Assembly (NCBI RefSeq): GCF_014243445.1
Contig: NZ_JACLQD010000002.1
Location: forward strand, 248,001 to 312,000
Origin: Paragemmobacter straminiformis
GTDB lineage: Bacteria > Pseudomonadota > Alphaproteobacteria > Rhodobacterales > Rhodobacteraceae
Direction: 5' to 3'
Length of the DNA stretch: 64,000 nucleotides
A model generated the notes under the pieces. It saw only the letters and a list, made by a program, of their open reading frames with translations. It did not search any database and was not told the DNA's origin. Position numbers and translations under genes: made by a program. Below are positions 1 to 64,000 of the stretch, piece by piece (within the stretch, counting starts at the first letter, position 1; each line of letters opens with the position of its first letter).

Positions 1-1
1 G

Positions 2-970
2 ATCGCCTGCAAGGTTGGCCCTGCCATCGCGGCGGGCTGCACGATGGTGCTGAAGCCTTCGGAAATCGCGCCCCTGTCGGGGGTGCTGTTTGCCGAGGTC
101 TGCCATGCGGCGGGGGTGCCTGCGGGCGTGTTCAACATGGTCAACGGCACGGGGCCCGAGGTCGGCGCGCGGATGTCGAGCCACCCCGAGGTGGATATGG
201 TGAGTTTCACCGGATCGACCCGTGCGGGCGTGCAGGTGGCGACAGCCGCTGCCCCCACGGTGAAGCGCGTGGCGCAGGAGCTGGGCGGCAAGTCGGCCAA
301 TATCATCCTGCCGAGCGCCGATCTTGCCGCTGCGGTGGCGGGCGGTGTCGAGGGATGTTTCGGCAATACGGGCCAGTCCTGCGACGCGCCGACGCGCATG
401 TTCGTGCCGATGGCGCGGATGGACGAGGCGCTGGCCGTGGCGAAGGCCGCTGCCGAAAAGGTGGTGGTGGGCGATCCGAACGACCCTGCGGTGACGATGG
501 GGCCGCTGATCTCGAAACTGCAATTCGACAAGGTGCAGGGGCTGATCCAGAAGGGCATCGACGAGGGGGCCACGCTGGTCACCGGGGGTGTCGGCCGCCC
601 TGTCGGGGTCAATCGCGGCTGGTTCGTGCGGCCGACGGTCTTTGGCCATGTGACCAATGACATGACCATCGCGCGCGAGGAGATATTCGGCCCCGTGCTG
701 TCGGTGATCGGCTATGACAGCGTCGATCAGGCGGTCGAGATGGCGAATGACACGGTTTACGGCCTTGCCGCCTATGTGCAGGGCGACGTGGCCGAGGCGG
801 TTGCCGTGGGGCGGCGGTTGCGGGCGGGGCAGGTGAACCTGAACTATCCGGCCTGGGACACTTTCGCGCCCTTCGGCGGCTACAAGCAATCGGGCAACGG
901 ACGCGAATATGCCGATTGGGGCATCCATGATTTCTGTGAAGTGAAGGCGCTGGTGGGGGCAGGGGCATGA
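2..970 (+). CDS. Aldehyde dehydrogenase, 5' truncated by window edge
   Basis: NAD(P)-dependent aldehyde dehydrogenase that oxidises an aldehyde to the acid in the cytoplasm; the substrate cannot be read from the sequence. The reading frame is already open at base 2, so the N-terminal cofactor-binding part lies outside the window. Visible family signatures are LKPSEIAPL, the FTGST nucleotide-binding turn, QELGGKSA carrying the general-base glutamate, and NTGQSC with the nucleophilic cysteine, followed by the EEIFGPV motif near the C-terminus. The stop overlaps the start of the next gene by 4 bp (ATGA), so the two are probably translated together as part of a catabolic operon that begins upstream. 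Confidence 0.93.
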   Translation: MACKVGPAIAAGCTMVLKPSEIAPLSGVLFAEVCHAAGVPAGVFNMVNGTGPEVGARMSSHPEVDMVSFTGSTRAGVQVATAAAPTVKRVAQELGGKSANIILPSADLAAAVAGGVEGCFGNTGQSCDAPTRMFVPMARMDEALAVAKAAAEKVVVGDPNDPAVTMGPLISKLQFDKVQGLIQKGIDEGATLVTGGVGRPVGVNRGWFVRPTVFGHVTNDMTIAREEIFGPVLSVIGYDSVDQAVEMANDTVYGLAAYVQGDVAEAVAVGRRLRAGQVNLNYPAWDTFAPFGGYKQSGNGREYADWGIHDFCEVKALVGAGA

Positions 971-1866
971 AATACGGCTATATCGGGCTTGGAAACCTTG
1001 GCGGGCATCTGGCCGCCAGCCTGATCCGCGCGGGGCATGAGGTGGTGGTGCATGACCGCGACCCCGCTTTGGCCGAACGGCACCGCGCGATGGGGGCCAA
1101 GGTGGCGGCAAGCCCCGCCGAGGTGGCGGAACTGTCGGACCATGTGTTCACCTGCCTGCCCTCGCCCGCCGTGTCCGAGGCGGTGCTGGCGCAGTTGATG
1201 ACGGCGATGCAGCCCGGCGCGACATGGATCGAGAACTCGACCCTGGGGCGGGACGATATCTTGCGGCTGGCCGGTCTGGCGCGGTCGGGCGGGGTGCGGC
1301 TTCTGGAAGCGCCCGTGACCGGGGGGGTCCACCTTGCCGCGCGGGGCGAGATCACCGTGCTGGTGGGCGGCGATGCGGACCTGTTCGAGATGCACAAACC
1401 CGCGCTTCAGGCGATTGGCGACAAGATTTTCCATATGGGTCCGCTCGGCTCGGCGGCGGTGATCAAGGTGATCACCAACATGCTGGCCTTTATCCATCTG
1501 GTCGCGGATGGCGAGGCGCTGATGCTGGCCAAGCGCGGCGGGCTTGACCTGAAAACCGCGTGGGAGGCGATTGCGGCCTCGTCCGGGACCAGTTTCGTGC
1601 ATGAGACCGAGGGGCAGTTGATCCTGAACGGCAGCTACGACATCGCCTTCAGCATGGATCTTGCGTTGAAGGATCTGGGTTTCGCGATGGGCTTCGGGAA
1701 AGAGTTCGGCGTGCCGCTCGACCTTGCGGCGATGACGAACCAGACCTTCATGAAGGGCAAGGCGGTTTATGGCGGCGGGGCGCAATCGACGCAGATCGTC
1801 AAGTTGCTGGAAGATGCGCTTGGCACCGATCTGCGCGCCGCAGGTTTCCCCGCGCGGCTGGAATAG
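967..1866 (+). CDS. Beta-hydroxyacid dehydrogenase (3-hydroxyisobutyrate dehydrogenase family)
   Basis: Cytoplasmic NAD(P)-dependent dehydrogenase of 299 aa, the usual family length. The N-terminal Rossmann fold shows GLGNLG at residues 7-12. The substrate-binding loop APVTGG is at 115-120. The catalytic lysine is K167 in IKVITN, with the conserved asparagine at N171. The ATG overlaps the stop of the aldehyde dehydrogenase, which suggests successive oxidation steps on one carbon skeleton, as in valine or branched-acid breakdown, but the exact substrate is an inference. Members of this family are often annotated generically as NAD(P)-dependent oxidoreductases, and 2-hydroxy-3-oxopropionate reductase is an alternative. 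Confidence 0.9.
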   Translation: MKYGYIGLGNLGGHLAASLIRAGHEVVVHDRDPALAERHRAMGAKVAASPAEVAELSDHVFTCLPSPAVSEAVLAQLMTAMQPGATWIENSTLGRDDILRLAGLARSGGVRLLEAPVTGGVHLAARGEITVLVGGDADLFEMHKPALQAIGDKIFHMGPLGSAAVIKVITNMLAFIHLVADGEALMLAKRGGLDLKTAWEAIAASSGTSFVHETEGQLILNGSYDIAFSMDLALKDLGFAMGFGKEFGVPLDLAAMTNQTFMKGKAVYGGGAQSTQIVKLLEDALGTDLRAAGFPARLE

Positions 1867-1915
1867 GCTTGCACGGCGCGGCGGGGCGGGGAAGATGCGG
1901 GCAAAGAGGTGAGAC

Positions 1916-3025
1916 ATGACCCGCAATTCCGACGACCGCCGTTTTGCCGAGCTTTTGCACCACCGCCGCGACCGGCTGGCGCAGGGTGATCCGATCACCC
2001 CGCCGCTGGTCTCGGCTGCGACATACCATCTGCCACGGGTCGATCAGGGCGGCTTCATGTATGGCCGCATGTCGATGCCGACGTGGGAAGAGGTGGAAGC
2101 CCAGCTTGCCATTCTGGAAGGCGGCGATTGCGTAAGCTTTCCGTCCGGAATGGCCGCGATTTCGGCGGCGCTGTTTGCCAGCGTGTCGGCGGGCAAGCGG
2201 GTGGTGCTGCCATCGGATGGCTATTACACGACGCGGCTTTTTGCCGAAGGGTTCCTGCGGCCCTTTGGCGTGGCGGTGGACTATGTGGCGACGACGGCTG
2301 TGGAGGCTGCCGATTTCACCGGCGCGGGGGTGGTCTATCTGGAAACGCCGTCGAATCCGTTTCTCGATGTCTGCGACATTGCCGCCGTGGCGGCCCGCGC
2401 CCATGCGGCGGGGGCTGTGGTGATCGTGGACAACACCACGCTGACGCCGGTGTTGCAGCGGCCACTGGAGCTTGGCGCGGATATCGTGGTCGCCGCCGAT
2501 ACCAAGGCGCCGGGCGGGCATTCGGATGTGCTGTTCGGCCATGTCGCCACGCGGGATGCAGCCGTTTTGCAGCGGGTGAAGGATTGGCGGAAGCTTTCGG
2601 GCGCGGTTCCGGGGGCATTCGAGGCATGGCTGGTGCATCGGGGGCTGGAAACGCTTGAGGTGCGGATGGAGCGGATGTGCGCCAGCGCCGCTGTGATCGC
2701 CGCGCGGCTGGCGGCGCATGGGCGGGTGCGCGGGGTGCGCTATCCGGGGCTGGCGGGGGATGCGGCGCATGCGGTGATGCTGCGGCAGGCGGGCGGCTTC
2801 GGCTTCCTGATCGGGATGGAGCTGGAAAGCGCCGAGGCCGCCGAGCGGTTTCTGGCGGAATGCCCCTATCTTGCGCGATCGACATCTTTCGGCTCGACCC
2901 ATAGCGCGGGCGAGCGGCGCGCGCGCTGGGGCGATGCGGTGGCCGAAGGGTTCATCCGCCTGTCGATCGGCCTTGAGCCGGTCGAGGCCCTGTGGGCGGC
3001 GATGGCCGGGGCGCTGGAGCGGTAA
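1916..3025 (+). CDS. Cys/Met metabolism PLP-dependent enzyme (cystathionine gamma-synthase / beta-lyase family)
   Basis: PLP-dependent enzyme of 369 aa from the trans-sulfuration family (cystathionine lyases and synthases, methionine gamma-lyase). The pattern MYGR (48-51), PSGMAA (76-81) and the Schiff-base lysine K197 in ADTKAPGGHSD fit the fold. The usual serine-x-threonine-lysine signature is altered to ADTK, so the exact reaction is uncertain. It follows the dehydrogenase after 49 bp with a plausible AGAGGTGAG ribosome site. It ends at a TAA that is part of the first of four hairpins filling the convergent gap to the next gene. Confidence 0.88.
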   Translation: MTRNSDDRRFAELLHHRRDRLAQGDPITPPLVSAATYHLPRVDQGGFMYGRMSMPTWEEVEAQLAILEGGDCVSFPSGMAAISAALFASVSAGKRVVLPSDGYYTTRLFAEGFLRPFGVAVDYVATTAVEAADFTGAGVVYLETPSNPFLDVCDIAAVAARAHAAGAVVIVDNTTLTPVLQRPLELGADIVVAADTKAPGGHSDVLFGHVATRDAAVLQRVKDWRKLSGAVPGAFEAWLVHRGLETLEVRMERMCASAAVIAARLAAHGRVRGVRYPGLAGDAAHAVMLRQAGGFGFLIGMELESAEAAERFLAECPYLARSTSFGSTHSAGERRARWGDAVAEGFIRLSIGLEPVEALWAAMAGALER

Positions 3026-3118
3026 ATTCTTCTGCGAAGAATTTGCGGGACGATTTTTCTGCGAAAAATCAGGCTTTTCGCAGAAAATCCGTTTCGCGGA
3101 ACTTTCGCGGAAAATTCC
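3024..3118. repeat. Four adjacent TTTTC/GAAAA palindromes filling a convergent gap; likely bidirectional terminator
   Basis: Hairpin 1 (3024-3044) has a perfect 9-bp stem with loop TGC. Hairpin 2 (3052-3070) has a perfect 8-bp stem with loop TGC. Hairpin 3 (3072-3090) has loop GCA and one mismatch. Hairpin 4 (3098-3118) has loop GCG and one mismatch. The first overlaps the stop codon of the plus-strand PLP enzyme and the last abuts the stop of the minus-strand SDR, so the array sits exactly between two converging genes. Stem sequences differ but pairing is kept. Single copies of the same palindrome are at 15349, 26690 and 53340. Confidence 0.85.
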
Positions 3119-3852
3119 TAGACGTTGGTCCAGCCGCCGTCGATGCTGATCGCCTGTCCCGACATGAAGGCGCTTTCGTCCGAGGCGAGGTAGACGGCCA
3201 GCGCCGCGATTTCCTCGGGCTTGCCGATCCGGCCCATCGGCTGGCGGGCGATGAAGGCGGCGCGCGCGGTTTCATAGTCGCCCTGCGCGCGCATGCGGGC
3301 TTCGAGCGAGGGGCTTTCGACGGTGGCGGGGCAGATGGCGTTGCAGCGGATGCCACGGGTCACGTAATCGGCGGCCACCGATTTGGTGATGCCGATCACG
3401 GCGGCTTTGGTCGCGCCATAGACGAAGCGGTTCGGGGCCGCGATGATGCTCGACGCGACCGAGGCGATGTTCACGATCGACCCGCCGCCATTGTCGAGCA
3501 TGGCAGGCAGGAAGGCGCGGGTCATGCGGTAGAGCGATTTGACGTTGAGTTCGACCGAGAAGTCGAAGGCGTCCTCCTCGCAGTCGAGGATGGTTCCGGC
3601 ATGGACGAAGCCCGCGCAGTTGAACAGGATGTCGACCGCGCCGACCTGTGCTGCCATCGCCGTGATCGCGGCGCCGTCGGTCACGTCGAGGCGGTGGGCC
3701 TCGATCCCTTCGGCGCGCAGGGCCTCGACCGCGGTGGTGGAGAGGTCGGTCGCGATGACGCGCGCACCCTCGGCAGCGAAGGCGCGGACGGTGGCAAGGC
3801 CGATGCCCGCACCCGAAGCCGTGCAGAAGGCGGTTTTTCCCTGAAGGCGCAT
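3118..3852 (-). CDS. Short-chain dehydrogenase/reductase
   Basis: Classical SDR of 244 aa that uses NAD(P). The cofactor turn is TASGAGIG (11-18), NCAG replaces the usual NNAG (78-81), and the catalytic set S131, Y145 and K149 is complete. The overall sequence, including ICPATVESPSLEAR and a conserved DGGWT end, resembles the subgroup containing 2-keto-3-deoxy-L-fuconate dehydrogenase and the DHRS6/BDH2-type enzymes, so a sugar-acid or hydroxy-acid substrate is likely; this assignment is from memory of the family. It converges on the PLP enzyme, with the hairpin array between them. Confidence 0.88.
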   Translation of the reverse strand: MRLQGKTAFCTASGAGIGLATVRAFAAEGARVIATDLSTTAVEALRAEGIEAHRLDVTDGAAITAMAAQVGAVDILFNCAGFVHAGTILDCEEDAFDFSVELNVKSLYRMTRAFLPAMLDNGGGSIVNIASVASSIIAAPNRFVYGATKAAVIGITKSVAADYVTRGIRCNAICPATVESPSLEARMRAQGDYETARAAFIARQPMGRIGKPEEIAALAVYLASDESAFMSGQAISIDGGWTNV

Positions 3853-3925
3853 GGTGCTTTTCCCGAATTGTGCTGCGGCGCAGTCAAGCGGGATTGGCGC
3901 CTAGGCGCAAGAGGGAACTGACATG

Positions 3926-4597
3926 TTAGTTGAGTGTGGCGAGCAGGCGCACCGCTTCGACGCGCGGATCGGTGAGGACCGAGCGGTCCTCGCCGGGGAA
4001 GAAGCGGGCGCGGGTGGCGGTGGGCATGGGGGCGGGGGTCTCGATGCGGACGCGGGGGCCGATCTTGACCGTTTCCGCCTGCCATGACCGTGCGACGGCC
4101 ATTTGTGCCGCTTTCGACGCGCCGTAGGAGCCGAAGAATTTGGTTCCCCCCCGCGGGTCGTCGAAGAAAAGCGCGGTGCCGTTCGGGGCGAAGCGCAGCA
4201 GGGGTTCGACCATCGGGATCAGCGATCCGGTGGCGCGGGCGTTGGTGGCGAAGGATTTGTCCCAGTCCTTCATGTCGATGCTGCCTGCGGGCGAGAGGGG
4301 GGCGGCATGGACCGCCGTATGGACCCAGAGATCGACCTTGCCCCAGCGCTGGTGGATCGACAGGCACAGGTGGCGCATCGCATCCTCGTTGGTGACGTCC
4401 ATCGGGGCGAGGGTCATCGCCCCCGCGCCGGGCAGGCCAGCGGCCTTGACGCGGTCATCCAGTTCTTCGAGGCCGCCCACGGTGCGGGCCACGGCCACGA
4501 CCTGCCAGCCGCGCAGGGCAAGCTGTTCGGCCAGTGCGGCACCCAGTCCGCGCGATGCCCCTGTGACGAGTGCGATGCGTGTTTCCGTGTCGGCCAT
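3926..4597 (-). CDS. SDR-family protein with a degenerate active site
   Basis: SDR fold of 223 aa. The glycine turn TGASRGLG (12-19) and the Y158-x3-K162 pair (YGASK) are present. The serine expected 13 residues before the tyrosine is missing (the stretch reads FFDDP), and the NNAG structural motif is replaced by HTAVHA around 93-98. It may still bind NADP but would need an unusual mechanism, or it has lost activity. It lies downstream of purF on the same strand with about 170 bp and a composite repeat between them, so it may form its own unit. Confidence 0.82.
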   Translation of the reverse strand: MADTETRIALVTGASRGLGAALAEQLALRGWQVVAVARTVGGLEELDDRVKAAGLPGAGAMTLAPMDVTNEDAMRHLCLSIHQRWGKVDLWVHTAVHAAPLSPAGSIDMKDWDKSFATNARATGSLIPMVEPLLRFAPNGTALFFDDPRGGTKFFGSYGASKAAQMAVARSWQAETVKIGPRVRIETPAPMPTATRARFFPGEDRSVLTDPRVEAVRLLATLN

Positions 4598-4686
4598 GGC
4601 AGCACCTTTCCGATCCGGCCCCGTCAGGCCAATTTCCCGCCGGATGGATCACTCCTGCCGCGGCGTGTCAAGGTGGCCAAGGGCGC

Positions 4687-4764
4687 GGGGGGCTGTCTGC
4701 CCCCCGGAAGGATCGCGTGCCGCGACCCTTCTCCCCCCGAGGATATTTGCGGCAAGAGGAAGCC
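4687..4764 (-). repeat. Composite intergenic repeat, copy 1
   Basis: Read on the minus strand (downstream of purF), the copy consists of a head running through CAAATATCCTCGGGGG (4733-4764), an inner hairpin (4707-4731, loop GCA) and an outer GGGGGGC/GCCCCCC hairpin (4687-4705). The inner stem is fully paired only if read as minus-strand RNA, where its odd position is a G-U wobble. The head begins 5 bp after the purF stop, so this copy is the 3' end of the purF message and may act as terminator or stabiliser. Confidence 0.85.
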
Positions 4765-4769
4765 GGGGG

Positions 4770-6233
4770 TTATTCCGCGGCCTTCATCTCGAATCCCTCT
4801 TCGATCTTGTCCGAGGGCGCGATGGGATAATCGCCCGAGAAGCAGGCGTCGCAGTATCGCGGGCTTGCGGCATCGCGGCCCGCCGCTTCGCCTGCGGCGC
4901 GGTAGAGGCCGTCGAGCGAGATGAATTTCAGGCTGTCGACGCCGATCCAGTCGCGCATCTCGTCCTCGGACATGGTGGCGGCGAGGAGTTTGGAGCGTTC
5001 GGGCGTGTCGACGCCGTAGAAGCAGGGCCATGCCGTGGGGGGCGAGGCGATGCGGAAGTGGACCTCGGCGGCGCCCGCGTCGAGGATCATGTCCTTGATC
5101 TTGCGGCTGGTGGTGCCGCGCACGACCGAATCGTCGACAAGGATCACCCGCTTGCCCTTGATCAGCGCGCGGTTGACGTTGAGCTTGAGGCGCACGCCCA
5201 TGTTGCGGATCTGTTCGGTCGGTTCGATGAAGGTCCGGCCCATGTACTGGTTGCGGATGATTCCCATCGCGTAGGGAATGCCCGATTGCTGGCTGTAGCC
5301 GATGGCTGCCGGGGTGCCGCTGTCGGGGACGGGGCAGACGAGGTCGGCTTCGACCGGGGCCTCTTTCGCCAGTTCCACGCCGATCTGGTGGCGGGTCTCG
5401 TAGACCGAGCGGCCGCCGAGGATGCTGTCGGGGCGGCTGAAATAGACATGTTCGAAGATGCAGAAGCGCGACTTGGCCGGGGCGAAGGGGCGGAAGCTTT
5501 CGACCTTGTTGCCTTCGATCACGACCATTTCACCGGGGTCGATCTCGCGGATGAACTCGGCGCCGATGATGTCGAGGCCGCAGGTTTCGGACGAGAGCGC
5601 CCAGCCGGAATCGCCGACGCGGCCAAGGACCAGCGGGCGCACGCCAAGGGGGTCGCGCACGCCGATCAGCTTGGTGCGGGTCATGGCGACGACCGAGAAG
5701 GCCCCCTCGACGCGGCGCAGGGCGTCCTTGATGCGTTCGGGGATGTTCTTCTGGATCGAGCGGGCCATCAGGTGGATGATGCATTCCGAATCCGACGAGG
5801 ACTGGAAGATCGAGCCGCGCTCGATCAGCTCGCGGCGCAAGGCGGCGGCGTTGGTCAGGTTGCCGTTATGGGCGATGGCGGCCCCGCCCATCGAAAACTC
5901 GCCAAAGAAGGGTTGCACGTCGCGGATGGCGGTGGCCCCTTTTGAGCCTGCGGTGGAATAGCGCACATGGCCGATGGCGAGCGAGCCGGGCAGGGTTTCC
6001 ATCACGTCGGGCTTGGTGAAGTTGTCGCGCACATAGCCGAAGCGGCGGGCCGAGTTGAAGCCGTGGTCGGGATCGTAGCTGACGATGCCGCCGGCTTCCT
6101 GACCGCGATGTTGCAGGGCGTGCAGGCCGAGGGCCACGAAATTGGCGGCATCGGCAACGCCGACCACGCCGAAAACGCCGCACTCCTCTTTCAGTTTGTC
6201 GTCATCGAAAGGGTGCGAGAGGAACGGGCGCAT
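4770..6233 (-). CDS. purF: Amidophosphoribosyltransferase
   Basis: First committed step of purine synthesis: transfers ammonia from glutamine to PRPP to give 5-phosphoribosylamine. The protein has 487 aa. The N-terminal glutaminase (type 2 amidotransferase) domain begins after a short propeptide with the nucleophile C18 in EECGVFG, followed by ALQHRGQE. The phosphoribosyltransferase domain carries the PRPP loop VILVDDSVVRGTTS. I place the start at the ATG at 6233 because a GGAGG sits 5 bp before it; an in-frame ATG 11 codons upstream has no ribosome site. It lies downstream of cvpA, an order also known from E. coli. Confidence 0.97.
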   Translation of the reverse strand: MRPFLSHPFDDDKLKEECGVFGVVGVADAANFVALGLHALQHRGQEAGGIVSYDPDHGFNSARRFGYVRDNFTKPDVMETLPGSLAIGHVRYSTAGSKGATAIRDVQPFFGEFSMGGAAIAHNGNLTNAAALRRELIERGSIFQSSSDSECIIHLMARSIQKNIPERIKDALRRVEGAFSVVAMTRTKLIGVRDPLGVRPLVLGRVGDSGWALSSETCGLDIIGAEFIREIDPGEMVVIEGNKVESFRPFAPAKSRFCIFEHVYFSRPDSILGGRSVYETRHQIGVELAKEAPVEADLVCPVPDSGTPAAIGYSQQSGIPYAMGIIRNQYMGRTFIEPTEQIRNMGVRLKLNVNRALIKGKRVILVDDSVVRGTTSRKIKDMILDAGAAEVHFRIASPPTAWPCFYGVDTPERSKLLAATMSEDEMRDWIGVDSLKFISLDGLYRAAGEAAGRDAASPRYCDACFSGDYPIAPSDKIEEGFEMKAAE

Positions 6234-6357
6234 TAGGCCTCCGAATCCGAGGATGGGCATGGGCACCGTTTAGTGCTTTGTCATGCGGCTGTCACCCCCA
6301 TATGCCGCAGCGCGGCGGGGCGGGGGGCGCAGGCGAGACCTGCGCCAATGCACGGTT

Positions 6358-6420
6358 GGCGGGCGCGTCAGTTGGCGGGGGCGGCCGGGGGGCGGGCGCG
6401 TCAGTTGGCGGGGGCGGCCG
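6358..6420. repeat. In-frame 33-bp tandem duplication across the cvpA stop codon
   Basis: A 30-bp segment at 6391-6420, holding the last codons of cvpA and its TGA, is repeated exactly at 6358-6387, a period of 33 bp (11 codons). The second copy therefore carries a spare in-frame TGA just beyond the real one. It looks like a recent tandem duplication by slippage in G/C-rich sequence. Confidence 0.9.
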
Positions 6421-6988
6421 CCGCGTCGGTCGTCGTGCCACCGCAGACCTTGGTCAGATCGTTGTAGCGTTCGACGATCCAGCCGGGGGCGTCGCTGGGG
6501 ATCTGCGCGTCGAGCTGGTCTTGCAGCGAGGCGAAGATCTTGGCCGAGCGGCTTTCCTCGACCATCGGGATGGCTTCGGAGGCGACGGCGCGGTCGTAGA
6601 CGATGAAGGCGACGGCCACCAGAAGCACGCCGCGCACCGCCCCGAACAGGAAGCCGAGCCCCTGGTCGATGCCGCCGAGAACCGATTTGTGGATGGCCGA
6701 GGAGAGAAGCGGCGTGAAGAGCGAGGCCACGATGAGCGCGAGGGCAAAGACGATGGCGAAGGCCGCGACGATGGACAGCTCGCAGCTGTCGGAGAGGAAT
6801 TTGCCGACGACGGGCAGTTCCTTGACCAGCGGCTGGACCGATCCGGCAAAGAGGAAGGCCACCACGGCGGCACCGATCCAGCCGACGATGGCCATGCCTT
6901 CGCGCACCAGACCCCGCGCATAGGCAAGGATGGCCGACAGCACGATGACACCCGCCACGACCGCATCGACCAAGGTAAAGCCTTCCAT
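6401..6988 (-). CDS. cvpA: CvpA-family membrane protein
   Basis: Integral inner-membrane protein of 195 aa with four hydrophobic segments (about residues 5-25, 30-50, 68-92 and 105-128) and a short acidic/alanine-rich cytoplasmic tail. The family is named for colicin V production in E. coli and its molecular role is unsettled, with links to envelope stress and purine supply. The gene sits between radA and purF on the same strand, matching the cvpA-purF pair of other proteobacteria. The tail AAAAPAN is rich in alanine, and its last codons are duplicated beyond the stop. Confidence 0.93.
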   Translation of the reverse strand: MEGFTLVDAVVAGVIVLSAILAYARGLVREGMAIVGWIGAAVVAFLFAGSVQPLVKELPVVGKFLSDSCELSIVAAFAIVFALALIVASLFTPLLSSAIHKSVLGGIDQGLGFLFGAVRGVLLVAVAFIVYDRAVASEAIPMVEESRSAKIFASLQDQLDAQIPSDAPGWIVERYNDLTKVCGGTTTDAAAAPAN

Positions 6989-7008
6989 CGCACTCTCCCG
7001 TTTCGGCC

Positions 7009-8367
7009 TTAACCGGCCCCGAACATCTCACCGACAAAGGCCGTCAAATCCGGCATCTGGCGCAGTTTCATGCCTGTATCCGCCCCGAGCTTGGACCGTT
7101 CGGGCGCGACCGCCTGTGAGAAACCAAGTTTCGAGGCCTCTTTCAACCTGTTTTCGGTCTGGCCGACAGGGCGCAACGCTCCGGAGAGCGAGATTTCACC
7201 GAAAAGCACCATATCGGGCGGCAGGGCCACATCCTCGCGCGCCGACAGAAGGGCGGCGGCGACCGCCAGATCGGCGGCGGGTTCGCTGACGCGCATGCCG
7301 CCCGCGACGTTCAGGAACACGTCAAGCCCCGCGAAGGGAATGCCGCAGCGCGCCTCGAGGACGGCGAGGATGGTCGAGAGGCGGCCGGAATCGAGGCCGA
7401 CGACCGTGCGCCGCGGCGTGCCGAGGTTCGAGGGCGCGACAAGGGCCTGAATTTCGGTCAGCACGGGGCGGGTGCCTTCGATTCCGGCGAAAACGGCCGA
7501 TCCCGGCGTGGTCTGGCCGCGATCCGACAGGAACAGCGCCGAGGGGTTGGTGACTTGTGCCAGCCCGTTTCCGGTCATCTCGAAGACGCCGATCTCGTCG
7601 GCGGGGCCGAAGCGGTTCTTCACCGCGCGCAGGATGCGGAACTGGTGGCCGCGCTCGCCCTCGAAGTAAAGGACGGTGTCGACCATATGCTCGACCACGC
7701 GGGGGCCTGCGATCTGCCCCTCTTTGGTGACATGGCCGACAAGGATGACCGCCACGCCGCGCCGTTTGGCAAAGGTGACAAGTTCATGCGCCGCCGCGCG
7801 GACCTGGCTTACGGAACCGGGGGCGGCATCGACGGTGTCGAGCCACATGGTCTGGATCGAATCGATCACCGCAAGGTCGGGGCGTTCGGCATCGAGCGTG
7901 GTGAGGATGTCGCGCAGCGATGTTTCGGCGCCAAGCGAGACGGGCGCATCGGCAAGGCCAAGTCTTTGTGCGCGCATGCGGACCTGCGCGCTCGCCTCCT
8001 CGCCCGAGATGTAGAGGCATTTCAGGCCACGGCGGGCAAAGGCGGCGGTGGCCTGCAAGAGCAGGGTCGATTTCCCGATCCCCGGATCGCCGCCCACAAG
8101 GATGGCCGAAGCGGGCACGAGGCCGCCGCCCAGAACGCGGTCAAGCTCGTCAAGGCCCGAGCTTGCGCGGGGGGGCGGGGCTTCCTCGGTCGCGAGGTCG
8201 GTGAGGGGGATGGTGCGTCCCTTGGCGCCGAGGGGCTTGGGGCCGCTGGACAGGGGCGCTTCCTCGATGATCGAATTCCAGGCGCCGCAGGCATCGCATT
8301 TGCCGGCCCATTTGCGATGGACGGCGCCGCAGGCGGTGCAGGTGAACTGGGGGGTATTCTTGCTCAT
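7009..8367 (-). CDS. radA: DNA repair protein RadA (Sms)
   Basis: RecA-related branch-migration ATPase that helps process recombination intermediates; 452 aa is typical. An N-terminal C4 zinc finger is visible (C10, C13, C24, C27). The ATPase core has the Walker A GGDPGIGKST (about 88-97) and the family-specific KNRFGP motif. The C-terminal half is the Lon-protease-like domain without the serine-lysine dyad of a real protease. Its stop is 20 bp before the cvpA start, so radA, cvpA and purF are probably co-transcribed. Confidence 0.97.
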   Translation of the reverse strand: MSKNTPQFTCTACGAVHRKWAGKCDACGAWNSIIEEAPLSSGPKPLGAKGRTIPLTDLATEEAPPPRASSGLDELDRVLGGGLVPASAILVGGDPGIGKSTLLLQATAAFARRGLKCLYISGEEASAQVRMRAQRLGLADAPVSLGAETSLRDILTTLDAERPDLAVIDSIQTMWLDTVDAAPGSVSQVRAAAHELVTFAKRRGVAVILVGHVTKEGQIAGPRVVEHMVDTVLYFEGERGHQFRILRAVKNRFGPADEIGVFEMTGNGLAQVTNPSALFLSDRGQTTPGSAVFAGIEGTRPVLTEIQALVAPSNLGTPRRTVVGLDSGRLSTILAVLEARCGIPFAGLDVFLNVAGGMRVSEPAADLAVAAALLSAREDVALPPDMVLFGEISLSGALRPVGQTENRLKEASKLGFSQAVAPERSKLGADTGMKLRQMPDLTAFVGEMFGAG

Positions 8368-8402
8368 GCCCGAGCCTGAACAGAAAGGGCGTGCCGCTTC
8401 AA

Positions 8403-8462
8403 GGGGCGCGTCACGGGGTGCTTCAAGGGGCGCGTCATGGGGTGCGTCACGGGGCGCGTCAC
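8403..8462. repeat. Five tandem 12-bp units, GGGGYGCKTCAY type
   Basis: Five consecutive 12-bp units (8403, 8415, 8427, 8439, 8451), each close to GGGGCGCGTCAC, fill the gap between the small membrane protein gene and radA. On the minus strand each unit contains TGA, and the stop codon of the upstream gene lies in the last unit. The period is a multiple of three, so copy-number change would keep a stop codon in frame. Confidence 0.88.
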
Positions 8463-8830
8463 GGGGTCAGCATGGCAATGAGGATGGCGAAGGGCAGGGC
8501 GAAAAGCACCGTCCCCGCCAGCCAATGGCCCCACATCGGCACCGGCCATTCGGTCAGCACATGCCGCCCCCATGCTAGAACCAGCCAGATCCAACCGAGG
8601 ATCGAGACATATTGCGAGATCTGCCGCGCCTCGGGCAGGGAAAACGGGACAGGGGCGAGCAGCCAGAGGCAGTAGAGCAGCCCCGACACGGCGATCAGCG
8701 GGGCGCCCCGCACGGACTTGCGCCAGCTTGCGATGGTGGCCACGGTGATGGCAACGGGGGTGAGATAGAGCAGGAAAATGACGGTCAGCGATTGCGCGGC
8801 GATCAGGGCGCGGTCGACCAGCGGCTCCAT
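8459..8830 (-). CDS. Small multi-pass membrane protein, function unknown
   Basis: A 123-aa protein with four predicted hydrophobic helices (roughly 12-32, 42-60, 72-88 and 98-120), separated by short loops with few charges. I do not recognise a named family. Its ATG is immediately after the mlaF stop (8831-8833) with no gap, so it is translated in the same operon as the lipid-transport genes mlaE and mlaF. That context suggests an envelope or lipid-related role, but this is inference only. The stop codon lies within a 12-bp tandem repeat. Confidence 0.75.
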   Translation of the reverse strand: MEPLVDRALIAAQSLTVIFLLYLTPVAITVATIASWRKSVRGAPLIAVSGLLYCLWLLAPVPFSLPEARQISQYVSILGWIWLVLAWGRHVLTEWPVPMWGHWLAGTVLFALPFAILIAMLTP

Positions 8831-9577
8831 CTAGCGGACCGAGGCAATGGGGCCGTCGGCGCGGCCGTGGATGAACTGTTGCAGGTAAGGGTCTGGTGCG
8901 GCGTCCATTTCCGCGACCGGACCTGTCCAGTGGATCACCCCGTCCTGCAACATGGCCACACGGTCGGCGATGGCGCGGACCGAGGACATGTCATGCGTGA
9001 TGGTCATGGCGGTGGCCCCCATCTCGGTGACGATCTCGCGGATCAGGGCGTTGATGACGCCGGACATGATGGGGTCGAGGCCGGTGGTCGGTTCATCGAA
9101 GAAGATGATCTCGGGGTTCGCGGCGATGGCGCGGGCTAGGCCCACGCGCTTTTGCATGCCGCCCGACAGCTCGGCCGGAAACAGGTCGGCGGTTTCGGGC
9201 TTGAGGCCGACGCGGCGCAGCTTCTCGATGGCGATCTCGCGCGCCTCGTGCTTGGGGCGTTTGAGGCTGCCGCGCAGCAGGCGGAAGGCGACGTTCTCCC
9301 AGACGCGGAGCGAATCGAACAGCGCGCCGCCCTGGAACAGCATCCCGAACCGGGCGAGAAAGGCGTCACGGTCGGCGCGGGACACATCCTGCCCGTCGAG
9401 CGTGATGGTTCCGGCATCGGGTGTGACAAGGCCGAGGATGCATTTCAGCAGCACCGACTTGCCCGTGCCCGACCCGCCGATGATGACCATGCTTTCCCCT
9501 TTGGGAATGGTCAGGTCGACCCCGCGCAGCACGCGGTTGGCGCCAAAGGATTTGTGGACGGCGGACAGCGTGATCAT
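8831..9577 (-). CDS. mlaF: Phospholipid-transport ABC ATPase MlaF
   Basis: ATPase subunit of the Mla system, which moves phospholipids between outer and inner membranes to keep outer-membrane asymmetry. The 248-aa protein shows Walker A GGSGTGKSV (about 34-42), the signature LSGGMQKRVGLARA, Walker B IIFFDEPTTGLD, and a switch histidine in ITHDM. GMLFQGGALFDSL is typical of the Mla/Ttg2A subgroup rather than nutrient importers. It overlaps mlaE by 4 bp (ATGA). The periplasmic subunits mlaC and mlaD are not in this window. Confidence 0.94.
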   Translation of the reverse strand: MITLSAVHKSFGANRVLRGVDLTIPKGESMVIIGGSGTGKSVLLKCILGLVTPDAGTITLDGQDVSRADRDAFLARFGMLFQGGALFDSLRVWENVAFRLLRGSLKRPKHEAREIAIEKLRRVGLKPETADLFPAELSGGMQKRVGLARAIAANPEIIFFDEPTTGLDPIMSGVINALIREIVTEMGATAMTITHDMSSVRAIADRVAMLQDGVIHWTGPVAEMDAAPDPYLQQFIHGRADGPIASVR

Positions 9578-10356
9578 GAGGTGAAGAACACCTCGGTCAG
9601 CAGGTAGTTGGTGGCGAGGATCAGCACCGAGGCACCCACCACGGCGGCCTTGGTCGCAGCGCCGACGCCCTGCGCGCCCCGGCCCGAATTCATGCCGTGA
9701 TAGCAGCCCATGATGGCCACGATGAAGCCGAAGGCGGCCCCTTTCCAGAGGCCGCTGACAACATCCCAGCTTTCAAGGAAATCATGGGTGTTCTGCAGAT
9801 AGGTCGCGGGGTTGAAGCCCAGCCGGTTCACCCCCACCAGCCAGCCGCCGGCAATGCCGATGGCGTCGCCCACGCCGACCAGAACCGGCACGGCAAGGGT
9901 GGCGGCCAGAACCCGGGGCAGGGCAAGGTATTTCAGCGGGTTGGTCGAAAGCGTCACCAGCGCGTCGATCTGCTCGGTGACCTTCATCGTGCCGATCTCG
10001 GCCGCGATGGAGGATGCCACGCGGGCCGCGACCATCAAGCCGCCCAGCACGGGGCCAAGCTCGCGCACCATGCCGATGGCGACGATCGAGGGGACGGCGG
10101 CCTCGGCATTGAAGCGCGCGCCGCCCGAATAGATCTGCAAGGCCAGCGCCCCGCCGGTGAACACCGCCGTCAGGCCCACCACCGGCAGAGAGAACCAGCC
10201 GATCTGCATCAGCGCGGTCAGGAATTCGCGCGGGTAATAGGGCGGGCGGAACAGGTGGCTCACCACCTGCACCGCATAGATCGCGATGCGCCCGACAAAG
10301 GCAAGAAGCGCCAGCACCGGCCTGCCGATGGCCGCAAGGGGCGCGGTCAGGATCAT
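9574..10356 (-). CDS. mlaE: Phospholipid-transport ABC permease MlaE
   Basis: Inner-membrane permease of the Mla lipid transport system, 260 aa, of the MlaE/YrbE family (about five hydrophobic segments). Family features include [18 protein letters not shown], the [24 protein letters not shown] stretch (shortened in part here) and EQIDAL. The ATG at 10356 overlaps the alr stop (ATGA) and the gene's own stop overlaps mlaF, so alr, mlaE and mlaF are translationally coupled. Confidence 0.94.
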
Positions 10357-11399
10357 GCCTGCCCCCCCGAATAGCGCCGCGCATAGCGCGGGCCGAGCGC
10401 GGTCAGGATCTCGTATCCGATGGTGCCCGCGATATCGGCCAGATCGTCGACCCCCTGCGCCGGGCACAGGATGTCGAGGCTGCGCGGCACCTCGGCCAGA
10501 TCGGTCACATCGGCGGTGATCAGGTCCATCGAGACGCGGCCGATCATCGGCACGGGCTGTTCGCCATCCCAAAGCGGGGTGCGCCCCGACAGGCTGCGCG
10601 GCAGCCCGTCGGCATAGCCCGCAGCGACCGTGGCCACGACCGAGGGCCGCGTGGCGGTCCAGGCGCAGGCATAGCCCACGGTCTCGCCCGGCTCGACCCT
10701 GCGCGTCTGGATCACGGGAAGCGAAAGGCGCAGCACCGACTGGCCGGCAAAGGGCCGCCCGCCGTAAAGCCCTATGCCGGGGCGGGTCAGGTCGAAGTGA
10801 TAGGCCGGGCCAAGCAGGATGCCGCCCGTCGCAGCCAGCGAGCGCGGGATGCCGAGCCCGTCGGTCATGGCGTGGAAATTCGCCAGTTGCAGCGGGTTCA
10901 TCGCATGGTCGGCTTCGTCGGCACAGGCGAGATGCGACATCAGCATCTCGGGCTTGGCCGCCAGCACGATGGGGGCGATGGCCTGCCATTCGGCGGGTTC
11001 GATGCCAAGGCGGTTCATGCCGCTGTCGAGCTGGATGCCGAAAGGGTGGCCCGAGAGGGATTCGAAATGCCGCGTCACCTGCTGGAGCGAATTCAGCATC
11101 GGCGTCAGGTCAAGGTCGCGGATCATATCGGCATCGCCCGCCATGTGACCGCCAAGCACGTTGATCTGCGGCCCCGGTCCAAGGCTTTGGCGCAGGGCGG
11201 CGCCTTCCTCGGTCATGGCGACAAAGAACCGCCGCGCCCCCGCTTCGGCCAGCGCACGGCCCACGCGGGCGGCGCCGAGGCCGTATGCATCGGCCTTGAC
11301 CACGGCGGCGGTCTGCACGCCGGCGGCTGACAGCCGGTCAAGGGCCCGCCAGTTTGCGGAAATCGCGTCGAGGTCGATGGAAAGGGTCGCTTGTGCCAT
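10353..11399 (-). CDS. alr: Alanine racemase
   Basis: PLP enzyme that converts L- to D-alanine for peptidoglycan; 348 aa. The PLP lysine is K35 in VVKADAYG, and the second catalytic base, a tyrosine, is in AAGYADG in the C-terminal barrel domain. MIGRVSMD matches the conserved region near the active site entrance. The ATG at 11399 directly precedes the [10 protein letters not shown] start typical of the family; the reading frame is open further upstream but lacks family similarity there. It heads the alr-mlaE-mlaF-radA-cvpA-purF run. Confidence 0.95.
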
Positions 11400-11462
11400 G
11401 CGGGGGGTTTTCGGCAGGGGCGCGCGCGGGGTCAAGTCAATTCTGGCCTTGCCGCCCAAGAA

Positions 11463-11544
11463 GGGGGGCTTTGCGCCCCCCGCCGCTGCCTGCGTGCCGC
11501 AGCCAGCGCCTCCCCCCGCAGGATATTTCGGGCAAGAGGAAGCC
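11463..11544 (-). repeat. Composite intergenic repeat, copy 2
   Basis: On the minus strand the head (11510-11544) is followed by an inner hairpin with loop GCA (stems 11484-11494 and 11498-11508, one mismatch) and an outer GGGGGGC/GCCCCCC hairpin (11463-11481). It lies in the 352-bp gap between alr and an SDR gene, pointing away from copy 3 in the same gap. In the minus direction its hairpins come shortly before the alr start, so it could also be part of an alr leader. Confidence 0.85.
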
Positions 11545-11622
11545 ACCAAGGTTTTGTTAACCTTTCCCTGCGACGCTGGAGGCGCGGTACAGGGAGGGAT
11601 CCCGATGACCGTGCAAGGGGAA

Positions 11623-11659
11623 GGCATCCCGCGCTGGACGGAAGCGCCCGCGGGATGCC
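11623..11659. other. Perfect 11-bp inverted repeat between two composite repeat copies
   Basis: GGCATCCCGCG (11623-11633) and its exact complement (11649-11659) are separated by 15 bp. The element lies in a 130-bp stretch between composite repeat copies 2 and 3. A nearby AAGGTT/AACCTT palindrome is at about 11549-11565. An ATG at 11605 with a GAGGGAT in front opens a frame that runs into the antisense of the next gene, so I do not call a protein. This could be a small structured RNA or an operator. Confidence 0.5.
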
Positions 11660-11673
11660 GGACTGCTTGCCAT

Positions 11674-11741
11674 GCTTCCTCTTGCCCCAAATATCCTCGG
11701 GGGGTGAGGGGCGAAGCCCCGAGGGGGGCAGACGGCCCCCC
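11674..11741 (+). repeat. Composite intergenic repeat, copy 3
   Basis: Plus-strand order: head (11674-11704), inner GGGGC-GAA-GCCCC hairpin (11708-11720), outer GGGGGGC-AGACG-GCCCCCC hairpin (11723-11741), then CTTT. It ends 10 bp before the stop of the minus-strand SDR gene and points toward it, in inverted orientation to copy 2. The outer loop AGACG is almost identical to the minus-strand loop of copy 1 (AGACA). Confidence 0.87.
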
Positions 11742-11751
11742 TTTGGCCGGA

Positions 11752-12642
<891 letters not shown>

Positions 12643-14142
12643 TCAGTATTCGACGCGGCTGTCGCTTTGCCAGGGTTTCACAAGGTTGCCGAAGCGGGTG
12701 AAGCGGCCCTCGAAGGACAGTTCCACCGTGCCGATCGGGCCGTGGCGCTGCTTGCCGATGATGACCTCGGCCTTGCCATGCACGTTTTCCATGATGGTCT
12801 GCCACTGGGCCATCTTTTCCAGCTCGTGATCGGCGGGCTTTTCGCGTTCCTTGTAATATTCCTCGCGGAACACGAACATGACCACGTCGGCGTCCTGTTC
12901 GATCGACCCCGATTCCCGCAGGTCGGACAGTTGCGGGCGCTTGTCGTCGCGGCTTTCCACCGCGCGCGAAAGCTGCGACAGCGCGATGACGGGAATGTTC
13001 AGCTCTTTGGCGATGGCCTTCAGGCCCTGGGTGATCTCGGACACTTCCTGCACGCGGTTCTCTTTGGACGAGCCTTTGAGAAGCTGGAGATAGTCGACCA
13101 TCAGCACATCGAGCCCGTGGGTGCGCTTGAGGCGGCGGGCGCGGGCGGCGACCTGCGAAATCGGCAGGGCGGGGGTGTCGTCGATGTAGAGCGGGCAGGA
13201 TTCCAGCGCCTTGGCGGCTTCGACGAAGCGGCGGAATTCCTGTTCGGTCATGTCGCCGCGGCGGATCTGCTCGGATGGCACTTCGGAGGCTTCCGACAGG
13301 ATACGGGCGGCAAGCTGTTCCGACGACATCTCGAGGCTGAAAAAGCCCACCACCCCGCCTTCGACAGCGCCTTCCGATCCGTCGGGCATGCGGCCGCGTT
13401 TGAACGCCTTGGCGATGTTGAAGGCGATGTTGGTGGCGAGCGAGGTTTTCCCCATCGAGGGGCGACCCGCAAGGATGAGGAGGTCAGAGGGGTGCAGCCC
13501 GCCGAGTTTCTTGTCGAGGTCGATCAGCCCCGTCGAAATCCCGGCAAGGCCACCGTCGCGCTGGTAGGCGGCGTTGGCCACGTTGACCGCCTCGGTCACG
13601 GCCTTGAGGAACGAGACGAAGCCGCGTTCGGCAACGCCCTGTTCGCCCAGCTTGTAAAGCTTCTGTTCGGCCTCGATGATCTGTTCGCGCGGTTCCGAGA
13701 CGACATCGACCTTGGCCGCCTTGGCCGAGATGTCCTTGCCAAGCGCGATGAGTTCGCGCCGCACGGCAAGGTCATAGATCATCTGCGCGTAATCGCGCGC
13801 GGCAAAGGCCGAGATCGCCGCCCCCGCAAGACGCACCAGATAGGCCGGACCGCCGAGTTCTTTCAGCCCTTCGTCATCCTCGAAAAAGGGTTTCAGCGTA
13901 ACGGGGCTGGCAAGGGCGTTCTTCTGGATTCGGGCGGCGGCCTTCTCGAAGATGCGCTGGTGGACGGGGTCGTAGAAATGCTCGGCCTTCACCAGAATCG
14001 CGATGCGGTCATAGACGTCGTTGTTCGTCAGGATCGCGCCGAGAAGCTGTTGTTCGGCTTCGATATTATGGGGCAGGAAATCGCCTTCGGGTGCGGGTTG
14101 CAGCGCGGGGGCAAGCGGGCGCAAGGTGGCGATATCGGTCAT
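12643..14142 (-). CDS. dnaB: Replicative DNA helicase DnaB
   Basis: Hexameric 5'-3' helicase that unwinds the replication fork; 499 aa. The N-terminal primase-interacting domain starts at PHNIEAEQQLLGAIL. The RecA-like motor has Walker A GRPSMGKT (226-233), the Walker B region VDYLQLL and the arginine finger stretch near the C-terminus (LSDLRESGSIEQDAD). I start it at the ATG at 14142, where the family similarity begins, with an AGGGG about 8 bp upstream; an earlier in-frame start adds 18 residues without similarity. Confidence 0.97.
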   Translation of the reverse strand: MTDIATLRPLAPALQPAPEGDFLPHNIEAEQQLLGAILTNNDVYDRIAILVKAEHFYDPVHQRIFEKAAARIQKNALASPVTLKPFFEDDEGLKELGGPAYLVRLAGAAISAFAARDYAQMIYDLAVRRELIALGKDISAKAAKVDVVSEPREQIIEAEQKLYKLGEQGVAERGFVSFLKAVTEAVNVANAAYQRDGGLAGISTGLIDLDKKLGGLHPSDLLILAGRPSMGKTSLATNIAFNIAKAFKRGRMPDGSEGAVEGGVVGFFSLEMSSEQLAARILSEASEVPSEQIRRGDMTEQEFRRFVEAAKALESCPLYIDDTPALPISQVAARARRLKRTHGLDVLMVDYLQLLKGSSKENRVQEVSEITQGLKAIAKELNIPVIALSQLSRAVESRDDKRPQLSDLRESGSIEQDADVVMFVFREEYYKEREKPADHELEKMAQWQTIMENVHGKAEVIIGKQRHGPIGTVELSFEGRFTRFGNLVKPWQSDSRVEY

Positions 14143-14646
14143 TCCTGAACCCCTGTTGGCTGGCCTCGGCCCCGTTTTTCGCGCGACGCGCGTCACGGGC
14201 CCGAGCGCCCTTTGTTAGACGAAGCCACGGCGGGCGCAATCTGGGTAAGTCTGTGGACAACTGCCCGTGAAAGCGGCGCGACGCTGCCTTGCCCTTATGG
14301 TGCCACAAGATGTCGGCTTTTCAAACAGCCGAGCCACGATATGAGGCGGGTTTTTCGCGCCATCTGGCCGAGTTATCCCGAACCATCCACAGCCCCCCAT
14401 CCGTTTGGCTTGGTTAACGTGGCAGTTTGGCAACGAGACGCCGGGCGGAAAACCGCATGTCGTCGGGCCGCTGCCCGTCTGCCCCCAAGGCGCGCCCTTG
14501 GGAAACTCTTGCCCGCGTGAACGGGGCCGCAGGACGTGCTGCTTTCATACTCGCGCAAATATCCTCGGGGGAGGCGACGCGGCCTTGCCGCGTCGGCAGG
14601 GGGCGGAAAGCCCCCTTGCGCGGCCGGTGCCGCAAAGCGGGCGGGG
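14143..14646. other. 504-bp intergenic region upstream of dnaB
   Basis: No convincing gene. It contains a site one base away from a DnaA box (TGTGGACAA, 14252-14260), a weaker one at 14383-14391 (two mismatches to TTATCCACA), a small palindrome TCGGCT/AGCCGA (14313-14332), a CCCAAGG/CCTTGGG palindrome (14484-14502) and composite repeat copy 4 (14541-14615). The part near 14143-14300 must hold the dnaB promoter. The DnaA-like sites are too few and imperfect to call an origin. Confidence 0.55.
14541..14615 (+). repeat. Composite intergenic repeat, copy 4
   Basis: Plus-strand head (14541-14572, with the variant start GCTTTCATACTCG), perfect 9-bp inner hairpin CGACGCGGC-CTT-GCCGCGTCG (14575-14595), outer GGGGGC-GGAAA-GCCCCC hairpin (14599-14615). 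It lies 31 bp beyond the minus-strand pyrE stop, pointing toward pyrE. The inner stem differs completely from those of the other copies but still pairs perfectly. Confidence 0.87.
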
Positions 14647-15324
14647 TTATTTTGCCCGTGCGGCCTGCCAGGCGCGGGGATCGCGGAGGAAGGCTTCGAC
14701 CTCGGTCAGGGTCTTTTCGTCAAAGGCGCCGCTGGCGCGGGCCTCGGCCAATACGTCCCACCAGGTGCAAAGGTGATGCAGCGCGACCCCGTGGTCTGCC
14801 AGACGTTGGGTCGTTTCGGGGAAGATGCCGTAGTAGAAGATCACCGCCGTATGGGCGCAGGTGGCCCCCGTTTCGCGGATCGCATCGACGAAGGAGAGTT
14901 TCGAGCCGCCATCGGTGGTCAGATCCTCGACCAGAAGCACGCGCTGGCCTTCGGTCATGGCGCCCTCGATGCGGGCGTTGCGGCCATAGCCTTTGGGCTT
15001 CTTGCGCACATAGGTCATCGGCAGGGCAAGGCGTTCGGCCACGAGGGCGGCAAAGGGGATGCCCGCCGTCTCGCCGCCCGCGATGTTGTCAAAGGCCTCG
15101 AATCCGGCGTCGCGCATCACGGTGACCGAAAGGAAATCCATCAGCACCGAGCGGATGCGCGGGTAGGAGATGAGTTTGCGGCAGTCGATATAGGTGGGCG
15201 AGGGCAGGCCGCTTGCGAGCGTAAAGGGGGTCTCGGCGTTGAAATGCACGGCCTTGATCTCGAGCAATGCGCGGGCGGTCAGGCGGGCGATTTCGTCCTT
15301 GGGCGGGAAAGCGGCGGGGATCAT
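14647..15324 (-). CDS. pyrE: Orotate phosphoribosyltransferase
   Basis: Pyrimidine synthesis enzyme that joins orotate to PRPP to give OMP; 225 aa. The PRPP-binding loop is [14 protein letters not shown], and the [27 protein letters not shown] region carries the catalytic lysines. It follows pyrC on the same strand after 52 bp holding a TTTTC/GAAAA palindrome, so two successive pyrimidine genes are probably one unit, with the hairpin possibly tuning pyrE. Confidence 0.95.
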
Positions 15325-15348
15325 GCGGTGTCCTTTGGCGAAGGGCGG

Positions 15349-15367
15349 GATTTTTCGCAGAAAAATC
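15349..15367. repeat. TTTTC-GCA-GAAAA palindrome between pyrC and pyrE
   Basis: A perfect 8-bp stem (GATTTTTC / GAAAAATC) with loop GCA, in the 52-bp gap between two same-strand genes. It has the same sequence pattern as the array at 3024-3118 and the single copies at 26690 and 53340. The position between co-directional genes argues against a simple full terminator and for attenuation or RNA processing. Confidence 0.85.
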
Positions 15368-15376
15368 GCGGCGGGA

Positions 15377-16417
15377 TCAGGCGTTGACGTGCCAATGCAC
15401 GGGGAAACCGGGGTCGAAGACGGTGACGGGGCCGGCCTCGGTGAAGATTTTCGCGGGCCATGCGGCCACGTCGCCCTTGGTCAGGGTGATCGTCGCCTCG
15501 TTGACGGGCAGGCCGTAGAAGCGCGGGCCGTTCAGGCTGGTAAAGGCCTCGAGCCTGTCGAGCGCGGTCTCTTCCTCGAAGACATGGGCCAGAAGCTGCA
15601 TCGTGTTCGTCGCCGTGAAGCAGCCCGCGCAGCCGCAGGCATGTTCCTTCAGCGCGTCGACATGCGGGGCGCTGTCGGTGCCGAGGAAGAAGCGCCCCTC
15701 GCCTCCGGTGGCGGCAGCCCGCAGCGCCAGACGGTGCTTTTCGCGCTTTGCCACGGGCAGGCAGTAGTAATGCGGCTTGATCCCGCCCACGAGGATGTGG
15801 TTGCGGTTGATGATCAGGTGATGGGTGGTGATCGTGGCCCCCAGACGGTCGCCGCCGTCGCGGGCATAGGCGACACCTTCCTCGGTGGTGATATGTTCCA
15901 TGACCACGCGCAATTCGGGAATGCGGCGGCGCAGCGGGTCGAGGACGGTGTCGATGAACACGGCCTCGCGGTCGAAGATATCGACCTCGGGTGTCGTCAC
16001 CTCGCCATGCACGCAGAGAGGAAGGCCGATTTCGGCCATCTTTTCCAGAACGCCCTGCACCTTGGCGAAATCGCGCACGCCGCCGTGGGAATTGGTGGTG
16101 GCCCCCGCGGGGTAAAGCTTGACGGCCTTGACCAGACCCGAGGCATGGGCGGCGGCGACATCGGCCGCGTCGGTGTCTTCGGTGAGGTAAAGCGTCATCA
16201 GGGGGGCAAAGGCCATGCCCTCGGGCAGGGCGGCAAGGATACGCTCGCGGTAGGCCAGAGCTTGCGCCCCTGTCACCACGGGGGGGACGAGGTTCGGCAT
16301 GATGATCGCGCGCGCGAAATGGCGGGCGGTTTCGGGCAGCACCCCTTGCAGCATTGCGCCATCGCGCAGGTGCAGGTGCCAGTCATCGGGGCGGCGGAGT
16401 GTCAGGGTCTGGGTCAT
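15377..16417 (-). CDS. pyrC: Dihydroorotase, class II type
   Basis: Zinc amidohydrolase that closes carbamoyl-aspartate to dihydroorotate in pyrimidine synthesis; 346 aa, the size of the E. coli-type enzyme. The metal-binding WHLHLRDG is near the N-terminus (residues 13-20), with further conserved histidines in CVHGEV and TTHHL, and the DSAPH motif. The start is supported by the family-typical beginning. It is first in the pyrC-pyrE unit. Confidence 0.95.
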
Positions 16418-16525
16418 GATCCCCGCGCCTAGCCGAAACGGCGCGGCCTTTCCAGTGGGATTTGCGGCTGGTCCTGCTAGACTGGGGCGGTTCTTGTGGA
16501 TCGGGCGTCAGGGGAGTGTGCGGGG

Positions 16526-16900
16526 ATGCGGTGGATGTGCGGGGCGGTTCTGGCCCTATGGCCGGTTGCGGCGGTGGCGCAGGATTGCGACGCGGCCGGA
16601 TCGACGCTTGAGATGGGCACCTGCCTGCAAGCGGCGCTGGAGGCGGCCGATGCCGAGTTGAACGACAGCTACAAGGCCGCGATCGAGGGGCTTGCCGCCG
16701 GTGGCACCGAGAATGCCGATGCGGTGGCCGAGGCCCTGCGCGCGGCGCAGCGGGCCTGGATCGGCTATCGCGATCTGGCCTGTGCCTCGGAAGCGGCGCT
16801 TTACGAGGGCGGGTCGATTGCGGGCGTGGTCCGGACCGGATGCCTGCTGCGGCTGACGACCGAGCGGGTCACGGGCCTGTCGGAATTCCTGCCGAACTAG
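16526..16900 (+). CDS. Secreted LprI-like (DUF1311) protein
   Basis: A 124-aa exported protein: a signal peptide of about 18 residues ending AAVA, then a mature domain with four cysteines and the pattern of lysozyme-inhibitor LprI/DUF1311 proteins (ELNDSYKAAIEG ... AQRAWIGYRDLAC ... GCLLRLTTERV). In other bacteria such proteins block host lysozyme in the periplasm; whether this one does is unknown. The ATG at 16526 has GGGGAG ten bases upstream; earlier in-frame starts would spoil the signal peptide. The TAG stop shares the palindrome CTAG with the stop of the opposing gene. Confidence 0.85.
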   Translation: MRWMCGAVLALWPVAAVAQDCDAAGSTLEMGTCLQAALEAADAELNDSYKAAIEGLAAGGTENADAVAEALRAAQRAWIGYRDLACASEAALYEGGSIAGVVRTGCLLRLTTERVTGLSEFLPN

Positions 16901-17862
16901 CGCGCGGCCTCGGGCGGGGTTTGCGGGGCAAGGCCAAGTTGCGCTTCCAGCAGGGCCATGCGGCGGCGGAAGCGCGGCGCGCCAAGCCGCGAGGTGACCG
17001 AGCGGCAGATGCCAAGCGCGCGGCGCGGCCGGGTTTCGTTTTCCGCCAGAATGGCGCGCAGATAGGGGCCGAAACTGCGCCGGTTGCGCCACCAGCGGGA
17101 AAAGGCCCTTGCGTCAAGCGTATCCTCGGCGGCCGCAAGGATCAGCACCGGCAAAAGCTGCATCAGCGCAAAGGCGGCCTCGATCCCGTCACCCAGAAAG
17201 GGCGTGGCATAGCTTTTCATCCAGGGCGCGCGGAACAGGGCCGCGTGCATCGCGTCTTCGGTCTGGCGCGGGTCGTAGATGATGTGCAGCGAGGCCGCGC
17301 CTTCGGTCATGTCGGGCGCGTAGCCGTAGCGCGAGGTGAAATCCAGCTTGCGCCGCGCCATGTGCCGCCTGTCCCATCCGGCGACCGCAGGGTCGAGCGA
17401 GGCGCGCGGGCTGATGGCAAGCACCGTGGCCCCCGGTGCCGCGACGGAAAAGGCGCAGGCCGCATATCCGGCGCTGCCCGCACCGTAAAAGACGACCTTG
17501 TCGAAATCCTCGAAGAAGGCTTCGTCCACGAGCCGGTCGATATAGGAATAGACCGCGGCATCGCGGTACCACGTCTCGCCCTCGGAGATGAGGCAGAGGT
17601 GCGACCAGCCGTTGGCCTGCGCCACCTCGTGGCCATAGGGCAGGGCGGTGGGGCGTTCGCGCACCGAGTCGATCTGTTCGAAGGTGACAAGCAGGGTCGG
17701 GCCGTCATCGTGGAAAAAGGCCCAGTGCCGGTCGCCTACGGTGACGAAATACCCTTCCTCGGCGCTGGTTTCATCCATGAAGGCGAACCATTCCGTCCGG
17801 TTGCGATGCACCGGAGCCGGGCCCTTGGCAGGTGCCTCGGGCAGAGAAAGGGTGTCGGACAT
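16897..17862 (-). CDS. Uncharacterised protein with alpha/beta-hydrolase-like glycine/serine turn
   Basis: A 321-aa soluble protein that I cannot assign to a named function. The central part (residues about 122-150) reads as a strand, a GAGSAG turn (127-132) and a helix, then ISPRASLDP, like the nucleophile elbow of alpha/beta hydrolases although the usual G-x-S-x-G spacing is altered. The C-terminus is basic. Homologues that I remember from Rhodobacterales carry doubtful names such as PAPS reductase; no PAPS-binding motif is visible. It stands alone between a convergent LprI-like gene and a same-strand glycosyltransferase 141 bp upstream. Confidence 0.75.
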   Translation of the reverse strand: MSDTLSLPEAPAKGPAPVHRNRTEWFAFMDETSAEEGYFVTVGDRHWAFFHDDGPTLLVTFEQIDSVRERPTALPYGHEVAQANGWSHLCLISEGETWYRDAAVYSYIDRLVDEAFFEDFDKVVFYGAGSAGYAACAFSVAAPGATVLAISPRASLDPAVAGWDRRHMARRKLDFTSRYGYAPDMTEGAASLHIIYDPRQTEDAMHAALFRAPWMKSYATPFLGDGIEAAFALMQLLPVLILAAAEDTLDARAFSRWWRNRRSFGPYLRAILAENETRPRRALGICRSVTSRLGAPRFRRRMALLEAQLGLAPQTPPEAAR

Positions 17863-18003
17863 GGGCGGATGCCCCTTTGTGATCGTCTGCAACGTGCCCG
17901 TGCAGTTTCGCAGAGGCACCCCCCGCGCGGCAAGGTTGAAAGCGCGGGGTTTCGTGGACAGTGGGGGGTGACTGTTTCTGCCCTGCGGATGACGGGCTGG
18001 CTG

Positions 18004-18993
18004 CTATTTCGGCAGGCCGTGCGACCAGACGAGCCGCGCCTGTTCGGCCGTCAGCGCATGGCTTGGCGGGGCCATGAGAAGGCGTCCGAACAGGCTGCGC
18101 CACGCCTCGTCCTGCATCAGCGCCAGAAAGCGCGCCTTGCGCCAGCCCTGCGCGCTGGCGTGCAGCGCGCCAAGGACGGGGTCGGCATGAAGCGCATCCC
18201 GGATCGGGCGGCTGTCGAGCGACTGGATGGACCGGTCGGTCGCATGGTTCAGGTTGCGTTCGATCCAGTAGCCAAGGTCGAAGGCCGAGGCGTCGCGGTT
18301 CGCCCGCCCGCGCGCGGCTTTGACCAGATAGCCCTCCATCGAGCCGAGGGCGTAGTGGTTGATCTGTGCCAGCGTGTAATTCGGCGTGCCGAGACCTGCA
18401 AAGATGCGTTTCGGGCCATCGGGAAGGGGGCGGCCCGCGCCGTCGAACCAGAGGAAATCGCCCTTGGGGCGGTGGACGCCAAGTTTCACGCCCCCGGCCG
18501 GACGGAACAGGGTTTTGTACATCACCGCCCGCCACGGCCAGTCGATCGGGTCGCCCGCCGCCTGAACGAAGGTTTCGGTCACGGGGGCATCGGGCAGCGA
18601 TACCACCCCTGCGTTGCCGAACATGCGCCATGCCAGCGGAATGGCCGTCGCGGCGGGCAGCGCCGCGAAAAGCGCGGGCAGGCGGCGGTCGCCGAGGTGG
18701 ATGTTCACGAATTCATCGACATCGAGGACCATCGCCCAATCGGCGGCGCGAAGCAGCGGGTGCCTTTCGGCGGCCTTCAGCGCGGCCCATTGCGGACCGC
18801 GGTCATGCGGGGCGTTGCGGATATGGGTCAGCCAGCCAAGGTCGGCCAGACGGTCGAGCATGGCATCGGTGCCATCGGTGCAGTCGTTGGAAAAGACCAG
18901 AAAATCGGTGAAGCCCGTGGCGCGGTGATGGGCCAGCCATTCGAGCAGGAAGCTCGCCTCGTCTTTCACGGTCAGAATGGCCAGCACGCGCAT
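18004..18993 (-). CDS. Glycosyltransferase family 2-type protein
   Basis: A 329-aa protein with the N-terminal GT-A beginning VLAILTVKDEASFLLEWL, a nucleotide-sugar contact SNDCTDGTD, and the metal-binding stretch VLDVDEFVNI (DxD-like). This group (often annotated as glycosyltransferase family 2 or DUF4422-like) modifies polysaccharide or lipid acceptors; acceptor and sugar are unknown. The start at 18993 is where family similarity begins. The C-terminus lacks membrane helices. It shares strand and neighbourhood with the unknown protein downstream, and the pair may act together. Confidence 0.85.
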   Translation of the reverse strand: MRVLAILTVKDEASFLLEWLAHHRATGFTDFLVFSNDCTDGTDAMLDRLADLGWLTHIRNAPHDRGPQWAALKAAERHPLLRAADWAMVLDVDEFVNIHLGDRRLPALFAALPAATAIPLAWRMFGNAGVVSLPDAPVTETFVQAAGDPIDWPWRAVMYKTLFRPAGGVKLGVHRPKGDFLWFDGAGRPLPDGPKRIFAGLGTPNYTLAQINHYALGSMEGYLVKAARGRANRDASAFDLGYWIERNLNHATDRSIQSLDSRPIRDALHADPVLGALHASAQGWRKARFLALMQDEAWRSLFGRLLMAPPSHALTAEQARLVWSHGLPK

Positions 18994-19112
18994 GGCCAAG
19001 CGATAGCACGGGCGGGCGGGCATCGTCCATTGGTCGCAAGCGGGGCTTGTTCGCTTGACCCCCGCAGCGGGCAGGGCCAAGCATGGGGCGGCACTTGGGG
19101 GAGGGTTTGGCT

Positions 19113-20018
19113 GTGACGGTTCCGGCATCCATCGACGCGGTTGAAGCACTTCTGGCGGGGCAGGGCTATGTCTCGTCGCGCCCGCTGGCGACGGTGGTGT
19201 TTCTGGCGCTCAGGCTCGGGCGGCCGCTGTTCCTCGAGGGGGAGGCGGGGGTGGGCAAGACCGAGATCGCCAAGGCCATCGCGCAGGCCCTGGGGCGGCG
19301 GCTGATCCGGCTGCAATGCTACGAGGGGCTGGATGCGGCCTCGGCCGTCTATGAATGGAACTTTGCCGCGCAGATGATCGCCATCCGCACGGCGGAAGCC
19401 GGGGGCGGGGCAGACCGCGATGCGCTGAAGGCCGAGTTGTTCACCGAAGATTACCTGATCGAGCGCCCGCTTTTGCAGGCCATGCGCCCGCAGGACGGCG
19501 GCGCGCCCGTGCTGCTGATCGACGAACTTGACCGCACCGACGAACCGTTCGAGGCCTTTCTGCTGGAAGCGCTGTCGGATTTTCAGGTGACGATCCCCGA
19601 GCTTGGCACCATCAAGGCGCCCGAGGCGCCCATCGTGATCCTGACCTCGAACCGCACGCGCGAGGTGCATGATGCGCTCAAGCGGCGCTGTCTTTACCAC
19701 TGGGTCGATTACCCCAGCTTCGAGCGCGAGCTTGACATCCTGCGCGCCCGCGCCCCCGAGGCGCAAGAGGCGCTGAGCCGCGAGGTCGTGGCCTTTGTCC
19801 AGAAGCTGCGGGGCGAGGATCTGTTCAAGCGTCCCGGCGTGGCCGAAACCATCGACTGGGCGAAATGCCTGCTGGCGCTGGATGTGGTGCAGCTTTCGCC
19901 CGAGGTGATTGCCGATACGCTCGGGGCGATCCTGAAATATCAGGACGATATCCAGAAGATACAGGGCTCCGAGGCGAAGAAGCTGCTCGACGAGGTGCGC
20001 AAGGGTCTGGTGGCATGA
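19113..20018 (+). CDS. MoxR-family AAA+ ATPase (CoxD-like)
   Basis: Cytoplasmic AAA+ chaperone of about 301 aa. Walker A GEAGVGKTE is at 43-51, Walker B VLLIDELDR about 100 residues later, and TSNRTREVHDALKRRC carries the sensor and arginine residues. Such ATPases work with VWA proteins to mature metal enzymes; CoxD with CoxE is the known example for CO dehydrogenase. I choose the GTG at 19113, seven bases after GGGGGAGGG; an ATG at 19083 is the alternative and would add 10 residues. It is coupled by ATGA to the next gene. Confidence 0.9.
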   Translation: MTVPASIDAVEALLAGQGYVSSRPLATVVFLALRLGRPLFLEGEAGVGKTEIAKAIAQALGRRLIRLQCYEGLDAASAVYEWNFAAQMIAIRTAEAGGGADRDALKAELFTEDYLIERPLLQAMRPQDGGAPVLLIDELDRTDEPFEAFLLEALSDFQVTIPELGTIKAPEAPIVILTSNRTREVHDALKRRCLYHWVDYPSFERELDILRARAPEAQEALSREVVAFVQKLRGEDLFKRPGVAETIDWAKCLLALDVVQLSPEVIADTLGAILKYQDDIQKIQGSEAKKLLDEVRKGLVA

Positions 20019-20908
20019 CCGACCCCGCGCGCCATCTGCGGATGCTCCGCCCCGCCAAGGGGGTGCTGGCCTTTTACGACGGGCGCGACGGGCATCGCTT
20101 TGCCCGAGGGGCGAACTGGGTCGATGACGGGGCGCTGTCGCTGGGCATCGCGTCCTATGCTGTGGTGAGCGGCGCTGCGGCGCTGGTCTATGACACCCAT
20201 GTCAGCCGCGCCCATGCCGCCCGCATCAAGGGCTGGCTGGCCGCCGAGGGGGTGCGCGACATCACCGTGGTGCTGAGCCATTGCCATCTTGACCATATCG
20301 CGGGCACGGCGGAATTCGCGGGCTGCGAGGTGGTGGCCAATGCCCGCACCGCCGCACATCTGGCCCGCGACAGGGCCGCGATCGAGGCGGGAAGCCTGTC
20401 GGGCCTGCCCGCCATCGCGCCGCTGGTCCTGCCTGACAGGGTGTTTTCGGGTGAGACGGTCTTGCAGATCGGCGCGACCGAGGTGCGGCTGGTCGAGGCG
20501 AACATCCACAGCGACGATGCGACGGTGCTTTGGCTGCCCGAAAGCGGGCTGCTGCTGGCGGGGGATACGGTCGAGGATACGGTCACCTATGTCGGTGATC
20601 CGGCGGCCTTTGCCACGCATCTGGCCGATCTGGCGCGGCTGGCGGCGCTGTCCCCGCGCGCCATCCTGCCCAATCACGGGGCCGAGGCGGTGATCGCGGG
20701 CGGCGGCTACGGGGCAAGCCTCATTCCCGCCACGGCCGATTACATCCGCTGGCTGACGGGGCTGCGTGACGATCCGGCGCGGCAGGACACCCCCCTGCAC
20801 GAGGCCATCGCCGCGCAGCTGGCAAGCGGGGCGCTGACGTGGTTTGCGCCCTATGAACGGGTCCATGCCCAGAACATCGCGCGCAGTCTGGCGGTGCTGC
20901 ATGGCTGA
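20015..20908 (+). CDS. MBL-fold metallo-hydrolase
   Basis: A 297-aa metallo-beta-lactamase-fold protein. The metal site H89-x-H91-x-D93-H94 (SHCHLDH) is intact, with a further histidine in ANIHSDD, the bridging aspartate in LLAGDTVED and the last histidine in LPNHG. The substrate is not evident. It is sandwiched between the MoxR ATPase and VWA genes, overlapping both by 4-8 bp, so its product is probably needed together with them; this insertion is not part of the classical cox accessory set. Confidence 0.88.
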   Translation: MTDPARHLRMLRPAKGVLAFYDGRDGHRFARGANWVDDGALSLGIASYAVVSGAAALVYDTHVSRAHAARIKGWLAAEGVRDITVVLSHCHLDHIAGTAEFAGCEVVANARTAAHLARDRAAIEAGSLSGLPAIAPLVLPDRVFSGETVLQIGATEVRLVEANIHSDDATVLWLPESGLLLAGDTVEDTVTYVGDPAAFATHLADLARLAALSPRAILPNHGAEAVIAGGGYGASLIPATADYIRWLTGLRDDPARQDTPLHEAIAAQLASGALTWFAPYERVHAQNIARSLAVLHG

Positions 20909-22172
20909 CTATGCCCCGCTCGATCTGCCCGAGGATGGCAAGCTGTCCCACAACATCGTCCATTTCGCCCGCGCCCTGCGCAAGGCGGGCTTGCCCATCG
21001 GGCCCGGTCGGGTGGTCGATGCCATCCGCGCGGTCGAGGCGGCGGGCTTCACCCATCGGGGCGATTTCTACTGGACGCTGCATGCCTGCTTTGTCAGCCG
21101 CCCCGAACAGCGGGCGGTCTTTGCGCAGGTGTTCCGGCTGTATTGGCGCGATCCGCGCTATCTTGAACATATGATGAGCCTGATGCTGCCCGCCGTGCGC
21201 GGCGCGCAGGAGGACCGGCTTGCCGACAGCGCCGAGAAGCGGGCGGCCGAGGCGCTGCTTGACGGGGTAGAGCGCGACATTCCCCCCCCGCCCGAAGCGG
21301 ATGACGCCGACGAGGATGCCGAGATCGAGATCGACGCCTCGGCAACGCTGAGCCATGAGGAGCGGCTCAAGACGCTCGATTTCGAACAGATGGGCGTGGC
21401 CGAGGTGGCCGAGGCCAAGCGGATGCTGGCGCGCATGTCGCTTCCGGTGAAGCCGCTGGTCACGCGGCGCATGGCGGCGGGCGGGGCGCATGCGATCGAC
21501 CCGCGCCGCACGATGCGCGCGGCCCTGCGGCAGGGCGGAGAGATCACGCGGCTTGAGATGCGCTCGCCCGGCACGCGCTGGCCCAACCTTATCGTGCTGT
21601 GCGACATCTCGGGGTCGATGAGCCAGTATTCGCGCCTTATCCTGCATTTCGTCCATGCGGTGGCGAACCGCAAAGGGCAGGGCTGGGCGCGGGTGCATGC
21701 CTTCACCTTTGGCACGCGGCTGACCAACATCACCCGCCATCTGCGGGGGCGCGATGTCGATGCCGCCCTGCGCGCCGCCGGAGCCGAGGCGCAGGACTGG
21801 TCGGGCGGCACGCGGATCGGGTCATGCCTGCGCGGGTTCAACCGCGACTGGTCGCGCCGCGTATTGGGGCAGGGGGCGGTGGTCCTGCTGATCACCGACG
21901 GGCTTGACCGCGACGATTCGGGCGCCCTTGCCTCCGAGATGGAGCGGTTGCACCTGTCCTGTCGCCGCCTGATCTGGCTGAACCCGCTTTTGCGCTGGGA
22001 TGGTTTTGCCCCCAAGGCAGGCGGTATCCGCGCGATGCTGCCCCATGTCGACGCCTTTCGCGCGGGCCATTCCATCGCCTCGCTCGAGGCTTTGGCGCGC
22101 GCGATTTCCGATCCCGGCGACGGGGGCGAGAAATCAAGGCTGATGCGGATGCTATCGCATAACAGCGCGTAG
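20901..22172 (+). CDS. VWA domain protein, CoxE-like
   Basis: A 423-aa protein. The N-terminal half is helical with an acidic linker (about 127-146, EADDADEDAEIEID). The C-terminal von Willebrand A domain has the metal-ion site DISGS at 235-239 and TDGLDRDD. CoxE-type proteins pair with MoxR/CoxD ATPases to insert metal or sulfur into molybdenum hydroxylases. The ATG at 20901 overlaps the end of the metallo-hydrolase gene by 8 bp. The last codons contain one half of a 13-bp direct repeat (TATCGCATAACAG, 22153 and 22218). Confidence 0.9.
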   Translation: MADYAPLDLPEDGKLSHNIVHFARALRKAGLPIGPGRVVDAIRAVEAAGFTHRGDFYWTLHACFVSRPEQRAVFAQVFRLYWRDPRYLEHMMSLMLPAVRGAQEDRLADSAEKRAAEALLDGVERDIPPPPEADDADEDAEIEIDASATLSHEERLKTLDFEQMGVAEVAEAKRMLARMSLPVKPLVTRRMAAGGAHAIDPRRTMRAALRQGGEITRLEMRSPGTRWPNLIVLCDISGSMSQYSRLILHFVHAVANRKGQGWARVHAFTFGTRLTNITRHLRGRDVDAALRAAGAEAQDWSGGTRIGSCLRGFNRDWSRRVLGQGAVVLLITDGLDRDDSGALASEMERLHLSCRRLIWLNPLLRWDGFAPKAGGIRAMLPHVDAFRAGHSIASLEALARAISDPGDGGEKSRLMRMLSHNSA

Positions 22173-22233
22173 CGTTTCGTTGGAACCTGCGCCTTGGCCT
22201 CGCGTTATAGGCGGTGATATCGCATAACAGAGC

Positions 22234-22254
22234 AGTTGAAGGTCACATCCGGCA
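22234..22254 (+). promoter_or_regulatory. Motif shared with the region upstream of fabZ
   Basis: AGTTG followed after three bases by GTCACATCCGGCA, 76 bp before the OmpA-like gene. The same arrangement (AGTTG, three bases, GTCACATCCGGCA) occurs at 60847-60867, 65 bp before fabZ, and weaker similarity continues downstream of both. Candidate shared promoter or regulator site; the factor is unknown. Confidence 0.4.
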
Positions 22255-22329
22255 GGGAAGGCCCAGGTTGCACCCCTGTTCGGGGAATCGCTGGCGGTCT
22301 CTGCCGACCTGACATGGAAAGGAATTCGC

Positions 22330-24465
22330 ATGAAACGGCTCCTGATCTCGACGACGGCGCTTTCGGTGGCGCTGATGCAGATCAACCCTGCCGCCCTTAT
22401 GGCGCAGACAATGACCGAGGATGGCAGCATCATCGCCGATGATGGCTCGGTGCTGTGCCTTGGTTCGCAGGAACAGCCCTGCGACCTGAACGCGGTGATG
22501 GACCAGCTGAAGGCCCAGCAGGCCGACGCCGAAGCCGCCGCACAGGCCGAGGCTGACGCCGCCGCTGCCGCACAGGCCGAGGCTGACGCCGCCGCCGCCG
22601 CACAGGCTGAAGCCGATGCTGCCGCTGCCAAGGCGCAAGCGGATGCTGACGCCGCTGCCGCTGCCCAAGCCGAAGCCGATGCTGCCGCCAAGGCGCAAGC
22701 GGATGCTGACGCCGCTGCCGCTGCACAGGCCGAAGCCGATGCCGCTGCCGCTGCCCAAGCCGAGGCCGATGCCGCTGCCAAGGCGCAAGCGGATGCTGAC
22801 GCCGCTGCCGCAGCACAGGCCGAGGCCGATGCTGCCGCCAAGGCGCAGGCGGATGCTGACGCCGCCGCTGCTGCACAGGCCGAGGCCGATGCTGCCGCTG
22901 CTGCCCAAGCCGAGGCCGATGCCGCCGCCAAGGCGCAAGCGGATGCTGACGCCGCTGCCGCTGCACAGGCCGAGGCCGATGCCGCCGCTGCTGCACAGGC
23001 CGAAGCCGATGCTGCCGCCGCTGCCCAAGCCGAGGCCGATGCCGCCGCCAAGGCGCAGGCGGATGCTGACGCCGCTGCCGCGCAGGCCGAGGGCCTTGCC
23101 GCCCCGACCGAAGAACCTGCCGCGACGGAAGAACCTGCAGCGACGGAAGAACCTGCCGCGACCGAAGAACCCGCAGTGACGGAAGAACCTGCCGCGACGG
23201 AAGCACCCGCAGCGACCGAAGAACCCGCTGCGGCCACAGACCCCGCAGCCGAGGCCACGACCGCCGATCCGGTCGAGGTCGCCCCGCCGACCGAACAGGC
23301 GGTCGAGCAATTGACCACGTTGCTGTCGGAACCCGATGCGGTGGAACCCGCGGCGCTTGAAGCGGCGGCAACCCTTGCCCCCGTCGAAACCACCGATGGC
23401 GAAAAGGTCGCCATTCCGGAATCGCAGGATGCCGAGAATGTCCTGACCCAGACGATCACCGAGGCAACGACCCGCTCGTCCTCGGAAGAGTTCACGGCCC
23501 CCGCAGCGGTCGCGAACACCAAGGACGGCAAGAAGAAGAAGGACAAGGGGCTGACCGATCTCGAGAAGGTCGGTCTTGTCGCCCTGGGCGCGCTGGTCGT
23601 CGGTGCGATCATCAACAACGGCCGCGCCAACACGCGGGACGAAGTCGTCTCGAACAGCGGCGACCGTGTCGTGGTGCGCCGCGACAACGGCGATTATGTC
23701 GTCTACAAGGATGACGACACCCTGCTGCGCCGCCCGGGTTCGACCGTGCGGACCGAAACCTTCCGCGATGGCTCTACCCGGACGATCGTGACCCGCGCCG
23801 ATGGCACGCAGATCGTGACCATCCGCGACGTGACGGGCCGCGTGCTGCGCCGTGCCACCTATGACGGTTACGGCCGCGAAGTGATCCTGATCGACGATCT
23901 GGCCCCCGAAGAGCGGATCGACGTGGCCACCCTGCCCAAGCCGCGCGCCCGTGTCATCAGCATGTCCACCTCGGAGGACGACGCGCTGCTCAAGGCCCGC
24001 ATGGCGGCGCTTGATGCCAAAGAGATCGGACGCACCTTCAGCCTGCGCCAGATCCGCGAGATCAAGGAAGTGCGCAACCTTGCGGCGACGGTCGATGTGA
24101 ACAACATCACCTTCGACACGGGATCTTCCGCGATCAAGACCAATCAGGCCGAAAGCCTTGCCGCGCTGGGCCGCTTCCTTGCCCAGATGGTCAAGGACAA
24201 CCCGAACGAGGTCTTCCTGATCGAAGGCCACACCGATGCCGTGGGCTCGGCTGCCGCGAACCTCGCGCTGTCGGACCGTCGGGCGGAATCGGTGGCGCTG
24301 GCGCTGACCGAATACTTCGACGTGCCGCCCGAGAACATGGTGGTTCAGGGCTACGGAGAATCGGACCTGCGCGTGGCGACCGATGCCGACGAACGCCAGA
24401 ACCGCCGCGTCGCGGTGCGGATCATCACGCCGCTGTTGCGGACGACGACCGCCGGTCTGCAATAA
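22330..24465 (+). CDS. Large OmpA-like envelope protein with alanine-rich repeat region
   Basis: Exported 711-aa protein. A signal peptide ends at about residue 25 (ALMAQ). Residues 43 and 51 are the only early cysteines. Residues about 66-257 are an array of roughly 18 near-identical 10-residue units alternating AAAAAQAEAD and AAAKAQADAD, a TolA-like helical spacer; 258-305 are TEEPAA repeats. A glycine/valine hydrophobic segment lies near 414-430, followed by a beta-rich stretch, and the C-terminal OmpA peptidoglycan-binding domain (about 590-705) carries EGHTDAVGSAAANL. It probably links membrane and cell wall. GGAAAG... ribosome site (AAAGGAA) precedes the ATG. It interrupts the molybdenum accessory genes. 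Confidence 0.9.
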   Translation: MKRLLISTTALSVALMQINPAALMAQTMTEDGSIIADDGSVLCLGSQEQPCDLNAVMDQLKAQQADAEAAAQAEADAAAAAQAEADAAAAAQAEADAAAAKAQADADAAAAAQAEADAAAKAQADADAAAAAQAEADAAAAAQAEADAAAKAQADADAAAAAQAEADAAAKAQADADAAAAAQAEADAAAAAQAEADAAAKAQADADAAAAAQAEADAAAAAQAEADAAAAAQAEADAAAKAQADADAAAAQAEGLAAPTEEPAATEEPAATEEPAATEEPAVTEEPAATEAPAATEEPAAATDPAAEATTADPVEVAPPTEQAVEQLTTLLSEPDAVEPAALEAAATLAPVETTDGEKVAIPESQDAENVLTQTITEATTRSSSEEFTAPAAVANTKDGKKKKDKGLTDLEKVGLVALGALVVGAIINNGRANTRDEVVSNSGDRVVVRRDNGDYVVYKDDDTLLRRPGSTVRTETFRDGSTRTIVTRADGTQIVTIRDVTGRVLRRATYDGYGREVILIDDLAPEERIDVATLPKPRARVISMSTSEDDALLKARMAALDAKEIGRTFSLRQIREIKEVRNLAATVDVNNITFDTGSSAIKTNQAESLAALGRFLAQMVKDNPNEVFLIEGHTDAVGSAAANLALSDRRAESVALALTEYFDVPPENMVVQGYGESDLRVATDADERQNRRVAVRIITPLLRTTTAGLQ
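22523..23094 (+). repeat. Tandem 30-bp coding repeats (Ala-rich array)
   Basis: About 18 tandem units of 30 bp (one of 33 bp) in the OmpA-like gene encode the 10-residue units described there. Synonymous differences (gccgctgcc versus gctgccgcc) show the array is not all recent, yet neighbouring units share blocks, so unequal exchange is likely. The downstream 18-bp TEEPAA repeats (about 23104-23230) are a second short array. Confidence 0.9.
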
Positions 24466-24485
24466 GCGCCACGGACAGAGGCAAG

Positions 24486-24511
24486 GCGCCGCGGGGGAAA
24501 CCCTGCGGCGC
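24486..24511 (+). terminator. Terminator hairpin of the OmpA-like gene
   Basis: An 11-bp G/C stem (one G-U wobble) closed by a GAAA tetraloop (24497-24500) and followed by TTT. It begins 21 bp after the stop codon, a position and shape typical of factor-independent or RNA-stabilising terminators. Confidence 0.75.
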
Positions 24512-24588
24512 TTTCGCATGTGGCCCCCACCTTTTGCCAATGGAAATGCGCCCCGCCCCGCCGCATGATGCACAAGGTGGAGGACGCT

Positions 24589-25601
<1,013 letters not shown>

Positions 25602-25602
<1 letters not shown>

Positions 25603-26609
25603 TGGAGTTCGGCGAGGTGCCAGTCGATGCGGCCGGGGGGGCGATCCTTGCCCATTCGGAAATGCTGCCCGGCGGGCGGCTGCGCAAGGGGCAGGTGCTG
25701 GGGGCGGGCGAAATCGCGGCACTGCGGGATGCGGGATATGCCCGCGTGACGGTGGCGCGGCTCGGGCCGGGGGATGTGGCCGAGGATGCCGCCGCCACCC
25801 GCCTTGCCAAGGCGCTGCATGTCGAAGGATCGGGCCTTGTCGCCAGCGCGGCCTTTACCGGACGGGTGAACCTCAACGCCACGGGCCCCGGCATCGTGGC
25901 ACTCGACGCTGCCGCCGTGCACCGGCTGAACCTGACCGATCCGGCGATCACGCTGGCGACCCTTGCCCCCTTCCAGCGCGTCGCGGCGGGGACGCTGGTG
26001 GGAACGGTGAAGATCATCACCTATGGCGTGGGCGAAGGGGCGCTCGGGCAGGCCTGCGCGGTGGCGGCGGCCGTGGGGCTGCGGGTGCTGCCGGTCACGC
26101 GCAAAAGTGCCGGTCTCGTGCTGACGGATGTCGCGGGGCAAGAGGCCAAGCTGAACCTCAAAGGCCGCCGCGCGGTCGAAACCCGCCTGCGCGCGCTTGG
26201 CATCACCCTCGCGGCGGTCGAGACCGTGGCGCATGACGAAGCCGCCATCGCCGCCGCCCTGTCGCGGCTGCCGGGGGAGCTTTTGCTGATCCTGACAGGG
26301 TCGGCCACATCCGACCCGATGGACACCGCCCCCGCCGCGCTGCGCCGCGCGGGCGGGCGCGTCATGCGCTTCGGCATGCCGGTCGATCCGGGCAACCTGC
26401 TGTTTCTCGGCGACCTTGGCGACCGCCCGGTCATCGGCCTGCCCGGATGCGCCCGCTCGCCCGCGCTGAACGGGGCGGACTGGGTGCTCGAGCGGCTGGC
26501 CTGCGGGCTTGCCGTGACCGATGCCGACATCGCCGGCATGGGGGTGGGCGGATTGCTCAAGGAAATTCCGCAACGCCCGCAACTGCGCGAACCCGCCGCC
26601 AAGCCATAG
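25602..26609 (+). CDS. Molybdopterin-binding domain protein (MoeA/MogA-like fold)
   Basis: A 335-aa protein. The first half resembles the N-terminal region found in bifunctional molybdenum cofactor enzymes; the second half shows the molybdopterin-binding features KIITYGV, a LLILTGSATSDPMDTAPAAL stretch (in part) and VIGLPGCARSPALNGADWVL, as in MoCF-fold proteins. It probably acts in activating or delivering the cofactor. The ATG at 25602 shares a base with the stop of the XdhC gene; a GTG one codon earlier is also possible. No nucleotidyltransferase (MocA) domain is seen. Confidence 0.85.
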
Positions 26610-26620
26610 CCTGCCTGCCG

Positions 26621-26643
26621 CTTCATCCTTGCCCAAATACTCG
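26621..26643 (+). repeat. Composite intergenic repeat, copy 5 (head only)
   Basis: CTTCATCCTTGCCCAAATAC matches the head of the composite repeat, 12 bp after the stop of the molybdopterin-binding gene, but the G-run and hairpins are absent. A decayed or partial copy. Confidence 0.65.
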
Positions 26644-26689
26644 AAACGCCACGCGCGGGTCAGGGCGGGCACGGCACAGGACGGGCGGG

Positions 26690-26708
26690 GATTTTTCGCA
26701 GAAAAATC
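26690..26708. repeat. TTTTC-GCA-GAAAA palindrome
   Basis: Perfect 8-bp stem (GATTTTTC / GAAAAATC) with loop GCA, identical to the copy at 15349, located between the convergent molybdopterin-binding gene and infC, 18 bp from the infC terminator. Confidence 0.85.
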
Positions 26709-26717
26709 GGGGTGCAG

Positions 26718-26750
26718 GAAAAAACGAAAGGCGCGCCGGGGCGCGCCTTT
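26718..26750 (-). terminator. Rho-independent terminator of infC
   Basis: Perfect 10-bp stem (AAAGGCGCGC at 26727-26736 with 26741-26750, loop CGGG) followed on the minus strand by TTTCGTTTTTT. It lies 22 bp past the infC stop. This is the clearest intrinsic terminator in the window. Confidence 0.9.
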
Positions 26751-26771
26751 GAAGCATCCTGCGGGGCGGCC

Positions 26772-27311
26772 TTATTTCGGGCCGATCATCATCACCATCT
26801 GGCGACCTTCGAGACGCGGCATCGATTCGATCTTGCCGGCATCGCCCACGTCGGCGGCCACACGGTTCAACAGCTCGAGCCCGAGTTCCTGGTGCGCCAT
26901 TTCGCGGCCACGGAAGCGCAGGGTGACTTTCACCTTGTCGCCTTCCTCGAGGAATTTCATCACCGAACGCATCTTCACATCGTAGTCATGGGTATCGGTT
27001 CCGGGACGGAACTTGATTTCCTTGATCTCGATGATCTTCTGCTTCTTGCGCGCCTCGGCCTCGCGCTTCTGCGTTTCGTATTTGAACTTGCCGAAGTCCA
27101 TGATCTTGCAGACCGGCGGTTCCGCGTTGGGCGAGATCTCGACCAGATCGAGACCGGCCTCCTCGGCCAGCGCCATGGCGCGGGCGGGGGTCACGACGCC
27201 GATGTTCTCACCCTCGGCCCCGATGAGCCGGATCTCGGGCGAACGGATGCGATCATTCACACGGGGGCCCGTCTCGCGTTGCGGAGGGGCGTTGTGGGGT
27301 CTGCGGGCTAT
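26772..27311 (-). CDS. infC: Translation initiation factor IF-3, likely ATA start
   Basis: IF-3 binds the 30S subunit and checks start codons; 179 aa from the start chosen here. RVNDRIR, VRLIGAEG-type N-domain and the C-domain motifs [12 protein letters not shown] are clear. No ATG or GTG lies near the expected N-terminus (RRPHNAPPQ). An ATA at 27309-27311 has AGGACG six bases upstream, ideal spacing. A TTG 24 bp further up (27335) lacks a ribosome site. E. coli infC uses AUU and is autoregulated through this poor codon; an AUA here would allow the same control. Confidence 0.93.
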
Positions 27312-27323
27312 GGTGGTCGTCCT
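27309..27323 (-). promoter_or_regulatory. infC: Ribosome site and non-canonical ATA start of infC
   Basis: On the minus strand AGGACG (27318-27323) is followed by ACCACC and then ATA (27309-27311). The codon is read as isoleucine elsewhere but would be initiator methionine here. The arrangement fits IF-3 autoregulation by start-codon discrimination. Confidence 0.65.
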
Positions 27324-27541
27324 TTTGTGGTTCAACGGGCAGCGGGCAATTTAAACGCGCTCGTCAAGCCTTTCAACGGGAATCGCCCGAAGTGCAAGCG
27401 CCGATGGCAGGAAGCGGGGTCCGGGAAGGCGGAATCGTTGCCGATCCGGGCGCGTCGCGGGCGGACGGGGATTGATTGTTGCCGGTTTTCTGTCATAGCC
27501 GCGCCATTCCGGAGGCTGTCTCCGGTCAAGGAGTGTGTTCC

Positions 27542-27967
27542 ATGAAGCGTATCGTGATTGCCCTCGTTGTCGTCGTTGCCGCACTGGGCGGCTACTACAA
27601 GTTCTCGTACCTGCCCGCGCAGCAGGCCGCCGCCGAGGCCGCCGCTGCCGCCGAGGCCGAAGCCAAGGCCGCCGAAGAGGCCGCCGCCGCTGCCGCCAAG
27701 GAAGCGGAAGCCGCCGCCGCCAAGGCCGCCGAGGAAGCCGCCGCTGCCGCCAAGGCCGCCGAAGAGGCTGCCGCCAAGGCCGCTGCCGATGCCGCGGCAC
27801 TCGATCCCGCCGCTTTCGATGCGGCCAAGGTCACCGCGATGATCGATGCCTCGTCGCTGGACGATGCCACCAAGACCACGCTGAAGACCGCCGTCACCGC
27901 CGCCGCGTCGAACCCGGCGCTGGTGCAGGGTGCGGTCGATCAGGTCAAGGCCGCGCTCGGCCTCTGA
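27542..27967 (+). CDS. Small membrane-anchored alanine-rich coiled-coil protein
   Basis: A 141-aa protein: a single N-terminal hydrophobic segment (about 4-18, IVIALVVVVAALGG) as anchor or signal, then residues 28-85 made almost wholly of Ala, Glu and Lys (EAEAKAAEEAAAAAAKEAEA type), a long helix, and a more ordinary C-terminal 50 residues (AAFDAAKVTAMIDASSLDD) that probably fold. AAGGAG lies 7 bp before the ATG at 27542. I do not recognise the family. Its composition parallels the repeat region of the OmpA-like protein 3 kb away. Stands alone, opposite infC and the sulfur operon. Confidence 0.8.
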   Translation: MKRIVIALVVVVAALGGYYKFSYLPAQQAAAEAAAAAEAEAKAAEEAAAAAAKEAEAAAAKAAEEAAAAAKAAEEAAAKAAADAAALDPAAFDAAKVTAMIDASSLDDATKTTLKTAVTAAASNPALVQGAVDQVKAALGL

Positions 27968-27975
27968 GGTCGGCA

Positions 27976-28030
27976 GAGGGGGGCTTTCCGCCCCCCTCAC
28001 CCCCCGAGGATGTTTGTCCGAGTATGAAAC
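27976..28030 (-). repeat. Composite intergenic repeat, copy 6
   Basis: Minus-strand head (27999-28030, GTTTCATACTCG start as in copy 4, with AAACATCC for AAATATCC) and a 9-bp outer hairpin GAGGGGGGC/GCCCCCCTC (27976-27998); no inner hairpin. It lies 9 bp after the stop of the alanine-rich protein gene, between it and the convergent fpr. Confidence 0.85.
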
Positions 28031-28069
28031 GGAAAACGCCGCGCAGGGGGAACCCGCGCGGCGTTTTCC
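28031..28069. terminator. Long bidirectional terminator hairpin
   Basis: A perfect 14-bp stem (GGAAAACGCCGCGC, 28031-28044, with 28056-28069) and 11-bp loop. It has A/T-rich outer ends, so runs of T follow the stem in both directions. It separates the plus-strand alanine-rich gene from the minus-strand fpr stop at 28085. Confidence 0.85.
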
Positions 28070-28084
28070 ATGCCGAAGGGAGGG

Positions 28085-28921
28085 TCAGATGCCGTCGCCG
28101 ACAAAGGCCTTTTCGACGACGAATTGCTGCGGGTCGGAATTGGCGCCTTCGGTCAGGCCGAACCCTTCGAGGATCTTCTTGACGTCGACGTTGAAGGCAA
28201 GGCTGCCGCAGACCATCGCGCGGTCCTCGTCGCGGTTCATCGCGGGAAGGCCGAGGTCGGCAAAGACCTTGCCGCTGGTCAGGTTGTCGGTGACGCGGCC
28301 CATGTGGTGGAATGCCTCGCGCGTGGTGGTGGGGTAGTAGCGCAGCTTGTCGCCCACCATTTCGCCGATCAGCGGATCGTCCTTGAGGCTTTCCACCAGT
28401 TGGCGGCCGTATTCCAGTTCGGCCACCTCGCGGCAGGTGTGCATCATGATGACGGAATCGTATTTCTCGTAGGTCTCGGGCTCGCGCATCAGCGAGGCGA
28501 AGGGGGCAAGGCCCGTGCCGGTGGCAAGGAACCACAGCCGCTTGCCGGGAAGCAGCGCGTCATGCACGAGCGTGCCGACGGGTTTGGGGCGCAGGATGAT
28601 CTCGTCGCCCACCTTGATGTGCTGCAGGCGGCTGGTCAGCGGGCCGTCGGGCACCTTGATCGAATAGAACTCAAGCTCCTCGTCCCAGGCGGGCGAGGCG
28701 ATGGAATAGGCGCGCAGAAGCGGTTTGCCGGTGTCGCCCAGCAGGCCGATCATCACGAATTCGCCCGAGCGGAAGCGCAGGGATTGCGGCCGCGTCACCC
28801 GGAACGAGAACAGGCGGTCGGTCCAATGGGTGACCTGCGTCACCGTCTGCGCGTCGGGCAGATGGGGCTTGGCGGCGGTCGGTTCGGTCTTGGCGTCCAT
28901 TGCAAGGCTCGCTTCGGTCAT
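28085..28921 (-). CDS. fpr: Ferredoxin/flavodoxin-NADP+ reductase
   Basis: FAD enzyme that exchanges electrons between NADPH and ferredoxin or flavodoxin; 278 aa. The FAD site is LLRAYSIASP, the NADP site begins FLATGTGLAPFASL, and the C-terminus ends in VEKAFVGDGI, typical of the bacterial subclass. I start it at 28921 (MTEASLAMDA); a methionine 7 residues further in is possible. It is 78 bp downstream of the cys operon on the same strand, so it may supply electrons to sulfite reductase, but it also serves general redox roles. Confidence 0.94.
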   Translation of the reverse strand: MTEASLAMDAKTEPTAAKPHLPDAQTVTQVTHWTDRLFSFRVTRPQSLRFRSGEFVMIGLLGDTGKPLLRAYSIASPAWDEELEFYSIKVPDGPLTSRLQHIKVGDEIILRPKPVGTLVHDALLPGKRLWFLATGTGLAPFASLMREPETYEKYDSVIMMHTCREVAELEYGRQLVESLKDDPLIGEMVGDKLRYYPTTTREAFHHMGRVTDNLTSGKVFADLGLPAMNRDEDRAMVCGSLAFNVDVKKILEGFGLTEGANSDPQQFVVEKAFVGDGI

Positions 28922-28999
28922 GTCGGTCGCTTTCGGCAATAGTGCAGCATCGCGGGCGGGGGAAGCCCCCGACGCAGGCATGGGGCGATCTGTAGCGGA

Positions 29000-29407
29000 T
29001 CAGGCGCGCAGCTTGGCCTGATAGTCATGTGCCTTCCAGTCGGCGCGGAAGGCCCATTGCTCGGCGGGCTGGCGCGCGGCGAGATCGTCGGGGATTTCCA
29101 CCTCGTCAAAGCCGACGCGGCGGGCCATCGCATATTGGTCGGCGATGACCGGACCCTTGGCGCGCAGGCGGCCTGTGTAGCCCATCATCCGCAGACGCCG
29201 CGCGATGGTAAAGGCGCGCCCGTCGTTGAAGGCGGGAAAGGCCACGCGGATCAGGTGCAGATCGTCGAGTTGCCCCGCAAGGGCCGCGGGGTCATCGGTA
29301 TGGGCAAGATCGACCGCCCCCTTGTGGTCGGCGATCTCGGCCAGGGCCACGATGGGGGCGTTCCAGTCTTCGCCCTGAAAGCCGGTGTCGGTGACGATCA
29401 CGCTCAT
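29000..29407 (-). CDS. DUF934 protein of the sulfur assimilation operon
   Basis: A 135-aa soluble protein of the DUF934 family, regularly found next to cysH and cysI in alphaproteobacteria; its biochemical role is not established to my knowledge. The central RVAFPAFNDGRAFTIARRLR is the family hallmark. The ATG overlaps the cysH stop by 4 bp, so it is co-translated. No metal motif or membrane segment is evident. A role in assembly of, or electron transfer to, the reductases is inference from context. Confidence 0.87.
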   Translation of the reverse strand: MSVIVTDTGFQGEDWNAPIVALAEIADHKGAVDLAHTDDPAALAGQLDDLHLIRVAFPAFNDGRAFTIARRLRMMGYTGRLRAKGPVIADQYAMARRVGFDEVEIPDDLAARQPAEQWAFRADWKAHDYQAKLRA

Positions 29408-30162
29408 GCCGCGTTTTCCTTTGTGATCCGAACGGCCTTGCCGTCGATGAAGTGGATGCCGCATTCGGTCTTGTCCTGCCCGCGCCAACGGCCCGCGCGC
29501 GGGTCCTCGCCGGGGGCGACCTTGCTGGTGCAGGGGGCGCAGCCGATGCTGGGATAGCCCTGCGCCACGAGCGGGTGGCGGGGCAGGCGGTTCTCGACCA
29601 TGTATTCCTCGAGGTCCTCGCGGCCCCAATGGGCCAGAGGATTGACCTTGATGCGGGTGTCGCCCTCGGCCTCGAAGAATTCGACCGCCTGACGGGTCGA
29701 TGCCTGAAAGCGTTTGCGCCCGGTGATCCAGCCGTCAAAGGTGGCAAGCGCGCGTTCGAGCGGTTCGACCTTGCGCACGGCGCAGCAGGCATCGGTGTTG
29801 AACTGGTGCAGCGTGCCGTCGGGGTCCTCGAACGAGACACGCGGCTGGGCGGCGCGGATGGTGCGCACGTCGCACAGGTGCAGCCGTTCGGCCAAGGCGC
29901 GCTGGTAGTCGAGCGTTTCCTGAAACAGCATCCGCGTGTCGACGAACAGCACCGGCGTTTCCGGCGCGATCACCGAGACGAGATGCAGCAGCACCACCGA
30001 TTCCGCCCCGAAGGACGAGACCAGCGCCACGCGGCCAAGGTCCGCATCCTTGAGCGCGTGTTCCAGAACGGTCGTGGCGGCATGATGCTTGTAGCGCGCG
30101 TTCAGCGCGGCCACGCGGTCAGCCACCGACCCTTCGGGAAAGCGTGCCATGTCACGCGGCAT
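29404..30162 (-). CDS. cysH: Adenylyl-sulfate (APS) reductase, CysH family
   Basis: Reduces activated sulfate to sulfite in assimilation; 252 aa. The P-loop-like VALVSSFGAESVVLL binds the nucleotide. It has both cysteine pairs (CC in DACCAVRK and CAPC) that bind a 4Fe-4S cluster, which marks the APS-using form rather than the PAPS-using E. coli enzyme, plus the catalytic cysteine in ECGIHF near the C-terminus. The ATG at 30162 overlaps the end of cysI; an ATG four codons later is possible. Confidence 0.93.
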   Translation of the reverse strand: MPRDMARFPEGSVADRVAALNARYKHHAATTVLEHALKDADLGRVALVSSFGAESVVLLHLVSVIAPETPVLFVDTRMLFQETLDYQRALAERLHLCDVRTIRAAQPRVSFEDPDGTLHQFNTDACCAVRKVEPLERALATFDGWITGRKRFQASTRQAVEFFEAEGDTRIKVNPLAHWGREDLEEYMVENRLPRHPLVAQGYPSIGCAPCTSKVAPGEDPRAGRWRGQDKTECGIHFIDGKAVRITKENAA

Positions 30163-31822
30163 CCTGCTCGTCCTCGCCTTCGTAGAGCGCGGCCTTGAAC
30201 GGGTCGATCCCCGTGCGGCGATAGGTTTCGAGGAAGGTTTCCTCGGCCGAGGAGCGCAACGAGAGATAGGCGCGCACCAGCCGTTCCACGGCGGGAACGA
30301 TTTCGTCATAGGCAAAGCCCGGTCCGGTCTTTTCGCCGATGGTCGCGGTTTCGGTGCCGTCGCCGCCCAGCGTGATCTGGTAGTTTTCAACCCCTGCGCG
30401 GTCGAGGCCCAGAATGCCGATATGGCCGACATGGTGGTGGCCGCAAGCGTTGATGCAGCCCGAGATCTTGATCTTGAGGGGCCCGATCTCGTGTTCGAGG
30501 TCGAGCGCGTCGAAGCGCGTGGCGATCTGCTGCGCGATCGGGATCGAGCGGGCGGTGGCAAGGGCGCAATAGTCCATGCCGGGGCAGGCGATGATGTCCG
30601 AGATCAGGCCCACATTGGCCGTGCCCAGACCCGCCTTGACCAGCCGCGCATGCAGGGCGGGCAGGTGCGATTTGTGGACATGGGGCAGGATCACGTTCTG
30701 CTCGTGGCTGATGCGCAGTTCGGAATGGCCGTAGTCTTCTGCCAAGGCCGCGATTTCGCGCATCTGCGCGCTTGTCGCGTCGCCGGGGGTTTCGCCATGC
30801 GCCTTGAGGCTGACGGTGACTATGGCGTAATCGGCGCGCTTGTGGGCGTGCAGGTTGGTATCGGCCCAGGCGCGGAACACCGGATCGGCCTTGTAGAAGG
30901 CGTCATAGCCATCGGTCGGGGCCGAAAGGAAGGCCGGAGGGGCGAAGGCCGCCTCGATCTCGGCCAGCAGGGTCTGGTCATTGCCGCCGAAGAGGGGGCG
31001 CAGCTCGGCGAAGCGGTCCTCGATCAGGCGGGTGATTTCTTCCTTGCCGGTTTCATGCACGGTGATCTTGATGCGGGCCTTGTATTTGTTGTCGCGGCGG
31101 CCGAGCGTGTTGTAGACGCTCAGCACGGCCTCGACATAGGGCAGCAGATCGGCCTTGGGCAGGAAGTCGCGCACGGTGTGGGCGATCATCGGCGTGCGGC
31201 CAAGGCCACCGCCCACCATCACCTCGAACCCCGGCTCGCCCGCGGCGTTGCGGACCATGCGCAAGCCGATGTCATGCGCGCGGGTCACGGCGCGGTCGTT
31301 CGGGCTGCCGGTGATGGCGATCTTGAACTTGCGCGGCAGGAACTGGAATTCGGGGTGGTCGGTCGACCATTGGCGCAGCAATTCGGCCACGGGGCGGGGA
31401 TCTTCGATCTCATCGGCGGCGGCACCCGCGAAATGGTCGGCCGTCACGTTGCGCACGCAGTTGCCGCTGGTCTGGATGGCGTGCATGCCGACATCGGCCA
31501 GCGCCTGCAACATGGCGGGCACGTCTTGCAGCTTGGGCCAGTTGAACTGGATGTTCTGGCGCGTGGTGAAGTGGCCGTAGCCCTTGTCCCACGTGTCCGC
31601 GATATGGGCCAGTTGCCGCATCTGGTGCGGGTTGATCGTGCCGTAGGGAATGGCCACCCGCAGCATATAGGCATGCAGTTGCAGGTAGAGCCCGTTCATC
31701 AGGCGCAGCGGGCGGAATTCATCCTCGGTCAGCGAGCCGTCGAGCCGGCGCTCGACCTGCTGGGTGAATTGCGCCACGCGCTCGCGGACGAAGGCTTCAT
31801 CGAATTCGGAATAGGAATACAT
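30152..31822 (-). CDS. cysI: Nitrite/sulfite reductase hemoprotein
   Basis: Six-electron reductase of sulfite to sulfide with siroheme and a 4Fe-4S cluster; 556 aa. The two-fold repeated ferredoxin-like halves are present (TTRQNIQFNWPK in the first). The cluster cysteines are in ACPGMDYC and SGCINACG. The start at 31822 gives the family-typical MYSYSEFDEAF; the ribosome site is weak, perhaps because it is coupled to the gene 23 bp upstream. cobA in the same operon makes the siroheme precursor. Nitrite as a second substrate cannot be excluded. Confidence 0.94.
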   Translation of the reverse strand: MYSYSEFDEAFVRERVAQFTQQVERRLDGSLTEDEFRPLRLMNGLYLQLHAYMLRVAIPYGTINPHQMRQLAHIADTWDKGYGHFTTRQNIQFNWPKLQDVPAMLQALADVGMHAIQTSGNCVRNVTADHFAGAAADEIEDPRPVAELLRQWSTDHPEFQFLPRKFKIAITGSPNDRAVTRAHDIGLRMVRNAAGEPGFEVMVGGGLGRTPMIAHTVRDFLPKADLLPYVEAVLSVYNTLGRRDNKYKARIKITVHETGKEEITRLIEDRFAELRPLFGGNDQTLLAEIEAAFAPPAFLSAPTDGYDAFYKADPVFRAWADTNLHAHKRADYAIVTVSLKAHGETPGDATSAQMREIAALAEDYGHSELRISHEQNVILPHVHKSHLPALHARLVKAGLGTANVGLISDIIACPGMDYCALATARSIPIAQQIATRFDALDLEHEIGPLKIKISGCINACGHHHVGHIGILGLDRAGVENYQITLGGDGTETATIGEKTGPGFAYDEIVPAVERLVRAYLSLRSSAEETFLETYRRTGIDPFKAALYEGEDEQDAA

Positions 31823-31845
31823 CTGCGGCGGCTTTCGATGAGGTG

Positions 31846-32148
31846 TCAGACGAGATCGGCTTGCTTGCCGTGCATGTAGTTCGACGGGCCGCGGGTGCGG
31901 AATTCCTCGCGGAAATGCACGGGCTCGGGCCCGTCGGGGCCGGGCTTGGCATCGGCGAGATAGGCCCCGACGACCAGCAGCTTCTGCGCCGTGGCGTGCA
32001 AGAGGCGCATCTGGGCGTGGGCGTCGTCCTCGATCAGCTCGGCCTCGTGATGGTGAAGCGACCAGCGGTCGTCGGCGGTCAGATAGACGACATCGCCTTC
32101 GCGCAGGCGGTTGGCGGTGACGACCTTGGGAATGAAGCGGCGGCTCAT
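31846..32148 (-). CDS. DUF2849 protein of the sulfur assimilation operon
   Basis: A 100-aa protein of the DUF2849 family, found in alphaproteobacteria between cobA/cysG and cysI. The N-terminus (KVVTANRLREGDVVYLT) looks like a small beta barrel, followed by a helical part with several histidines (SLHHHEAEL). No function is known to me. The ATG overlaps the cobA stop (ATGA). By position it may help siroheme insertion or bind the reductase, which is inference. Confidence 0.87.
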   Translation of the reverse strand: MSRRFIPKVVTANRLREGDVVYLTADDRWSLHHHEAELIEDDAHAQMRLLHATAQKLLVVGAYLADAKPGPDGPEPVHFREEFRTRGPSNYMHGKQADLV

Positions 32149-32918
32149 GCGCGGGCCTCCTGAAGCTGGGTGAGGGCAATGCGGGCCTGCCGTGGGGCGA
32201 GGCCGTAAAGAAGGACGGCAGGACCGTCAAGCGTTGCGACGGCCTGCGGCAGGGTTCCGAGCGTCGCCGCAACCACCCGCTGGTCGGCGCGCGAGACGTT
32301 TTCGACCGCGGTGACGGGGGTTGCCGCATCGGCGCCATGCATCAGAAGACGGCCCTGGATGAAGCGGGCCGATTTCTTGCCCATGTAGATCGCGGTGACT
32401 TCGCCCGCCTGCGCCATGCCGCGCCAGTCCTGATCGGCGAAACCGGCCATGTCGTGACCGGTCACGATGCGCAGCGCACGGTTGCGCCCGCGCTTTGTCA
32501 GGCTTTGCCCGATGCCGGCCGCGGCCACGGCGGCCGAGGTCAGGCCGGGCAGGATGGCAAAGGACAGGCCCGCGGCCTCGATCGCGTCGATCTCTTCGTC
32601 GAGGCGTCCGAAGATGCCGCAGTCGCCACCCTTGAGCCGGACCACGCGCTTGCCCGTCACGCCGTGGGCGACGAGGGCCGCGTTGATGTCGGCCTGCGCG
32701 GTCGAGGGGCCGAAACCTTCCTTGCCGACATCGACCAGCGTGACATGGGGCGGCACCAGCGCCAGCACCTCGGCCCCGACCAGACGGTCGTGGATGACCA
32801 CATCGGCACCTTGCAGCGCGCGGTAAGCCCCCAGCGTCAGATGGGCCGCCGCGCCGGGACCGGCACCGACGAAGGTGACGGCCACTTGGGCGGGCTGGAA
32901 CTGGGGCAGATCGGTCAT
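32145..32918 (-). CDS. cobA: Uroporphyrinogen-III C-methyltransferase
   Basis: SAM-dependent methylation of uroporphyrinogen III to precorrin-2, the branch point for siroheme and cobalamin; 257 aa. FVGAGPGAAAHLTL and VVRLKGGDCGIFGR are the family signatures; the usual GDP is GDC here. It lacks the CysG N-terminal oxidase/chelatase part. As first gene of the cys operon, its role is siroheme supply for CysI. The promoter must be in the 138-bp divergent gap to the Lrp gene. Confidence 0.92.
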   Translation of the reverse strand: MTDLPQFQPAQVAVTFVGAGPGAAAHLTLGAYRALQGADVVIHDRLVGAEVLALVPPHVTLVDVGKEGFGPSTAQADINAALVAHGVTGKRVVRLKGGDCGIFGRLDEEIDAIEAAGLSFAILPGLTSAAVAAAGIGQSLTKRGRNRALRIVTGHDMAGFADQDWRGMAQAGEVTAIYMGKKSARFIQGRLLMHGADAATPVTAVENVSRADQRVVAATLGTLPQAVATLDGPAVLLYGLAPRQARIALTQLQEARA

Positions 32919-33001
32919 GGTGGAATCCAGATGGGTTGATGCAGGCAATATAGGATAATTTCCCTGTTTCTGCACAGGCACCCTTGAAGATAAGGAAGAA
33001 T

Positions 33002-33036
33002 GTTCCGATACTGGGCGGCATCGGAACGTGGTTCCG
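33002..33036. promoter_or_regulatory. Candidate Lrp-type operator, inverted repeat plus half site
   Basis: GTTCCGAT (33002-33009) and ATCGGAAC (33020-33027) form a perfect 8-bp inverted repeat with a 10-bp spacer, and a third GTTCCG follows at 33031. The site is 21-55 bp before the Lrp-family start and about 90 bp before cobA on the other strand. A second weaker inverted repeat CCTGT/ACAGG is at 32963-32978. Confidence 0.5.
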
Positions 33037-33056
33037 CAAAACGGGAGATTGGGCGA

Positions 33057-33518
33057 ATGGCGGTCCGGCTGGACGAGATGGACAGGAAAATCCTTGCCGA
33101 GTTGCAGGCCGATGCCGAGCAATCCCTGGACGAGATCGCCCGCAAGGTGGGGTCGTCCAAGACCCCCGTCTGGAACCGCATCCGCCGGATGAAGGAAGCG
33201 GGCGTCATCACCCGGCAGACCGCGATCCTCGACCCCGAGGCGCTGGGGCTGGAGGCCTGTTTCTTCGTGCTGATCCGCACCAGCGAGCACGAGGCGGAAT
33301 GGCAGCGCAAATTCCTGAAGACCCTGAAGGAGCGCCCCGAGGTGCTGGAAGCGCACCGGCTGGCGGGGGATATCGACTATATCCTGAAGGTGCGGGTCAG
33401 GAACGCGCGGGCCTATGACACCTTTTATCAGGCGCTGATTTCCGAGGTGAAGATCTACAACGTCACCGCCCTGCTAAGCATGGAGGAGATCAAGGCCACG
33501 ACCGTTCTGCCCGTCTGA
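33057..33518 (+). CDS. Lrp/AsnC family transcriptional regulator
   Basis: A 153-aa regulator: N-terminal winged helix (RLDEMDRKILAELQADAEQSLDEIARKVG in shortened view, recognition helix SSKTPVWNRIRRM) and a C-terminal RAM ligand-binding domain (GDIDYILKVRV). The start at 33057 has GGGAG ten bases upstream. Divergent from the cobA-cysI-cysH operon, it is a good candidate for its sulfur-dependent regulator, possibly sensing cysteine or another amino acid; that is inference from position. Confidence 0.92.
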   Translation: MAVRLDEMDRKILAELQADAEQSLDEIARKVGSSKTPVWNRIRRMKEAGVITRQTAILDPEALGLEACFFVLIRTSEHEAEWQRKFLKTLKERPEVLEAHRLAGDIDYILKVRVRNARAYDTFYQALISEVKIYNVTALLSMEEIKATTVLPV

Positions 33519-33548
33519 TCGGGCGGGGGCCGGATAGGGCCGGGGCCG

Positions 33549-33597
33549 GAAAGGGCGGGGGGCGTAAAGGGCGGGGGACGTAAAGGGCGGGGGGCCA
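33549..33597. repeat. Three tandem 16-bp G-rich units
   Basis: AAAGGGCGGGGG followed by GCGT or ACGT is repeated three times (from about 33550, 33566 and 33582), running directly into the hairpin of composite repeat copy 7. Related GGGCCGG runs precede it from 33528. Likely slippage product of the G-rich repeat itself. Confidence 0.75.
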
Positions 33598-33638
33598 GCC
33601 CCCCGCACCCCCCGGAGTATTTGCCGCAAGGATGAAGC
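33587..33638 (-). repeat. Composite intergenic repeat, copy 7
   Basis: Outer hairpin GCGGGGGGC/GCCCCCCGC (33587-33606, loop CA) and head (33607-33638, CTTCATCCTTGC start and AAATACTCCGGGGG on the minus strand). It lies 6 bp past the minus-strand P450 stop, in the same relation to P450 as copy 1 to purF. Confidence 0.85.
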
Positions 33639-33644
33639 GGCGGA

Positions 33645-34826
33645 TCAATAGGTGACGGCAAGCCCCGTCAGCCCGTGGAAGTGGTAGACATCCCCGTAGC
33701 GCGGCGCTTCGGCAAGGTGCAGCTTGGGCAGGCGCGCGAACAGGATCGGCAGGGCGATCTGCAATTCGAGCCGCGCGAGCGGCGCGCCGACGCAGAAATG
33801 CAGCCCCGCGCCGAAACTTGCGTTGGCGCGGACCGGGCGGGAGGGATCGAAGCGGGCGGGCTTGTCCCAGACGCCGGGGTCGCGGTTCGCCGCCGCAAGC
33901 AGCAGGCCGATCTGGTCGCCGCGCCGGAAATTTTGGCCCATGACCTCGATATCCTCGTAGGCCCAGCGGGTGAACATATGCAGCGGCGGGTCGTAGCGCA
34001 AAATCTCCTCGACCGTGCCTTCGACAAGGTCGGGGCCGAGGGCCGTGGCGGGGGTGCTGGTTTCGAGCAGGGTTTTGACGCCGTTGCCGAGTGTATGCAC
34101 CGTCGCCTCGTGGCCCGCGTTCAGGAGCAGGATGCAGGTTGCGATCAGCTCGTCGGTGGTGAGACGCTCGCCCTCGCTTTCGGCGGCGATGAGATGGGTG
34201 ATGAGATCGTCGCGCGGATCGGCGCGGCGGGCCTCGACATAGCCGCGCAGGAAGGATGCGAAATCGGCGGCGGCCCGATCGGCGCGGTCTTCCGCCGCGC
34301 GCGTGCGGCCGGCCATGTACATGCCCACCATGGCATTCGACCAGCGCAACAGGTCGTCCGACATGTCCTCGGGCACGCCGAGCAGGCGGGCGATGATGAT
34401 GACGGGCAGTTTCTGCCCGAAGTCGCGCAGGAGGTCGGCGCCCCCATCGGGCATCGCGTCGATCAACCGGTGGCTCAGCTCTGCGATTTCGGGGGCCAGT
34501 GCCGCGATCCGGCGCGAGGTGAAGGCGCGCAGGACGAGCGCGCGCAGGCGGGTATGGCGCGGGGGTTCGAGTTCGAGCATCGAATGCGCCTCGACCGCGT
34601 AGAAGGCGCGCAGATGGTCGGGGACGGGGCGGGCAAGTTCCGGCGGCACCTCGCGCCCGAAGCGGCGGTCGCGGAAGATGGCGTTGACCGCCGCCGCGTT
34701 GCCGGTGCAGGGCAGGGAATAATCGGTCCAGTGAAAGAACGGCCCCGCCGCGCGGGCGCGTTCGTAGAACGGGTAGGGGTTCTGCACAAAGGCGGGATCG
34801 GTGGGCGATTGCGACAGGCTTTGCAT
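33645..34826 (-). CDS. Cytochrome P450
   Basis: Soluble bacterial P450 monooxygenase of 393 aa. The I-helix oxygen-activation motif is AGHEAT, the ExxR pair is EEILR, and the heme-cysteine loop is FGAGLHFCVGAPLARLE. No membrane anchor. The substrate cannot be read; a redox partner is not adjacent. The ATG shares a base with the stop of the upstream DMT transporter gene, so they are co-expressed, and the product or substrate may be a small molecule exported or imported by that transporter. Confidence 0.95.
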   Translation of the reverse strand: MQSLSQSPTDPAFVQNPYPFYERARAAGPFFHWTDYSLPCTGNAAAVNAIFRDRRFGREVPPELARPVPDHLRAFYAVEAHSMLELEPPRHTRLRALVLRAFTSRRIAALAPEIAELSHRLIDAMPDGGADLLRDFGQKLPVIIIARLLGVPEDMSDDLLRWSNAMVGMYMAGRTRAAEDRADRAAADFASFLRGYVEARRADPRDDLITHLIAAESEGERLTTDELIATCILLLNAGHEATVHTLGNGVKTLLETSTPATALGPDLVEGTVEEILRYDPPLHMFTRWAYEDIEVMGQNFRRGDQIGLLLAAANRDPGVWDKPARFDPSRPVRANASFGAGLHFCVGAPLARLELQIALPILFARLPKLHLAEAPRYGDVYHFHGLTGLAVTY

Positions 34827-35773
34827 CAGGCGCGCGCCGTTCCCATGAGCCTGCGCCCGATCAGCCCCTGCGCGATCAGCACGCCCACGGCCACCAGTGC
34901 GGCCCCGCCCGCCTGCATCCAGTTCCACGACCCGCCAAGCGCCAGCAGGATCACCATGACGTAGAAGGGCGTCATGTTGATGTGCAGCGAGGACATGGCG
35001 ATGCCCAGTTGTCCGACCGCGACGATCCAGAGCACCTGCGAAATCGCCAGCCCGCCGATGCCGAACAGCGCCAGCGCGCCGAATTCGAACCAGCCGAAGG
35101 CCGGCCAGTCCGGTCCCGGCAGGCCCGCCACCATGCCGACGGCGGCAAAGAGGCAGGCCGCGATGGCGGCCCCCACCACCGTCACCGTGGTCGAGCCGAG
35201 CGGCGTCAGGCCCGGCAGCGAGGTGACGGTCAGGCGCGAGGCCAGCGTGAAGGTCACGACCGAGGCGAGGCAGAGCAGCGCGCCGAGGCCGAAACCGAGG
35301 CCCCCGTCGAACTTGCCCGCCGCCAGAATGCCGCCCGCGATCGAGAGCAGCAGCCCGATCACGATGCCGCGGTTCAGCTTGCGCCCGTCGAGGACGATTT
35401 CGATGGTGATGCCGACAAGCGGCATGGCCGAGGACACCACCGCCGCCATCACCGCCGTCGTGCGGGTTTGCCCCATCACCAGAAACAGCGCGCCAAGCCC
35501 GATCATCGAGCCGACCATCAGCCCGCGCAGCCAGTTGGTGCGGCGCAGCGCATCGATCCCCTCGACCGCGATCCAGACGGGCAGCAGGAACAGCGCCGCC
35601 ATCGCCATGCGCGCGGCGGTCAGCGACAGCGGCGGCATGATCGGGGGAACAGGGCGGATCAGCACCTCGGCCGCGGGCAGGGCGGCGGCCCAGATCAGCA
35701 TCGAGGCCATGCAGATCAGGTTCGCGCTCAGCGGGGAATAGCTGCGGGGGACGGTGTCGGCGGGCGATGTCAT
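34826..35773 (-). CDS. EamA/DMT-family transporter
   Basis: A 315-aa membrane protein with ten predicted helices in two EamA repeats (roughly 20-150 and 165-305), the family of drug/metabolite transporters that usually export amino acids or other small metabolites. PLVGITIEIVLDGRKL-type loop in the middle of the first repeat and GWFEFGALALFGIGGLAISQ in the second fit. Start at 35773, since upstream residues have no similarity. Coupled to the P450 gene; the shared substrate is unknown. Confidence 0.9.
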   Translation of the reverse strand: MTSPADTVPRSYSPLSANLICMASMLIWAAALPAAEVLIRPVPPIMPPLSLTAARMAMAALFLLPVWIAVEGIDALRRTNWLRGLMVGSMIGLGALFLVMGQTRTTAVMAAVVSSAMPLVGITIEIVLDGRKLNRGIVIGLLLSIAGGILAAGKFDGGLGFGLGALLCLASVVTFTLASRLTVTSLPGLTPLGSTTVTVVGAAIAACLFAAVGMVAGLPGPDWPAFGWFEFGALALFGIGGLAISQVLWIVAVGQLGIAMSSLHINMTPFYVMVILLALGGSWNWMQAGGAALVAVGVLIAQGLIGRRLMGTARA

Positions 35774-35788
35774 GTCATGTCCATAAAG

Positions 35789-35844
35789 CGGTCGGGGCCA
35801 GCATCCCCCGCAAGGCCGGGGCAATGCTGTTCCGCAACCGACCG
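35789..35844 (-). terminator. Nested inverted repeat downstream of tpiA
   Basis: CGGTCGG/CCGACCG (35789, 35838) encloses CAGCAT/ATGCTG (35799, 35824) and a CCCCG/CGGGG core. It ends 14 bp past the tpiA stop, so it may be its terminator; no T-run is seen. Confidence 0.4.
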
Positions 35845-35857
35845 TTCGGGGGCGCGA

Positions 35858-36601
<744 letters not shown>

Positions 36602-36690
36602 AATCGACTCCGTTAAATCCCTGCGAAAGGGTTAGAGGCTGCACACAAAAAGGGAAAGCCCGCGTCGACAGCGCCACGCCGAAAAAATCC

Positions 36691-37050
36691 TCAGGCGGCG
36701 GGCTGGTCCTTGAACTTGATCGACTCGCCGCAGCCGCAGGCCTCGGCCACGTTGGGGTTGTTGAACTTGAAGGTGGATTCAAGCAGCGACGTCTCGTAGT
36801 CGATCTCGGTCCCGAAAAGGAACATTTGCGCCATCGGGGCGATCATCACCCGTGCGCCGTCCTGTTCGATCACCTCGTCCATCGGGTTGACGTCGGCCAC
36901 GTAATCCATCGTGTATTCCATGCCCGCGCAGCCGCCCTTTTTCACGCCGATGCGCAGGCCGGCGCTGTGCTGCATGTCCATCAGCCGCCTGATCTGCCGC
37001 ACGGCGGCGGGGGTGAGGGTGACGGCCTGTTTTCCGGGAATGCCGAACAT
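36691..37050 (-). CDS. HesB/IscA-type iron-sulfur assembly protein
   Basis: A-type Fe-S carrier of 119 aa. The three conserved cysteines are in GGCAGMEY and CGCG. It passes clusters or iron to apoproteins; which of SufA, IscA or ErpA it is cannot be settled from sequence alone. AAGGAG is 8 bp before the ATG at 37050. A SufT-like gene is 1.5 kb away on the same strand, but two unrelated genes are between them. Confidence 0.93.
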   Translation of the reverse strand: MFGIPGKQAVTLTPAAVRQIRRLMDMQHSAGLRIGVKKGGCAGMEYTMDYVADVNPMDEVIEQDGARVMIAPMAQMFLFGTEIDYETSLLESTFKFNNPNVAEACGCGESIKFKDQPAA

Positions 37051-37081
37051 CTGGAAGGCTCCTTGGTCCTTGGCCTTTAAC

Positions 37082-37795
37082 TTAGGGCGTAAAGTCAGGA
37101 ATTCCAAGCGGTGCCAGATGCGCAAGCAGCGCCAAAGTGGCGAAAGCCGTCACAAGCGCCCATGCAAAGGAGGCGAGCGTGCCGATGATGACATATTCGG
37201 ACAGCTTCGCCTCTTCGCGCACGGTGCCGAAACGCAGCACGGATTTGGCGGCGATGAGAAAGCCGATGCCTTCGGCCATGCCGCCCAGCACCATCAGGAA
37301 GATCAGCCCGCGTTCGAGATGGCCGATGGCCCGCCCGCCGCCGGGCAGACCGTCGAGCGCGATCTGGTCGGCCCAGGGCTGCATGAGCTGGCCGATGGCA
37401 AAGCCCCCCGCGCGGATGGCGATGATCGCGCCCGCAAGCAGGGCATAAAGCGGCGGAAGGGCTGTCATCCCCGACCACAGGCCCCCCGCCCAGATCGCGG
37501 GGGCGGTGGCGGCGATGGCGGCAAGGGTGGCCAGATGCAGGGCCTGATCGGCAAGGAAGGTGGCAAAGCGGGCAGGCAGCCGCGCCTTGGCGTAATCGGT
37601 CGCCATGTGCAGGACGGTCAGCACCAGCAGGGCAGGATGCAGGCTGCCGCTGGCCAGAAGGGCTGTCGCCAGCACCACGCCGCCGTGGGCTGCCAGCATG
37701 ACGGGGCGGCGCTTGGCGGCGGCCATCGCGGCGGGTTGCAGCAGGAAATCTGCCAGAGCATGCGCGAAAAGCAGCGCGGCGAGGGTTTCAAACAT
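37082..37795 (-). CDS. DUF3307 membrane protein
   Basis: A 237-aa integral membrane protein with about six hydrophobic helices. The N-terminal LLFAHALADFLLQP is the DUF3307 hallmark. It overlaps the upstream SatD-like gene by 8 bp, a pair seen in many bacteria. No function is established to my knowledge. Co-expression with a predicted DNA-binding or nucleotide-related SatD protein suggests a small regulated membrane module. Confidence 0.87.
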   Translation of the reverse strand: MFETLAALLFAHALADFLLQPAAMAAAKRRPVMLAAHGGVVLATALLASGSLHPALLVLTVLHMATDYAKARLPARFATFLADQALHLATLAAIAATAPAIWAGGLWSGMTALPPLYALLAGAIIAIRAGGFAIGQLMQPWADQIALDGLPGGGRAIGHLERGLIFLMVLGGMAEGIGFLIAAKSVLRFGTVREEAKLSEYVIIGTLASFAWALVTAFATLALLAHLAPLGIPDFTP

Positions 37796-38405
37796 CAAAT
37801 GCACTTTCGAAAGCAAACAGGGCCGGACGCCACGCCGACCAGCCTGCCCCCGAAAGCCGCGCTTGCCAAGCCTGACGTGTGACGCCCAGGCGCGATGCAG
37901 CCTGTGATTGCGTCATATCCGGCGCAGTCAGGGCCAGCGCCATCGCCTCGGCCTGTTCGCGCGACCAGCGGGCGCTGTGCCATTCGCCAAGGGCCACCAG
38001 CGCCTCGTGCCAGGGGGCGATCTGTCCCGCGATGGCCCAGACGCGCCCCCGCGCCATATGGTCGAGCGCGCGGCCCGAGGCGGTGAAAGCGGCGCCTGCC
38101 GCATCGGAAAGGTCGCGGGTTCCGGTCTGGTCGATGGCGCCGATGCCGATGGCGATGCGGGTTTCCAGCCGGGCATCGCCCGCCCTGAGCCGCGCCGCCA
38201 CCAGCAGGGCCGCGCGCAGGGCAAGGGGGGCAGGCGTCACGCATTGCCAGCCATCGCCGCGAAACCGCGTGAGGCGTGGTGCTACGGGGGAAAGGCGGGC
38301 CAGATCTGCGGCCACATCGCCAAGCAGCCCCATCGCCGCCGCCAGACGGTCTGGCGCTTGGGTCGAGGCGATGATGTCTCCGGTCAGGACGGCGAAATGC
38401 TTCAT
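37788..38405 (-). CDS. SatD-family protein with C-terminal helix-turn-helix
   Basis: A 205-aa protein starting KHFAVLTGDIIAS, as in SatD proteins. The middle part (RFRGDGWQC ... RIAIGIGAID) resembles the core of class III nucleotide cyclases or related folds in a loose way. The C-terminus (about 160-185, MTQSQAASRLGVTRQAWQAR) is a clear helix-turn-helix. So it may bind DNA and control its own operon with DUF3307. The 100 bp upstream contain five evenly spread TGCA or GCGC-centred palindromic sites. Confidence 0.85.
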   Translation of the reverse strand: MKHFAVLTGDIIASTQAPDRLAAAMGLLGDVAADLARLSPVAPRLTRFRGDGWQCVTPAPLALRAALLVAARLRAGDARLETRIAIGIGAIDQTGTRDLSDAAGAAFTASGRALDHMARGRVWAIAGQIAPWHEALVALGEWHSARWSREQAEAMALALTAPDMTQSQAASRLGVTRQAWQARLSGAGWSAWRPALFAFESAFDV

Positions 38406-38432
38406 GACGGCATCTTGCCACCATGTCGGGCT

Positions 38433-38500
38433 TTATGCAAGTCTATGGGCTTGCATTTGCGTCTTGCAAGTTAAAAGGCTTGCACATGGGTTGCGCAAGC
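38433..38500. promoter_or_regulatory. Cluster of CTTGCA/TGCAAG sites upstream of satD
   Basis: TGCAAG (38436), CTTGCA (38450), the palindrome CTTGCAAG (38463), CTTGCA (38479) and TTGCGCAA (38491) lie with centres 16, 13, 16 and 12 bp apart. The array is 30-95 bp before the satD start and just beyond the sufT stop. A candidate multi-site operator for the SatD helix-turn-helix or another regulator. Confidence 0.5.
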
Positions 38501-38507
38501 CACGGCG

Positions 38508-38867
38508 TCACATGAAGCCAAGCTCCAGCCGCGCCTCGTCCGACATCATCTCCATGCCCCAGGGCGGATCGAAGGTCATCTGCACGTTGACCGATTTCAC
38601 CCCTGCCACGGGTTCGACCGCATCGGCCACCCAACCGGGCATCTCGCCCGCCACGGGACAGCCCGGCGCGGTCAGGGTCATCATGATGTCGACATCGTTC
38701 TCGGTTCCGATCTGGATGGTGTAGACCAGACCGAGGTCGAAGATATTCACGGGGATTTCAGGGTCATAGACCGTGCGACAGGCTTCGACCACGCTGTCGT
38801 AAAGCGGATGCTCGGTGGTCGAAGGCTCGATCAGGGGGGCGCCCTCGATCTTTTCAGCTTGGGTCAT
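38508..38867 (-). CDS. sufT: SUF-type Fe-S assembly protein (MIP18/DUF59 family)
   Basis: A 119-aa protein of the DUF59/MIP18 family. PEIPVNIFDLGLVYTI and LTAPGCPVAG with the conserved cysteine are visible. SufT-like members help mature Fe-S proteins. It is separated from any other suf gene in the window. The start at 38867 has no strong ribosome site in view; an upstream start is not available. Confidence 0.9.
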   Translation of the reverse strand: MTQAEKIEGAPLIEPSTTEHPLYDSVVEACRTVYDPEIPVNIFDLGLVYTIQIGTENDVDIMMTLTAPGCPVAGEMPGWVADAVEPVAGVKSVNVQMTFDPPWGMEMMSDEARLELGFM

Positions 38868-38960
38868 GGCATGTCCGTAGGTGAGGCCAAAAGCGGGCCA
38901 ATCGGTTGTTGACTGAATATATAGGGAATTGCGTCCCGAGGTCCAGCCTTTGCCGTTCCT

Positions 38961-40595
38961 TTACTGCGGCTGCCATGCCCGCGCGTCTTTGCCGCGTTCC
39001 AGAAGGTAGAAGCCGTCTGCCGCCAGCTTTTGCCACGGGCCCTCGCTGCCGTCGGGCCACAGGACGCGGGCTTCGGTTTCCGTGGCCTCGCCAAGTCCGA
39101 AATGCCACCAGCCAAGCTGCCCGCCCGCATGTCCGCCGCCGATGGTGAGTTCGCGCCGCAAGATCTTCCCGTCGGCGCGCTTCACCTCGATCCAGCCGCC
39201 GATGCCGCTTTGGTTCGGGGCGGGCTGGACGGGCATGAGCGACAGCCAATGCCCCATGCCGCCCGCAGCAGCCGCGCCACCCGAACCCGCGCCCGTGTTG
39301 CGCCAGATCTCGGAGGGTTCGTTGCGGTTCACCACGGCGATGTCGACCAGACCGTCGAGGTTGAAATCGGCCAGCGCCCCGCCGCGCCCCTGCCGCATGC
39401 TGGCGACGCCCGCCTTGTCGCCCGCCTCCATGAAGGTGCCGTCGGGGCGTTGCAGCAGCAGGTTGTTGGGGTCTTTCTCGGCAAAGTCCGGCATTTTCCA
39501 GACGTTGCCCTTGGCGATGAAGATGTCCCACAGACCGTCGTTGTTCACATCCTGAAATTCGGTGTGCCACGCGGTCGAGGGGCGGATGTCGCCGCCCGTG
39601 TAGGGGCGCTGCGCGATGGCCCCCTTGGCAAAGGCCACATCGGCGAATTTGGGCTTGGGCTTGCCGCCTTCGGGCACCTCGGCCAGCGTTTGCAGCTTGT
39701 TGTCGGCCATGCTGGTCAGGAAATAGTCGGGATAGCCGTCAAGGTTCACATCGGTGCTGGCAATGCCCATGCCCCAGATGCGCAGCCGCGCCCAGCCGTC
39801 CTTGTCGGTATAGAGCGCCGGAGGCTGGCCGGGGTCGACCTTCCACATCTGCTCTTGCCCCTTCTTGTAATATTCGCGGTCGTTCGACATGCGCAGCGAG
39901 GGCGTGCCGGACCGGTTCCAGTCGGTGAACAGGATCGACAGGGCGCAGAAGCCGGGTGTCAGGGGCAGGGGGGCGTCAAAGCCCTTGCCTTTGGGGCGAT
40001 AGAGGTGGTTCGGGGTGCAGCTTCCCCAGGGAAAGGCCTCTTGCGTGCGGTCGATATAGGTGCCGATGGCAAGCGTGGGCCAATCGGCGCCCTTTTCCCA
40101 TGTGGCGGCAAAGGCGGTGGACCACAGGTCCAGCCCGTCGAAGCCCCAGTCGGTCGCCTCGGCAAAGCGGCATTCGCCCAAGCCGCGCATCACCTTGTCG
40201 GGGCCGACGCGCAGCAGGACAAGGTCGGTCTGCCCGTCGCTGTCGATGTCGACGGGATAGGCCCCGCCGACCTGATCCAGATCCAGCCCGCTGTCGACGG
40301 GCGTGAATTTCAGCGCGCCGCCGATGGCGCTGTCGTTGCGGAAGAGCTGGCCCTTTGCGGTGCCGCCCGAAAGGTAAAGCTCGGGCTTGAGGTCGCCGTT
40401 GCAATCGAAGGCGGCCGCGCCGCCGCCGACCATGAAGGTCCATTCGCCGGTAAAGCTGTGGGTCAGGCCCGAGCTTGCGGTTTCGTCGGCATAGGCGGGG
40501 ACCGCAGGGTCCTGCGCCCCTGCCGCCGCGGGCAAGAGGGCAGCGGTCAGCAGGGCGGGCAGCAGCAGGGCGGGGGTAAGGCGAAGTGCCGTCAT
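38961..40595 (-). CDS. Secreted CRTAC1-type FG-GAP / UnbV-domain protein
   Basis: Exported 544-aa beta-propeller protein: a signal peptide of about 27 residues (LLPAAAGAQ), then FG-GAP-like repeats with calcium-type loops such as DCNGDLKPEL, DIDSDGQTDL, DVNLDGYPDY, DVNNDGLWDI and DFNLDGLVDI, and a C-terminal ASPIC/UnbV domain (GGHAGGQLGWWHFGLG). It probably mediates binding of other proteins or carbohydrate outside the cytoplasm. It overlaps the upstream haloperoxidase gene by 4 bp, so the two form a secreted pair. Confidence 0.9.
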   Translation of the reverse strand: MTALRLTPALLLPALLTAALLPAAAGAQDPAVPAYADETASSGLTHSFTGEWTFMVGGGAAAFDCNGDLKPELYLSGGTAKGQLFRNDSAIGGALKFTPVDSGLDLDQVGGAYPVDIDSDGQTDLVLLRVGPDKVMRGLGECRFAEATDWGFDGLDLWSTAFAATWEKGADWPTLAIGTYIDRTQEAFPWGSCTPNHLYRPKGKGFDAPLPLTPGFCALSILFTDWNRSGTPSLRMSNDREYYKKGQEQMWKVDPGQPPALYTDKDGWARLRIWGMGIASTDVNLDGYPDYFLTSMADNKLQTLAEVPEGGKPKPKFADVAFAKGAIAQRPYTGGDIRPSTAWHTEFQDVNNDGLWDIFIAKGNVWKMPDFAEKDPNNLLLQRPDGTFMEAGDKAGVASMRQGRGGALADFNLDGLVDIAVVNRNEPSEIWRNTGAGSGGAAAAGGMGHWLSLMPVQPAPNQSGIGGWIEVKRADGKILRRELTIGGGHAGGQLGWWHFGLGEATETEARVLWPDGSEGPWQKLAADGFYLLERGKDARAWQPQ

Positions 40596-41908
40596 TTCCC
40601 CATCCTCAGGTCGATGACATGGGTGGCGATGCAGCGGCCCTGTTCCAGCCCGCGGTCGATGGCGGCGCGGAAATGGATGCCGCCATAAAGCCGCGACAGC
40701 GCGGCCTCGGTAGCGGCCGCGTCGAAATTGGCGAAGTGGCGGGCTTCCATCCCCTCGTCCTCGTGGGCGGCATCGTCAAAGGCGCGGTCGGTGCCGAACA
40801 TCGCGTTCAATACCGCCGCCGCCGCCCCCGACTGGGTGGAATGGCCCGAGGGATATTCGGGGAAAGGCGGGGTGATCAGAAGCGTCTCCCATTTGGGGTC
40901 GATCACGCGGCGGATATAGGTCACGGGGCGCAGCAGGTCGTATTCGTATTTCGTCTGCCAGCAGCCGATGAAGGCATCGGCCGTCACCATGCCCAGCCGG
41001 GCCAGAACCTCGGCCATGCGGGGGGCGTCGGCCTTGTCCTCTTCGAGCAGTTGCAGGGCGAGATACATCCAGTGTCCGGGCGGGGTCCATGTCAGCATCG
41101 GGTCGTCCGACCAGAAGCGGGCGATCAGCTTTTGCTCGTCGGTAAGCGATTTCGAGACATCATAGACCTCTTTCGCCTCTTTGTAGAAATCCGAGGCCGG
41201 GTCTTCGGAATATGCGGGCGGGGGGGGCAGGTCGCAGGTGGCGCCGTCCTTCATTGCAAAGGGGCGGACCTTGCCCCAGTCGGGCAGAAGCGGGGCCTGC
41301 TGCTGAACGATCAGGCTGGTGGGCACCCATTTTTCCGGCCCCTTCGGCGCGTCATAGGCATAGGGAAAGCCCATGTTCTCGATCTTGGCGCCGCCGTCGG
41401 TTTCAGACCAGGCGATGATATGGGCCGCCACCGCCTGACCATAGGCGCGGCTGCGCGACAGGGTGTCGGGATCGACCCCTTCGGCCGCCTGCGCGCCGAG
41501 TTGTTTTGCCATCGCGGCCTTGGCGCGCTGGCCGGTCGGGCCAGTGTTGAAGAAGAAATACTCGACCGAGGCGGTGAGGGCTGCTTCCATCACGGCGCCC
41601 TCGTCATAGGCAGCCGCTTCGCGGGGGGGCAGCGGGGTCAGGCCGTTCACCTGTCCGGCAAGGCTGGTCAGGCCGGGGGTGCCCGAGGCGGTCGCCTCAT
41701 AGGCCGTGACGCCAAGGTAGCCCATCGTTCGGGCGGCGACGGGGGGCGAATAGGTCGGCGTATGGCGGATCAGTTCGAGGATCAGCTTGTACCAGTTGGC
41801 CATGACATAGGCCGGATCGCTGGCGGCCTGCGCCGGCGCGGCCAGAGGCAGGGTTGCAAGCGCCAGAACGGCGGCGAACCTGCTGAAAAAACGTGCAAAC
41901 CCCATCAT
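40592..41908 (-). CDS. Secreted vanadium-dependent haloperoxidase / PAP2-superfamily protein
   Basis: A 438-aa exported protein with signal peptide (ALATLPLAAPAQA). The C-terminal half carries the PAP2/haloperoxidase active site: RPVTYIR, PEYPSGHSTQSGAA with the catalytic histidine, and SRLYGGIHFRAAID with the third phosphate/vanadate-binding region. It may oxidise halides or hydrolyse a phosphate ester; sequence cannot decide. GGAGG lies 8 bp before the first of two ATGs (41908). Coupled to the CRTAC1-type gene. Confidence 0.88.
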   Translation of the reverse strand: MMGFARFFSRFAAVLALATLPLAAPAQAASDPAYVMANWYKLILELIRHTPTYSPPVAARTMGYLGVTAYEATASGTPGLTSLAGQVNGLTPLPPREAAAYDEGAVMEAALTASVEYFFFNTGPTGQRAKAAMAKQLGAQAAEGVDPDTLSRSRAYGQAVAAHIIAWSETDGGAKIENMGFPYAYDAPKGPEKWVPTSLIVQQQAPLLPDWGKVRPFAMKDGATCDLPPPPAYSEDPASDFYKEAKEVYDVSKSLTDEQKLIARFWSDDPMLTWTPPGHWMYLALQLLEEDKADAPRMAEVLARLGMVTADAFIGCWQTKYEYDLLRPVTYIRRVIDPKWETLLITPPFPEYPSGHSTQSGAAAAVLNAMFGTDRAFDDAAHEDEGMEARHFANFDAAATEAALSRLYGGIHFRAAIDRGLEQGRCIATHVIDLRMGK

Positions 41909-41996
41909 CCGGCCCTCCCAAGCGCGAAAGCGAAGGAACCACGCCGCCGCGGGGCGTGGCAAGGGGGATTCCGCGGGGGAGCTTGCGCGCAAGGAA

Positions 41997-42024
41997 AAGG
42001 CCCGGACCTTGCGGGCCGGGCCTT
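41997..42024 (-). terminator. Terminator of ssb
   Basis: AAGGCCCGG/CCGGGCCTT (9 bp, 41997-42005 with 42016-42024) followed on the minus strand by TTTTCCTT, 16 bp past the ssb stop. Confidence 0.8.
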
Positions 42025-42039
42025 GGAAACTGTCGGGGA

Positions 42040-42591
42040 TCAGAAGGGGATCTCGTCGTCCATGTCGTTGGCACGGCCGCCGCCGCCGCCTGCGGCCCCG
42101 CCGCCATAACCGCCACCGCCGCCACCGCGCGCGGCCGGGGCACCGCCCGATGCGCCACCGCCGTAAGAGCCGCCGCCGCCCTGATAATCGTCATAGCCGC
42201 GGTCGTCGCCACCGCCCGCACCGCCGCCGCCGCCTTCGCCACGGCCACCAAGAAGCGTCAACTCGCCCCGATACTGGCGCAGGACGACTTCGGTCGTGTA
42301 GCGGTCGGCGCCCGACTGGTCCTGCCATTTGCGGGTTTCGAGCTGCCCTTCGATATAGACGGTCGAGCCTTTGCGCAGATATTGCTCGGCGATCTTGGCA
42401 AGGGCTTCGTTGAAGATGGCGACCGAATGCCATTCGGTGCGCTCCTTGCGCTCGCCCGTGGCCTTGTCGCGCCATGTCTCGCTGGTGGCGATGCGCAGGT
42501 TCACGACCTTGCCGCCATTGGGGAAACTGCGCACTTCCGGGTCGCGCCCCAGATTGCCGACGATGATGACCTTGTTGACCGAACCTGCCAT
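42040..42591 (-). CDS. ssb: Single-stranded DNA-binding protein
   Basis: Binds and protects single-stranded DNA in replication and repair; 183 aa. The OB fold is residues 1-110 ([26 protein letters not shown]). A glycine-rich linker follows (about 112-175), and the acidic tip DMDDEIPF is the site for partner proteins. GGGAGAGG lies 5 bp before the ATG at 42591; an earlier in-frame start adds residues without similarity. Divergent from the transglycosylase gene. Confidence 0.97.
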
Positions 42592-42778
42592 TCGTACCTC
42601 TCCCGAATCTTTTCCGTGACGGAACCCTATCCGCCGCTTGGTTAACAAAACGCTATAGCGGCACGACCGGCCTGCCGCAATCAGCCGCTGCGGCTTTGCG
42701 CCCCGTTGCGGCGAGGGGGCTGGTCAAAACGCCTCAATTCGGGAATAGTCTGGCGCAAAATCGGCGTCAGGGACGGGA

Positions 42779-43378
42779 ATGGTGTATCAACTTGGCGGAA
42801 GATGGCTTTTGGCCAGCAGCTTTGCCCTGCTGGCAGGGGCAGCCCATGCCGAGGGCCTGACCTTTGGCGGCAGCACCTCGCGCTCGGATGTCTTCGCCTC
42901 GCAGACGCGCCTGATGGACAGGAAGCTGTCAAAGCAATATTCCGCCTCGGTCCGGCTGAAGCCCGATTACAGCGGGGTTCTGGCCGATGGCCCCTTGCCC
43001 GCCTATCGCGGCAGCTACAAAGGCGAATTCCTCGAAGCCGCCAAGGAGGCCGCGCGCGCGCATGATGTGCCCGAAGACCTGTTCTTGCGGCTGGTGCAGC
43101 AGGAAAGCGGCTGGAACCCGGGTGCCGTGTCGCCCAAGGGGGCAACGGGTCTGGCGCAACTGATGCCGGAAACCGCCGATCTGCTGGGCGTGGACATCAA
43201 CGACCCGCAGGAAAACCTGCGCGGCGGGGCGCGTTACCTGCGGATGATGTATGACAAGTTCGGCAGCTGGCGTCTGGCGCTGGCCGCCTATAACGCAGGC
43301 CCGAAAGCGGTCGAGTCGGCGGGCGGCGTGCCGGAATTCGACGAGACGCAGAATTACGTCAAGGCGATCCTCGGCTGA
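42779..43378 (+). CDS. Lytic transglycosylase (SLT domain)
   Basis: Exported murein-cleaving enzyme of 199 aa. A signal peptide (about 1-24, LLAGAAHA) is followed by a linker and the C-terminal SLT domain (about 75-195): [20 protein letters not shown] carries the catalytic glutamate, GLAQLMP and AYNAGP are family motifs. Without lipobox, so probably periplasmic. The AGGGACGGGA before the ATG is a fair ribosome site. Cell-wall remodelling role; the partner complex is unknown. Confidence 0.93.
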
Positions 43379-43441
43379 CCACGGGCGCGAAAGGGCACTT
43401 TCCGACGCGGGGAATGCATCGGAAAACGCGGCTGATTTCGC

Positions 43442-45529
43442 CTATTCGGCCGCCATCTTGATCACCGGCTCCATGTTCGCCAGCACATCGTCGGGCAGGT
43501 GGCATTTGATCTGGTGCTGGCCCTCAAGCATCCGCACCGGCGGCATGACCGTCTCGCACAGGTTCCCCGCGACCTTGCCCTTCCAGCGGCAGCGGGTCTG
43601 GAACGGGCAGCCGGGCGGCGGGTTCATGGCCGAGGGAATGTCACCCTCGAGCACGATGCGCTGCTTGATGACGCGGGTGTCGGCAATCGGAACGGCAGAG
43701 AGCAGCGCCTCGGTATAGGGGTGGTAGGGCGGCTGGAACACCTGATCGGTGGTGCCCATTTCCACCACATGGCCCAGATACATCACCATCACCCGGTCCG
43801 AGAGGTAGCGCACGATCGACAGGTCATGGCTGATGAACAGAAGCGTGGTGCGGTTCTTGCGCTGGATGTCCATCAACAGGTCGGTCACCGCCGCCTGAAC
43901 CGATACGTCAAGCGCCGAGACGGGTTCGTCGGCCACGACGACCTTGGCCCCGCCCGCAAAGGCCCGCGCGATGCCGACGCGCTGCTTCTGGCCGCCCGAA
44001 AGCTGGCGCGGCATCCGCTCGGCAAAGGCGCGGGGCAATTTCACGAGGTCGAGAAGTTCCAGCATCCGGTCGCTGCGTTCCTGATCGGATTTGCCGTAGT
44101 CGAAGATCTCGAGCGCGCGGATGATCTGGCGGCCCACGTTCATCGAGGGGTTCAGCGTGTCGAAGGGGTTCTGGAACACCATCTGCACCTGGCTGATCGT
44201 GTCGGTGTTGCGCTGCTGGATGGGCGTGGACTGGATGTTCTCGTCAAAGAGCATGATCTCGCCGCTGGTGGCGGTTTCCAGCCCCATCAGCACCTTGGCA
44301 AAGGTGGATTTGCCGCAGCCGGATTCGCCCACGATGGCAAGGGTTTCGCCCTCGTGCGCCTCGAAGGACAGCGTCTCGTTGGCCTTGACCACCTTTCTCG
44401 AACCGCCCCCGAAGGCGCCGGTCGAGACCGAGTAGTATTTCTTCAGGTCGTCGAGCTTGAGAACCACCTTGCCGACGGGTGTCTTCTCGAACACCTTGGC
44501 GGCTTTCAGCGGGGCGTCCCAGTCGATTTCCCCGATGCGCAGGCAGCGGCTTTCGTGGCGGTTGCTGTCGGCCACGTCGGCCATCGGGATTTCGGCCTTG
44601 TTGCAGCGGCCTTCGGCAAAGTAGTCGCAGCGCGGGCCGAAGTTGCAGCCCTGCGGGCGTTCGTGCGGCAAGGGGAAGTTGCCCGGAATGGCGACGAGCG
44701 GGCGCGAGTTCTTGTCCGCCCCCGGCAGCGGGATCGAGCGGAAGAGCGCCTGCGTATAGGGATGGCGCATCTTGTCGAAGACGTCCTTGACGTTGCCCGT
44801 CTCGACCGCCTCGCCGGAATACATCACGCACAGGCGGTTGCAGACGTCGAGGACGAGGCCGAGGTTGTGGCTGATGAACAGCATCGAGGTGCCGTATTTG
44901 TGGCCCAGATCCTTGACGAGGTCGATCACCCCCGCCTCGACCGTCACATCGAGCGCGGTGGTGGGTTCGTCGAGGATGAGAAGCGCGGGCTTCGACATCA
45001 GCGCCATCGCGATGACGATGCGTTGCTGCTGCCCGCCCGAAAGCTGGTGCGGATAGCTGCCAAGGATACGGTCGGGGTCGGGCAGGCGGACATCGGCCAC
45101 GATCTGGCGGGCGAGTTTCCACGCCTCGTCGCGGGCCATGCCCTGATGGATCATCGGCACTTCGGCAAGCTGCGCGCCGATCTTCATGGCGGGGTTCAGC
45201 GAGGCCATCGGTTCCTGATAGATCATCGCGATCTCGGAGCCGCGGATGTGGCGCAGTTCCTCTTCGGTCATATGGGTCAGGTCGCGGCCCTTGAACTTGA
45301 TCGAGCCGCCGACGATGCGCCCGTTCTTGCCCAGATCGCGCATCACCGCCAGCGCCACCGTGGACTTGCCGCAGCCGGATTCGCCCACCAGCCCCATCGC
45401 CTCGCCCGCCATCACGGTGCAGGAGAAATCCATCACGGCCGGAATCTCGCGCAGGCGGGTGAAGAAGCTGATCGAGAGGTTCTCGATTTCGAGGATCGGT
45501 TTCGACGGGTCCCAGTTGGTGTCAGTCAT
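43442..45529 (-). CDS. Dipeptide/oligopeptide-type ABC ATPase, two domains fused
   Basis: A 695-aa protein joining two ATPases of the Dpp/Opp type (DppD-like about 10-330, DppF-like about 345-690). Each half has Walker A GESGCGKST, a signature (LSGGQQQRIVIAMA; LSGGQKQRVGIARA), a Walker B aspartate with glutamate (ILDEPTTALDV; VADEPVSALDV) and the C-terminal cysteine motif of this subfamily (CNFGPRCDYF; CPFQTRCRW). It drives the two permeases encoded upstream. The substrate may be a peptide, opine or other compound. Composite repeat copy 8 lies just upstream. Confidence 0.95.
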   Translation of the reverse strand: MTDTNWDPSKPILEIENLSISFFTRLREIPAVMDFSCTVMAGEAMGLVGESGCGKSTVALAVMRDLGKNGRIVGGSIKFKGRDLTHMTEEELRHIRGSEIAMIYQEPMASLNPAMKIGAQLAEVPMIHQGMARDEAWKLARQIVADVRLPDPDRILGSYPHQLSGGQQQRIVIAMALMSKPALLILDEPTTALDVTVEAGVIDLVKDLGHKYGTSMLFISHNLGLVLDVCNRLCVMYSGEAVETGNVKDVFDKMRHPYTQALFRSIPLPGADKNSRPLVAIPGNFPLPHERPQGCNFGPRCDYFAEGRCNKAEIPMADVADSNRHESRCLRIGEIDWDAPLKAAKVFEKTPVGKVVLKLDDLKKYYSVSTGAFGGGSRKVVKANETLSFEAHEGETLAIVGESGCGKSTFAKVLMGLETATSGEIMLFDENIQSTPIQQRNTDTISQVQMVFQNPFDTLNPSMNVGRQIIRALEIFDYGKSDQERSDRMLELLDLVKLPRAFAERMPRQLSGGQKQRVGIARAFAGGAKVVVADEPVSALDVSVQAAVTDLLMDIQRKNRTTLLFISHDLSIVRYLSDRVMVMYLGHVVEMGTTDQVFQPPYHPYTEALLSAVPIADTRVIKQRIVLEGDIPSAMNPPPGCPFQTRCRWKGKVAGNLCETVMPPVRMLEGQHQIKCHLPDDVLANMEPVIKMAAE

Positions 45530-45559
45530 GGCAGCCTCGCGCGGGTTGATGGCGCAGGA

Positions 45560-45614
45560 GCGGGGGTTTCACACCCCCGCGCCCCCGTGGGATATTTGGG
45601 AAAAGAAGAAGCGG
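45560..45614 (-). repeat. Composite intergenic repeat, copy 8, inside the transporter operon
   Basis: Outer hairpin GCGGGGGT/ACCCCCGC (45560-45580) and head (45581-45614) with a diverged CTTCTTCTTTTCC start and AAATATCCCACGGGGG. It fills the gap between the permease stop (45631) and the ATPase start (45529) within one operon, so it is unlikely to be a full terminator. Confidence 0.82.
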
Positions 45615-45630
45615 GCGGAACGGGACATGG

Positions 45631-46794
45631 TCAGTCCTTCATGCTTTCCTCGCGCAAGCCGTCGGCCAGCAGGTTCAGGCCGAGGACAAGGCTCATCAAA
45701 GCCAGCGCGGGAACCACGGCGGGGTGGGGCGCTATGGCGAGCAGGCGGCGGCCGTAGTTAATGGTCGACCCCCAGTCGGGGGATTCGGGTGTCACGCCGA
45801 GGCCGAAGAAGCCGAGCGTGCCGAGCAGGATCGTGGTGTAGCCGATGCGCAGGCAGAAATCGACGATCAGCGGCCCGCGGGCATTGGGCAGGATCTCCCA
45901 CAGCATGATGTACCACGGCCCTTCGCCCCGGGTCTGGCCGGCAGCGACATAGTCGCGTGTCTTGATGTCCATCACCATGCCGCGCACGATGCGGAACACG
46001 CCGGGCGAGTTGACGAAGACGACCGAGACGAAGACGTTCAGCACGTTCGGGTCCATCGACCAGATGCCAAGCGGATCGGCGTTGAAGGCAAGGCCGGAAT
46101 AGGCCCAGAGCCCGATCACCAGCACCGCGCCCACGTAGAGGTTGCGCTGTTTCGGATTGGTGAAGAAGCGCGAGTTGAAGAGGATGGTCAGGAACACCAC
46201 CGGAAAGATGAAGAGGATGGCGGCCAGCACCGTGGGAATCCATGTCACGCGGATTTCGGGTGTGACGAGCAGGTAGAAGAGCAGGATCACCGGGAAGGCC
46301 AGAACGAGGTTCGAGCCGAAGCTGATCGACGTGTCGAGCTTGCCGCCGATGTAGCCTGCGGGCAGGCCCAGCGTGATGCCCACCATGAAGGCCACCACCG
46401 TTGCGGCGGGGGCGATCTTCAGCACCTCGCGCGCGCCCATGATCACGCGGGAGAACACGTCGCGCGCCAGATGGTCGCCGCCGAGCAGGTAGAAGGCGCC
46501 TTCGACCCCCTTTACCGGGCTGCCGGGCAGGGCGTTCTTCATGCCCGAAACCTGAACCAGCGGGTCATGGGTGATGATCATCCCCGCGTAGCAGGCGACA
46601 AAGACCCAGAACATCACCATGCCGAAGCCGATCATGCCCACGGGGCTGTCGAAGATGCGCCCGTAAAGGCCGAGGCGGCGCTTGAGCGCGAAGCTGACGG
46701 CGAAGAGTGCCGCGAGCGAGAGCCAGACCGGCACCAGCCGCAGCGCGATGGCCGCGATGATCTGGCCCCATGTCATCATGTCCTGCATCGTCAT
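45631..46794 (-). CDS. ABC transporter permease, DppC-like, with central insertion
   Basis: Inner-membrane permease, 387 aa against about 300 for typical DppC. The usual core is present: GADHLARD-like GGDHLARDVFSRVIMG, and the ATPase-contact loop AAGQTRGEGPWYIMLWEILPN (shortened view). Between AFPVILLFYLL (about 165-177) and NVFVSVVFVNSPGVFRIVRG (about 265) an extra stretch of roughly 90 residues contains two more hydrophobic helices. That may alter the channel or substrate range. Gap of 7 bp to the dppB-like gene. Confidence 0.93.
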   Translation of the reverse strand: MTMQDMMTWGQIIAAIALRLVPVWLSLAALFAVSFALKRRLGLYGRIFDSPVGMIGFGMVMFWVFVACYAGMIITHDPLVQVSGMKNALPGSPVKGVEGAFYLLGGDHLARDVFSRVIMGAREVLKIAPAATVVAFMVGITLGLPAGYIGGKLDTSISFGSNLVLAFPVILLFYLLVTPEIRVTWIPTVLAAILFIFPVVFLTILFNSRFFTNPKQRNLYVGAVLVIGLWAYSGLAFNADPLGIWSMDPNVLNVFVSVVFVNSPGVFRIVRGMVMDIKTRDYVAAGQTRGEGPWYIMLWEILPNARGPLIVDFCLRIGYTTILLGTLGFFGLGVTPESPDWGSTINYGRRLLAIAPHPAVVPALALMSLVLGLNLLADGLREESMKD

Positions 46795-46801
46795 TTCCCC
46801 C

Positions 46802-47887
46802 TTACGCCAGCCGGATGCGCGGGTTCAGGAAGACGTAGCCGATGTCCGATATCAGCTGCGTCACCAAGACCACGAAGACCGCCACCACCGAACAGCCAAG
46901 CAGGGTGTCGATGTCGTTGTTGCCCGCAGCCTGAACCAGTGTCCAGCCGAAGCCTTTGTAATTGAACAGTGTTTCCGAAATCACCACCCCGTTCAGCAGC
47001 CAGGGGAATTGCAGCATGATCACGGTGAAGGGCGCGATCAGCGCGTTGCGCAGCGCGTGGCGCATGACGACCTGTTTGAAGGACACGCCCTTGAGCCGCG
47101 CGGTGCGGATATATTGCTGGGTCATCACCTCGGTCATGCTCGCCCGTGTCATGCGGGCGATGTAGCCGATGCCGTAAAGCGCGATCGTGGCGACCGGCAG
47201 GGCAAAGTTCCAGAAGGTGATGTCGTCCATCGCGCTGGTGGCGGTGCCCTGGAACAGGGTCTTGCCCGAGATCCAGCCCCAGTCGGCAAGGAGGGGCGAG
47301 ATGCCCGCCGTGGCCGAGGCCAGCATGGCGATCAGGATCACGCCCGAGACGTATTCGGGTGTGGCCGTCGAGGCGATGGCGAAGGTCGACAGGACGCGGT
47401 CGGTGCGCGAGCCTTCGCGCATGCCCGACAGCACCCCGAGCAGCAGCGAGGTCGGCACCATCACGACCATCACCCAGAGCATCAGCCAGCCCGTGGCGCC
47501 GACCGACCGGCCCAGCACCTCGGAGACGGGTTGCTTGAACACGGTGGAATAGCCCCATTGGCCCTGCAACACGCCGCAATAGGTGGGAGCGTCCTCGGGG
47601 GCCATGCCGCTTGCGATGCAGCGCCCCCGCGTCGTGCCGTCATCTTCCAGCCGCACCCATCCCGGGGCCACGCCGATCCATTGCGCATAGCGCAAGAGGA
47701 CCGGCCCGCCGTGGCCGTTCTCTTCCAGCCAGCTTGCCACGGCGTCGTCCGCCATCCGGACCGAAGCCTCGGATTTGGCAAGCTTTTCAAGGTTCGGCGG
47801 CAGGTTCGTCATGTAAAAGACGATGAAGGTCAGCGCGAGCGCCGTCAGCAGCATGACGCCAAGTCGGCGCAGGACGAAAAACAGCAT
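46802..47887 (-). CDS. ABC transporter permease, DppB-like
   Basis: Inner-membrane permease of 361 aa with six or so helices. The N-terminal LRRLGVMLLTALALTFIVFYM is typical of DppB/OppB, and the ATPase-contact loop is TARLKGVSFKQVVMRHALRNALI. A long periplasmic loop (about 30-130) contains two cysteines (RGRC, TYCG) that could form a disulfide. Second gene of the transporter operon, after the binding protein. Confidence 0.94.
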   Translation of the reverse strand: MLFFVLRRLGVMLLTALALTFIVFYMTNLPPNLEKLAKSEASVRMADDAVASWLEENGHGGPVLLRYAQWIGVAPGWVRLEDDGTTRGRCIASGMAPEDAPTYCGVLQGQWGYSTVFKQPVSEVLGRSVGATGWLMLWVMVVMVPTSLLLGVLSGMREGSRTDRVLSTFAIASTATPEYVSGVILIAMLASATAGISPLLADWGWISGKTLFQGTATSAMDDITFWNFALPVATIALYGIGYIARMTRASMTEVMTQQYIRTARLKGVSFKQVVMRHALRNALIAPFTVIMLQFPWLLNGVVISETLFNYKGFGWTLVQAAGNNDIDTLLGCSVVAVFVVLVTQLISDIGYVFLNPRIRLA

Positions 47888-47994
47888 GGGTCACCCTTTC
47901 CCGAAGGGGGATATGCACTTTGTGGCAGGCACTTGGGTGCGGTTTGTCAGTGAATCACGGCCAGCACCGCACCGCGGACGGGCCTGTCGGAGTG

Positions 47995-48018
47995 CGGCGC
48001 GCGTGAACCCGCGCGCCG
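47995..48018 (-). terminator. G/C hairpin between binding-protein and permease genes
   Basis: Perfect 9-bp stem CGGCGCGCG/CGCGCGCCG (47995-48003 with 48010-48018), about 16 bp past the binding-protein stop and in the 146-bp gap before the permease. Such a hairpin commonly limits read-through or protects the upstream message, so more binding protein than permease is made. Confidence 0.7.
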
Positions 48019-48033
48019 CCCTTTGCATGGGCC

Positions 48034-49683
48034 TCAGGCTGCGGCGATCGACCACTTGTAGTGGTGATGCTCGAAGGTCGCGTGCATGTCCGCGCCCTTC
48101 ACCTTGGGATCGAAGTGGCGGTAGATCGAGCGCCAGTAGGGCTGAACCATCACGCCCTGCTCTTGCATGATCTCTTCCAGACGCTGCATCACCTTGGAGC
48201 GTTCGCCCGCATCGGCGATGGACAGCGCCTTGGCCAGCGTCTCGTCGAACTCGGCGTTCGAGAAGGCGCTTTCGTTCCAGGCTTCACCCGAGCGGTAGGC
48301 CAGCGCAAGGATCTGCACGCCAAGCGGGCGCATGTTCCATTCGGTGGCCGAGAACGGGTATTTCGTCCAGTCGTTCCAGAAGGTCGAGCCCGGCAGGACC
48401 GTGCGCTTGATCTTGAGGCCCGCATCGCGGATCTGGGCGGCGACGGCGTCGCAGGTCGCGGCCTGCCAGCTGTCGTCGAGCGAGATCAGCTCGAACTCGT
48501 AATCGCCCTTGCCCGCATCCTTGACCTTTTGCGCGCCGGCGGCCGGATCAACCGTCAGCGGAGGCAGGGCGAAGTATTCGGGGTGGATCGGGCAGACATG
48601 GTGGTTTTCAGCCGGAGTGCCGAGGTTGGAATAACCCAGTTCCAGCACGACCTTGTTGTCCACGCATTGCACAAGGCCGGTGCGGACGTTCACGTCCTTG
48701 TATTCCTCGGCCATCTGGTTGAAGCGCACGGCGAGGGTGGCTGCGGTGACCGCTTCCGACTTGGTCCAGCCCAGCGCGTCGAACTGTTCGATGAAATCGC
48801 CGGTCGACTGGTAGGTGGCGTCAAGCTCGCCCGCGGCGGCGGCGTTGACTTCGGCCGAGGGATCGGTGCCGAGGTCGGTGTATTCGATGCGGTCGAGGTA
48901 CGGGCCGCCATAGACAGCCGTGCCCCACCAGGTGTGGTCGGCGTTCTTGACCAGATGCGCCTTGACGCCGACTTCCACGGTTTCCGGCAGATAGGGGCCG
49001 GTGCCGGGGGTCTTGGTCGGGTCGCCGTTGTCATAGGACTTGTGGACGACCGCGGCCGGATAGTCGGCAAAGCCTGCGATCAGCGAGCAGTCGGGGGCCG
49101 ACAGCACCAGCTTGACGGTCGTGGCGTCGACGACGGTGATCGCGCCGTCGCGGGCGGCTTTCTTGTCGGCGTCGATCAGGAAGGTGCAGCGACCCGCCAT
49201 CGAGTTGCCTTCGACCGACTGGTCGCACCAGCGGGTGATGTTGTTGGCCACGTCATCGGCGGTGAAATCGTCGCCGTTGTTCCATTTGACGCCCGAACGC
49301 ACTTTCAGCGTGTATTCGGTCGCGTCGGCATTGGCCTCCCAGGATTCGATCAACATGCCGCGGATCGAACCGTCGTTGTTGTATTCGACAAGGTATTCCA
49401 GCCAGCCGCGGGTGACGTTGGCGATCTGCGACCAGTCGGCGGTGCGCGGGTCTTTCAGGCCCTTGATCTCCATCGACATGCGCAGCGTGCCGCCTGCCGT
49501 CGGGGTGTCTTGCGCCATCGCGGGCGCGTCGAGGCCGAGCAAGCCGTAGGCGGCAACCGCCGAAACGCCCAGCGCGGTCGAGCGGGCCAGGAATTCGCGG
49601 CGCGACAGCGTGCCGGCGCGGACTTCCTCGGCGTGCATGATGGCGGCCGGATGGATCGTGGCCCCCTTGGTATCGTCTAGCAT
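48034..49683 (-). CDS. ABC transporter periplasmic substrate-binding protein, Tat-type signal
   Basis: A 549-aa binding protein of the family 5 extracellular (peptide/nickel/opine) type. The signal has the twin-arginine motif SRREFL (about 27-32) preceded by an unusually long N-terminal extension of 26 residues and followed by a hydrophobic segment ending APAMA. The mature domain shows [24 protein letters not shown] and other family features (shortened views). It delivers substrate to the permeases downstream. GGGAGA is 6 bp before the ATG at 49683. The ligand is unknown. Confidence 0.93.
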
Positions 49684-49937
49684 GTGGGTCTCCCTGTGTG
49701 GCAGTCGGTTTATTCTTGTTCTGGCGGTCTCGCGCTTGGGTTGTGCCGCGACGATCTGGCCCGCGAGGGCAGAAAACGCAGCCAAGGCAACAGTCCGAAG
49801 CGAATAGCGCAGACTCAATAGCGCATCTTTTTCGCGCTTCCGTCAACGCTTGGTTTTACCGCCCGATGGCCTGTTTGCGACAGAAAGCGGCGCTTATCTT
49901 CCAGTTGCAACCGGTTTCGCAGGGCAACCGCCGCGAT

Positions 49938-50780
49938 TCACGGTGCCCGGCGGAAGGCGCTGGGGGATTTTCCGGTCAAGTGCTGGAAGGCGCGGGTGAA
50001 ATAGGCCGCCGAAGTGAAGCCGAGGCTCTCGCCGATCTGTCCGACGGGCAGCTTGGTTTCCGACAGAAGCTTGCGCGCCTCGAACAGGCGGCGGTCCTGC
50101 AGCAGGTCGATGGCCGAACGCCCGCAGGCAAGGCGGCAGCAGCGCGTCAGGTGGGTCGATGTGACCCCCAGCGCTGCCGCCATGTCGCCCACGCCCGCGC
50201 CGCTGCGGAATTCGCGTTCCAGAAGCGTCGTGTAGCGCGCGACAAGGCGCTTGGCCGCATCGGGCTTGGTCTGTTCGGGGGCGGCGCGGGTCACCTGTCG
50301 TTCGAGCCAGACACCCAGCAGCCCCAGATAGTTGCGCGCCGCGCGGTCCGATGCCGGAGCCTCGGACAGCATCTCGCGCTGGATCATGTCGATCAGCACG
50401 TTCAATTCCTGTTGGGCGTGAACCTCGCGGATGCGCAGGATCTGCGGCGTCGCGGGCAGGGGCATGGCGGGGTCGCGTCCGAAAAAGACCGCCGTGCCAA
50501 AGGTTTGCGGGCCGACCTCGAATCCGTGCATCACGCCTGCGGGTATGAAGACCGCGTTGTGCGCCGTATAGCCGCGGGTCGATCCGGCCAGCGTGATGCG
50601 GCCCTGTCCCTTGGTGAACCACAAAAGCAGCGGCTCTGACAGGCTGCGCATCGCCTCGACCCGCCAGCGCCCGCCTGCGGCAAGGCGCGGAATGGCCACA
50701 AGGCGTGGCTGTGCAACGGGCGGGGCGCTGCCCGCCTCGGGTTTCGGGGCGTCTGTTTTGGTCGCTGCTCTGCGCGTCAT
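49938..50780 (-). CDS. AraC-family transcriptional regulator
   Basis: A 280-aa regulator: N-terminal cupin-like sensing domain (about 25-110, with FIPAGVMHGF) and C-terminal double helix-turn-helix (about 180-277, GVGDMAAALGVTSTHLTR and IGESLGFTSAAYFTRAFQ). It lies 254 bp upstream of the transporter operon on the same strand, so it probably controls that operon and may sense its substrate. Inference from position. Confidence 0.9.
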   Translation of the reverse strand: MTRRAATKTDAPKPEAGSAPPVAQPRLVAIPRLAAGGRWRVEAMRSLSEPLLLWFTKGQGRITLAGSTRGYTAHNAVFIPAGVMHGFEVGPQTFGTAVFFGRDPAMPLPATPQILRIREVHAQQELNVLIDMIQREMLSEAPASDRAARNYLGLLGVWLERQVTRAAPEQTKPDAAKRLVARYTTLLEREFRSGAGVGDMAAALGVTSTHLTRCCRLACGRSAIDLLQDRRLFEARKLLSETKLPVGQIGESLGFTSAAYFTRAFQHLTGKSPSAFRRAP

Positions 50781-50866
50781 CGGAAGGGTTCCCTTCTCTC
50801 GTTAACGAATCATAACGCGACCCGAGGGGGGAACCCAAGAAGAATAAGCGCCAAGCCCTTCGATTC

Positions 50867-51736
50867 TCAGGGCAATGTTACCTCGCGCCACGCTTTCATG
50901 CGTGACCTGAACCAGGTGCGCTGCCGTTTGGCATATTGGCGCGAGGCGATCTTGGCCGCCGCGACCGCCGCATCCAGCGTCACCTCTCCGGCCAGAAAGG
51001 CCATGAGTTCGGGCGCGCCGATGGCCCGGCCCGCGGCGGCAGACGGGTTCCAGTGCGGCCGCTCGGCCCGCGCCTCGTCAAGCGCGCCTGCGGCCATCAT
51101 CGCGTCGAAGCGGCGGTCGATGCGGTCGTTGAGCCAGCCTGCATCGGGGCGCAGGACCAGCGCCTCGGCGCGGTGCAGCGGCAGAAGCGGGGCGCCCCCT
51201 TCGGCCTGCCAGTCGGCAAGGCCGCGACCCGTGGCGCGCAGCACTTCCCAGGCCCGTTGCACCCGGGCGGGGTTGGCAAGGTCGGTCTTTGCCGCCGTGG
51301 CCGGGTCGAGTTCGTCGCGCAGCGCGCCAAAGCCTTCCGTCTGCCGCCGTCTGTCGGCCTCGGCGCGCACACCGGGCGGAACGGGCGGCACCTCGGCCAG
51401 ACCTTCGGTGAGGGCGCTGAAATAAAGCCCCGTGCCGCCGACGATCACCACGGGCCGGTCAAGCCAGCCTGCCACCTCGCGCAGCCAGTGGCCCACGGAA
51501 TAGGGCTGGTCGCGCCCGACATGGCCGTAAAGCGCATGGGGCAGGGCGGTCTCGTCCTCGCGCGACGGGCGCGCGGTCAGCAGACGCCAGCAGCCATAGA
51601 CCTGAAGCGCGTCGGCGTTCACCACCACGCGCCCGTCGCGCGCCGCGATCTCCATCGCCAGCGCCGACTTGCCGCTTGCGGTCGGCCCCGCGATCAGGAC
51701 CGGCGCTTCCCGTGATATGCCCGCGATGCCGGCCAT
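50867..51736 (-). CDS. miaA: tRNA dimethylallyltransferase
   Basis: Adds the isopentenyl group to A37 of tRNAs reading U-starting codons; 289 aa. The P-loop is [11 protein letters not shown], then DALQVYG, GGTGLYF and RAIGAPEL. The C-terminal [13 protein letters not shown] is typical. The ATG at 51736 has a weak GGGG eight bases upstream; a TTG at 51760 is a possible earlier start inside composite repeat copy 9, which forms the leader. Confidence 0.94.
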
Positions 51737-51743
51737 TGTCCCC

Positions 51744-51804
51744 GCTTTCACACTGCCCAAATATCCTCGGGTGAGGTCCGGAGAGGGCAGAGGGCCCTCT
51801 CCGG
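51744..51804 (+). repeat. Composite intergenic repeat, copy 9, in the miaA leader
   Basis: Head (51744-51776, GCTTTCACACTG start) and a perfect 11-bp hairpin CCGGAGAGGGC/GCCCTCTCCGG (51778-51804). On the minus strand the hairpin comes first and the head ends 8 bp before the miaA ATG, so the element is in its 5' leader and close to the ribosome site. Confidence 0.82.
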
Positions 51805-51915
51805 GGCCAGCGGCGGGCGCCCCGCCGAAAGCCTGCCGTTCCCGGTTGAACTTGCCGCCGTTTTCCTACATTTTGCGTCCCAGTCCAACCACAATGCGAA
51901 AAGCGGGGTCTTCCC

Positions 51916-52650
51916 ATGTCCAAACCGGTCCTTGAGCCATCGGCCAAATACAGCCGCGTCATGCTCAAGATATCCGGCGAGGCCCTGATGGGCGACCAGG
52001 GCTTCGGCCTGCATCCCCCCACCGTCCAGCGCATCGCGAACGAGGTGAAGACCGTCGCCGAGATGGGCGTCGAGATCTGCATGGTGATCGGCGGCGGCAA
52101 CATCTTCCGCGGTCTGGCTGGATCGGCGCAGGGGATGGAGCGGACCACGGCCGATTACATGGGCATGCTGGCCACCGTGATGAACGCGCTGGCGATGCAA
52201 TCGGCGCTGGAACAGATCGGGGTCTTTACCCGCGTCATCAGCGCCATCCCGATGGATCAGGTCTGCGAGCCCTACATCCGCCGCCGCGCCGTGCGCCACC
52301 TCGAGAAGAAGCGCGTCTGCATCTTTGCCGCCGGCACGGGCAACCCCTATTTCACCACCGACACGGCGGCCACGCTGCGGGCCAACGAAATGGCCTGCCA
52401 GGCGATCTTCAAGGGCACCAAGGTCGATGGCGTCTATGACAAGGACCCGAAGAAATACCCCGACGCCAAGCGCTATGACACGGTCAGCTATGACGAATGC
52501 CTTGCCAAGCACCTTGGCGTCATGGATGCCTCGGCCATCGCACTGGCCCGCGACAACAACCTGCCGATCATCGTCTTCAGCCTCGACGAGCCCGGCGGCT
52601 TCCGCGGGATCTTGCGCGGCGAGGGCACCTATACCCGCGTCCACGGCTAG
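51916..52650 (+). CDS. pyrH: UMP kinase
   Basis: Hexameric amino-acid-kinase-fold enzyme that makes UDP from UMP; 244 aa. KISGEALMG and [10 protein letters not shown] bind nucleotide and phosphate, [12 protein letters not shown] and [10 protein letters not shown] are family signatures. First gene of the plus-strand run to lpxB. rpsB and tsf, often upstream of pyrH, are replaced here by the divergent miaA. Confidence 0.96.
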
Positions 52651-52750
52651 GGGCGGGGGGCGCTGAAAACTGTTCCGCGCCCGTGCCGCTCTGCTATAGA
52701 GCAGGAAATGACCGCGCCGCTTGCGCGGACCGAACGAAGGAAGACCACGC

Positions 52751-53317
52751 ATGTCGCAAGACGATCTCGACATTGACCTCGATGCGATCCAGCGCCGGAT
52801 GGAGGGCGCGATGACCGCGCTCAAGACCGAATTCGCCTCGCTCCGCACGGGCCGCGCCTCGGCCCAGATGCTCGACAACATCCAGGTCGACGCCTATGGC
52901 CAGATGACGCCGATCAACCAGCTTGGCACCGTGAACGTGCCCGAACCGCGCATGGTTGTGATCAACGTCTGGGACAAGGGCATGATCAACAAGGTCGAAA
53001 AGGCGATCCGCGAATCCGGCCTCGGGATCAACCCCGTCACGGACGGGCCGCTGATCCGGCTGCCGATTCCCGAACTGAACGAACAGCGCCGCAAAGAGCT
53101 GACCAAGGTCGCCGCGCAATATGCCGAAAGCGCCAAGGTGGCGATCCGCAACGTGCGCCGCGACGGCATGGACCAGATCAAGAAGGCCAAGTCGGCGGGC
53201 ATGGGCGAGGATGACCAGAAGATGTATTCCGAGGAAGTGCAGGAACTGACCGACAAGGCGATTGCCGCCGTCGACCGGCAGTTGGAACAGAAACAGGCCG
53301 AGATCATGCAGGTCTGA
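52751..53317 (+). CDS. frr: Ribosome recycling factor
   Basis: Splits ribosomes after termination together with EF-G; 188 aa, three-helix bundle. [20 protein letters not shown] and [13 protein letters not shown] are family signatures; the C-terminus [14 protein letters not shown] closes the bundle. AAGGAAG lies before the ATG at 52751; a start ten codons earlier is less likely. Follows pyrH by 100 bp. Confidence 0.97.
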
Positions 53318-53339
53318 CGCATCGCGGTGGGGCGGGGCA

Positions 53340-53358
53340 GAATTTTCGCAGAAAATTC
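53340..53358. repeat. TTTTC-GCA-GAAAA palindrome between frr and uppS
   Basis: Perfect 8-bp stem GAATTTTC/GAAAATTC with loop GCA. The stem differs from the copies at 15349 and 26690 by compensating changes. It lies between two same-strand genes, 23 bp after frr. Confidence 0.85.
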
Positions 53359-53394
53359 GTGGCCCCATAAAGGATGCGACACGGGAGAGCGGGT

Positions 53395-54147
53395 TTGGCC
53401 AAGGCGGGCGGTTCAGAAAGCACAGGTGCGGACCGGCTGCCCCGTCTGGCGCAGCATGTGGCGATCATCATGGATGGCAATGGCCGCTGGGCCACGCAGC
53501 GCGGCTGGCCGCGCCTTGTCGGCCACCGCCGCGGCGCCGAGCGCGTGCGCGAGATCGTCCGCGCCTGCCCCAACCTCGGCATCCGCTTTCTGACCGTCTA
53601 TGCCTTCTCGACCGAGAACTGGAAACGCTCGACCGAGGAAGTGCTTGGCCTGATGGCGATCTTTGCCCGCTACATCGACCGCGAGGCCGACCGCCTGCTT
53701 GCCGAAGGCGTGCGCCTGCGGTTCATCGGTGACCGCAGCAAGCTTGACCCGAAGCTGCAACGGATGATGGCGGGGATCGAGGCGCGGACGGCATCGGGGA
53801 CGCGGCTCGATTTCACCGTGGCCATCAACTACGGCGGCCGGGACGAGATTGCCCGCGCCGTGCGCGCGCTGGCCGCCGATGTGGCCGCAGGCACCCTTGC
53901 CCCCGGCGCGGTGACCGAAGCCACCATCGCCGCGCATCTCGACACCGCCGATCTGCCCGATCCCGATCTGGTGATCCGCACCAGCGGCGAGACCCGCACC
54001 TCGAATTTCCTGCCCTGGCAGACGGCCTATGCCGAATACGAATTCACCCCCACGCTCTGGCCCGACTTTACCGCGCATGAGCTGGGCGAGATCGTCGCCC
54101 GCTTCGGCAACCGCGAACGCCGCTTCGGCGGGGTGGTGAACGGATGA
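53395..54147 (+). CDS. uppS: Undecaprenyl pyrophosphate synthase
   Basis: Cis-prenyltransferase that makes the C55 lipid carrier for cell wall sugars; 250 aa. IIMDGNGRWA holds the catalytic aspartate; TENWKRSTEEV and RTSGETRTSNFLPWQ are family motifs. I choose the TTG at 53395 because GGGAG is 8 bp upstream; an ATG at 53374 has no spaced ribosome site. Overlaps cdsA by 4 bp. Confidence 0.93.
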   Translation: MAKAGGSESTGADRLPRLAQHVAIIMDGNGRWATQRGWPRLVGHRRGAERVREIVRACPNLGIRFLTVYAFSTENWKRSTEEVLGLMAIFARYIDREADRLLAEGVRLRFIGDRSKLDPKLQRMMAGIEARTASGTRLDFTVAINYGGRDEIARAVRALAADVAAGTLAPGAVTEATIAAHLDTADLPDPDLVIRTSGETRTSNFLPWQTAYAEYEFTPTLWPDFTAHELGEIVARFGNRERRFGGVVNG

Positions 54148-54935
54148 CCTCTCCCGATCCCAACCGCTGGGCCGACCTGCGGCCCCGCGTGCTGTCCGCC
54201 ATTGTCATGGTTGCGGTGGGGGCGGCCGAAATCTGGCTGGGCGGGCGGTCCTTTGCCGCGCTTGTGATCCTGCTGACCGGCGGGATGATCTGGGAACTGG
54301 CCCGCATCACCGCGCCGCAGCGCAAGGCAACGCCGGTGGCGATGGCGCTGATCGGGGCCGCCTCCCTGCTGGCGGCGCTGGTCCTGCATTCCGACCTTGC
54401 CACGGCGGCGCTGCTGGTTCCGTCGCTGGCGCTGGCGCTGACCCCGCGCCGCGACCGGCGCATCGCCGCCTGCTATGCCGCGGCGATCATGATCTCGGGG
54501 TTCGGGCTGATCGAATTGCGCTTTGCCAACGGGCAAAGTGCGATCCTGTGGCTGATCTCGGTCGTCGTCGTCTCGGATGTCTCGGGCTATTTCGCGGGGC
54601 GCATCCTTGGCGGGCCGAAATTCTGGCCTGCGGTCAGCCCCAAGAAAACATGGTCCGGCACCGTGGCGGGCTGGCTGGGCGCGGTCGTGGTGGGCTTTTT
54701 GTTCTTCCGTGGCGATTTCGGCACCATCGGCGTGCTGGTCCTGTCGCCCATCATCGCCTTTGCGGGGCAGATGGGCGATATCGTGGAAAGCTGGCTGAAG
54801 CGCCGCGCGGGGATCAAGGATTCCTCGCATCTCATCCCCGGGCATGGCGGGCTTCTCGACCGGTTCGATGCGCTGATCGGCGCCACAGTCGCCTTGATGC
54901 TGATCGGCCTTGTCCTTCATCTACCGATCCACTGA
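54144..54935 (+). CDS. cdsA: Phosphatidate cytidylyltransferase
   Basis: Integral membrane enzyme that makes CDP-diacylglycerol for phospholipids; 263 aa with about seven helices. SPKKTWSGTVAGWLG and the C-terminal signature SWLKRRAGIKDSSHLIPGHG with DRFD are clear. Overlaps uppS (ATGA) and ends one base before dxr. Confidence 0.94.
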   Translation: MTSPDPNRWADLRPRVLSAIVMVAVGAAEIWLGGRSFAALVILLTGGMIWELARITAPQRKATPVAMALIGAASLLAALVLHSDLATAALLVPSLALALTPRRDRRIAACYAAAIMISGFGLIELRFANGQSAILWLISVVVVSDVSGYFAGRILGGPKFWPAVSPKKTWSGTVAGWLGAVVVGFLFFRGDFGTIGVLVLSPIIAFAGQMGDIVESWLKRRAGIKDSSHLIPGHGGLLDRFDALIGATVALMLIGLVLHLPIH

Positions 54936-54936
54936 C

Positions 54937-56124
54937 ATGACGCGCAGCATATCCATCTTCGGGGCGACAGGCTCCATCGGCGAAAGCACCTTCGACTTGA
55001 TCCAGCGGGCAGGGGGGCCTGGGGCCTATCGCACCGTCGCCGTGACCGGAGCGGCGAACATCGCGCGGCTGGCCGAAATGGCGCGCGCGCTGCGCGCCGA
55101 AGTCGCCGTCACCGCAGACCCCGCGCGGCTGGGCGCATTGCGCGAGGCTTTGGCGGGCAGCGGGATCGAGGCCGCCGCAGGGCCCGAGGCGATTGCCGAA
55201 GCCGCCGACCGCCCCGCCGACTGGACGATGAGCGCCATCGTCGGCGCGGCGGGGCTTGTTCCGGGTCTGCGCGCCCTGCGCCACGGGCGGACGCTGGCGC
55301 TGGCGAACAAGGAAAGTCTTGTGACCGCAGGTCCGCTGCTGCTGGCGACCGCCAAGGCGCATGGCGCGACGATCCTGCCGGTCGACAGCGAGCATTCTGC
55401 GGTGTTTCAGGCGCTGACGGGTGAAGAGACGGCAGCGGTCGAGCGGGTGATCATCACCGCATCGGGCGGGCCGTTCCGCGACTGGCCGCTCGAGCGGCTT
55501 GCCAAGGCCACGGTGGCCGAGGCCAAGGCGCATCCGAACTGGTCGATGGGCAGCCGCATCAGCATCGATTCGGCCTCGATGTTCAACAAGGCGCTCGAGC
55601 TGATCGAGACGCGCGAGTATTTCGGCTTTGCCCCCGACATGATCGAGGCCGTGGTGCATCCGCAAAGCATCGTTCACGCACTTGTCGGATTCCGTGATGG
55701 CGCGATCATGGCGCATCTTGGCCCGGCCGACATGCGCCACGCCATCGGCTTCGCGCTGAACTGGCCTGACCGCAAATCGCTGCCCGTGGCGCGGCTCGAT
55801 CTGGCGCAGATTGCGAACCTTTCGTTCCAAGCCCCTGATATCGAAAGATTTCCGGCCCTTCGTCTGGCGCGCGAGGTGATGCGGACGCGCGGTCTGGCGG
55901 GGGCGGCGTTCAATGCCGCCAAGGAAATCGCGCTGGACCAGTTCATGGCCGGGCGCCTTGGATTTCTTGATATGGCGGGCCTTGTGGAAGCCACGCTTGC
56001 CCGTCTTTCGTCAGAGACGGGCCTTGGAAATGCCGCCACAGGTCTTGAGGACGTGCTAAACATTGACCATCTCGCACGTATAAGGGCCACGGAACTGGCC
56101 GAAGCCATTCGACAGAACAGGTAG
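54937..56124 (+). CDS. dxr: 1-deoxy-D-xylulose 5-phosphate reductoisomerase
   Basis: Second step of the MEP isoprenoid pathway, feeding uppS; 395 aa. NADPH-binding IFGATGSIGESTF, ALANKESLV, the metal/substrate site PVDSEHSA and ASGGPFR, and FNAAKEIAL are family motifs. The ATG at 54937 follows the cdsA stop by one base; an in-frame ATG 27 bp earlier lies inside cdsA. Confidence 0.96.
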   Translation: MTRSISIFGATGSIGESTFDLIQRAGGPGAYRTVAVTGAANIARLAEMARALRAEVAVTADPARLGALREALAGSGIEAAAGPEAIAEAADRPADWTMSAIVGAAGLVPGLRALRHGRTLALANKESLVTAGPLLLATAKAHGATILPVDSEHSAVFQALTGEETAAVERVIITASGGPFRDWPLERLAKATVAEAKAHPNWSMGSRISIDSASMFNKALELIETREYFGFAPDMIEAVVHPQSIVHALVGFRDGAIMAHLGPADMRHAIGFALNWPDRKSLPVARLDLAQIANLSFQAPDIERFPALRLAREVMRTRGLAGAAFNAAKEIALDQFMAGRLGFLDMAGLVEATLARLSSETGLGNAATGLEDVLNIDHLARIRATELAEAIRQNR

Positions 56125-56130
56125 ACCCGT

Positions 56131-57468
56131 TTGGACATCTCCACCCTCATCCCGAGTTTCGGCGGCCTTGGCTTTACGGTCGTTGCTTTCGTCCTTGCCC
56201 TTCTCATCATCGTCTTCGTGCATGAATTCGGCCATTACATCGTTGGCCGCTGGTCGGGCATCCATGCCGATGTCTTCTCGCTCGGCTTCGGACCGGTGAT
56301 CTGGAAACGGGTCGACCGGCACGGCACGCGCTGGCAACTGGCGGCGCTGCCCTTTGGCGGCTACGTGAAATTCTTCGGCGATGCCAATGCGGCCTCGGGC
56401 GGGCATAGCGACGATCTGAAGGCGCTGACCGCCGAACAGCGCCGCGCAACGATGCATGGTGCGCCGCTTTGGGCGCGCAGCGCCACGGTCGCGGCGGGGC
56501 CGGTGTTCAACTTCGTGCTGTCCATCGCGATTTTCGCGGGTCTTTTCCTTGCCAAAGGGGTCGCGACCGATCTTCCGGTGATCGGCGCTCTCAAGAACGT
56601 GCCGGCCGAGGTGCAGGAATTGCAGCCCGGCGACGCGATCCTTGGTCTGGCGGGCAAACCCGTGGCCGATTTCCAGGGGCTGATCGACGCGGCAAATGTT
56701 CTGCCGCCCGCCGCCGTGGTCGATTACCGCATCCGCCGCGATGGCGCGGAACTCGACGTGCGCGGCCCCTATCCCCTGCCGCCGCTGGCCGACAATGTCG
56801 CGGGCAATTCCGCCGCCAAGGATGCCGGTCTGGAACCGGGTGACGTGGTGCTTGCGGTCGATGGCACGCCGATCACCGCCTTTGACCAGTTGCGCGACAT
56901 GGTCGGCGCATCGGACGGCAAGCCGCTGAAGCTGACGGTCTGGCGCGACGGATCGACCTTTGACGCCGATCTGCAACCGCGCCGCATGGACCTGCCGCTT
57001 GCCGATGGCGGGTTCGAGACGCGCTGGCTGATCGGCGTGTCGGGCAATCTGTTCTTCGAGCCCGAAACCCGCACGCCGGGCCTGTGGGAGGCGGTCTCGC
57101 TGGGGGCGTCGCAAAGCTGGACCATCGCCTATACCTCGGTTTCGGGGTTGTGGCATATGATCACGGGCTCGATTTCCTCGTGCAACCTGCAAGGCCCGAT
57201 CGGCATTGCCGAAACCTCGGGGCAGGCGGCAAGCATGGGGATTTCCAGCTTCATCTGGTTCGTCGCCATGCTGTCCACGGCGGTGGGTCTGATGAACCTG
57301 TTTCCCGTGCCGGTTCTCGATGGCGGGCATCTGGTGTTCTTCGCCTACGAGGCGGTGACGGGCAAGCCGCCGACCGCGCGGGCGCTCAATGTGCTGATGT
57401 CGGTGGGCCTTGCGCTGATCCTCGGGCTGATGGCTTTCGCGCTGTCGAACGACCTGTTCTGCCCGTAA
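56131..57468 (+). CDS. rseP: Site-2 membrane protease RseP
   Basis: Intramembrane zinc metalloprotease that cleaves anti-sigma factors or signal peptides; 445 aa. The HExxH is VHEFGHY in the first helix, two PDZ domains follow (about 130-290), and NLFPVPVLDGGHL holds the third zinc ligand. It appears to start at TTG (56131), since no ATG or GTG precedes the first helix; AGGTAGA is 6 bp upstream. It lies 6 bp after dxr. Confidence 0.94.
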   Translation: MDISTLIPSFGGLGFTVVAFVLALLIIVFVHEFGHYIVGRWSGIHADVFSLGFGPVIWKRVDRHGTRWQLAALPFGGYVKFFGDANAASGGHSDDLKALTAEQRRATMHGAPLWARSATVAAGPVFNFVLSIAIFAGLFLAKGVATDLPVIGALKNVPAEVQELQPGDAILGLAGKPVADFQGLIDAANVLPPAAVVDYRIRRDGAELDVRGPYPLPPLADNVAGNSAAKDAGLEPGDVVLAVDGTPITAFDQLRDMVGASDGKPLKLTVWRDGSTFDADLQPRRMDLPLADGGFETRWLIGVSGNLFFEPETRTPGLWEAVSLGASQSWTIAYTSVSGLWHMITGSISSCNLQGPIGIAETSGQAASMGISSFIWFVAMLSTAVGLMNLFPVPVLDGGHLVFFAYEAVTGKPPTARALNVLMSVGLALILGLMAFALSNDLFCP

Positions 57469-57562
57469 GACGGGGCTTCGGTCCGGTTCTGCCAGATCGG
57501 GGCCAAATTCAGGCCACAATCCTGCGGCATGCCGTTGCAAAGACATGCAATCGGAGGGCGAC

Positions 57563-57700
57563 ATGGCACATGTAATCCAGGGCTACCGCGGGCTGACGCT
57601 GATGGTCGGCCTGAACTCGGACCGGCTTTTCACGGTCGCCACGACCCTTGCAGGCCTGCTTGCGGGGGCCTTCATCGGGACGATGATCCTCGGGCATTGA
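57563..57700 (+). CDS. Small 45-aa single-span membrane protein
   Basis: A short gene with an excellent GGAGGGCGAC ribosome site right before the ATG. The product begins MAHVIQGYRGLTLMVGLN and ends in one hydrophobic helix (about 22-43, FTVATTLAGLLAGAFIGTMI). It lies between rseP and bamA, co-directional. I recall similar small unnamed proteins at this place in related genomes but cannot verify it. Possible accessory to RseP or Bam; function unknown. Confidence 0.75.
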   Translation: MAHVIQGYRGLTLMVGLNSDRLFTVATTLAGLLAGAFIGTMILGH

Positions 57701-57821
57701 GCGGCGCGCCGCCCCTTAGTCTTTCGTGCGGAAATCAAGGACGAAGCGGATGTAAAATCCCTTCGTCCTTTTGACATGTGTCGCGCTTCCCGCTACTAGG
57801 AGACACAACAGTTTGTGGAAG

Positions 57822-60185
57822 ATGCGGGGCAGGGACATGCAAAAGAACATCCAAGGCCGGATGGTGCCTAAGCAGGGCTTGCTGCGACCGGCGCTGGTGG
57901 CCGCAATGCTTGCCGGAACGGCCCTGACGGCCCCGATGCTGACGCCCGCCTTCGCGCAAAGCTACAGCTTTTCCTCGGTCCGGGTCGAGGGCAACGCCAC
58001 GATCGAAACGGCCACGGTGCTGTCCTACCTCAAGATCCCGCGCGGGGCCGAAATCTCGGCGGCGGCGCTGAACGATGCCTATCAGCGGCTGGTCGACTCG
58101 GGCCTGTTCGAATCCGTCGAGATCGCGCCGCAGGGCAACGAGCTGCTGGTCAAGGTCGTCGAATATCCGACCATCAGCATCGTGAACTTCGAGGGCAACA
58201 AGCGGCTCAAGGACGAAGATCTGGCCGGCATCGCCAAATCGCAATCGCGCCGCGTCTATTCGCCCTCGCAGGCCGAAGCCGATGCCGCCGCCATCGCCGA
58301 GGCCTACCGGCTTCAGGGCCGCATGGCCGCGACCGTCGATCCGCGCATCATCCGCCGTGACGGCAACCGCGTCGACCTCGTCTTCGAGATCACCGAAGGC
58401 AAGGTGGTCGAGATCGAGCGCCTGTCCTTCAACGGCAACCGCGCCTTTTCGGACCGCCGCCTGCGTCAGGTCTTGCAGACCAAACAGGCGGGACTGCTGC
58501 GCACCTTCATCCAGCGCGATACCTTCGTGGCCGAGCGGCTCGACCTCGACAAGCAGCTTCTGCGCGATTTCTACCTGTCGCGCGGCTATGCCGATGTTCA
58601 GGTGCTTGATGCGTCAAGCGACATCGCCCGCGAACGCGACGCCTATTTCGTCACCTTCTCGATCCGCGAAGGCCAGTCCTTCAACATCGGCAAGGTCGAC
58701 ACCGTGTCCGAGATCGAAGGCGTCGATGCCGCCGAATTCGAAGCCGTCCAGCGCATCCGCAGCGGCGAGACATGGTCGCCCGCGCTGATCGACAACAACG
58801 TGACGCGGATGGAAAACCTTGCCCTGCGCAAGGGGCTGAACTTCGTGCGCATCGACCCGCGCATCGTCAAGAACGAACGCGACGGCACGCTCGACGTGCA
58901 ATTCGCCATCGTGCGCGGGGAAAAGGTCTTTGTCGAACGCATCGACATCGAAGGCAATACCACGACGCTCGATCAGGTCATCCGCCGCCAGTTCCGCACG
59001 GTCGAAGGCGACCCCTTCAACCCGCGCGAAATCCGCCAGTCGGCAGAACGCATCCGCGCGCTTGGCTTCTTCAAGGACGCGCAGGTCAATGCCGAACCGG
59101 GCAGCAGCTCGGATCAGGTCGTCGTCAATGTCGATGTCGAGGAACAGCCGACAGGCTCGCTCTCGCTCGGGGCCAGCTATTCGGTCTCGGACGGGGTTGG
59201 CCTGAACGTCGGCTTTGCGGAAAGCAACTTCCTTGGTCGCGGCCAGTCGATTTCGGCCAACATCACCAGCGGGACCGATTCCAACTCGGCCAGCTTCTCC
59301 TTTGCCGAACCGGCCTTCCTTGGCCGTGACGTGGCGCTCAAGTTCTCGTCCGCCTACCGCGAGACGAACAACCAGAACGCGGCCTACAACACGCAGTCGA
59401 TCAACATCACGCCCGCGCTGGAATTCCCGATCAGCGAACTGGGCCGTCTGGAAACCCGCTTCAGCTTTGCGCAATCGACGCTGAGCGGTGTGGATGACAC
59501 CGACAGCTCGCAAATCCTGACCCGCGATCAGGATCGCGGCACGATCACGACAAGCGCGCTTGGCTATACCTTCAGCTATGACACCCGCATCAGCGGCGTG
59601 AACCCCAAGGGCGGCATCCTGTTGCGCTTCAGCCAGGATTTCGCCGGACTGGGGGGCAACGACACCTATCTGCTGACCAGCGGCCTTGCCCTTGCGGAAA
59701 ACAAGATCCTCAAGGAAGAGGTCACCGTACGCGCCGTGTTCGAAGGCGGAGCGCTGGCGATGCTGGGCGACGATCCGAGCCGCGTGACGAACCGCTTCTT
59801 CGGCAACAACAAGATCCGTGGCTTCGAATCGAACGGCATCGGCCCGCGCGACCTGAACGCGCCGAACGAGGACGCGCTTGGCGGCAACCTCTATGCCGTC
59901 GCCCGCTTCGAGGCCGAGTTCCCGCTTGGCCTGCCCGAGGAATATGGCATCAACGGCGGCCTGTTCCTCGACATCGGTTCGGTCTGGAGCCTTGACGACA
60001 CCGACGGCGGCGCTGCCGGTGGTCAGGCGGTGGATGACGCCTTCCATCTGCGGTCCTCGATCGGCTTCTCGGTGTTCTGGGATACGCCCATCGGCCCCTT
60101 GCGCTTCAACTTCTCGAAGGCGCTGGTCAAACAGGACTACGACAGGGAACAGGCGTTCGACCTGACCATTTCGACCAAGTTCTGA
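57822..60185 (+). CDS. bamA: Outer membrane protein assembly factor BamA
   Basis: Omp85 pore that inserts beta-barrel proteins in the outer membrane; 787 aa. A signal peptide (to about TPAFA) is followed by five POTRA domains (about 50-440) and a 16-strand barrel with NNKIRGFESNGIGPRD (the loop 6 RGF motif) and a terminal phenylalanine (STKF). Start uncertain: ATG at 57822, ATG at 57837, or TTG at 57813 which has AGGAGA nine bases upstream. Its stop shares a base with the next ATG. Confidence 0.96.
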   Translation: MRGRDMQKNIQGRMVPKQGLLRPALVAAMLAGTALTAPMLTPAFAQSYSFSSVRVEGNATIETATVLSYLKIPRGAEISAAALNDAYQRLVDSGLFESVEIAPQGNELLVKVVEYPTISIVNFEGNKRLKDEDLAGIAKSQSRRVYSPSQAEADAAAIAEAYRLQGRMAATVDPRIIRRDGNRVDLVFEITEGKVVEIERLSFNGNRAFSDRRLRQVLQTKQAGLLRTFIQRDTFVAERLDLDKQLLRDFYLSRGYADVQVLDASSDIARERDAYFVTFSIREGQSFNIGKVDTVSEIEGVDAAEFEAVQRIRSGETWSPALIDNNVTRMENLALRKGLNFVRIDPRIVKNERDGTLDVQFAIVRGEKVFVERIDIEGNTTTLDQVIRRQFRTVEGDPFNPREIRQSAERIRALGFFKDAQVNAEPGSSSDQVVVNVDVEEQPTGSLSLGASYSVSDGVGLNVGFAESNFLGRGQSISANITSGTDSNSASFSFAEPAFLGRDVALKFSSAYRETNNQNAAYNTQSINITPALEFPISELGRLETRFSFAQSTLSGVDDTDSSQILTRDQDRGTITTSALGYTFSYDTRISGVNPKGGILLRFSQDFAGLGGNDTYLLTSGLALAENKILKEEVTVRAVFEGGALAMLGDDPSRVTNRFFGNNKIRGFESNGIGPRDLNAPNEDALGGNLYAVARFEAEFPLGLPEEYGINGGLFLDIGSVWSLDDTDGGAAGGQAVDDAFHLRSSIGFSVFWDTPIGPLRFNFSKALVKQDYDREQAFDLTISTKF

Positions 60186-60826
60186 TGCGTGACCGCCGGC
60201 TGTGCCTTGCCACGATCCTGATGGCGGCGCTGTCGGCGGGCGCTTTGCCTGCCCCCGGCCTTGCGCAAGAGGCGGCGGCCGCGTCGCAGATCCAGTCGCC
60301 GATCCTGACCATCGACCGCGACAGGCTTTATGCCGAAACCATGTATGGCAAGGCCGTCGAGGCGCGGTTCAAGGCCGATTCCGATGCGCTGATCGCCGAG
60401 AACCTGCGGCTCGAACAGGCGCTCGAGACGGAGGAGCGTGACCTGACCGACCGGCGCAACACGCTGCCCGCCGCCGAGTTCAAGGCCCTTGCCGCCGCCT
60501 TCGATGCCAAGGCCGAAAGCATCCGCACCGCGCAGCAGGCCAAATCCCGCGCCATCGGCAAGAAGCGCGAGGGCGAGCAGCAGCGCTTTCTGGAAGCCGC
60601 CATTCCGGTGATCGGCAGTCTCATGCGCGAAAGCGGGGCGGCGGCGGTGTTCGACAAGCAGATGATCATCGTCTCGTTGCGGGCCGTCGACATCACCGAT
60701 GCGGCCGTAGCCCGCGTCGATGCCGTGCTTGGTTCGGGCGAGGACGGGGCTGCGCAGTCTCCGGCCCCGACCGTTACCCCGACTGCGACCCCGTCGCCTG
60801 CGCCGTCGCCGTCACCGCAGCCCTGA
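60185..60826 (+). CDS. OmpH/Skp-family periplasmic chaperone
   Basis: A 213-aa exported protein of the OmpH/Skp type: signal peptide (GLAQ about residue 28), then a coiled-coil with SPILTIDRDRLYAETMYGKA at its start and a C-terminal core (AAVFDKQMIIVSLRAVDIT). It would escort unfolded barrel proteins to BamA. The last 24 residues are a Pro/Thr/Ser tail (AQSPAPTVTPTATPSPAP) that typical Skp lacks. Overlaps bamA by one base. Confidence 0.9.
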   Translation: MRDRRLCLATILMAALSAGALPAPGLAQEAAAASQIQSPILTIDRDRLYAETMYGKAVEARFKADSDALIAENLRLEQALETEERDLTDRRNTLPAAEFKALAAAFDAKAESIRTAQQAKSRAIGKKREGEQQRFLEAAIPVIGSLMRESGAAAVFDKQMIIVSLRAVDITDAAVARVDAVLGSGEDGAAQSPAPTVTPTATPSPAPSPSPQP

Positions 60827-60846
60827 TGCTTGTTTCGCGTCGGGCA

Positions 60847-60867
60847 AGTTGCTAGTCACATCCGGCA
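60847..60867 (+). promoter_or_regulatory. Motif shared with the region upstream of the OmpA-like gene
   Basis: AGTTG, three bases, GTCACATCCGGCA, 65 bp before fabZ; see the site at 22234. The 105-bp gap between the Skp-like gene and fabZ is the largest in this run and may contain an internal promoter. Confidence 0.4.
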
Positions 60868-60931
60868 AGCCCGAAGGGCCAAGGAACGCCCGCAGAGGGC
60901 ATCGTCAGGGACAGACGTGAAGGAGATTGCG

Positions 60932-61396
60932 ATGACCACCAGCGCGCCCGTGCAAAGCGCCGACCTCGACCTGATCCAGCGGATCATTCCGCATCGCTAT
61001 CCTTTCCTGCTGGTCGACAAGGTGCGCGACATCGTCGTCAACGAAAGCTGCGTCGGCATCAAGAACGTCACGATCAACGAACCCCAGTTCACCGGCCATT
61101 TTCCCGGAATGCCCGTCTTTCCGGGCGTCATGATCATCGAGGCGATGGCGCAGACCAGCGGCATCCTTGTCGGCCTGTCGATGGACCTTGTGGACAAGAA
61201 CGCCAAGGTTTTCTTCATGGGTGTCGACGGGGTGAAATTCCGCCGCAAGGTGGTGCCGGGCGATGTGCTGGAACTGCATGTCAAGGCGCTGCGTGGCGGT
61301 GGCCGCGTGTGGAAATTCGAGGGCCGCGCGATGGTCGAGGGCGAGCTTGCCTGCGAGGCGACCTTCATGGCCATGTTCGACGTGGCAAAGGCCTGA
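60932..61396 (+). CDS. fabZ: 3-hydroxyacyl-ACP dehydratase FabZ
   Basis: Dehydratase of fatty acid elongation, also setting the pool of hydroxyacyl-ACP for lipid A; 154 aa hot-dog fold. [24 protein letters not shown] with the catalytic histidine, and the glutamate in [11 protein letters not shown] are family signatures. AAGGAG is 6 bp before the ATG. lpxD, which often precedes fabZ, is not here. Confidence 0.96.
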
Positions 61397-61400
61397 TCCG

Positions 61401-62198
61401 ATGAGCATTCATCCCACCGCCCGCATCCACCCCTCGGCGGTGATCGAAGACGGGGCGACCATCGGCGCGGGGGCGAGCGTCGGCCCCTTTTCGCTGATCG
61501 GGCCGGATGTGACCCTTGGCGCGCGGGTCGAGGTGAAAAGCCACGCCGTCGTCACGGGCTGGACCGAGATCGGCGAAGAGACGGTGATTTTCCCCTTTGC
61601 CACCGTGGGAGAGGTGCCGCAGGACCTGAAATACAAGGGCGAGCGGACGCGTCTAGTCGTGGGCAAACGTTGCCGCATCCGCGAGGCGGCGACGCTGAAC
61701 CTTGGCACCGAGGGCGGCGGCGGCATCACCCGCGTGGGCGATGACGTGCTGGTCATGACCGGCGCGCATGTCGGCCATGATGCCCAGATCGGGGATCGTG
61801 TGATCCTTGTGAACCATGTCGCCATCGCAGGGCATTGCGTGCTGGGCGACGATGTGATCGTGGGCGGCCTGTCGGGCGTGCATCAATGGGTGCGCATCGG
61901 GCAGGGGGCCATCATCGGCGCGGTGACGATGGTCACCAATGACGTGATCCCCTATGGCCTTGTGCAGGCCCCGCGCGGCGAATTGGACGGGCTGAACCTT
62001 GTCGGCCTTAAACGTCGCGGGATGGAGCGGGCCGATATCACCGCATTGCGCGCCGCCTACCAGATGCTGGCGCAGGGCGAGGGGACGTTCCTTGACCGCG
62101 CGCGCCGCCTGCAGGACGAGACCGACAGCCTCCCCGTGCGCGAGATGACCGAATTCATCCTCGCCGCGTCGGACCGGTCGTTCCTGACACCGAAATGA
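61401..62198 (+). CDS. lpxA: UDP-N-acetylglucosamine acyltransferase
   Basis: First step of lipid A synthesis, O-acylation of UDP-GlcNAc; 265 aa left-handed beta helix of hexapeptide repeats (HPTARIHPSAVIEDGATIGAG). The catalytic histidine is in GAHVGHDA and the substrate stretch VNHVAIAGHC follows. Starts 5 bp after fabZ and overlaps lpxI. Confidence 0.96.
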   Translation: MSIHPTARIHPSAVIEDGATIGAGASVGPFSLIGPDVTLGARVEVKSHAVVTGWTEIGEETVIFPFATVGEVPQDLKYKGERTRLVVGKRCRIREAATLNLGTEGGGGITRVGDDVLVMTGAHVGHDAQIGDRVILVNHVAIAGHCVLGDDVIVGGLSGVHQWVRIGQGAIIGAVTMVTNDVIPYGLVQAPRGELDGLNLVGLKRRGMERADITALRAAYQMLAQGEGTFLDRARRLQDETDSLPVREMTEFILAASDRSFLTPK

Positions 62199-62995
62199 CG
62201 CTGGCGCTGATCGCAGGGGCAGGGGGATTGCCCGCCGCTTTGGTGGCGGCACTGCCGCAGCGCCCCTTTGTCGCCGTGCTTGACGGCTTTGCCCCTGAGG
62301 GGGTCGCGCCCGATGTGACATTCCGCGTCGAACGGCTGATGCCCTTTTTGCGGCAGCTCGAAGATGCGGGGGTGACTGCGGTCTGTTTCGCGGGGGCCGT
62401 GCAGCGCCCGCGCCTTGACCCTGCGCTGTTCGATCCGGCGACCGCCACCATCGTCCCGCGCCTTCTGGCCGCGATGGGGCAGGGCGACGATGCCACCCTG
62501 CGCGAGGTGATCGCGGTTTTCGAGGAAGCGGGATTTGCCATCCGCGGCGTGGCCGAGATCGCGCCCGCCCTTGTCCCCGCAGCGGGGCTTTACGCCGGCG
62601 CGATGGGCCCGCGCGACGAGGCCGATGCCGCCCGCGCCGCCACGATCGTCGCGGCCCTTGGCCGTGTCGATGTCGGGCAGGGCGCGGTGGTGCAGCAGGG
62701 GCTTTGCCTCGGGGTCGAGACGCTGTCGGGCACCGATGCCATGCTCGCCTCGGTCGCGGGCCTGTCGGGCTTGCGTCCGGCGGGGGCAAAGGGGCTGTTC
62801 TACAAGGCCCCGAAACCGCTGCAAGACCGCCGCATCGACCTGCCCACCCTTGGCCCCGATACGGTGCGCAACGTGGCCGGGGCGGGCCTTGGCGGCATCG
62901 TCTGGGAAGCGGGCGGGGTGATCACCCTAGACCTGCCGGCGATGGTCCGCGAGGCGGACGAACGGGGCCTGTTCCTGTGCGCACGTCCGGCGTGA
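62195..62995 (+). CDS. lpxI: UDP-2,3-diacylglucosamine diphosphatase LpxI
   Basis: Removes UMP from UDP-2,3-diacylglucosamine to give lipid X; 266 aa. LpxI replaces LpxH in alphaproteobacteria. LIAGAGGLPAALVAAL and the C-terminal FYKAPKPLQDRRIDLPTLGPDTVRN stretch (shortened) with DxRID are family features. ATGA overlap with lpxA and GTGA overlap with lpxB. Confidence 0.94.
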   Translation: MTLALIAGAGGLPAALVAALPQRPFVAVLDGFAPEGVAPDVTFRVERLMPFLRQLEDAGVTAVCFAGAVQRPRLDPALFDPATATIVPRLLAAMGQGDDATLREVIAVFEEAGFAIRGVAEIAPALVPAAGLYAGAMGPRDEADAARAATIVAALGRVDVGQGAVVQQGLCLGVETLSGTDAMLASVAGLSGLRPAGAKGLFYKAPKPLQDRRIDLPTLGPDTVRNVAGAGLGGIVWEAGGVITLDLPAMVREADERGLFLCARPA

Positions 62996-64000
62996 GCCTG
63001 TTTCTTGTCGCGGGCGAGCCTTCGGGCGACCGCCTTGGCGCGGCGCTGATCGGGGGGCTGCGCAGCCTTGCCCCCGACACCCGCTTTCAGGGCATCGCAG
63101 GCCCGTTGATGCAGGCGCAGGGCATGGCCAGCCTGTTCCCGATGGACGAGCTGTCGATCATGGGTCTGGCCGAGGTGCTGCCCAAATACCGCCACCTCAA
63201 GCGCCGCATCCGCGAAACGGCCCAAGCCGTGCTTGCCAGCGGGGCCGATGCGCTGGTCACCATCGACAGCCCCGATTTCTGCCTGCGCGTCGCGGCGATC
63301 GTCAAAGCCGCCAATCCGCGCTTCCGCACCATCCATTACGTCGCCCCCTCGGTCTGGGCATGGCGTCCGAAGCGGGCGGCAAAGATGGCGCGGCACATCG
63401 ACCATGTGCTTGCGCTGCTGCCCTTCGAGCCGCCCTATATGACCGCCGCAGGCATGAGCTGCGATTTCGTCGGCCATCCGGTCGTGTCGGAACCGCTTGC
63501 CAGCCCGGCCGAACGCGCGGCCTTTGACGGGTCCGGCCCGCTTGTCCTTGCCCTGCCCGGATCCCGCAGGGCCGAGGTTGCGCGGCTGGCACCCGTCCTT
63601 GGCCAAACCCTTGGCCTGCTGAAGGCCCGCCACCCCGACCTGCGCGTGGCCCTGCCCACCGTGCCGAATGTCGAAAGCCTTGTCCGTGACCTCACCGCGG
63701 CTTGGCCTGTCGTCCCGCAGGTCATCACCGACCCCGCGCTGAAGCGCGGCGCCTTTGCCGCGGCCGATGCCGCCATCGCCGCATCCGGCACCGTTTCGCT
63801 TGAGCTTGCCGCCAATGCCTGCCCGATGGTCATCGCCTATGACATGAACGCGGTCACCCTCTGGCTCATGCGCCGCGCGGCGCTGATCGACACGGTGACG
63901 CTGGTCAACCTTGTCTCGGACAGCCGCAGCGTTCCCGAATTCATCGGCCCCGCCTGCCGCCCCGAACCCATCGCCGCCGCCATCGAAGCCCTGCTGGCCG
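62992..64000 (+). CDS. lpxB: Lipid-A-disaccharide synthase, 3' truncated by window edge
   Basis: Condenses UDP-diacylglucosamine with lipid X to the lipid A disaccharide; 336 codons visible of about 385. LFLVAGEPSGDRLGAAL, ELSIMGLAEVLP, DSPDFCLR, VWAWRPKR and LPGSRRAEV are family signatures. It begins at GTG (62992) overlapping the lpxI stop; a GTG 15 bp earlier (62977) is the alternative. The window ends in the C-terminal domain. Confidence 0.95.
   Translation, partial: MSLFLVAGEPSGDRLGAALIGGLRSLAPDTRFQGIAGPLMQAQGMASLFPMDELSIMGLAEVLPKYRHLKRRIRETAQAVLASGADALVTIDSPDFCLRVAAIVKAANPRFRTIHYVAPSVWAWRPKRAAKMARHIDHVLALLPFEPPYMTAAGMSCDFVGHPVVSEPLASPAERAAFDGSGPLVLALPGSRRAEVARLAPVLGQTLGLLKARHPDLRVALPTVPNVESLVRDLTAAWPVVPQVITDPALKRGAFAAADAAIAASGTVSLELAANACPMVIAYDMNAVTLWLMRRAALIDTVTLVNLVSDSRSVPEFIGPACRPEPIAAAIEALLA

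Follow-up and report, generated by a model that had tools for sequence, protein, structure and literature searches.

Repeat copies and an RNA-like gene in the window

The window, a 64,000-nucleotide stretch of the Paragemmobacter straminiformis genome, carries nine copies of an intergenic repeat, two of which enclose an RNA-like gene (predicted at 11583-11741) that the initial annotation overlooked. The copies do lie where that annotation had placed them, with heads at 4749-, 11529-, 11688+, 14556+, 26635+ (head only), 28016-, 33623-, 45598- and 51758+, and each follows the same order of head, G-run, optional inner hairpin and outer G/C hairpin. The copies had been described as always running in the same direction, which holds for this internal order but not relative to the genes, where both orientations are about equally common. 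Stems vary while pairing is retained, as had been noted: of 82 copies, 70 have a standard pair immediately outside the outer G/C stem (CG 47, AT 19, TG 3, TA 1). The 60 nt after the head are modestly stabler than dinucleotide shuffles (mean z -1.57, with z < -2 in 37% of the 82). Genes were called with a codon-usage script independent of annotation, and no protein gene explains the element, again as first described.

The single common head that had been proposed was not borne out. The 14-16 nt of the head in front of AAATA(TCC/CTC/CCC/CCT), here termed the prefix, come in genome-specific dialects, almost every one of which has its counterpart in the seed of an RNA gene. Copy 1 (4687..4764, minus strand) has prefix CTTCCTCTTGCC, the dialect of the window's own RNA gene core, with AAATATCC and both inner and outer hairpins. 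Copy 2 (11463..11544, minus) gives the RNA gene its left head and hairpins, with head and anti-prefix being read on the plus strand at 11521-11544, and copy 3 (11673..11741, plus) supplies the right head (prefix CTTCCTCTTGCCCC, with AAATATCC), hairpins and 3' end of that gene. Copies 4 (14541..14615, plus; prefix TTTCATACTCGC) and 6 (27978..28031, minus; prefix TTTCATACTCGG) are in the dialect of another core, L278. Copy 7 (33589..33638, minus), with prefix TTCATCCTTGCGG and AAATACTC, belongs to the dialect of core L281, which is also resembled by copy 5 (26620..26655, plus), a head only, with CTTCATCCTTGCCC and AAATACTC. Copy 8 (45562..45613, minus; prefix CTTCTTCTTTTCC, dialect of core L279) sits between yejE-like and yejF-like genes, and copy 9 (51743..51797, plus; prefix TTTCACACTGCCC) between divergent called genes. 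Across the 4.1-Mb genome, a 15-mer head-core pattern with ≤2 mismatches gives 149 matches against 0 for the reversed pattern, and a 32-nt head profile finds 26 matches in 400 kb, compared with 0-1 once the sequence is Markov-shuffled or reversed, so that chance is excluded for the repeat family.

The predicted core RNA gene

This gene, flanked by heads 11529- and 11688+ and, further out, by an SDR gene and an alanine racemase gene, consists of hairpin A (11584..11612, plus strand; predicted transcript start near 11583), the seed GCAAGGGGAAGG (11613..11624, plus), which is complementary to prefix CTTCCTCTTGC with one G.U, and hairpin B (11623..11659, plus), the latter identified by folding. Comparable loci in other genomes have seeds of 9-12 nt between hairpins A and B, and the same neighbour genes recur beside several of them in different genomes (by eye, about 200 nt on each side), including genes that we take to be acs-like and GST-like from short N-terminal sequences. 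Counts out of 61 refer to the cores with a readable right head, which leaves out L292, L300 and L334; L282 duplicates L280 and was dropped from the dialect-matching and core-covariation counts. The patterns used gave no readable core in L303, L307, L329, L333, L342, L343, L345, L350, L366 and L369, and a match in L370 is not a core. In L308 one pattern match fell at a wrong place, and the core of that locus was read separately.

Hairpin A is near-invariant, with eight of its nine pairs standard in 61/61 cores, and three of the nine change on both sides. A CtrA-like box (TTAA-N7-TTAA) has its position upstream at 11546..11560 (plus), where only the second half is exact (CCAA-N7-TTAA). Of the 60 cores (out of 61) used for upstream analysis, 59 have their best match at -65 or -66, with ties resolved towards -65, and a -10-like box likewise lies at fixed spacing. 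These boxes suggest that the core is transcribed, and the CtrA-like box suggests a link between the RNA and the CtrA regulon, under whose control gene transfer agents and competence stand in this group.

No Rfam 15 family exceeds its gathering threshold in the window's RNA gene; Cis52_sRNA, the only match in the window, lies elsewhere. When 11400-11760 and six core loci were scanned by E-value, the only matches at E<0.1 were sub-threshold preQ1-II ones over the head/hairpin strand, which we judged to be chance (24.2 and 34.8 bits against a gathering threshold of 47). Neither the RNA nor the repeat was described in the abstracts listed by literature searches or in a term search of PMC5107571. 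The statement that the repeat has no known described function agrees with those abstracts, a source that does not prove absence, and the small RNA is apparently undescribed so far.

Pairing of seed and prefix within the RNA gene

The seed pairs with the right head, and a left anti-prefix is recognised in 55/61 cores. At each of the nine central seed:prefix positions, 60-61 of the 61 distinct cores have a pair, with three to six standard pair types per position. On average 11.25 of 12 positions pair in cis, compared with a maximum of 9.10 in 10,000 permutations; the 26 distinct seeds score 27.2, compared with a maximum of 20.5 in 20,000. The RNA is thus complementary to the ends of its own element, as guide RNAs of mobile elements are.

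The core might instead be read as DNA, serving as a third binding site, with no role as RNA, for a protein of evolving specificity that recognises the prefix. The seed does resemble the left anti-prefix, the locus is an inverted repeat, and site dialects common to a whole genome are familiar from DNA uptake sequences. Hairpin A, however, covaries as a structure; seed G stands opposite prefix T in 51/61 cores and opposite prefix C in 8/61, a pattern of pairing that tolerates G.U, not of identical sites; and the boxes at fixed spacing suggest transcription. We consider such a protein quite unlikely to be the explanation.

Seed and prefix form an available intramolecular stem, as in the fold of core L023; the lowest-energy structure computed for the window's predicted transcript pairs the prefix with the side of its own G-run, not with the seed. 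Since intramolecular pairing is possible, cis covariation alone is no proof of action in trans.

Dispersed copies and the seeds of their own genome

Seventy-six of 78 copies pair better with the seeds of their own genome than with the mean of other genomes, and among 5,040 permutations of the genome labels, which ignore relatedness, the true assignment ranks first. Five of the 78 fit their own seeds poorly (scores 17-20). The set left out four core-flanking heads (two from G000, two from G444) and two G441 matches judged false; window copies 26635+ and 51758+ and own-genome copy 227649+ failed the copy pattern and fall outside it. By sequence, then, the copies display the conserved seed:target complementarity expected of a trans-acting small RNA (sRNA).

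Copies and cores also occur together. With the strict pattern, copies were found in 17/22 core-positive and 0/16 core-negative genomes, with 5 to 160 strict matches per genome in nine congeners. A AAATACCT pattern recovered copies in two of the five core-positive genomes that had none by the strict pattern, and also in G306, for a total of 3/6 predicted genomes. We also found the core that we had expected for the TTTCATACTCG dialect, an expectation not recorded beforehand; two predictions that were recorded before the sequences were fetched both held.

The initial annotation had allowed that all copies might be plain intrinsic terminators with unrelated heads, which is contradicted by the dialect matching to RNA seeds. 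More broadly, if the elements were plain terminators or REP-like repeats that have a conserved head but lack an RNA partner, this would account for their G/C hairpins and their position near gene 3' ends. The dialect matching and the co-occurrence with cores speak against this, as does the absence of the RAYT transposase Y1_Tnp (PF01797) from the own genome. Among 32 copies listed, no U-tract follows the hairpin consistently: the bases there are TT in some copies and G in others, and in the hairpin-to-head direction ATATTT or ATTTTT occurs at a distance. We regard this explanation as very improbable. Its two narrower forms were rejected, a terminator-only element by orientation and dialect matching, and a RAYT-driven REP by the counts of Y1_Tnp, 0 in the own genome and 18/198 in family genomes.

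Prefix switching at orthologous sites

The site between yejE and yejF is present in all 16 same-genus genomes in which a yejE ortholog was read. Fit to the own seed averages 24.3, a mean reached by 0 of 20,000 permutations, versus 18.6 for others, and is better than the mean of the others in 13/16 genomes; cores fetched later explain two of the three misfits but not G454. The prefix at this site follows the local seed, and the hairpin is kept. At a second site, orthologs share 57% of the prefix and 89% of the hairpin, as against 75% and 65% for paralogs in the same genome. The prefix is genome-like and the hairpin site-like. In four genomes, the first orthologous site gave a marginal prefix effect (p 0.06).

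Window copies differ in their persistence. Copies 6 and 9 are retained in G450, copies 1 and 4 are absent from the orthologous places, and the gap of copy 7 holds an element of another dialect and hairpin; between G000 and G450, the absent sites are not clean empty sites. In the shared stretch of G443 and G455 (97.7% identical), we found no polymorphic site, 6/6 being retained. The RNA loci and many sites are thus positionally stable, which does not favour ongoing mobility.

These comparisons bear on the possibility that the RNA acts in cis only, the copies being mobile or recombined 3' ends of RNA genes that carry their dialect by descent. The available intramolecular stem is in keeping with such passive copying, as are the head-to-head arrangement of 26/27 close neighbour pairs and the differences between congeners (2/9 window copies absent from G450 and one swapped). 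Yet a simple insertion would carry its hairpin along, so the in-place dialect change of the prefix next to a hairpin that remains site-like counts against it; the one transposase searched, Y1_Tnp/RAYT, is also missing from the own genome and occurs in 18/198 family genomes. On balance we hold passive copying to be unlikely, if a serious contender.

Gene context and orientation

Copies occur directly after stop codons or between operon genes. Divergent gaps hold 3 copies in 199 and convergent gaps 20 in 112, a comparison that undercounts divergent placement, as two of the three own-genome copies failing the pattern sit in divergent gaps. None of 19 tRNAs has an element within 150 bp on its 3' side. 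Copies in codirectional gaps are 28 sense and 27 antisense, those in other genera 41 sense and 52 antisense, and seed pairing does not differ between sense and antisense copies (25.5 versus 25.1, p 0.87).

Such placement would suit trans-acting antisense sRNAs regulating mRNAs that bear the prefix in untranslated regions, with the hairpin stabilising or ending the transcript. Seeds of 10-12 nt between two hairpins resemble sRNA seeds, and the scarcity of copies in divergent gaps points the same way, though the pattern missed two further own-genome copies in such gaps. The prefix, however, would enter the mRNA in sense copies only, and antisense copies are as frequent and pair as well; targets are not confined to the sense orientation in mRNAs. 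Regulation of this kind therefore seems to us a doubtful account, on a par with passive copying.

Distribution

The impression that similar sequences are common in Rhodobacteraceae was confirmed: with two mismatches allowed, the core pattern is matched in 292/292 genomes of a sample of the order, with counts of 1 to 149 per genome, the low counts being near control level. The RNA core occurs in 192 of 246 sampled family genomes, mostly with one to five RNA genes (seven in one of the 192), and these lie as a rule between two head-to-head heads. Some plasmids carry the core, among them small Alphaproteobacteria plasmids, often within about 600 bp of repA, and Legionella plasmids. A 49-nt query at E 1 returned 46 plasmid records, some resembling chance matches in coding sequence; a 271-base query at E 1e-5 had no matches, probably owing to the shortness of the conserved part. 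Phages gave no match, and viral contigs gave 0 exact matches to one hairpin A variant.

A probable family of guide-like RNAs and their sites

We think it rather probable that a family of small guide-like RNAs has its cognate sites in these repeats. Sequence comparison establishes the elements on which this reading builds: an RNA-like family, covariation in hairpin A and between seed and prefix in cis, matching of copies to own-genome seeds, and prefix switching at orthologs. The RNA would be transcribed from the core, starting at hairpin A downstream of the CtrA-like box. Its seed, lying between hairpins A and B, would pair in cis with the prefix at the RNA gene's own 3' head and in trans with the prefix at dispersed copies. 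The near-invariant hairpin A presumably binds a conserved protein, and because sense and antisense copies keep pairing equally well, recognition would be at the DNA level or otherwise orientation-blind.

The most likely consequence, of which the data give a weak indication, is that an RNA-guided process overwrites or renews the sites by homing or conversion, leading to concerted evolution. Our guess for the G/C hairpin is that it serves as a mark or an insulator for the site where this adjoins gene ends. More tentatively, and with the balance somewhat against it, this may be a new class of RNA-guided genetic system, in which a near-invariant effector-binding hairpin is joined to a fast-evolving seed, and a handful to more than 100 own-dialect sites are renewed or homed into as guide and sites evolve in concert. 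If true, guide-like RNAs would account for a family of G/C-rich repeats between the genes of Rhodobacteraceae. The predicted RNA of about 100-160 nt is directly testable, and the 29-nt hairpin could serve as bait for a protein partner.

Comparison with known systems

REP/BIME elements and REPINs with RAYT are alike in being short intergenic hairpin repeats, palindromic, in many copies and inverted pairs, with few in divergent gaps. The present family differs in having no own-genome Y1_Tnp and in a prefix of 14-16 nt whose dialect corresponds to the seed of an RNA. Intrinsic terminators differ as well, for here there is no fixed orientation towards the gene that is ended. Hfq-type trans sRNAs share the short seed between hairpins and the seed:target complementarity, whereas here a handful to more than 100 sites per genome are orientation-blind and form co-evolving genome dialects. 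In Neisseriaceae and Pasteurellaceae, DNA uptake sequences are likewise short, spread over the whole genome, divided into lineage dialects and frequently arranged as inverted pairs close to gene ends, but the sites described here have fixed adjacent hairpins and a matching RNA gene. The bridge RNA of the IS110 family and other mobile-element guide RNAs contain a stretch complementary both to the ends of their element and to dispersed sites; both features are seen here, with the difference that several core loci recur beside the same genes in different genomes. In Escherichia coli, naRNA4/REP325 is a noncoding RNA from a repeat pair, thought to contact dispersed cruciform repeats, and like the predicted core RNA it combines an RNA made within a repeat pair with dispersed repeats; we know of no seed dialects in that system. 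We know of no REP element, sRNA or transposon guide in which a guide co-evolves with many dispersed sites. Provided that its seed acts in trans, the present RNA would be such a bacterial chromosomal RNA, and a clear natural example of concerted evolution between short sites and the RNA that recognises them.

Repeat family and placement

The nine copies of an intergenic repeat that the initial annotation had reported in the window were all confirmed in place. In the 4.12-Mb genome of P. straminiformis, the head core CAAATATCCTCGGGG has 149 matches at two or fewer mismatches (74 forward, 75 reverse), and the reversed pattern has none in the same search; a 32-nt head profile finds 26 copies in one 400-kb stretch versus 0-1 in controls. 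At loci from this genome, a pyrimidine-rich prefix of 14-16 nt is followed by AAATA(TCC or CTC), a G-run, an optional inner hairpin, whose sequence differs between copies, and an outer hairpin of the type GGGGGGC-loop-GCCCCCC. A recurrent insert with a T-arm-like loop, of the general form CCATCGGTTC...GAACCGATGG, makes up the inner hairpin of several copies: G443 183636 and G445 40450 (coordinates within the sampled stretches of those genomes), L212, L331, L335, L338, and the element occupying the place of window copy 33623 in the same-genus genome G450.

With gene positions from our own caller, codirectional gaps hold 28 sense and 27 antisense copies among the 78 from seven same-genus genomes, convergent gaps hold 20 and divergent gaps 3; the gaps measuring 60-2,000 bp that these genomes offer number 520, 112 and 199, respectively. 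Among 155 copies in other genera, at loci picked because they held a match, 41 are sense, 52 antisense, 41 convergent, 9 divergent, 3 inside genes and 9 at edges. Two further P. straminiformis copies in divergent gaps were missed by the pattern behind the 78-copy count; copies are therefore scarce in such gaps, though present. The distance from stop codon to AAATA is 17-34 nt for 20 of the 28 sense copies; for 20 of the 27 antisense copies AAATA lies 39-63 nt past the stop codon, the hairpin then abutting the stop. Close neighbors are oriented head-to-head in 26 of 27 cases. Elsewhere in the window, Rfam Cis52_sRNA (RF02647) matches 47047-47225 (+) at 62 bits, above gathering, antisense within the called gene 46802-47887 (-).

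A conserved core between head-to-head elements

Four head-to-head pairs were found to enclose a conserved stretch, the core, which comprises hairpin A, a seed directly 3' of it, and hairpin B. A pattern built from these four stretches hits six places in the loci searched, the original four plus L131 and L254, all flanked by head-to-head elements with similar prefixes. In P. straminiformis the pattern matches perfectly at three places and with two mismatches at a fourth, and all four are recovered by a covariance model whose training set included some of them. The flanking dialect differs among the four: CTTCCTCTTGCCCC for the window core (11583-11741), TTTCATACTCG for the second, CTTCTTCTTTTTCC for the third, and CTTTCATCCTTGCCC with AAATACTC for the fourth. 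Cores L278, L281 and L294 have no G/C hairpin on one side. Four strings taken from a single hairpin A variant do not occur in the literature searched. In copies that flank cores, the strand reading from hairpin to head gives sub-threshold preQ1-II riboswitch matches (gathering 47), at window 11671-11756 (-) with 24.2 bits and at L324:616-703 (-) with 34.8 bits.

Across 61 distinct cores, eight of the nine pairs of hairpin A are standard in every core and the ninth in 59, with three pairs varying on both sides (GC/AT/GT; GC/CG; AT/GC/TA). The seed pairs with the right-hand prefix: positions 30-38 are each paired in 60 or 61 of the 61 cores, using three to six standard pair types (CG 29, AT 17 and GC 15 at the first position; TA 30, AT 22, GC 6 and CG 3 at the seventh), and pairing weakens at positions 39-41 (57, 55 and 28 of 61). 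At one seed position a G faces T in 51 cores and C in 8. In cis, seed and right prefix form on average 11.25 of 12 pairs, as against a permutation maximum of 9.10, and the 26 distinct seeds score 27.2 versus at most 20.5 in 20,000 permutations. A left anti-prefix, recognized in 55 of 61 cores, makes 9-14 of 14 Watson-Crick pairs with the right prefix. The window core and its G450 ortholog (L284) differ by a substitution that is matched in all three parts: the seed, the right prefix and the left anti-prefix.

Upstream, 59 of 60 cores have their best match to TTAA-N7-TTAA at -65 or -66, ties being assigned towards -65; the mean at -65 is 5.55 of 8 versus 1.98 in shuffled sequence. Judged by the CtrA consensus, this box is a putative CtrA promoter. 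A weak CAnnCT lies 11 nt downstream (A 76%, T 71%). Four head-to-head pairs have no core (L064, L106, L112, L114), their loop still carrying a similar box by eye, two with a mismatch; they look like loci that lost the RNA and kept its promoter.

Most copies match the seeds of their own genome

The prefixes of copies from seven genomes are genome-specific. Scored against seeds, they average 25.6 for the own genome versus 19.9 for the mean of the others, the own genome being higher for 76 of 78 copies; in this comparison G443 and G455, a 97.7%-identical pair with seeds in common, were not set against one another. Among 5,040 label permutations the true assignment scores highest, by a statistic that ignores relatedness. 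Poor own-seed fits (17-20) occur at P. straminiformis 230931 (+) and 236446 (-), G444 181611 (+) and 187495 (-), and G441 74363 (-), and for some cores, such as L291 and L315, the sampled stretches contain hardly any copies of the matching dialect, or none. A P. straminiformis copy at C9:330932 (+) bears the prefix ATTTTCTGTC, a dialect seen in G371 and in G444, and matches no core found in its own genome; it is possibly a relic or an import. Sense and antisense copies pair alike (25.5 versus 25.1, p 0.87), which argues for recognition at the DNA level or blind to strand, rather than for a purely mRNA-directed sRNA.

Prefix switching at orthologous sites

An intergenic copy between two genes assigned by Pfam, and called yejE-like and yejF-like after the known operon order, is present in all 16 same-genus genomes whose ortholog was read (19 searched). 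Its hairpin half varies little in most genomes, two having an inserted inner hairpin, and its prefix tracks the local seed (own 24.3 versus others 18.6; own higher in 13 of 16; observed fit reached in 0 of 20,000 permutations). Three genomes are misfits. The cores of two, G453 and G449, were then still unread; their content was predicted in writing before reading, and both matched. In the third, G454, one core was detected, and it does not explain the prefix.

Across six genomes at a second site, prefix agreement is 57% between orthologs versus 75% between copies of the same genome (p 0.0003), and hairpin agreement is 89% versus 65%. The yejE/yejF site, compared in four genomes, gives 65% versus 73% for the prefix, a contrast that is only marginal (p 0.06), and 94% versus 64% for the hairpin. 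On this pattern of sequence sharing, the prefix tag is renewed more than the remainder of the element. Such switching in place suggests either an active process renewing sites or strong selection on each of them. Of the nine window copies, six persist in G450 (82-90% identity), among them 26635 as a head-like stretch; 4749 and 14556 are absent there, and 33623 is replaced by a different dialect and hairpin. Between two 97.7%-identical genomes, 6/6 copies are kept.

Distribution and plasmids

The 15-mer at two mismatches has matches in 292 of 292 genomes of an order sample, with counts from 1 to 149, the low ones at about control level; the exact matches listed from named records, at least 80, all come from Rhodobacteraceae or from bins that carry only a higher-rank name. 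One sample has cores in 18/19 same-genus, 12/18 other family and 1/24 other genomes; in a larger family sample they occur in 192 of 246 genomes, at one to seven per genome. A strict copy pattern, with a reversed control of zero across all 38 genomes, finds copies in 17 of 22 core-positive versus 0 of 16 core-negative genomes. An AAATACCT variant, predicted from the heads of G144, G294, G299 and G306 for these four genomes and for G292 and G304, was found in three of the six (G144, 42; G306, 33; G299, 8) and in none of 14 others. No cores and no copies were detected in G440, a genome of the same genus measuring just 1.5 Mb (96% complete). A class sample of 241 gave 11 core matches, eight in genomes outside the family. 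Hairpin A was read in six of these eight; in L308, L362, L363 and L368 a seed match to a neighboring GGATATTT or AAATAT head is visible, and in L365 and L367 none is.

In PLSDB, a 49-nt query at E 1 matches 46 of 72,556 records. The hairpin A anchor is present in 17 of 18 plasmid loci read, and seed-matching heads are visible by eye in eight of these 17, with a left-side head also in L372. Right heads match the seed in L373, L376, L378 and L388 (shuffle p 0.005-0.07), and left heads, by eye, in L376, L377, L380, L388, L389 and L390. On two plasmids from outside Alphaproteobacteria, those of Legionella anisa (L373) and Legionella longbeachae (L380), hairpin A is accompanied by GGATATTT or AAATATCC heads that match the seed. 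In nine of 15 annotated loci, some from closely related, non-independent records, repA lies 302-606 bp from the hairpin A motif, on either side (L374, L375, L377, L378, L381, L372/L382, L384, L385, L390; small plasmids); of the nine initiators six were tested, five of them matching RPA PF10134 and one RepA_C. This proximity hints at replication, and the motif may mark the plasmid replication region.

Proposed mechanism and comparison with known systems

Taken at the level of sequence, the comparisons demonstrate a conserved RNA-like gene, covariation of seed and head, dialect matching across genomes and prefix switching in place. The core would be transcribed into RNA, its seed would pair in trans with the dispersed copies, and an effector would be bound to hairpin A. 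RAYT transposases are absent from the P. straminiformis genome, and Y1_Tnp is present in 18 of 198 family genomes. The elements were assigned neither to REP/RAYT, nor to terminators, nor to any Rfam family, since tests of some of their defining features came out negative. We lean towards a guide-like RNA reading of cores and copies; the likeness is that the core RNA would work as a guide RNA does, with dispersed cognate sites.
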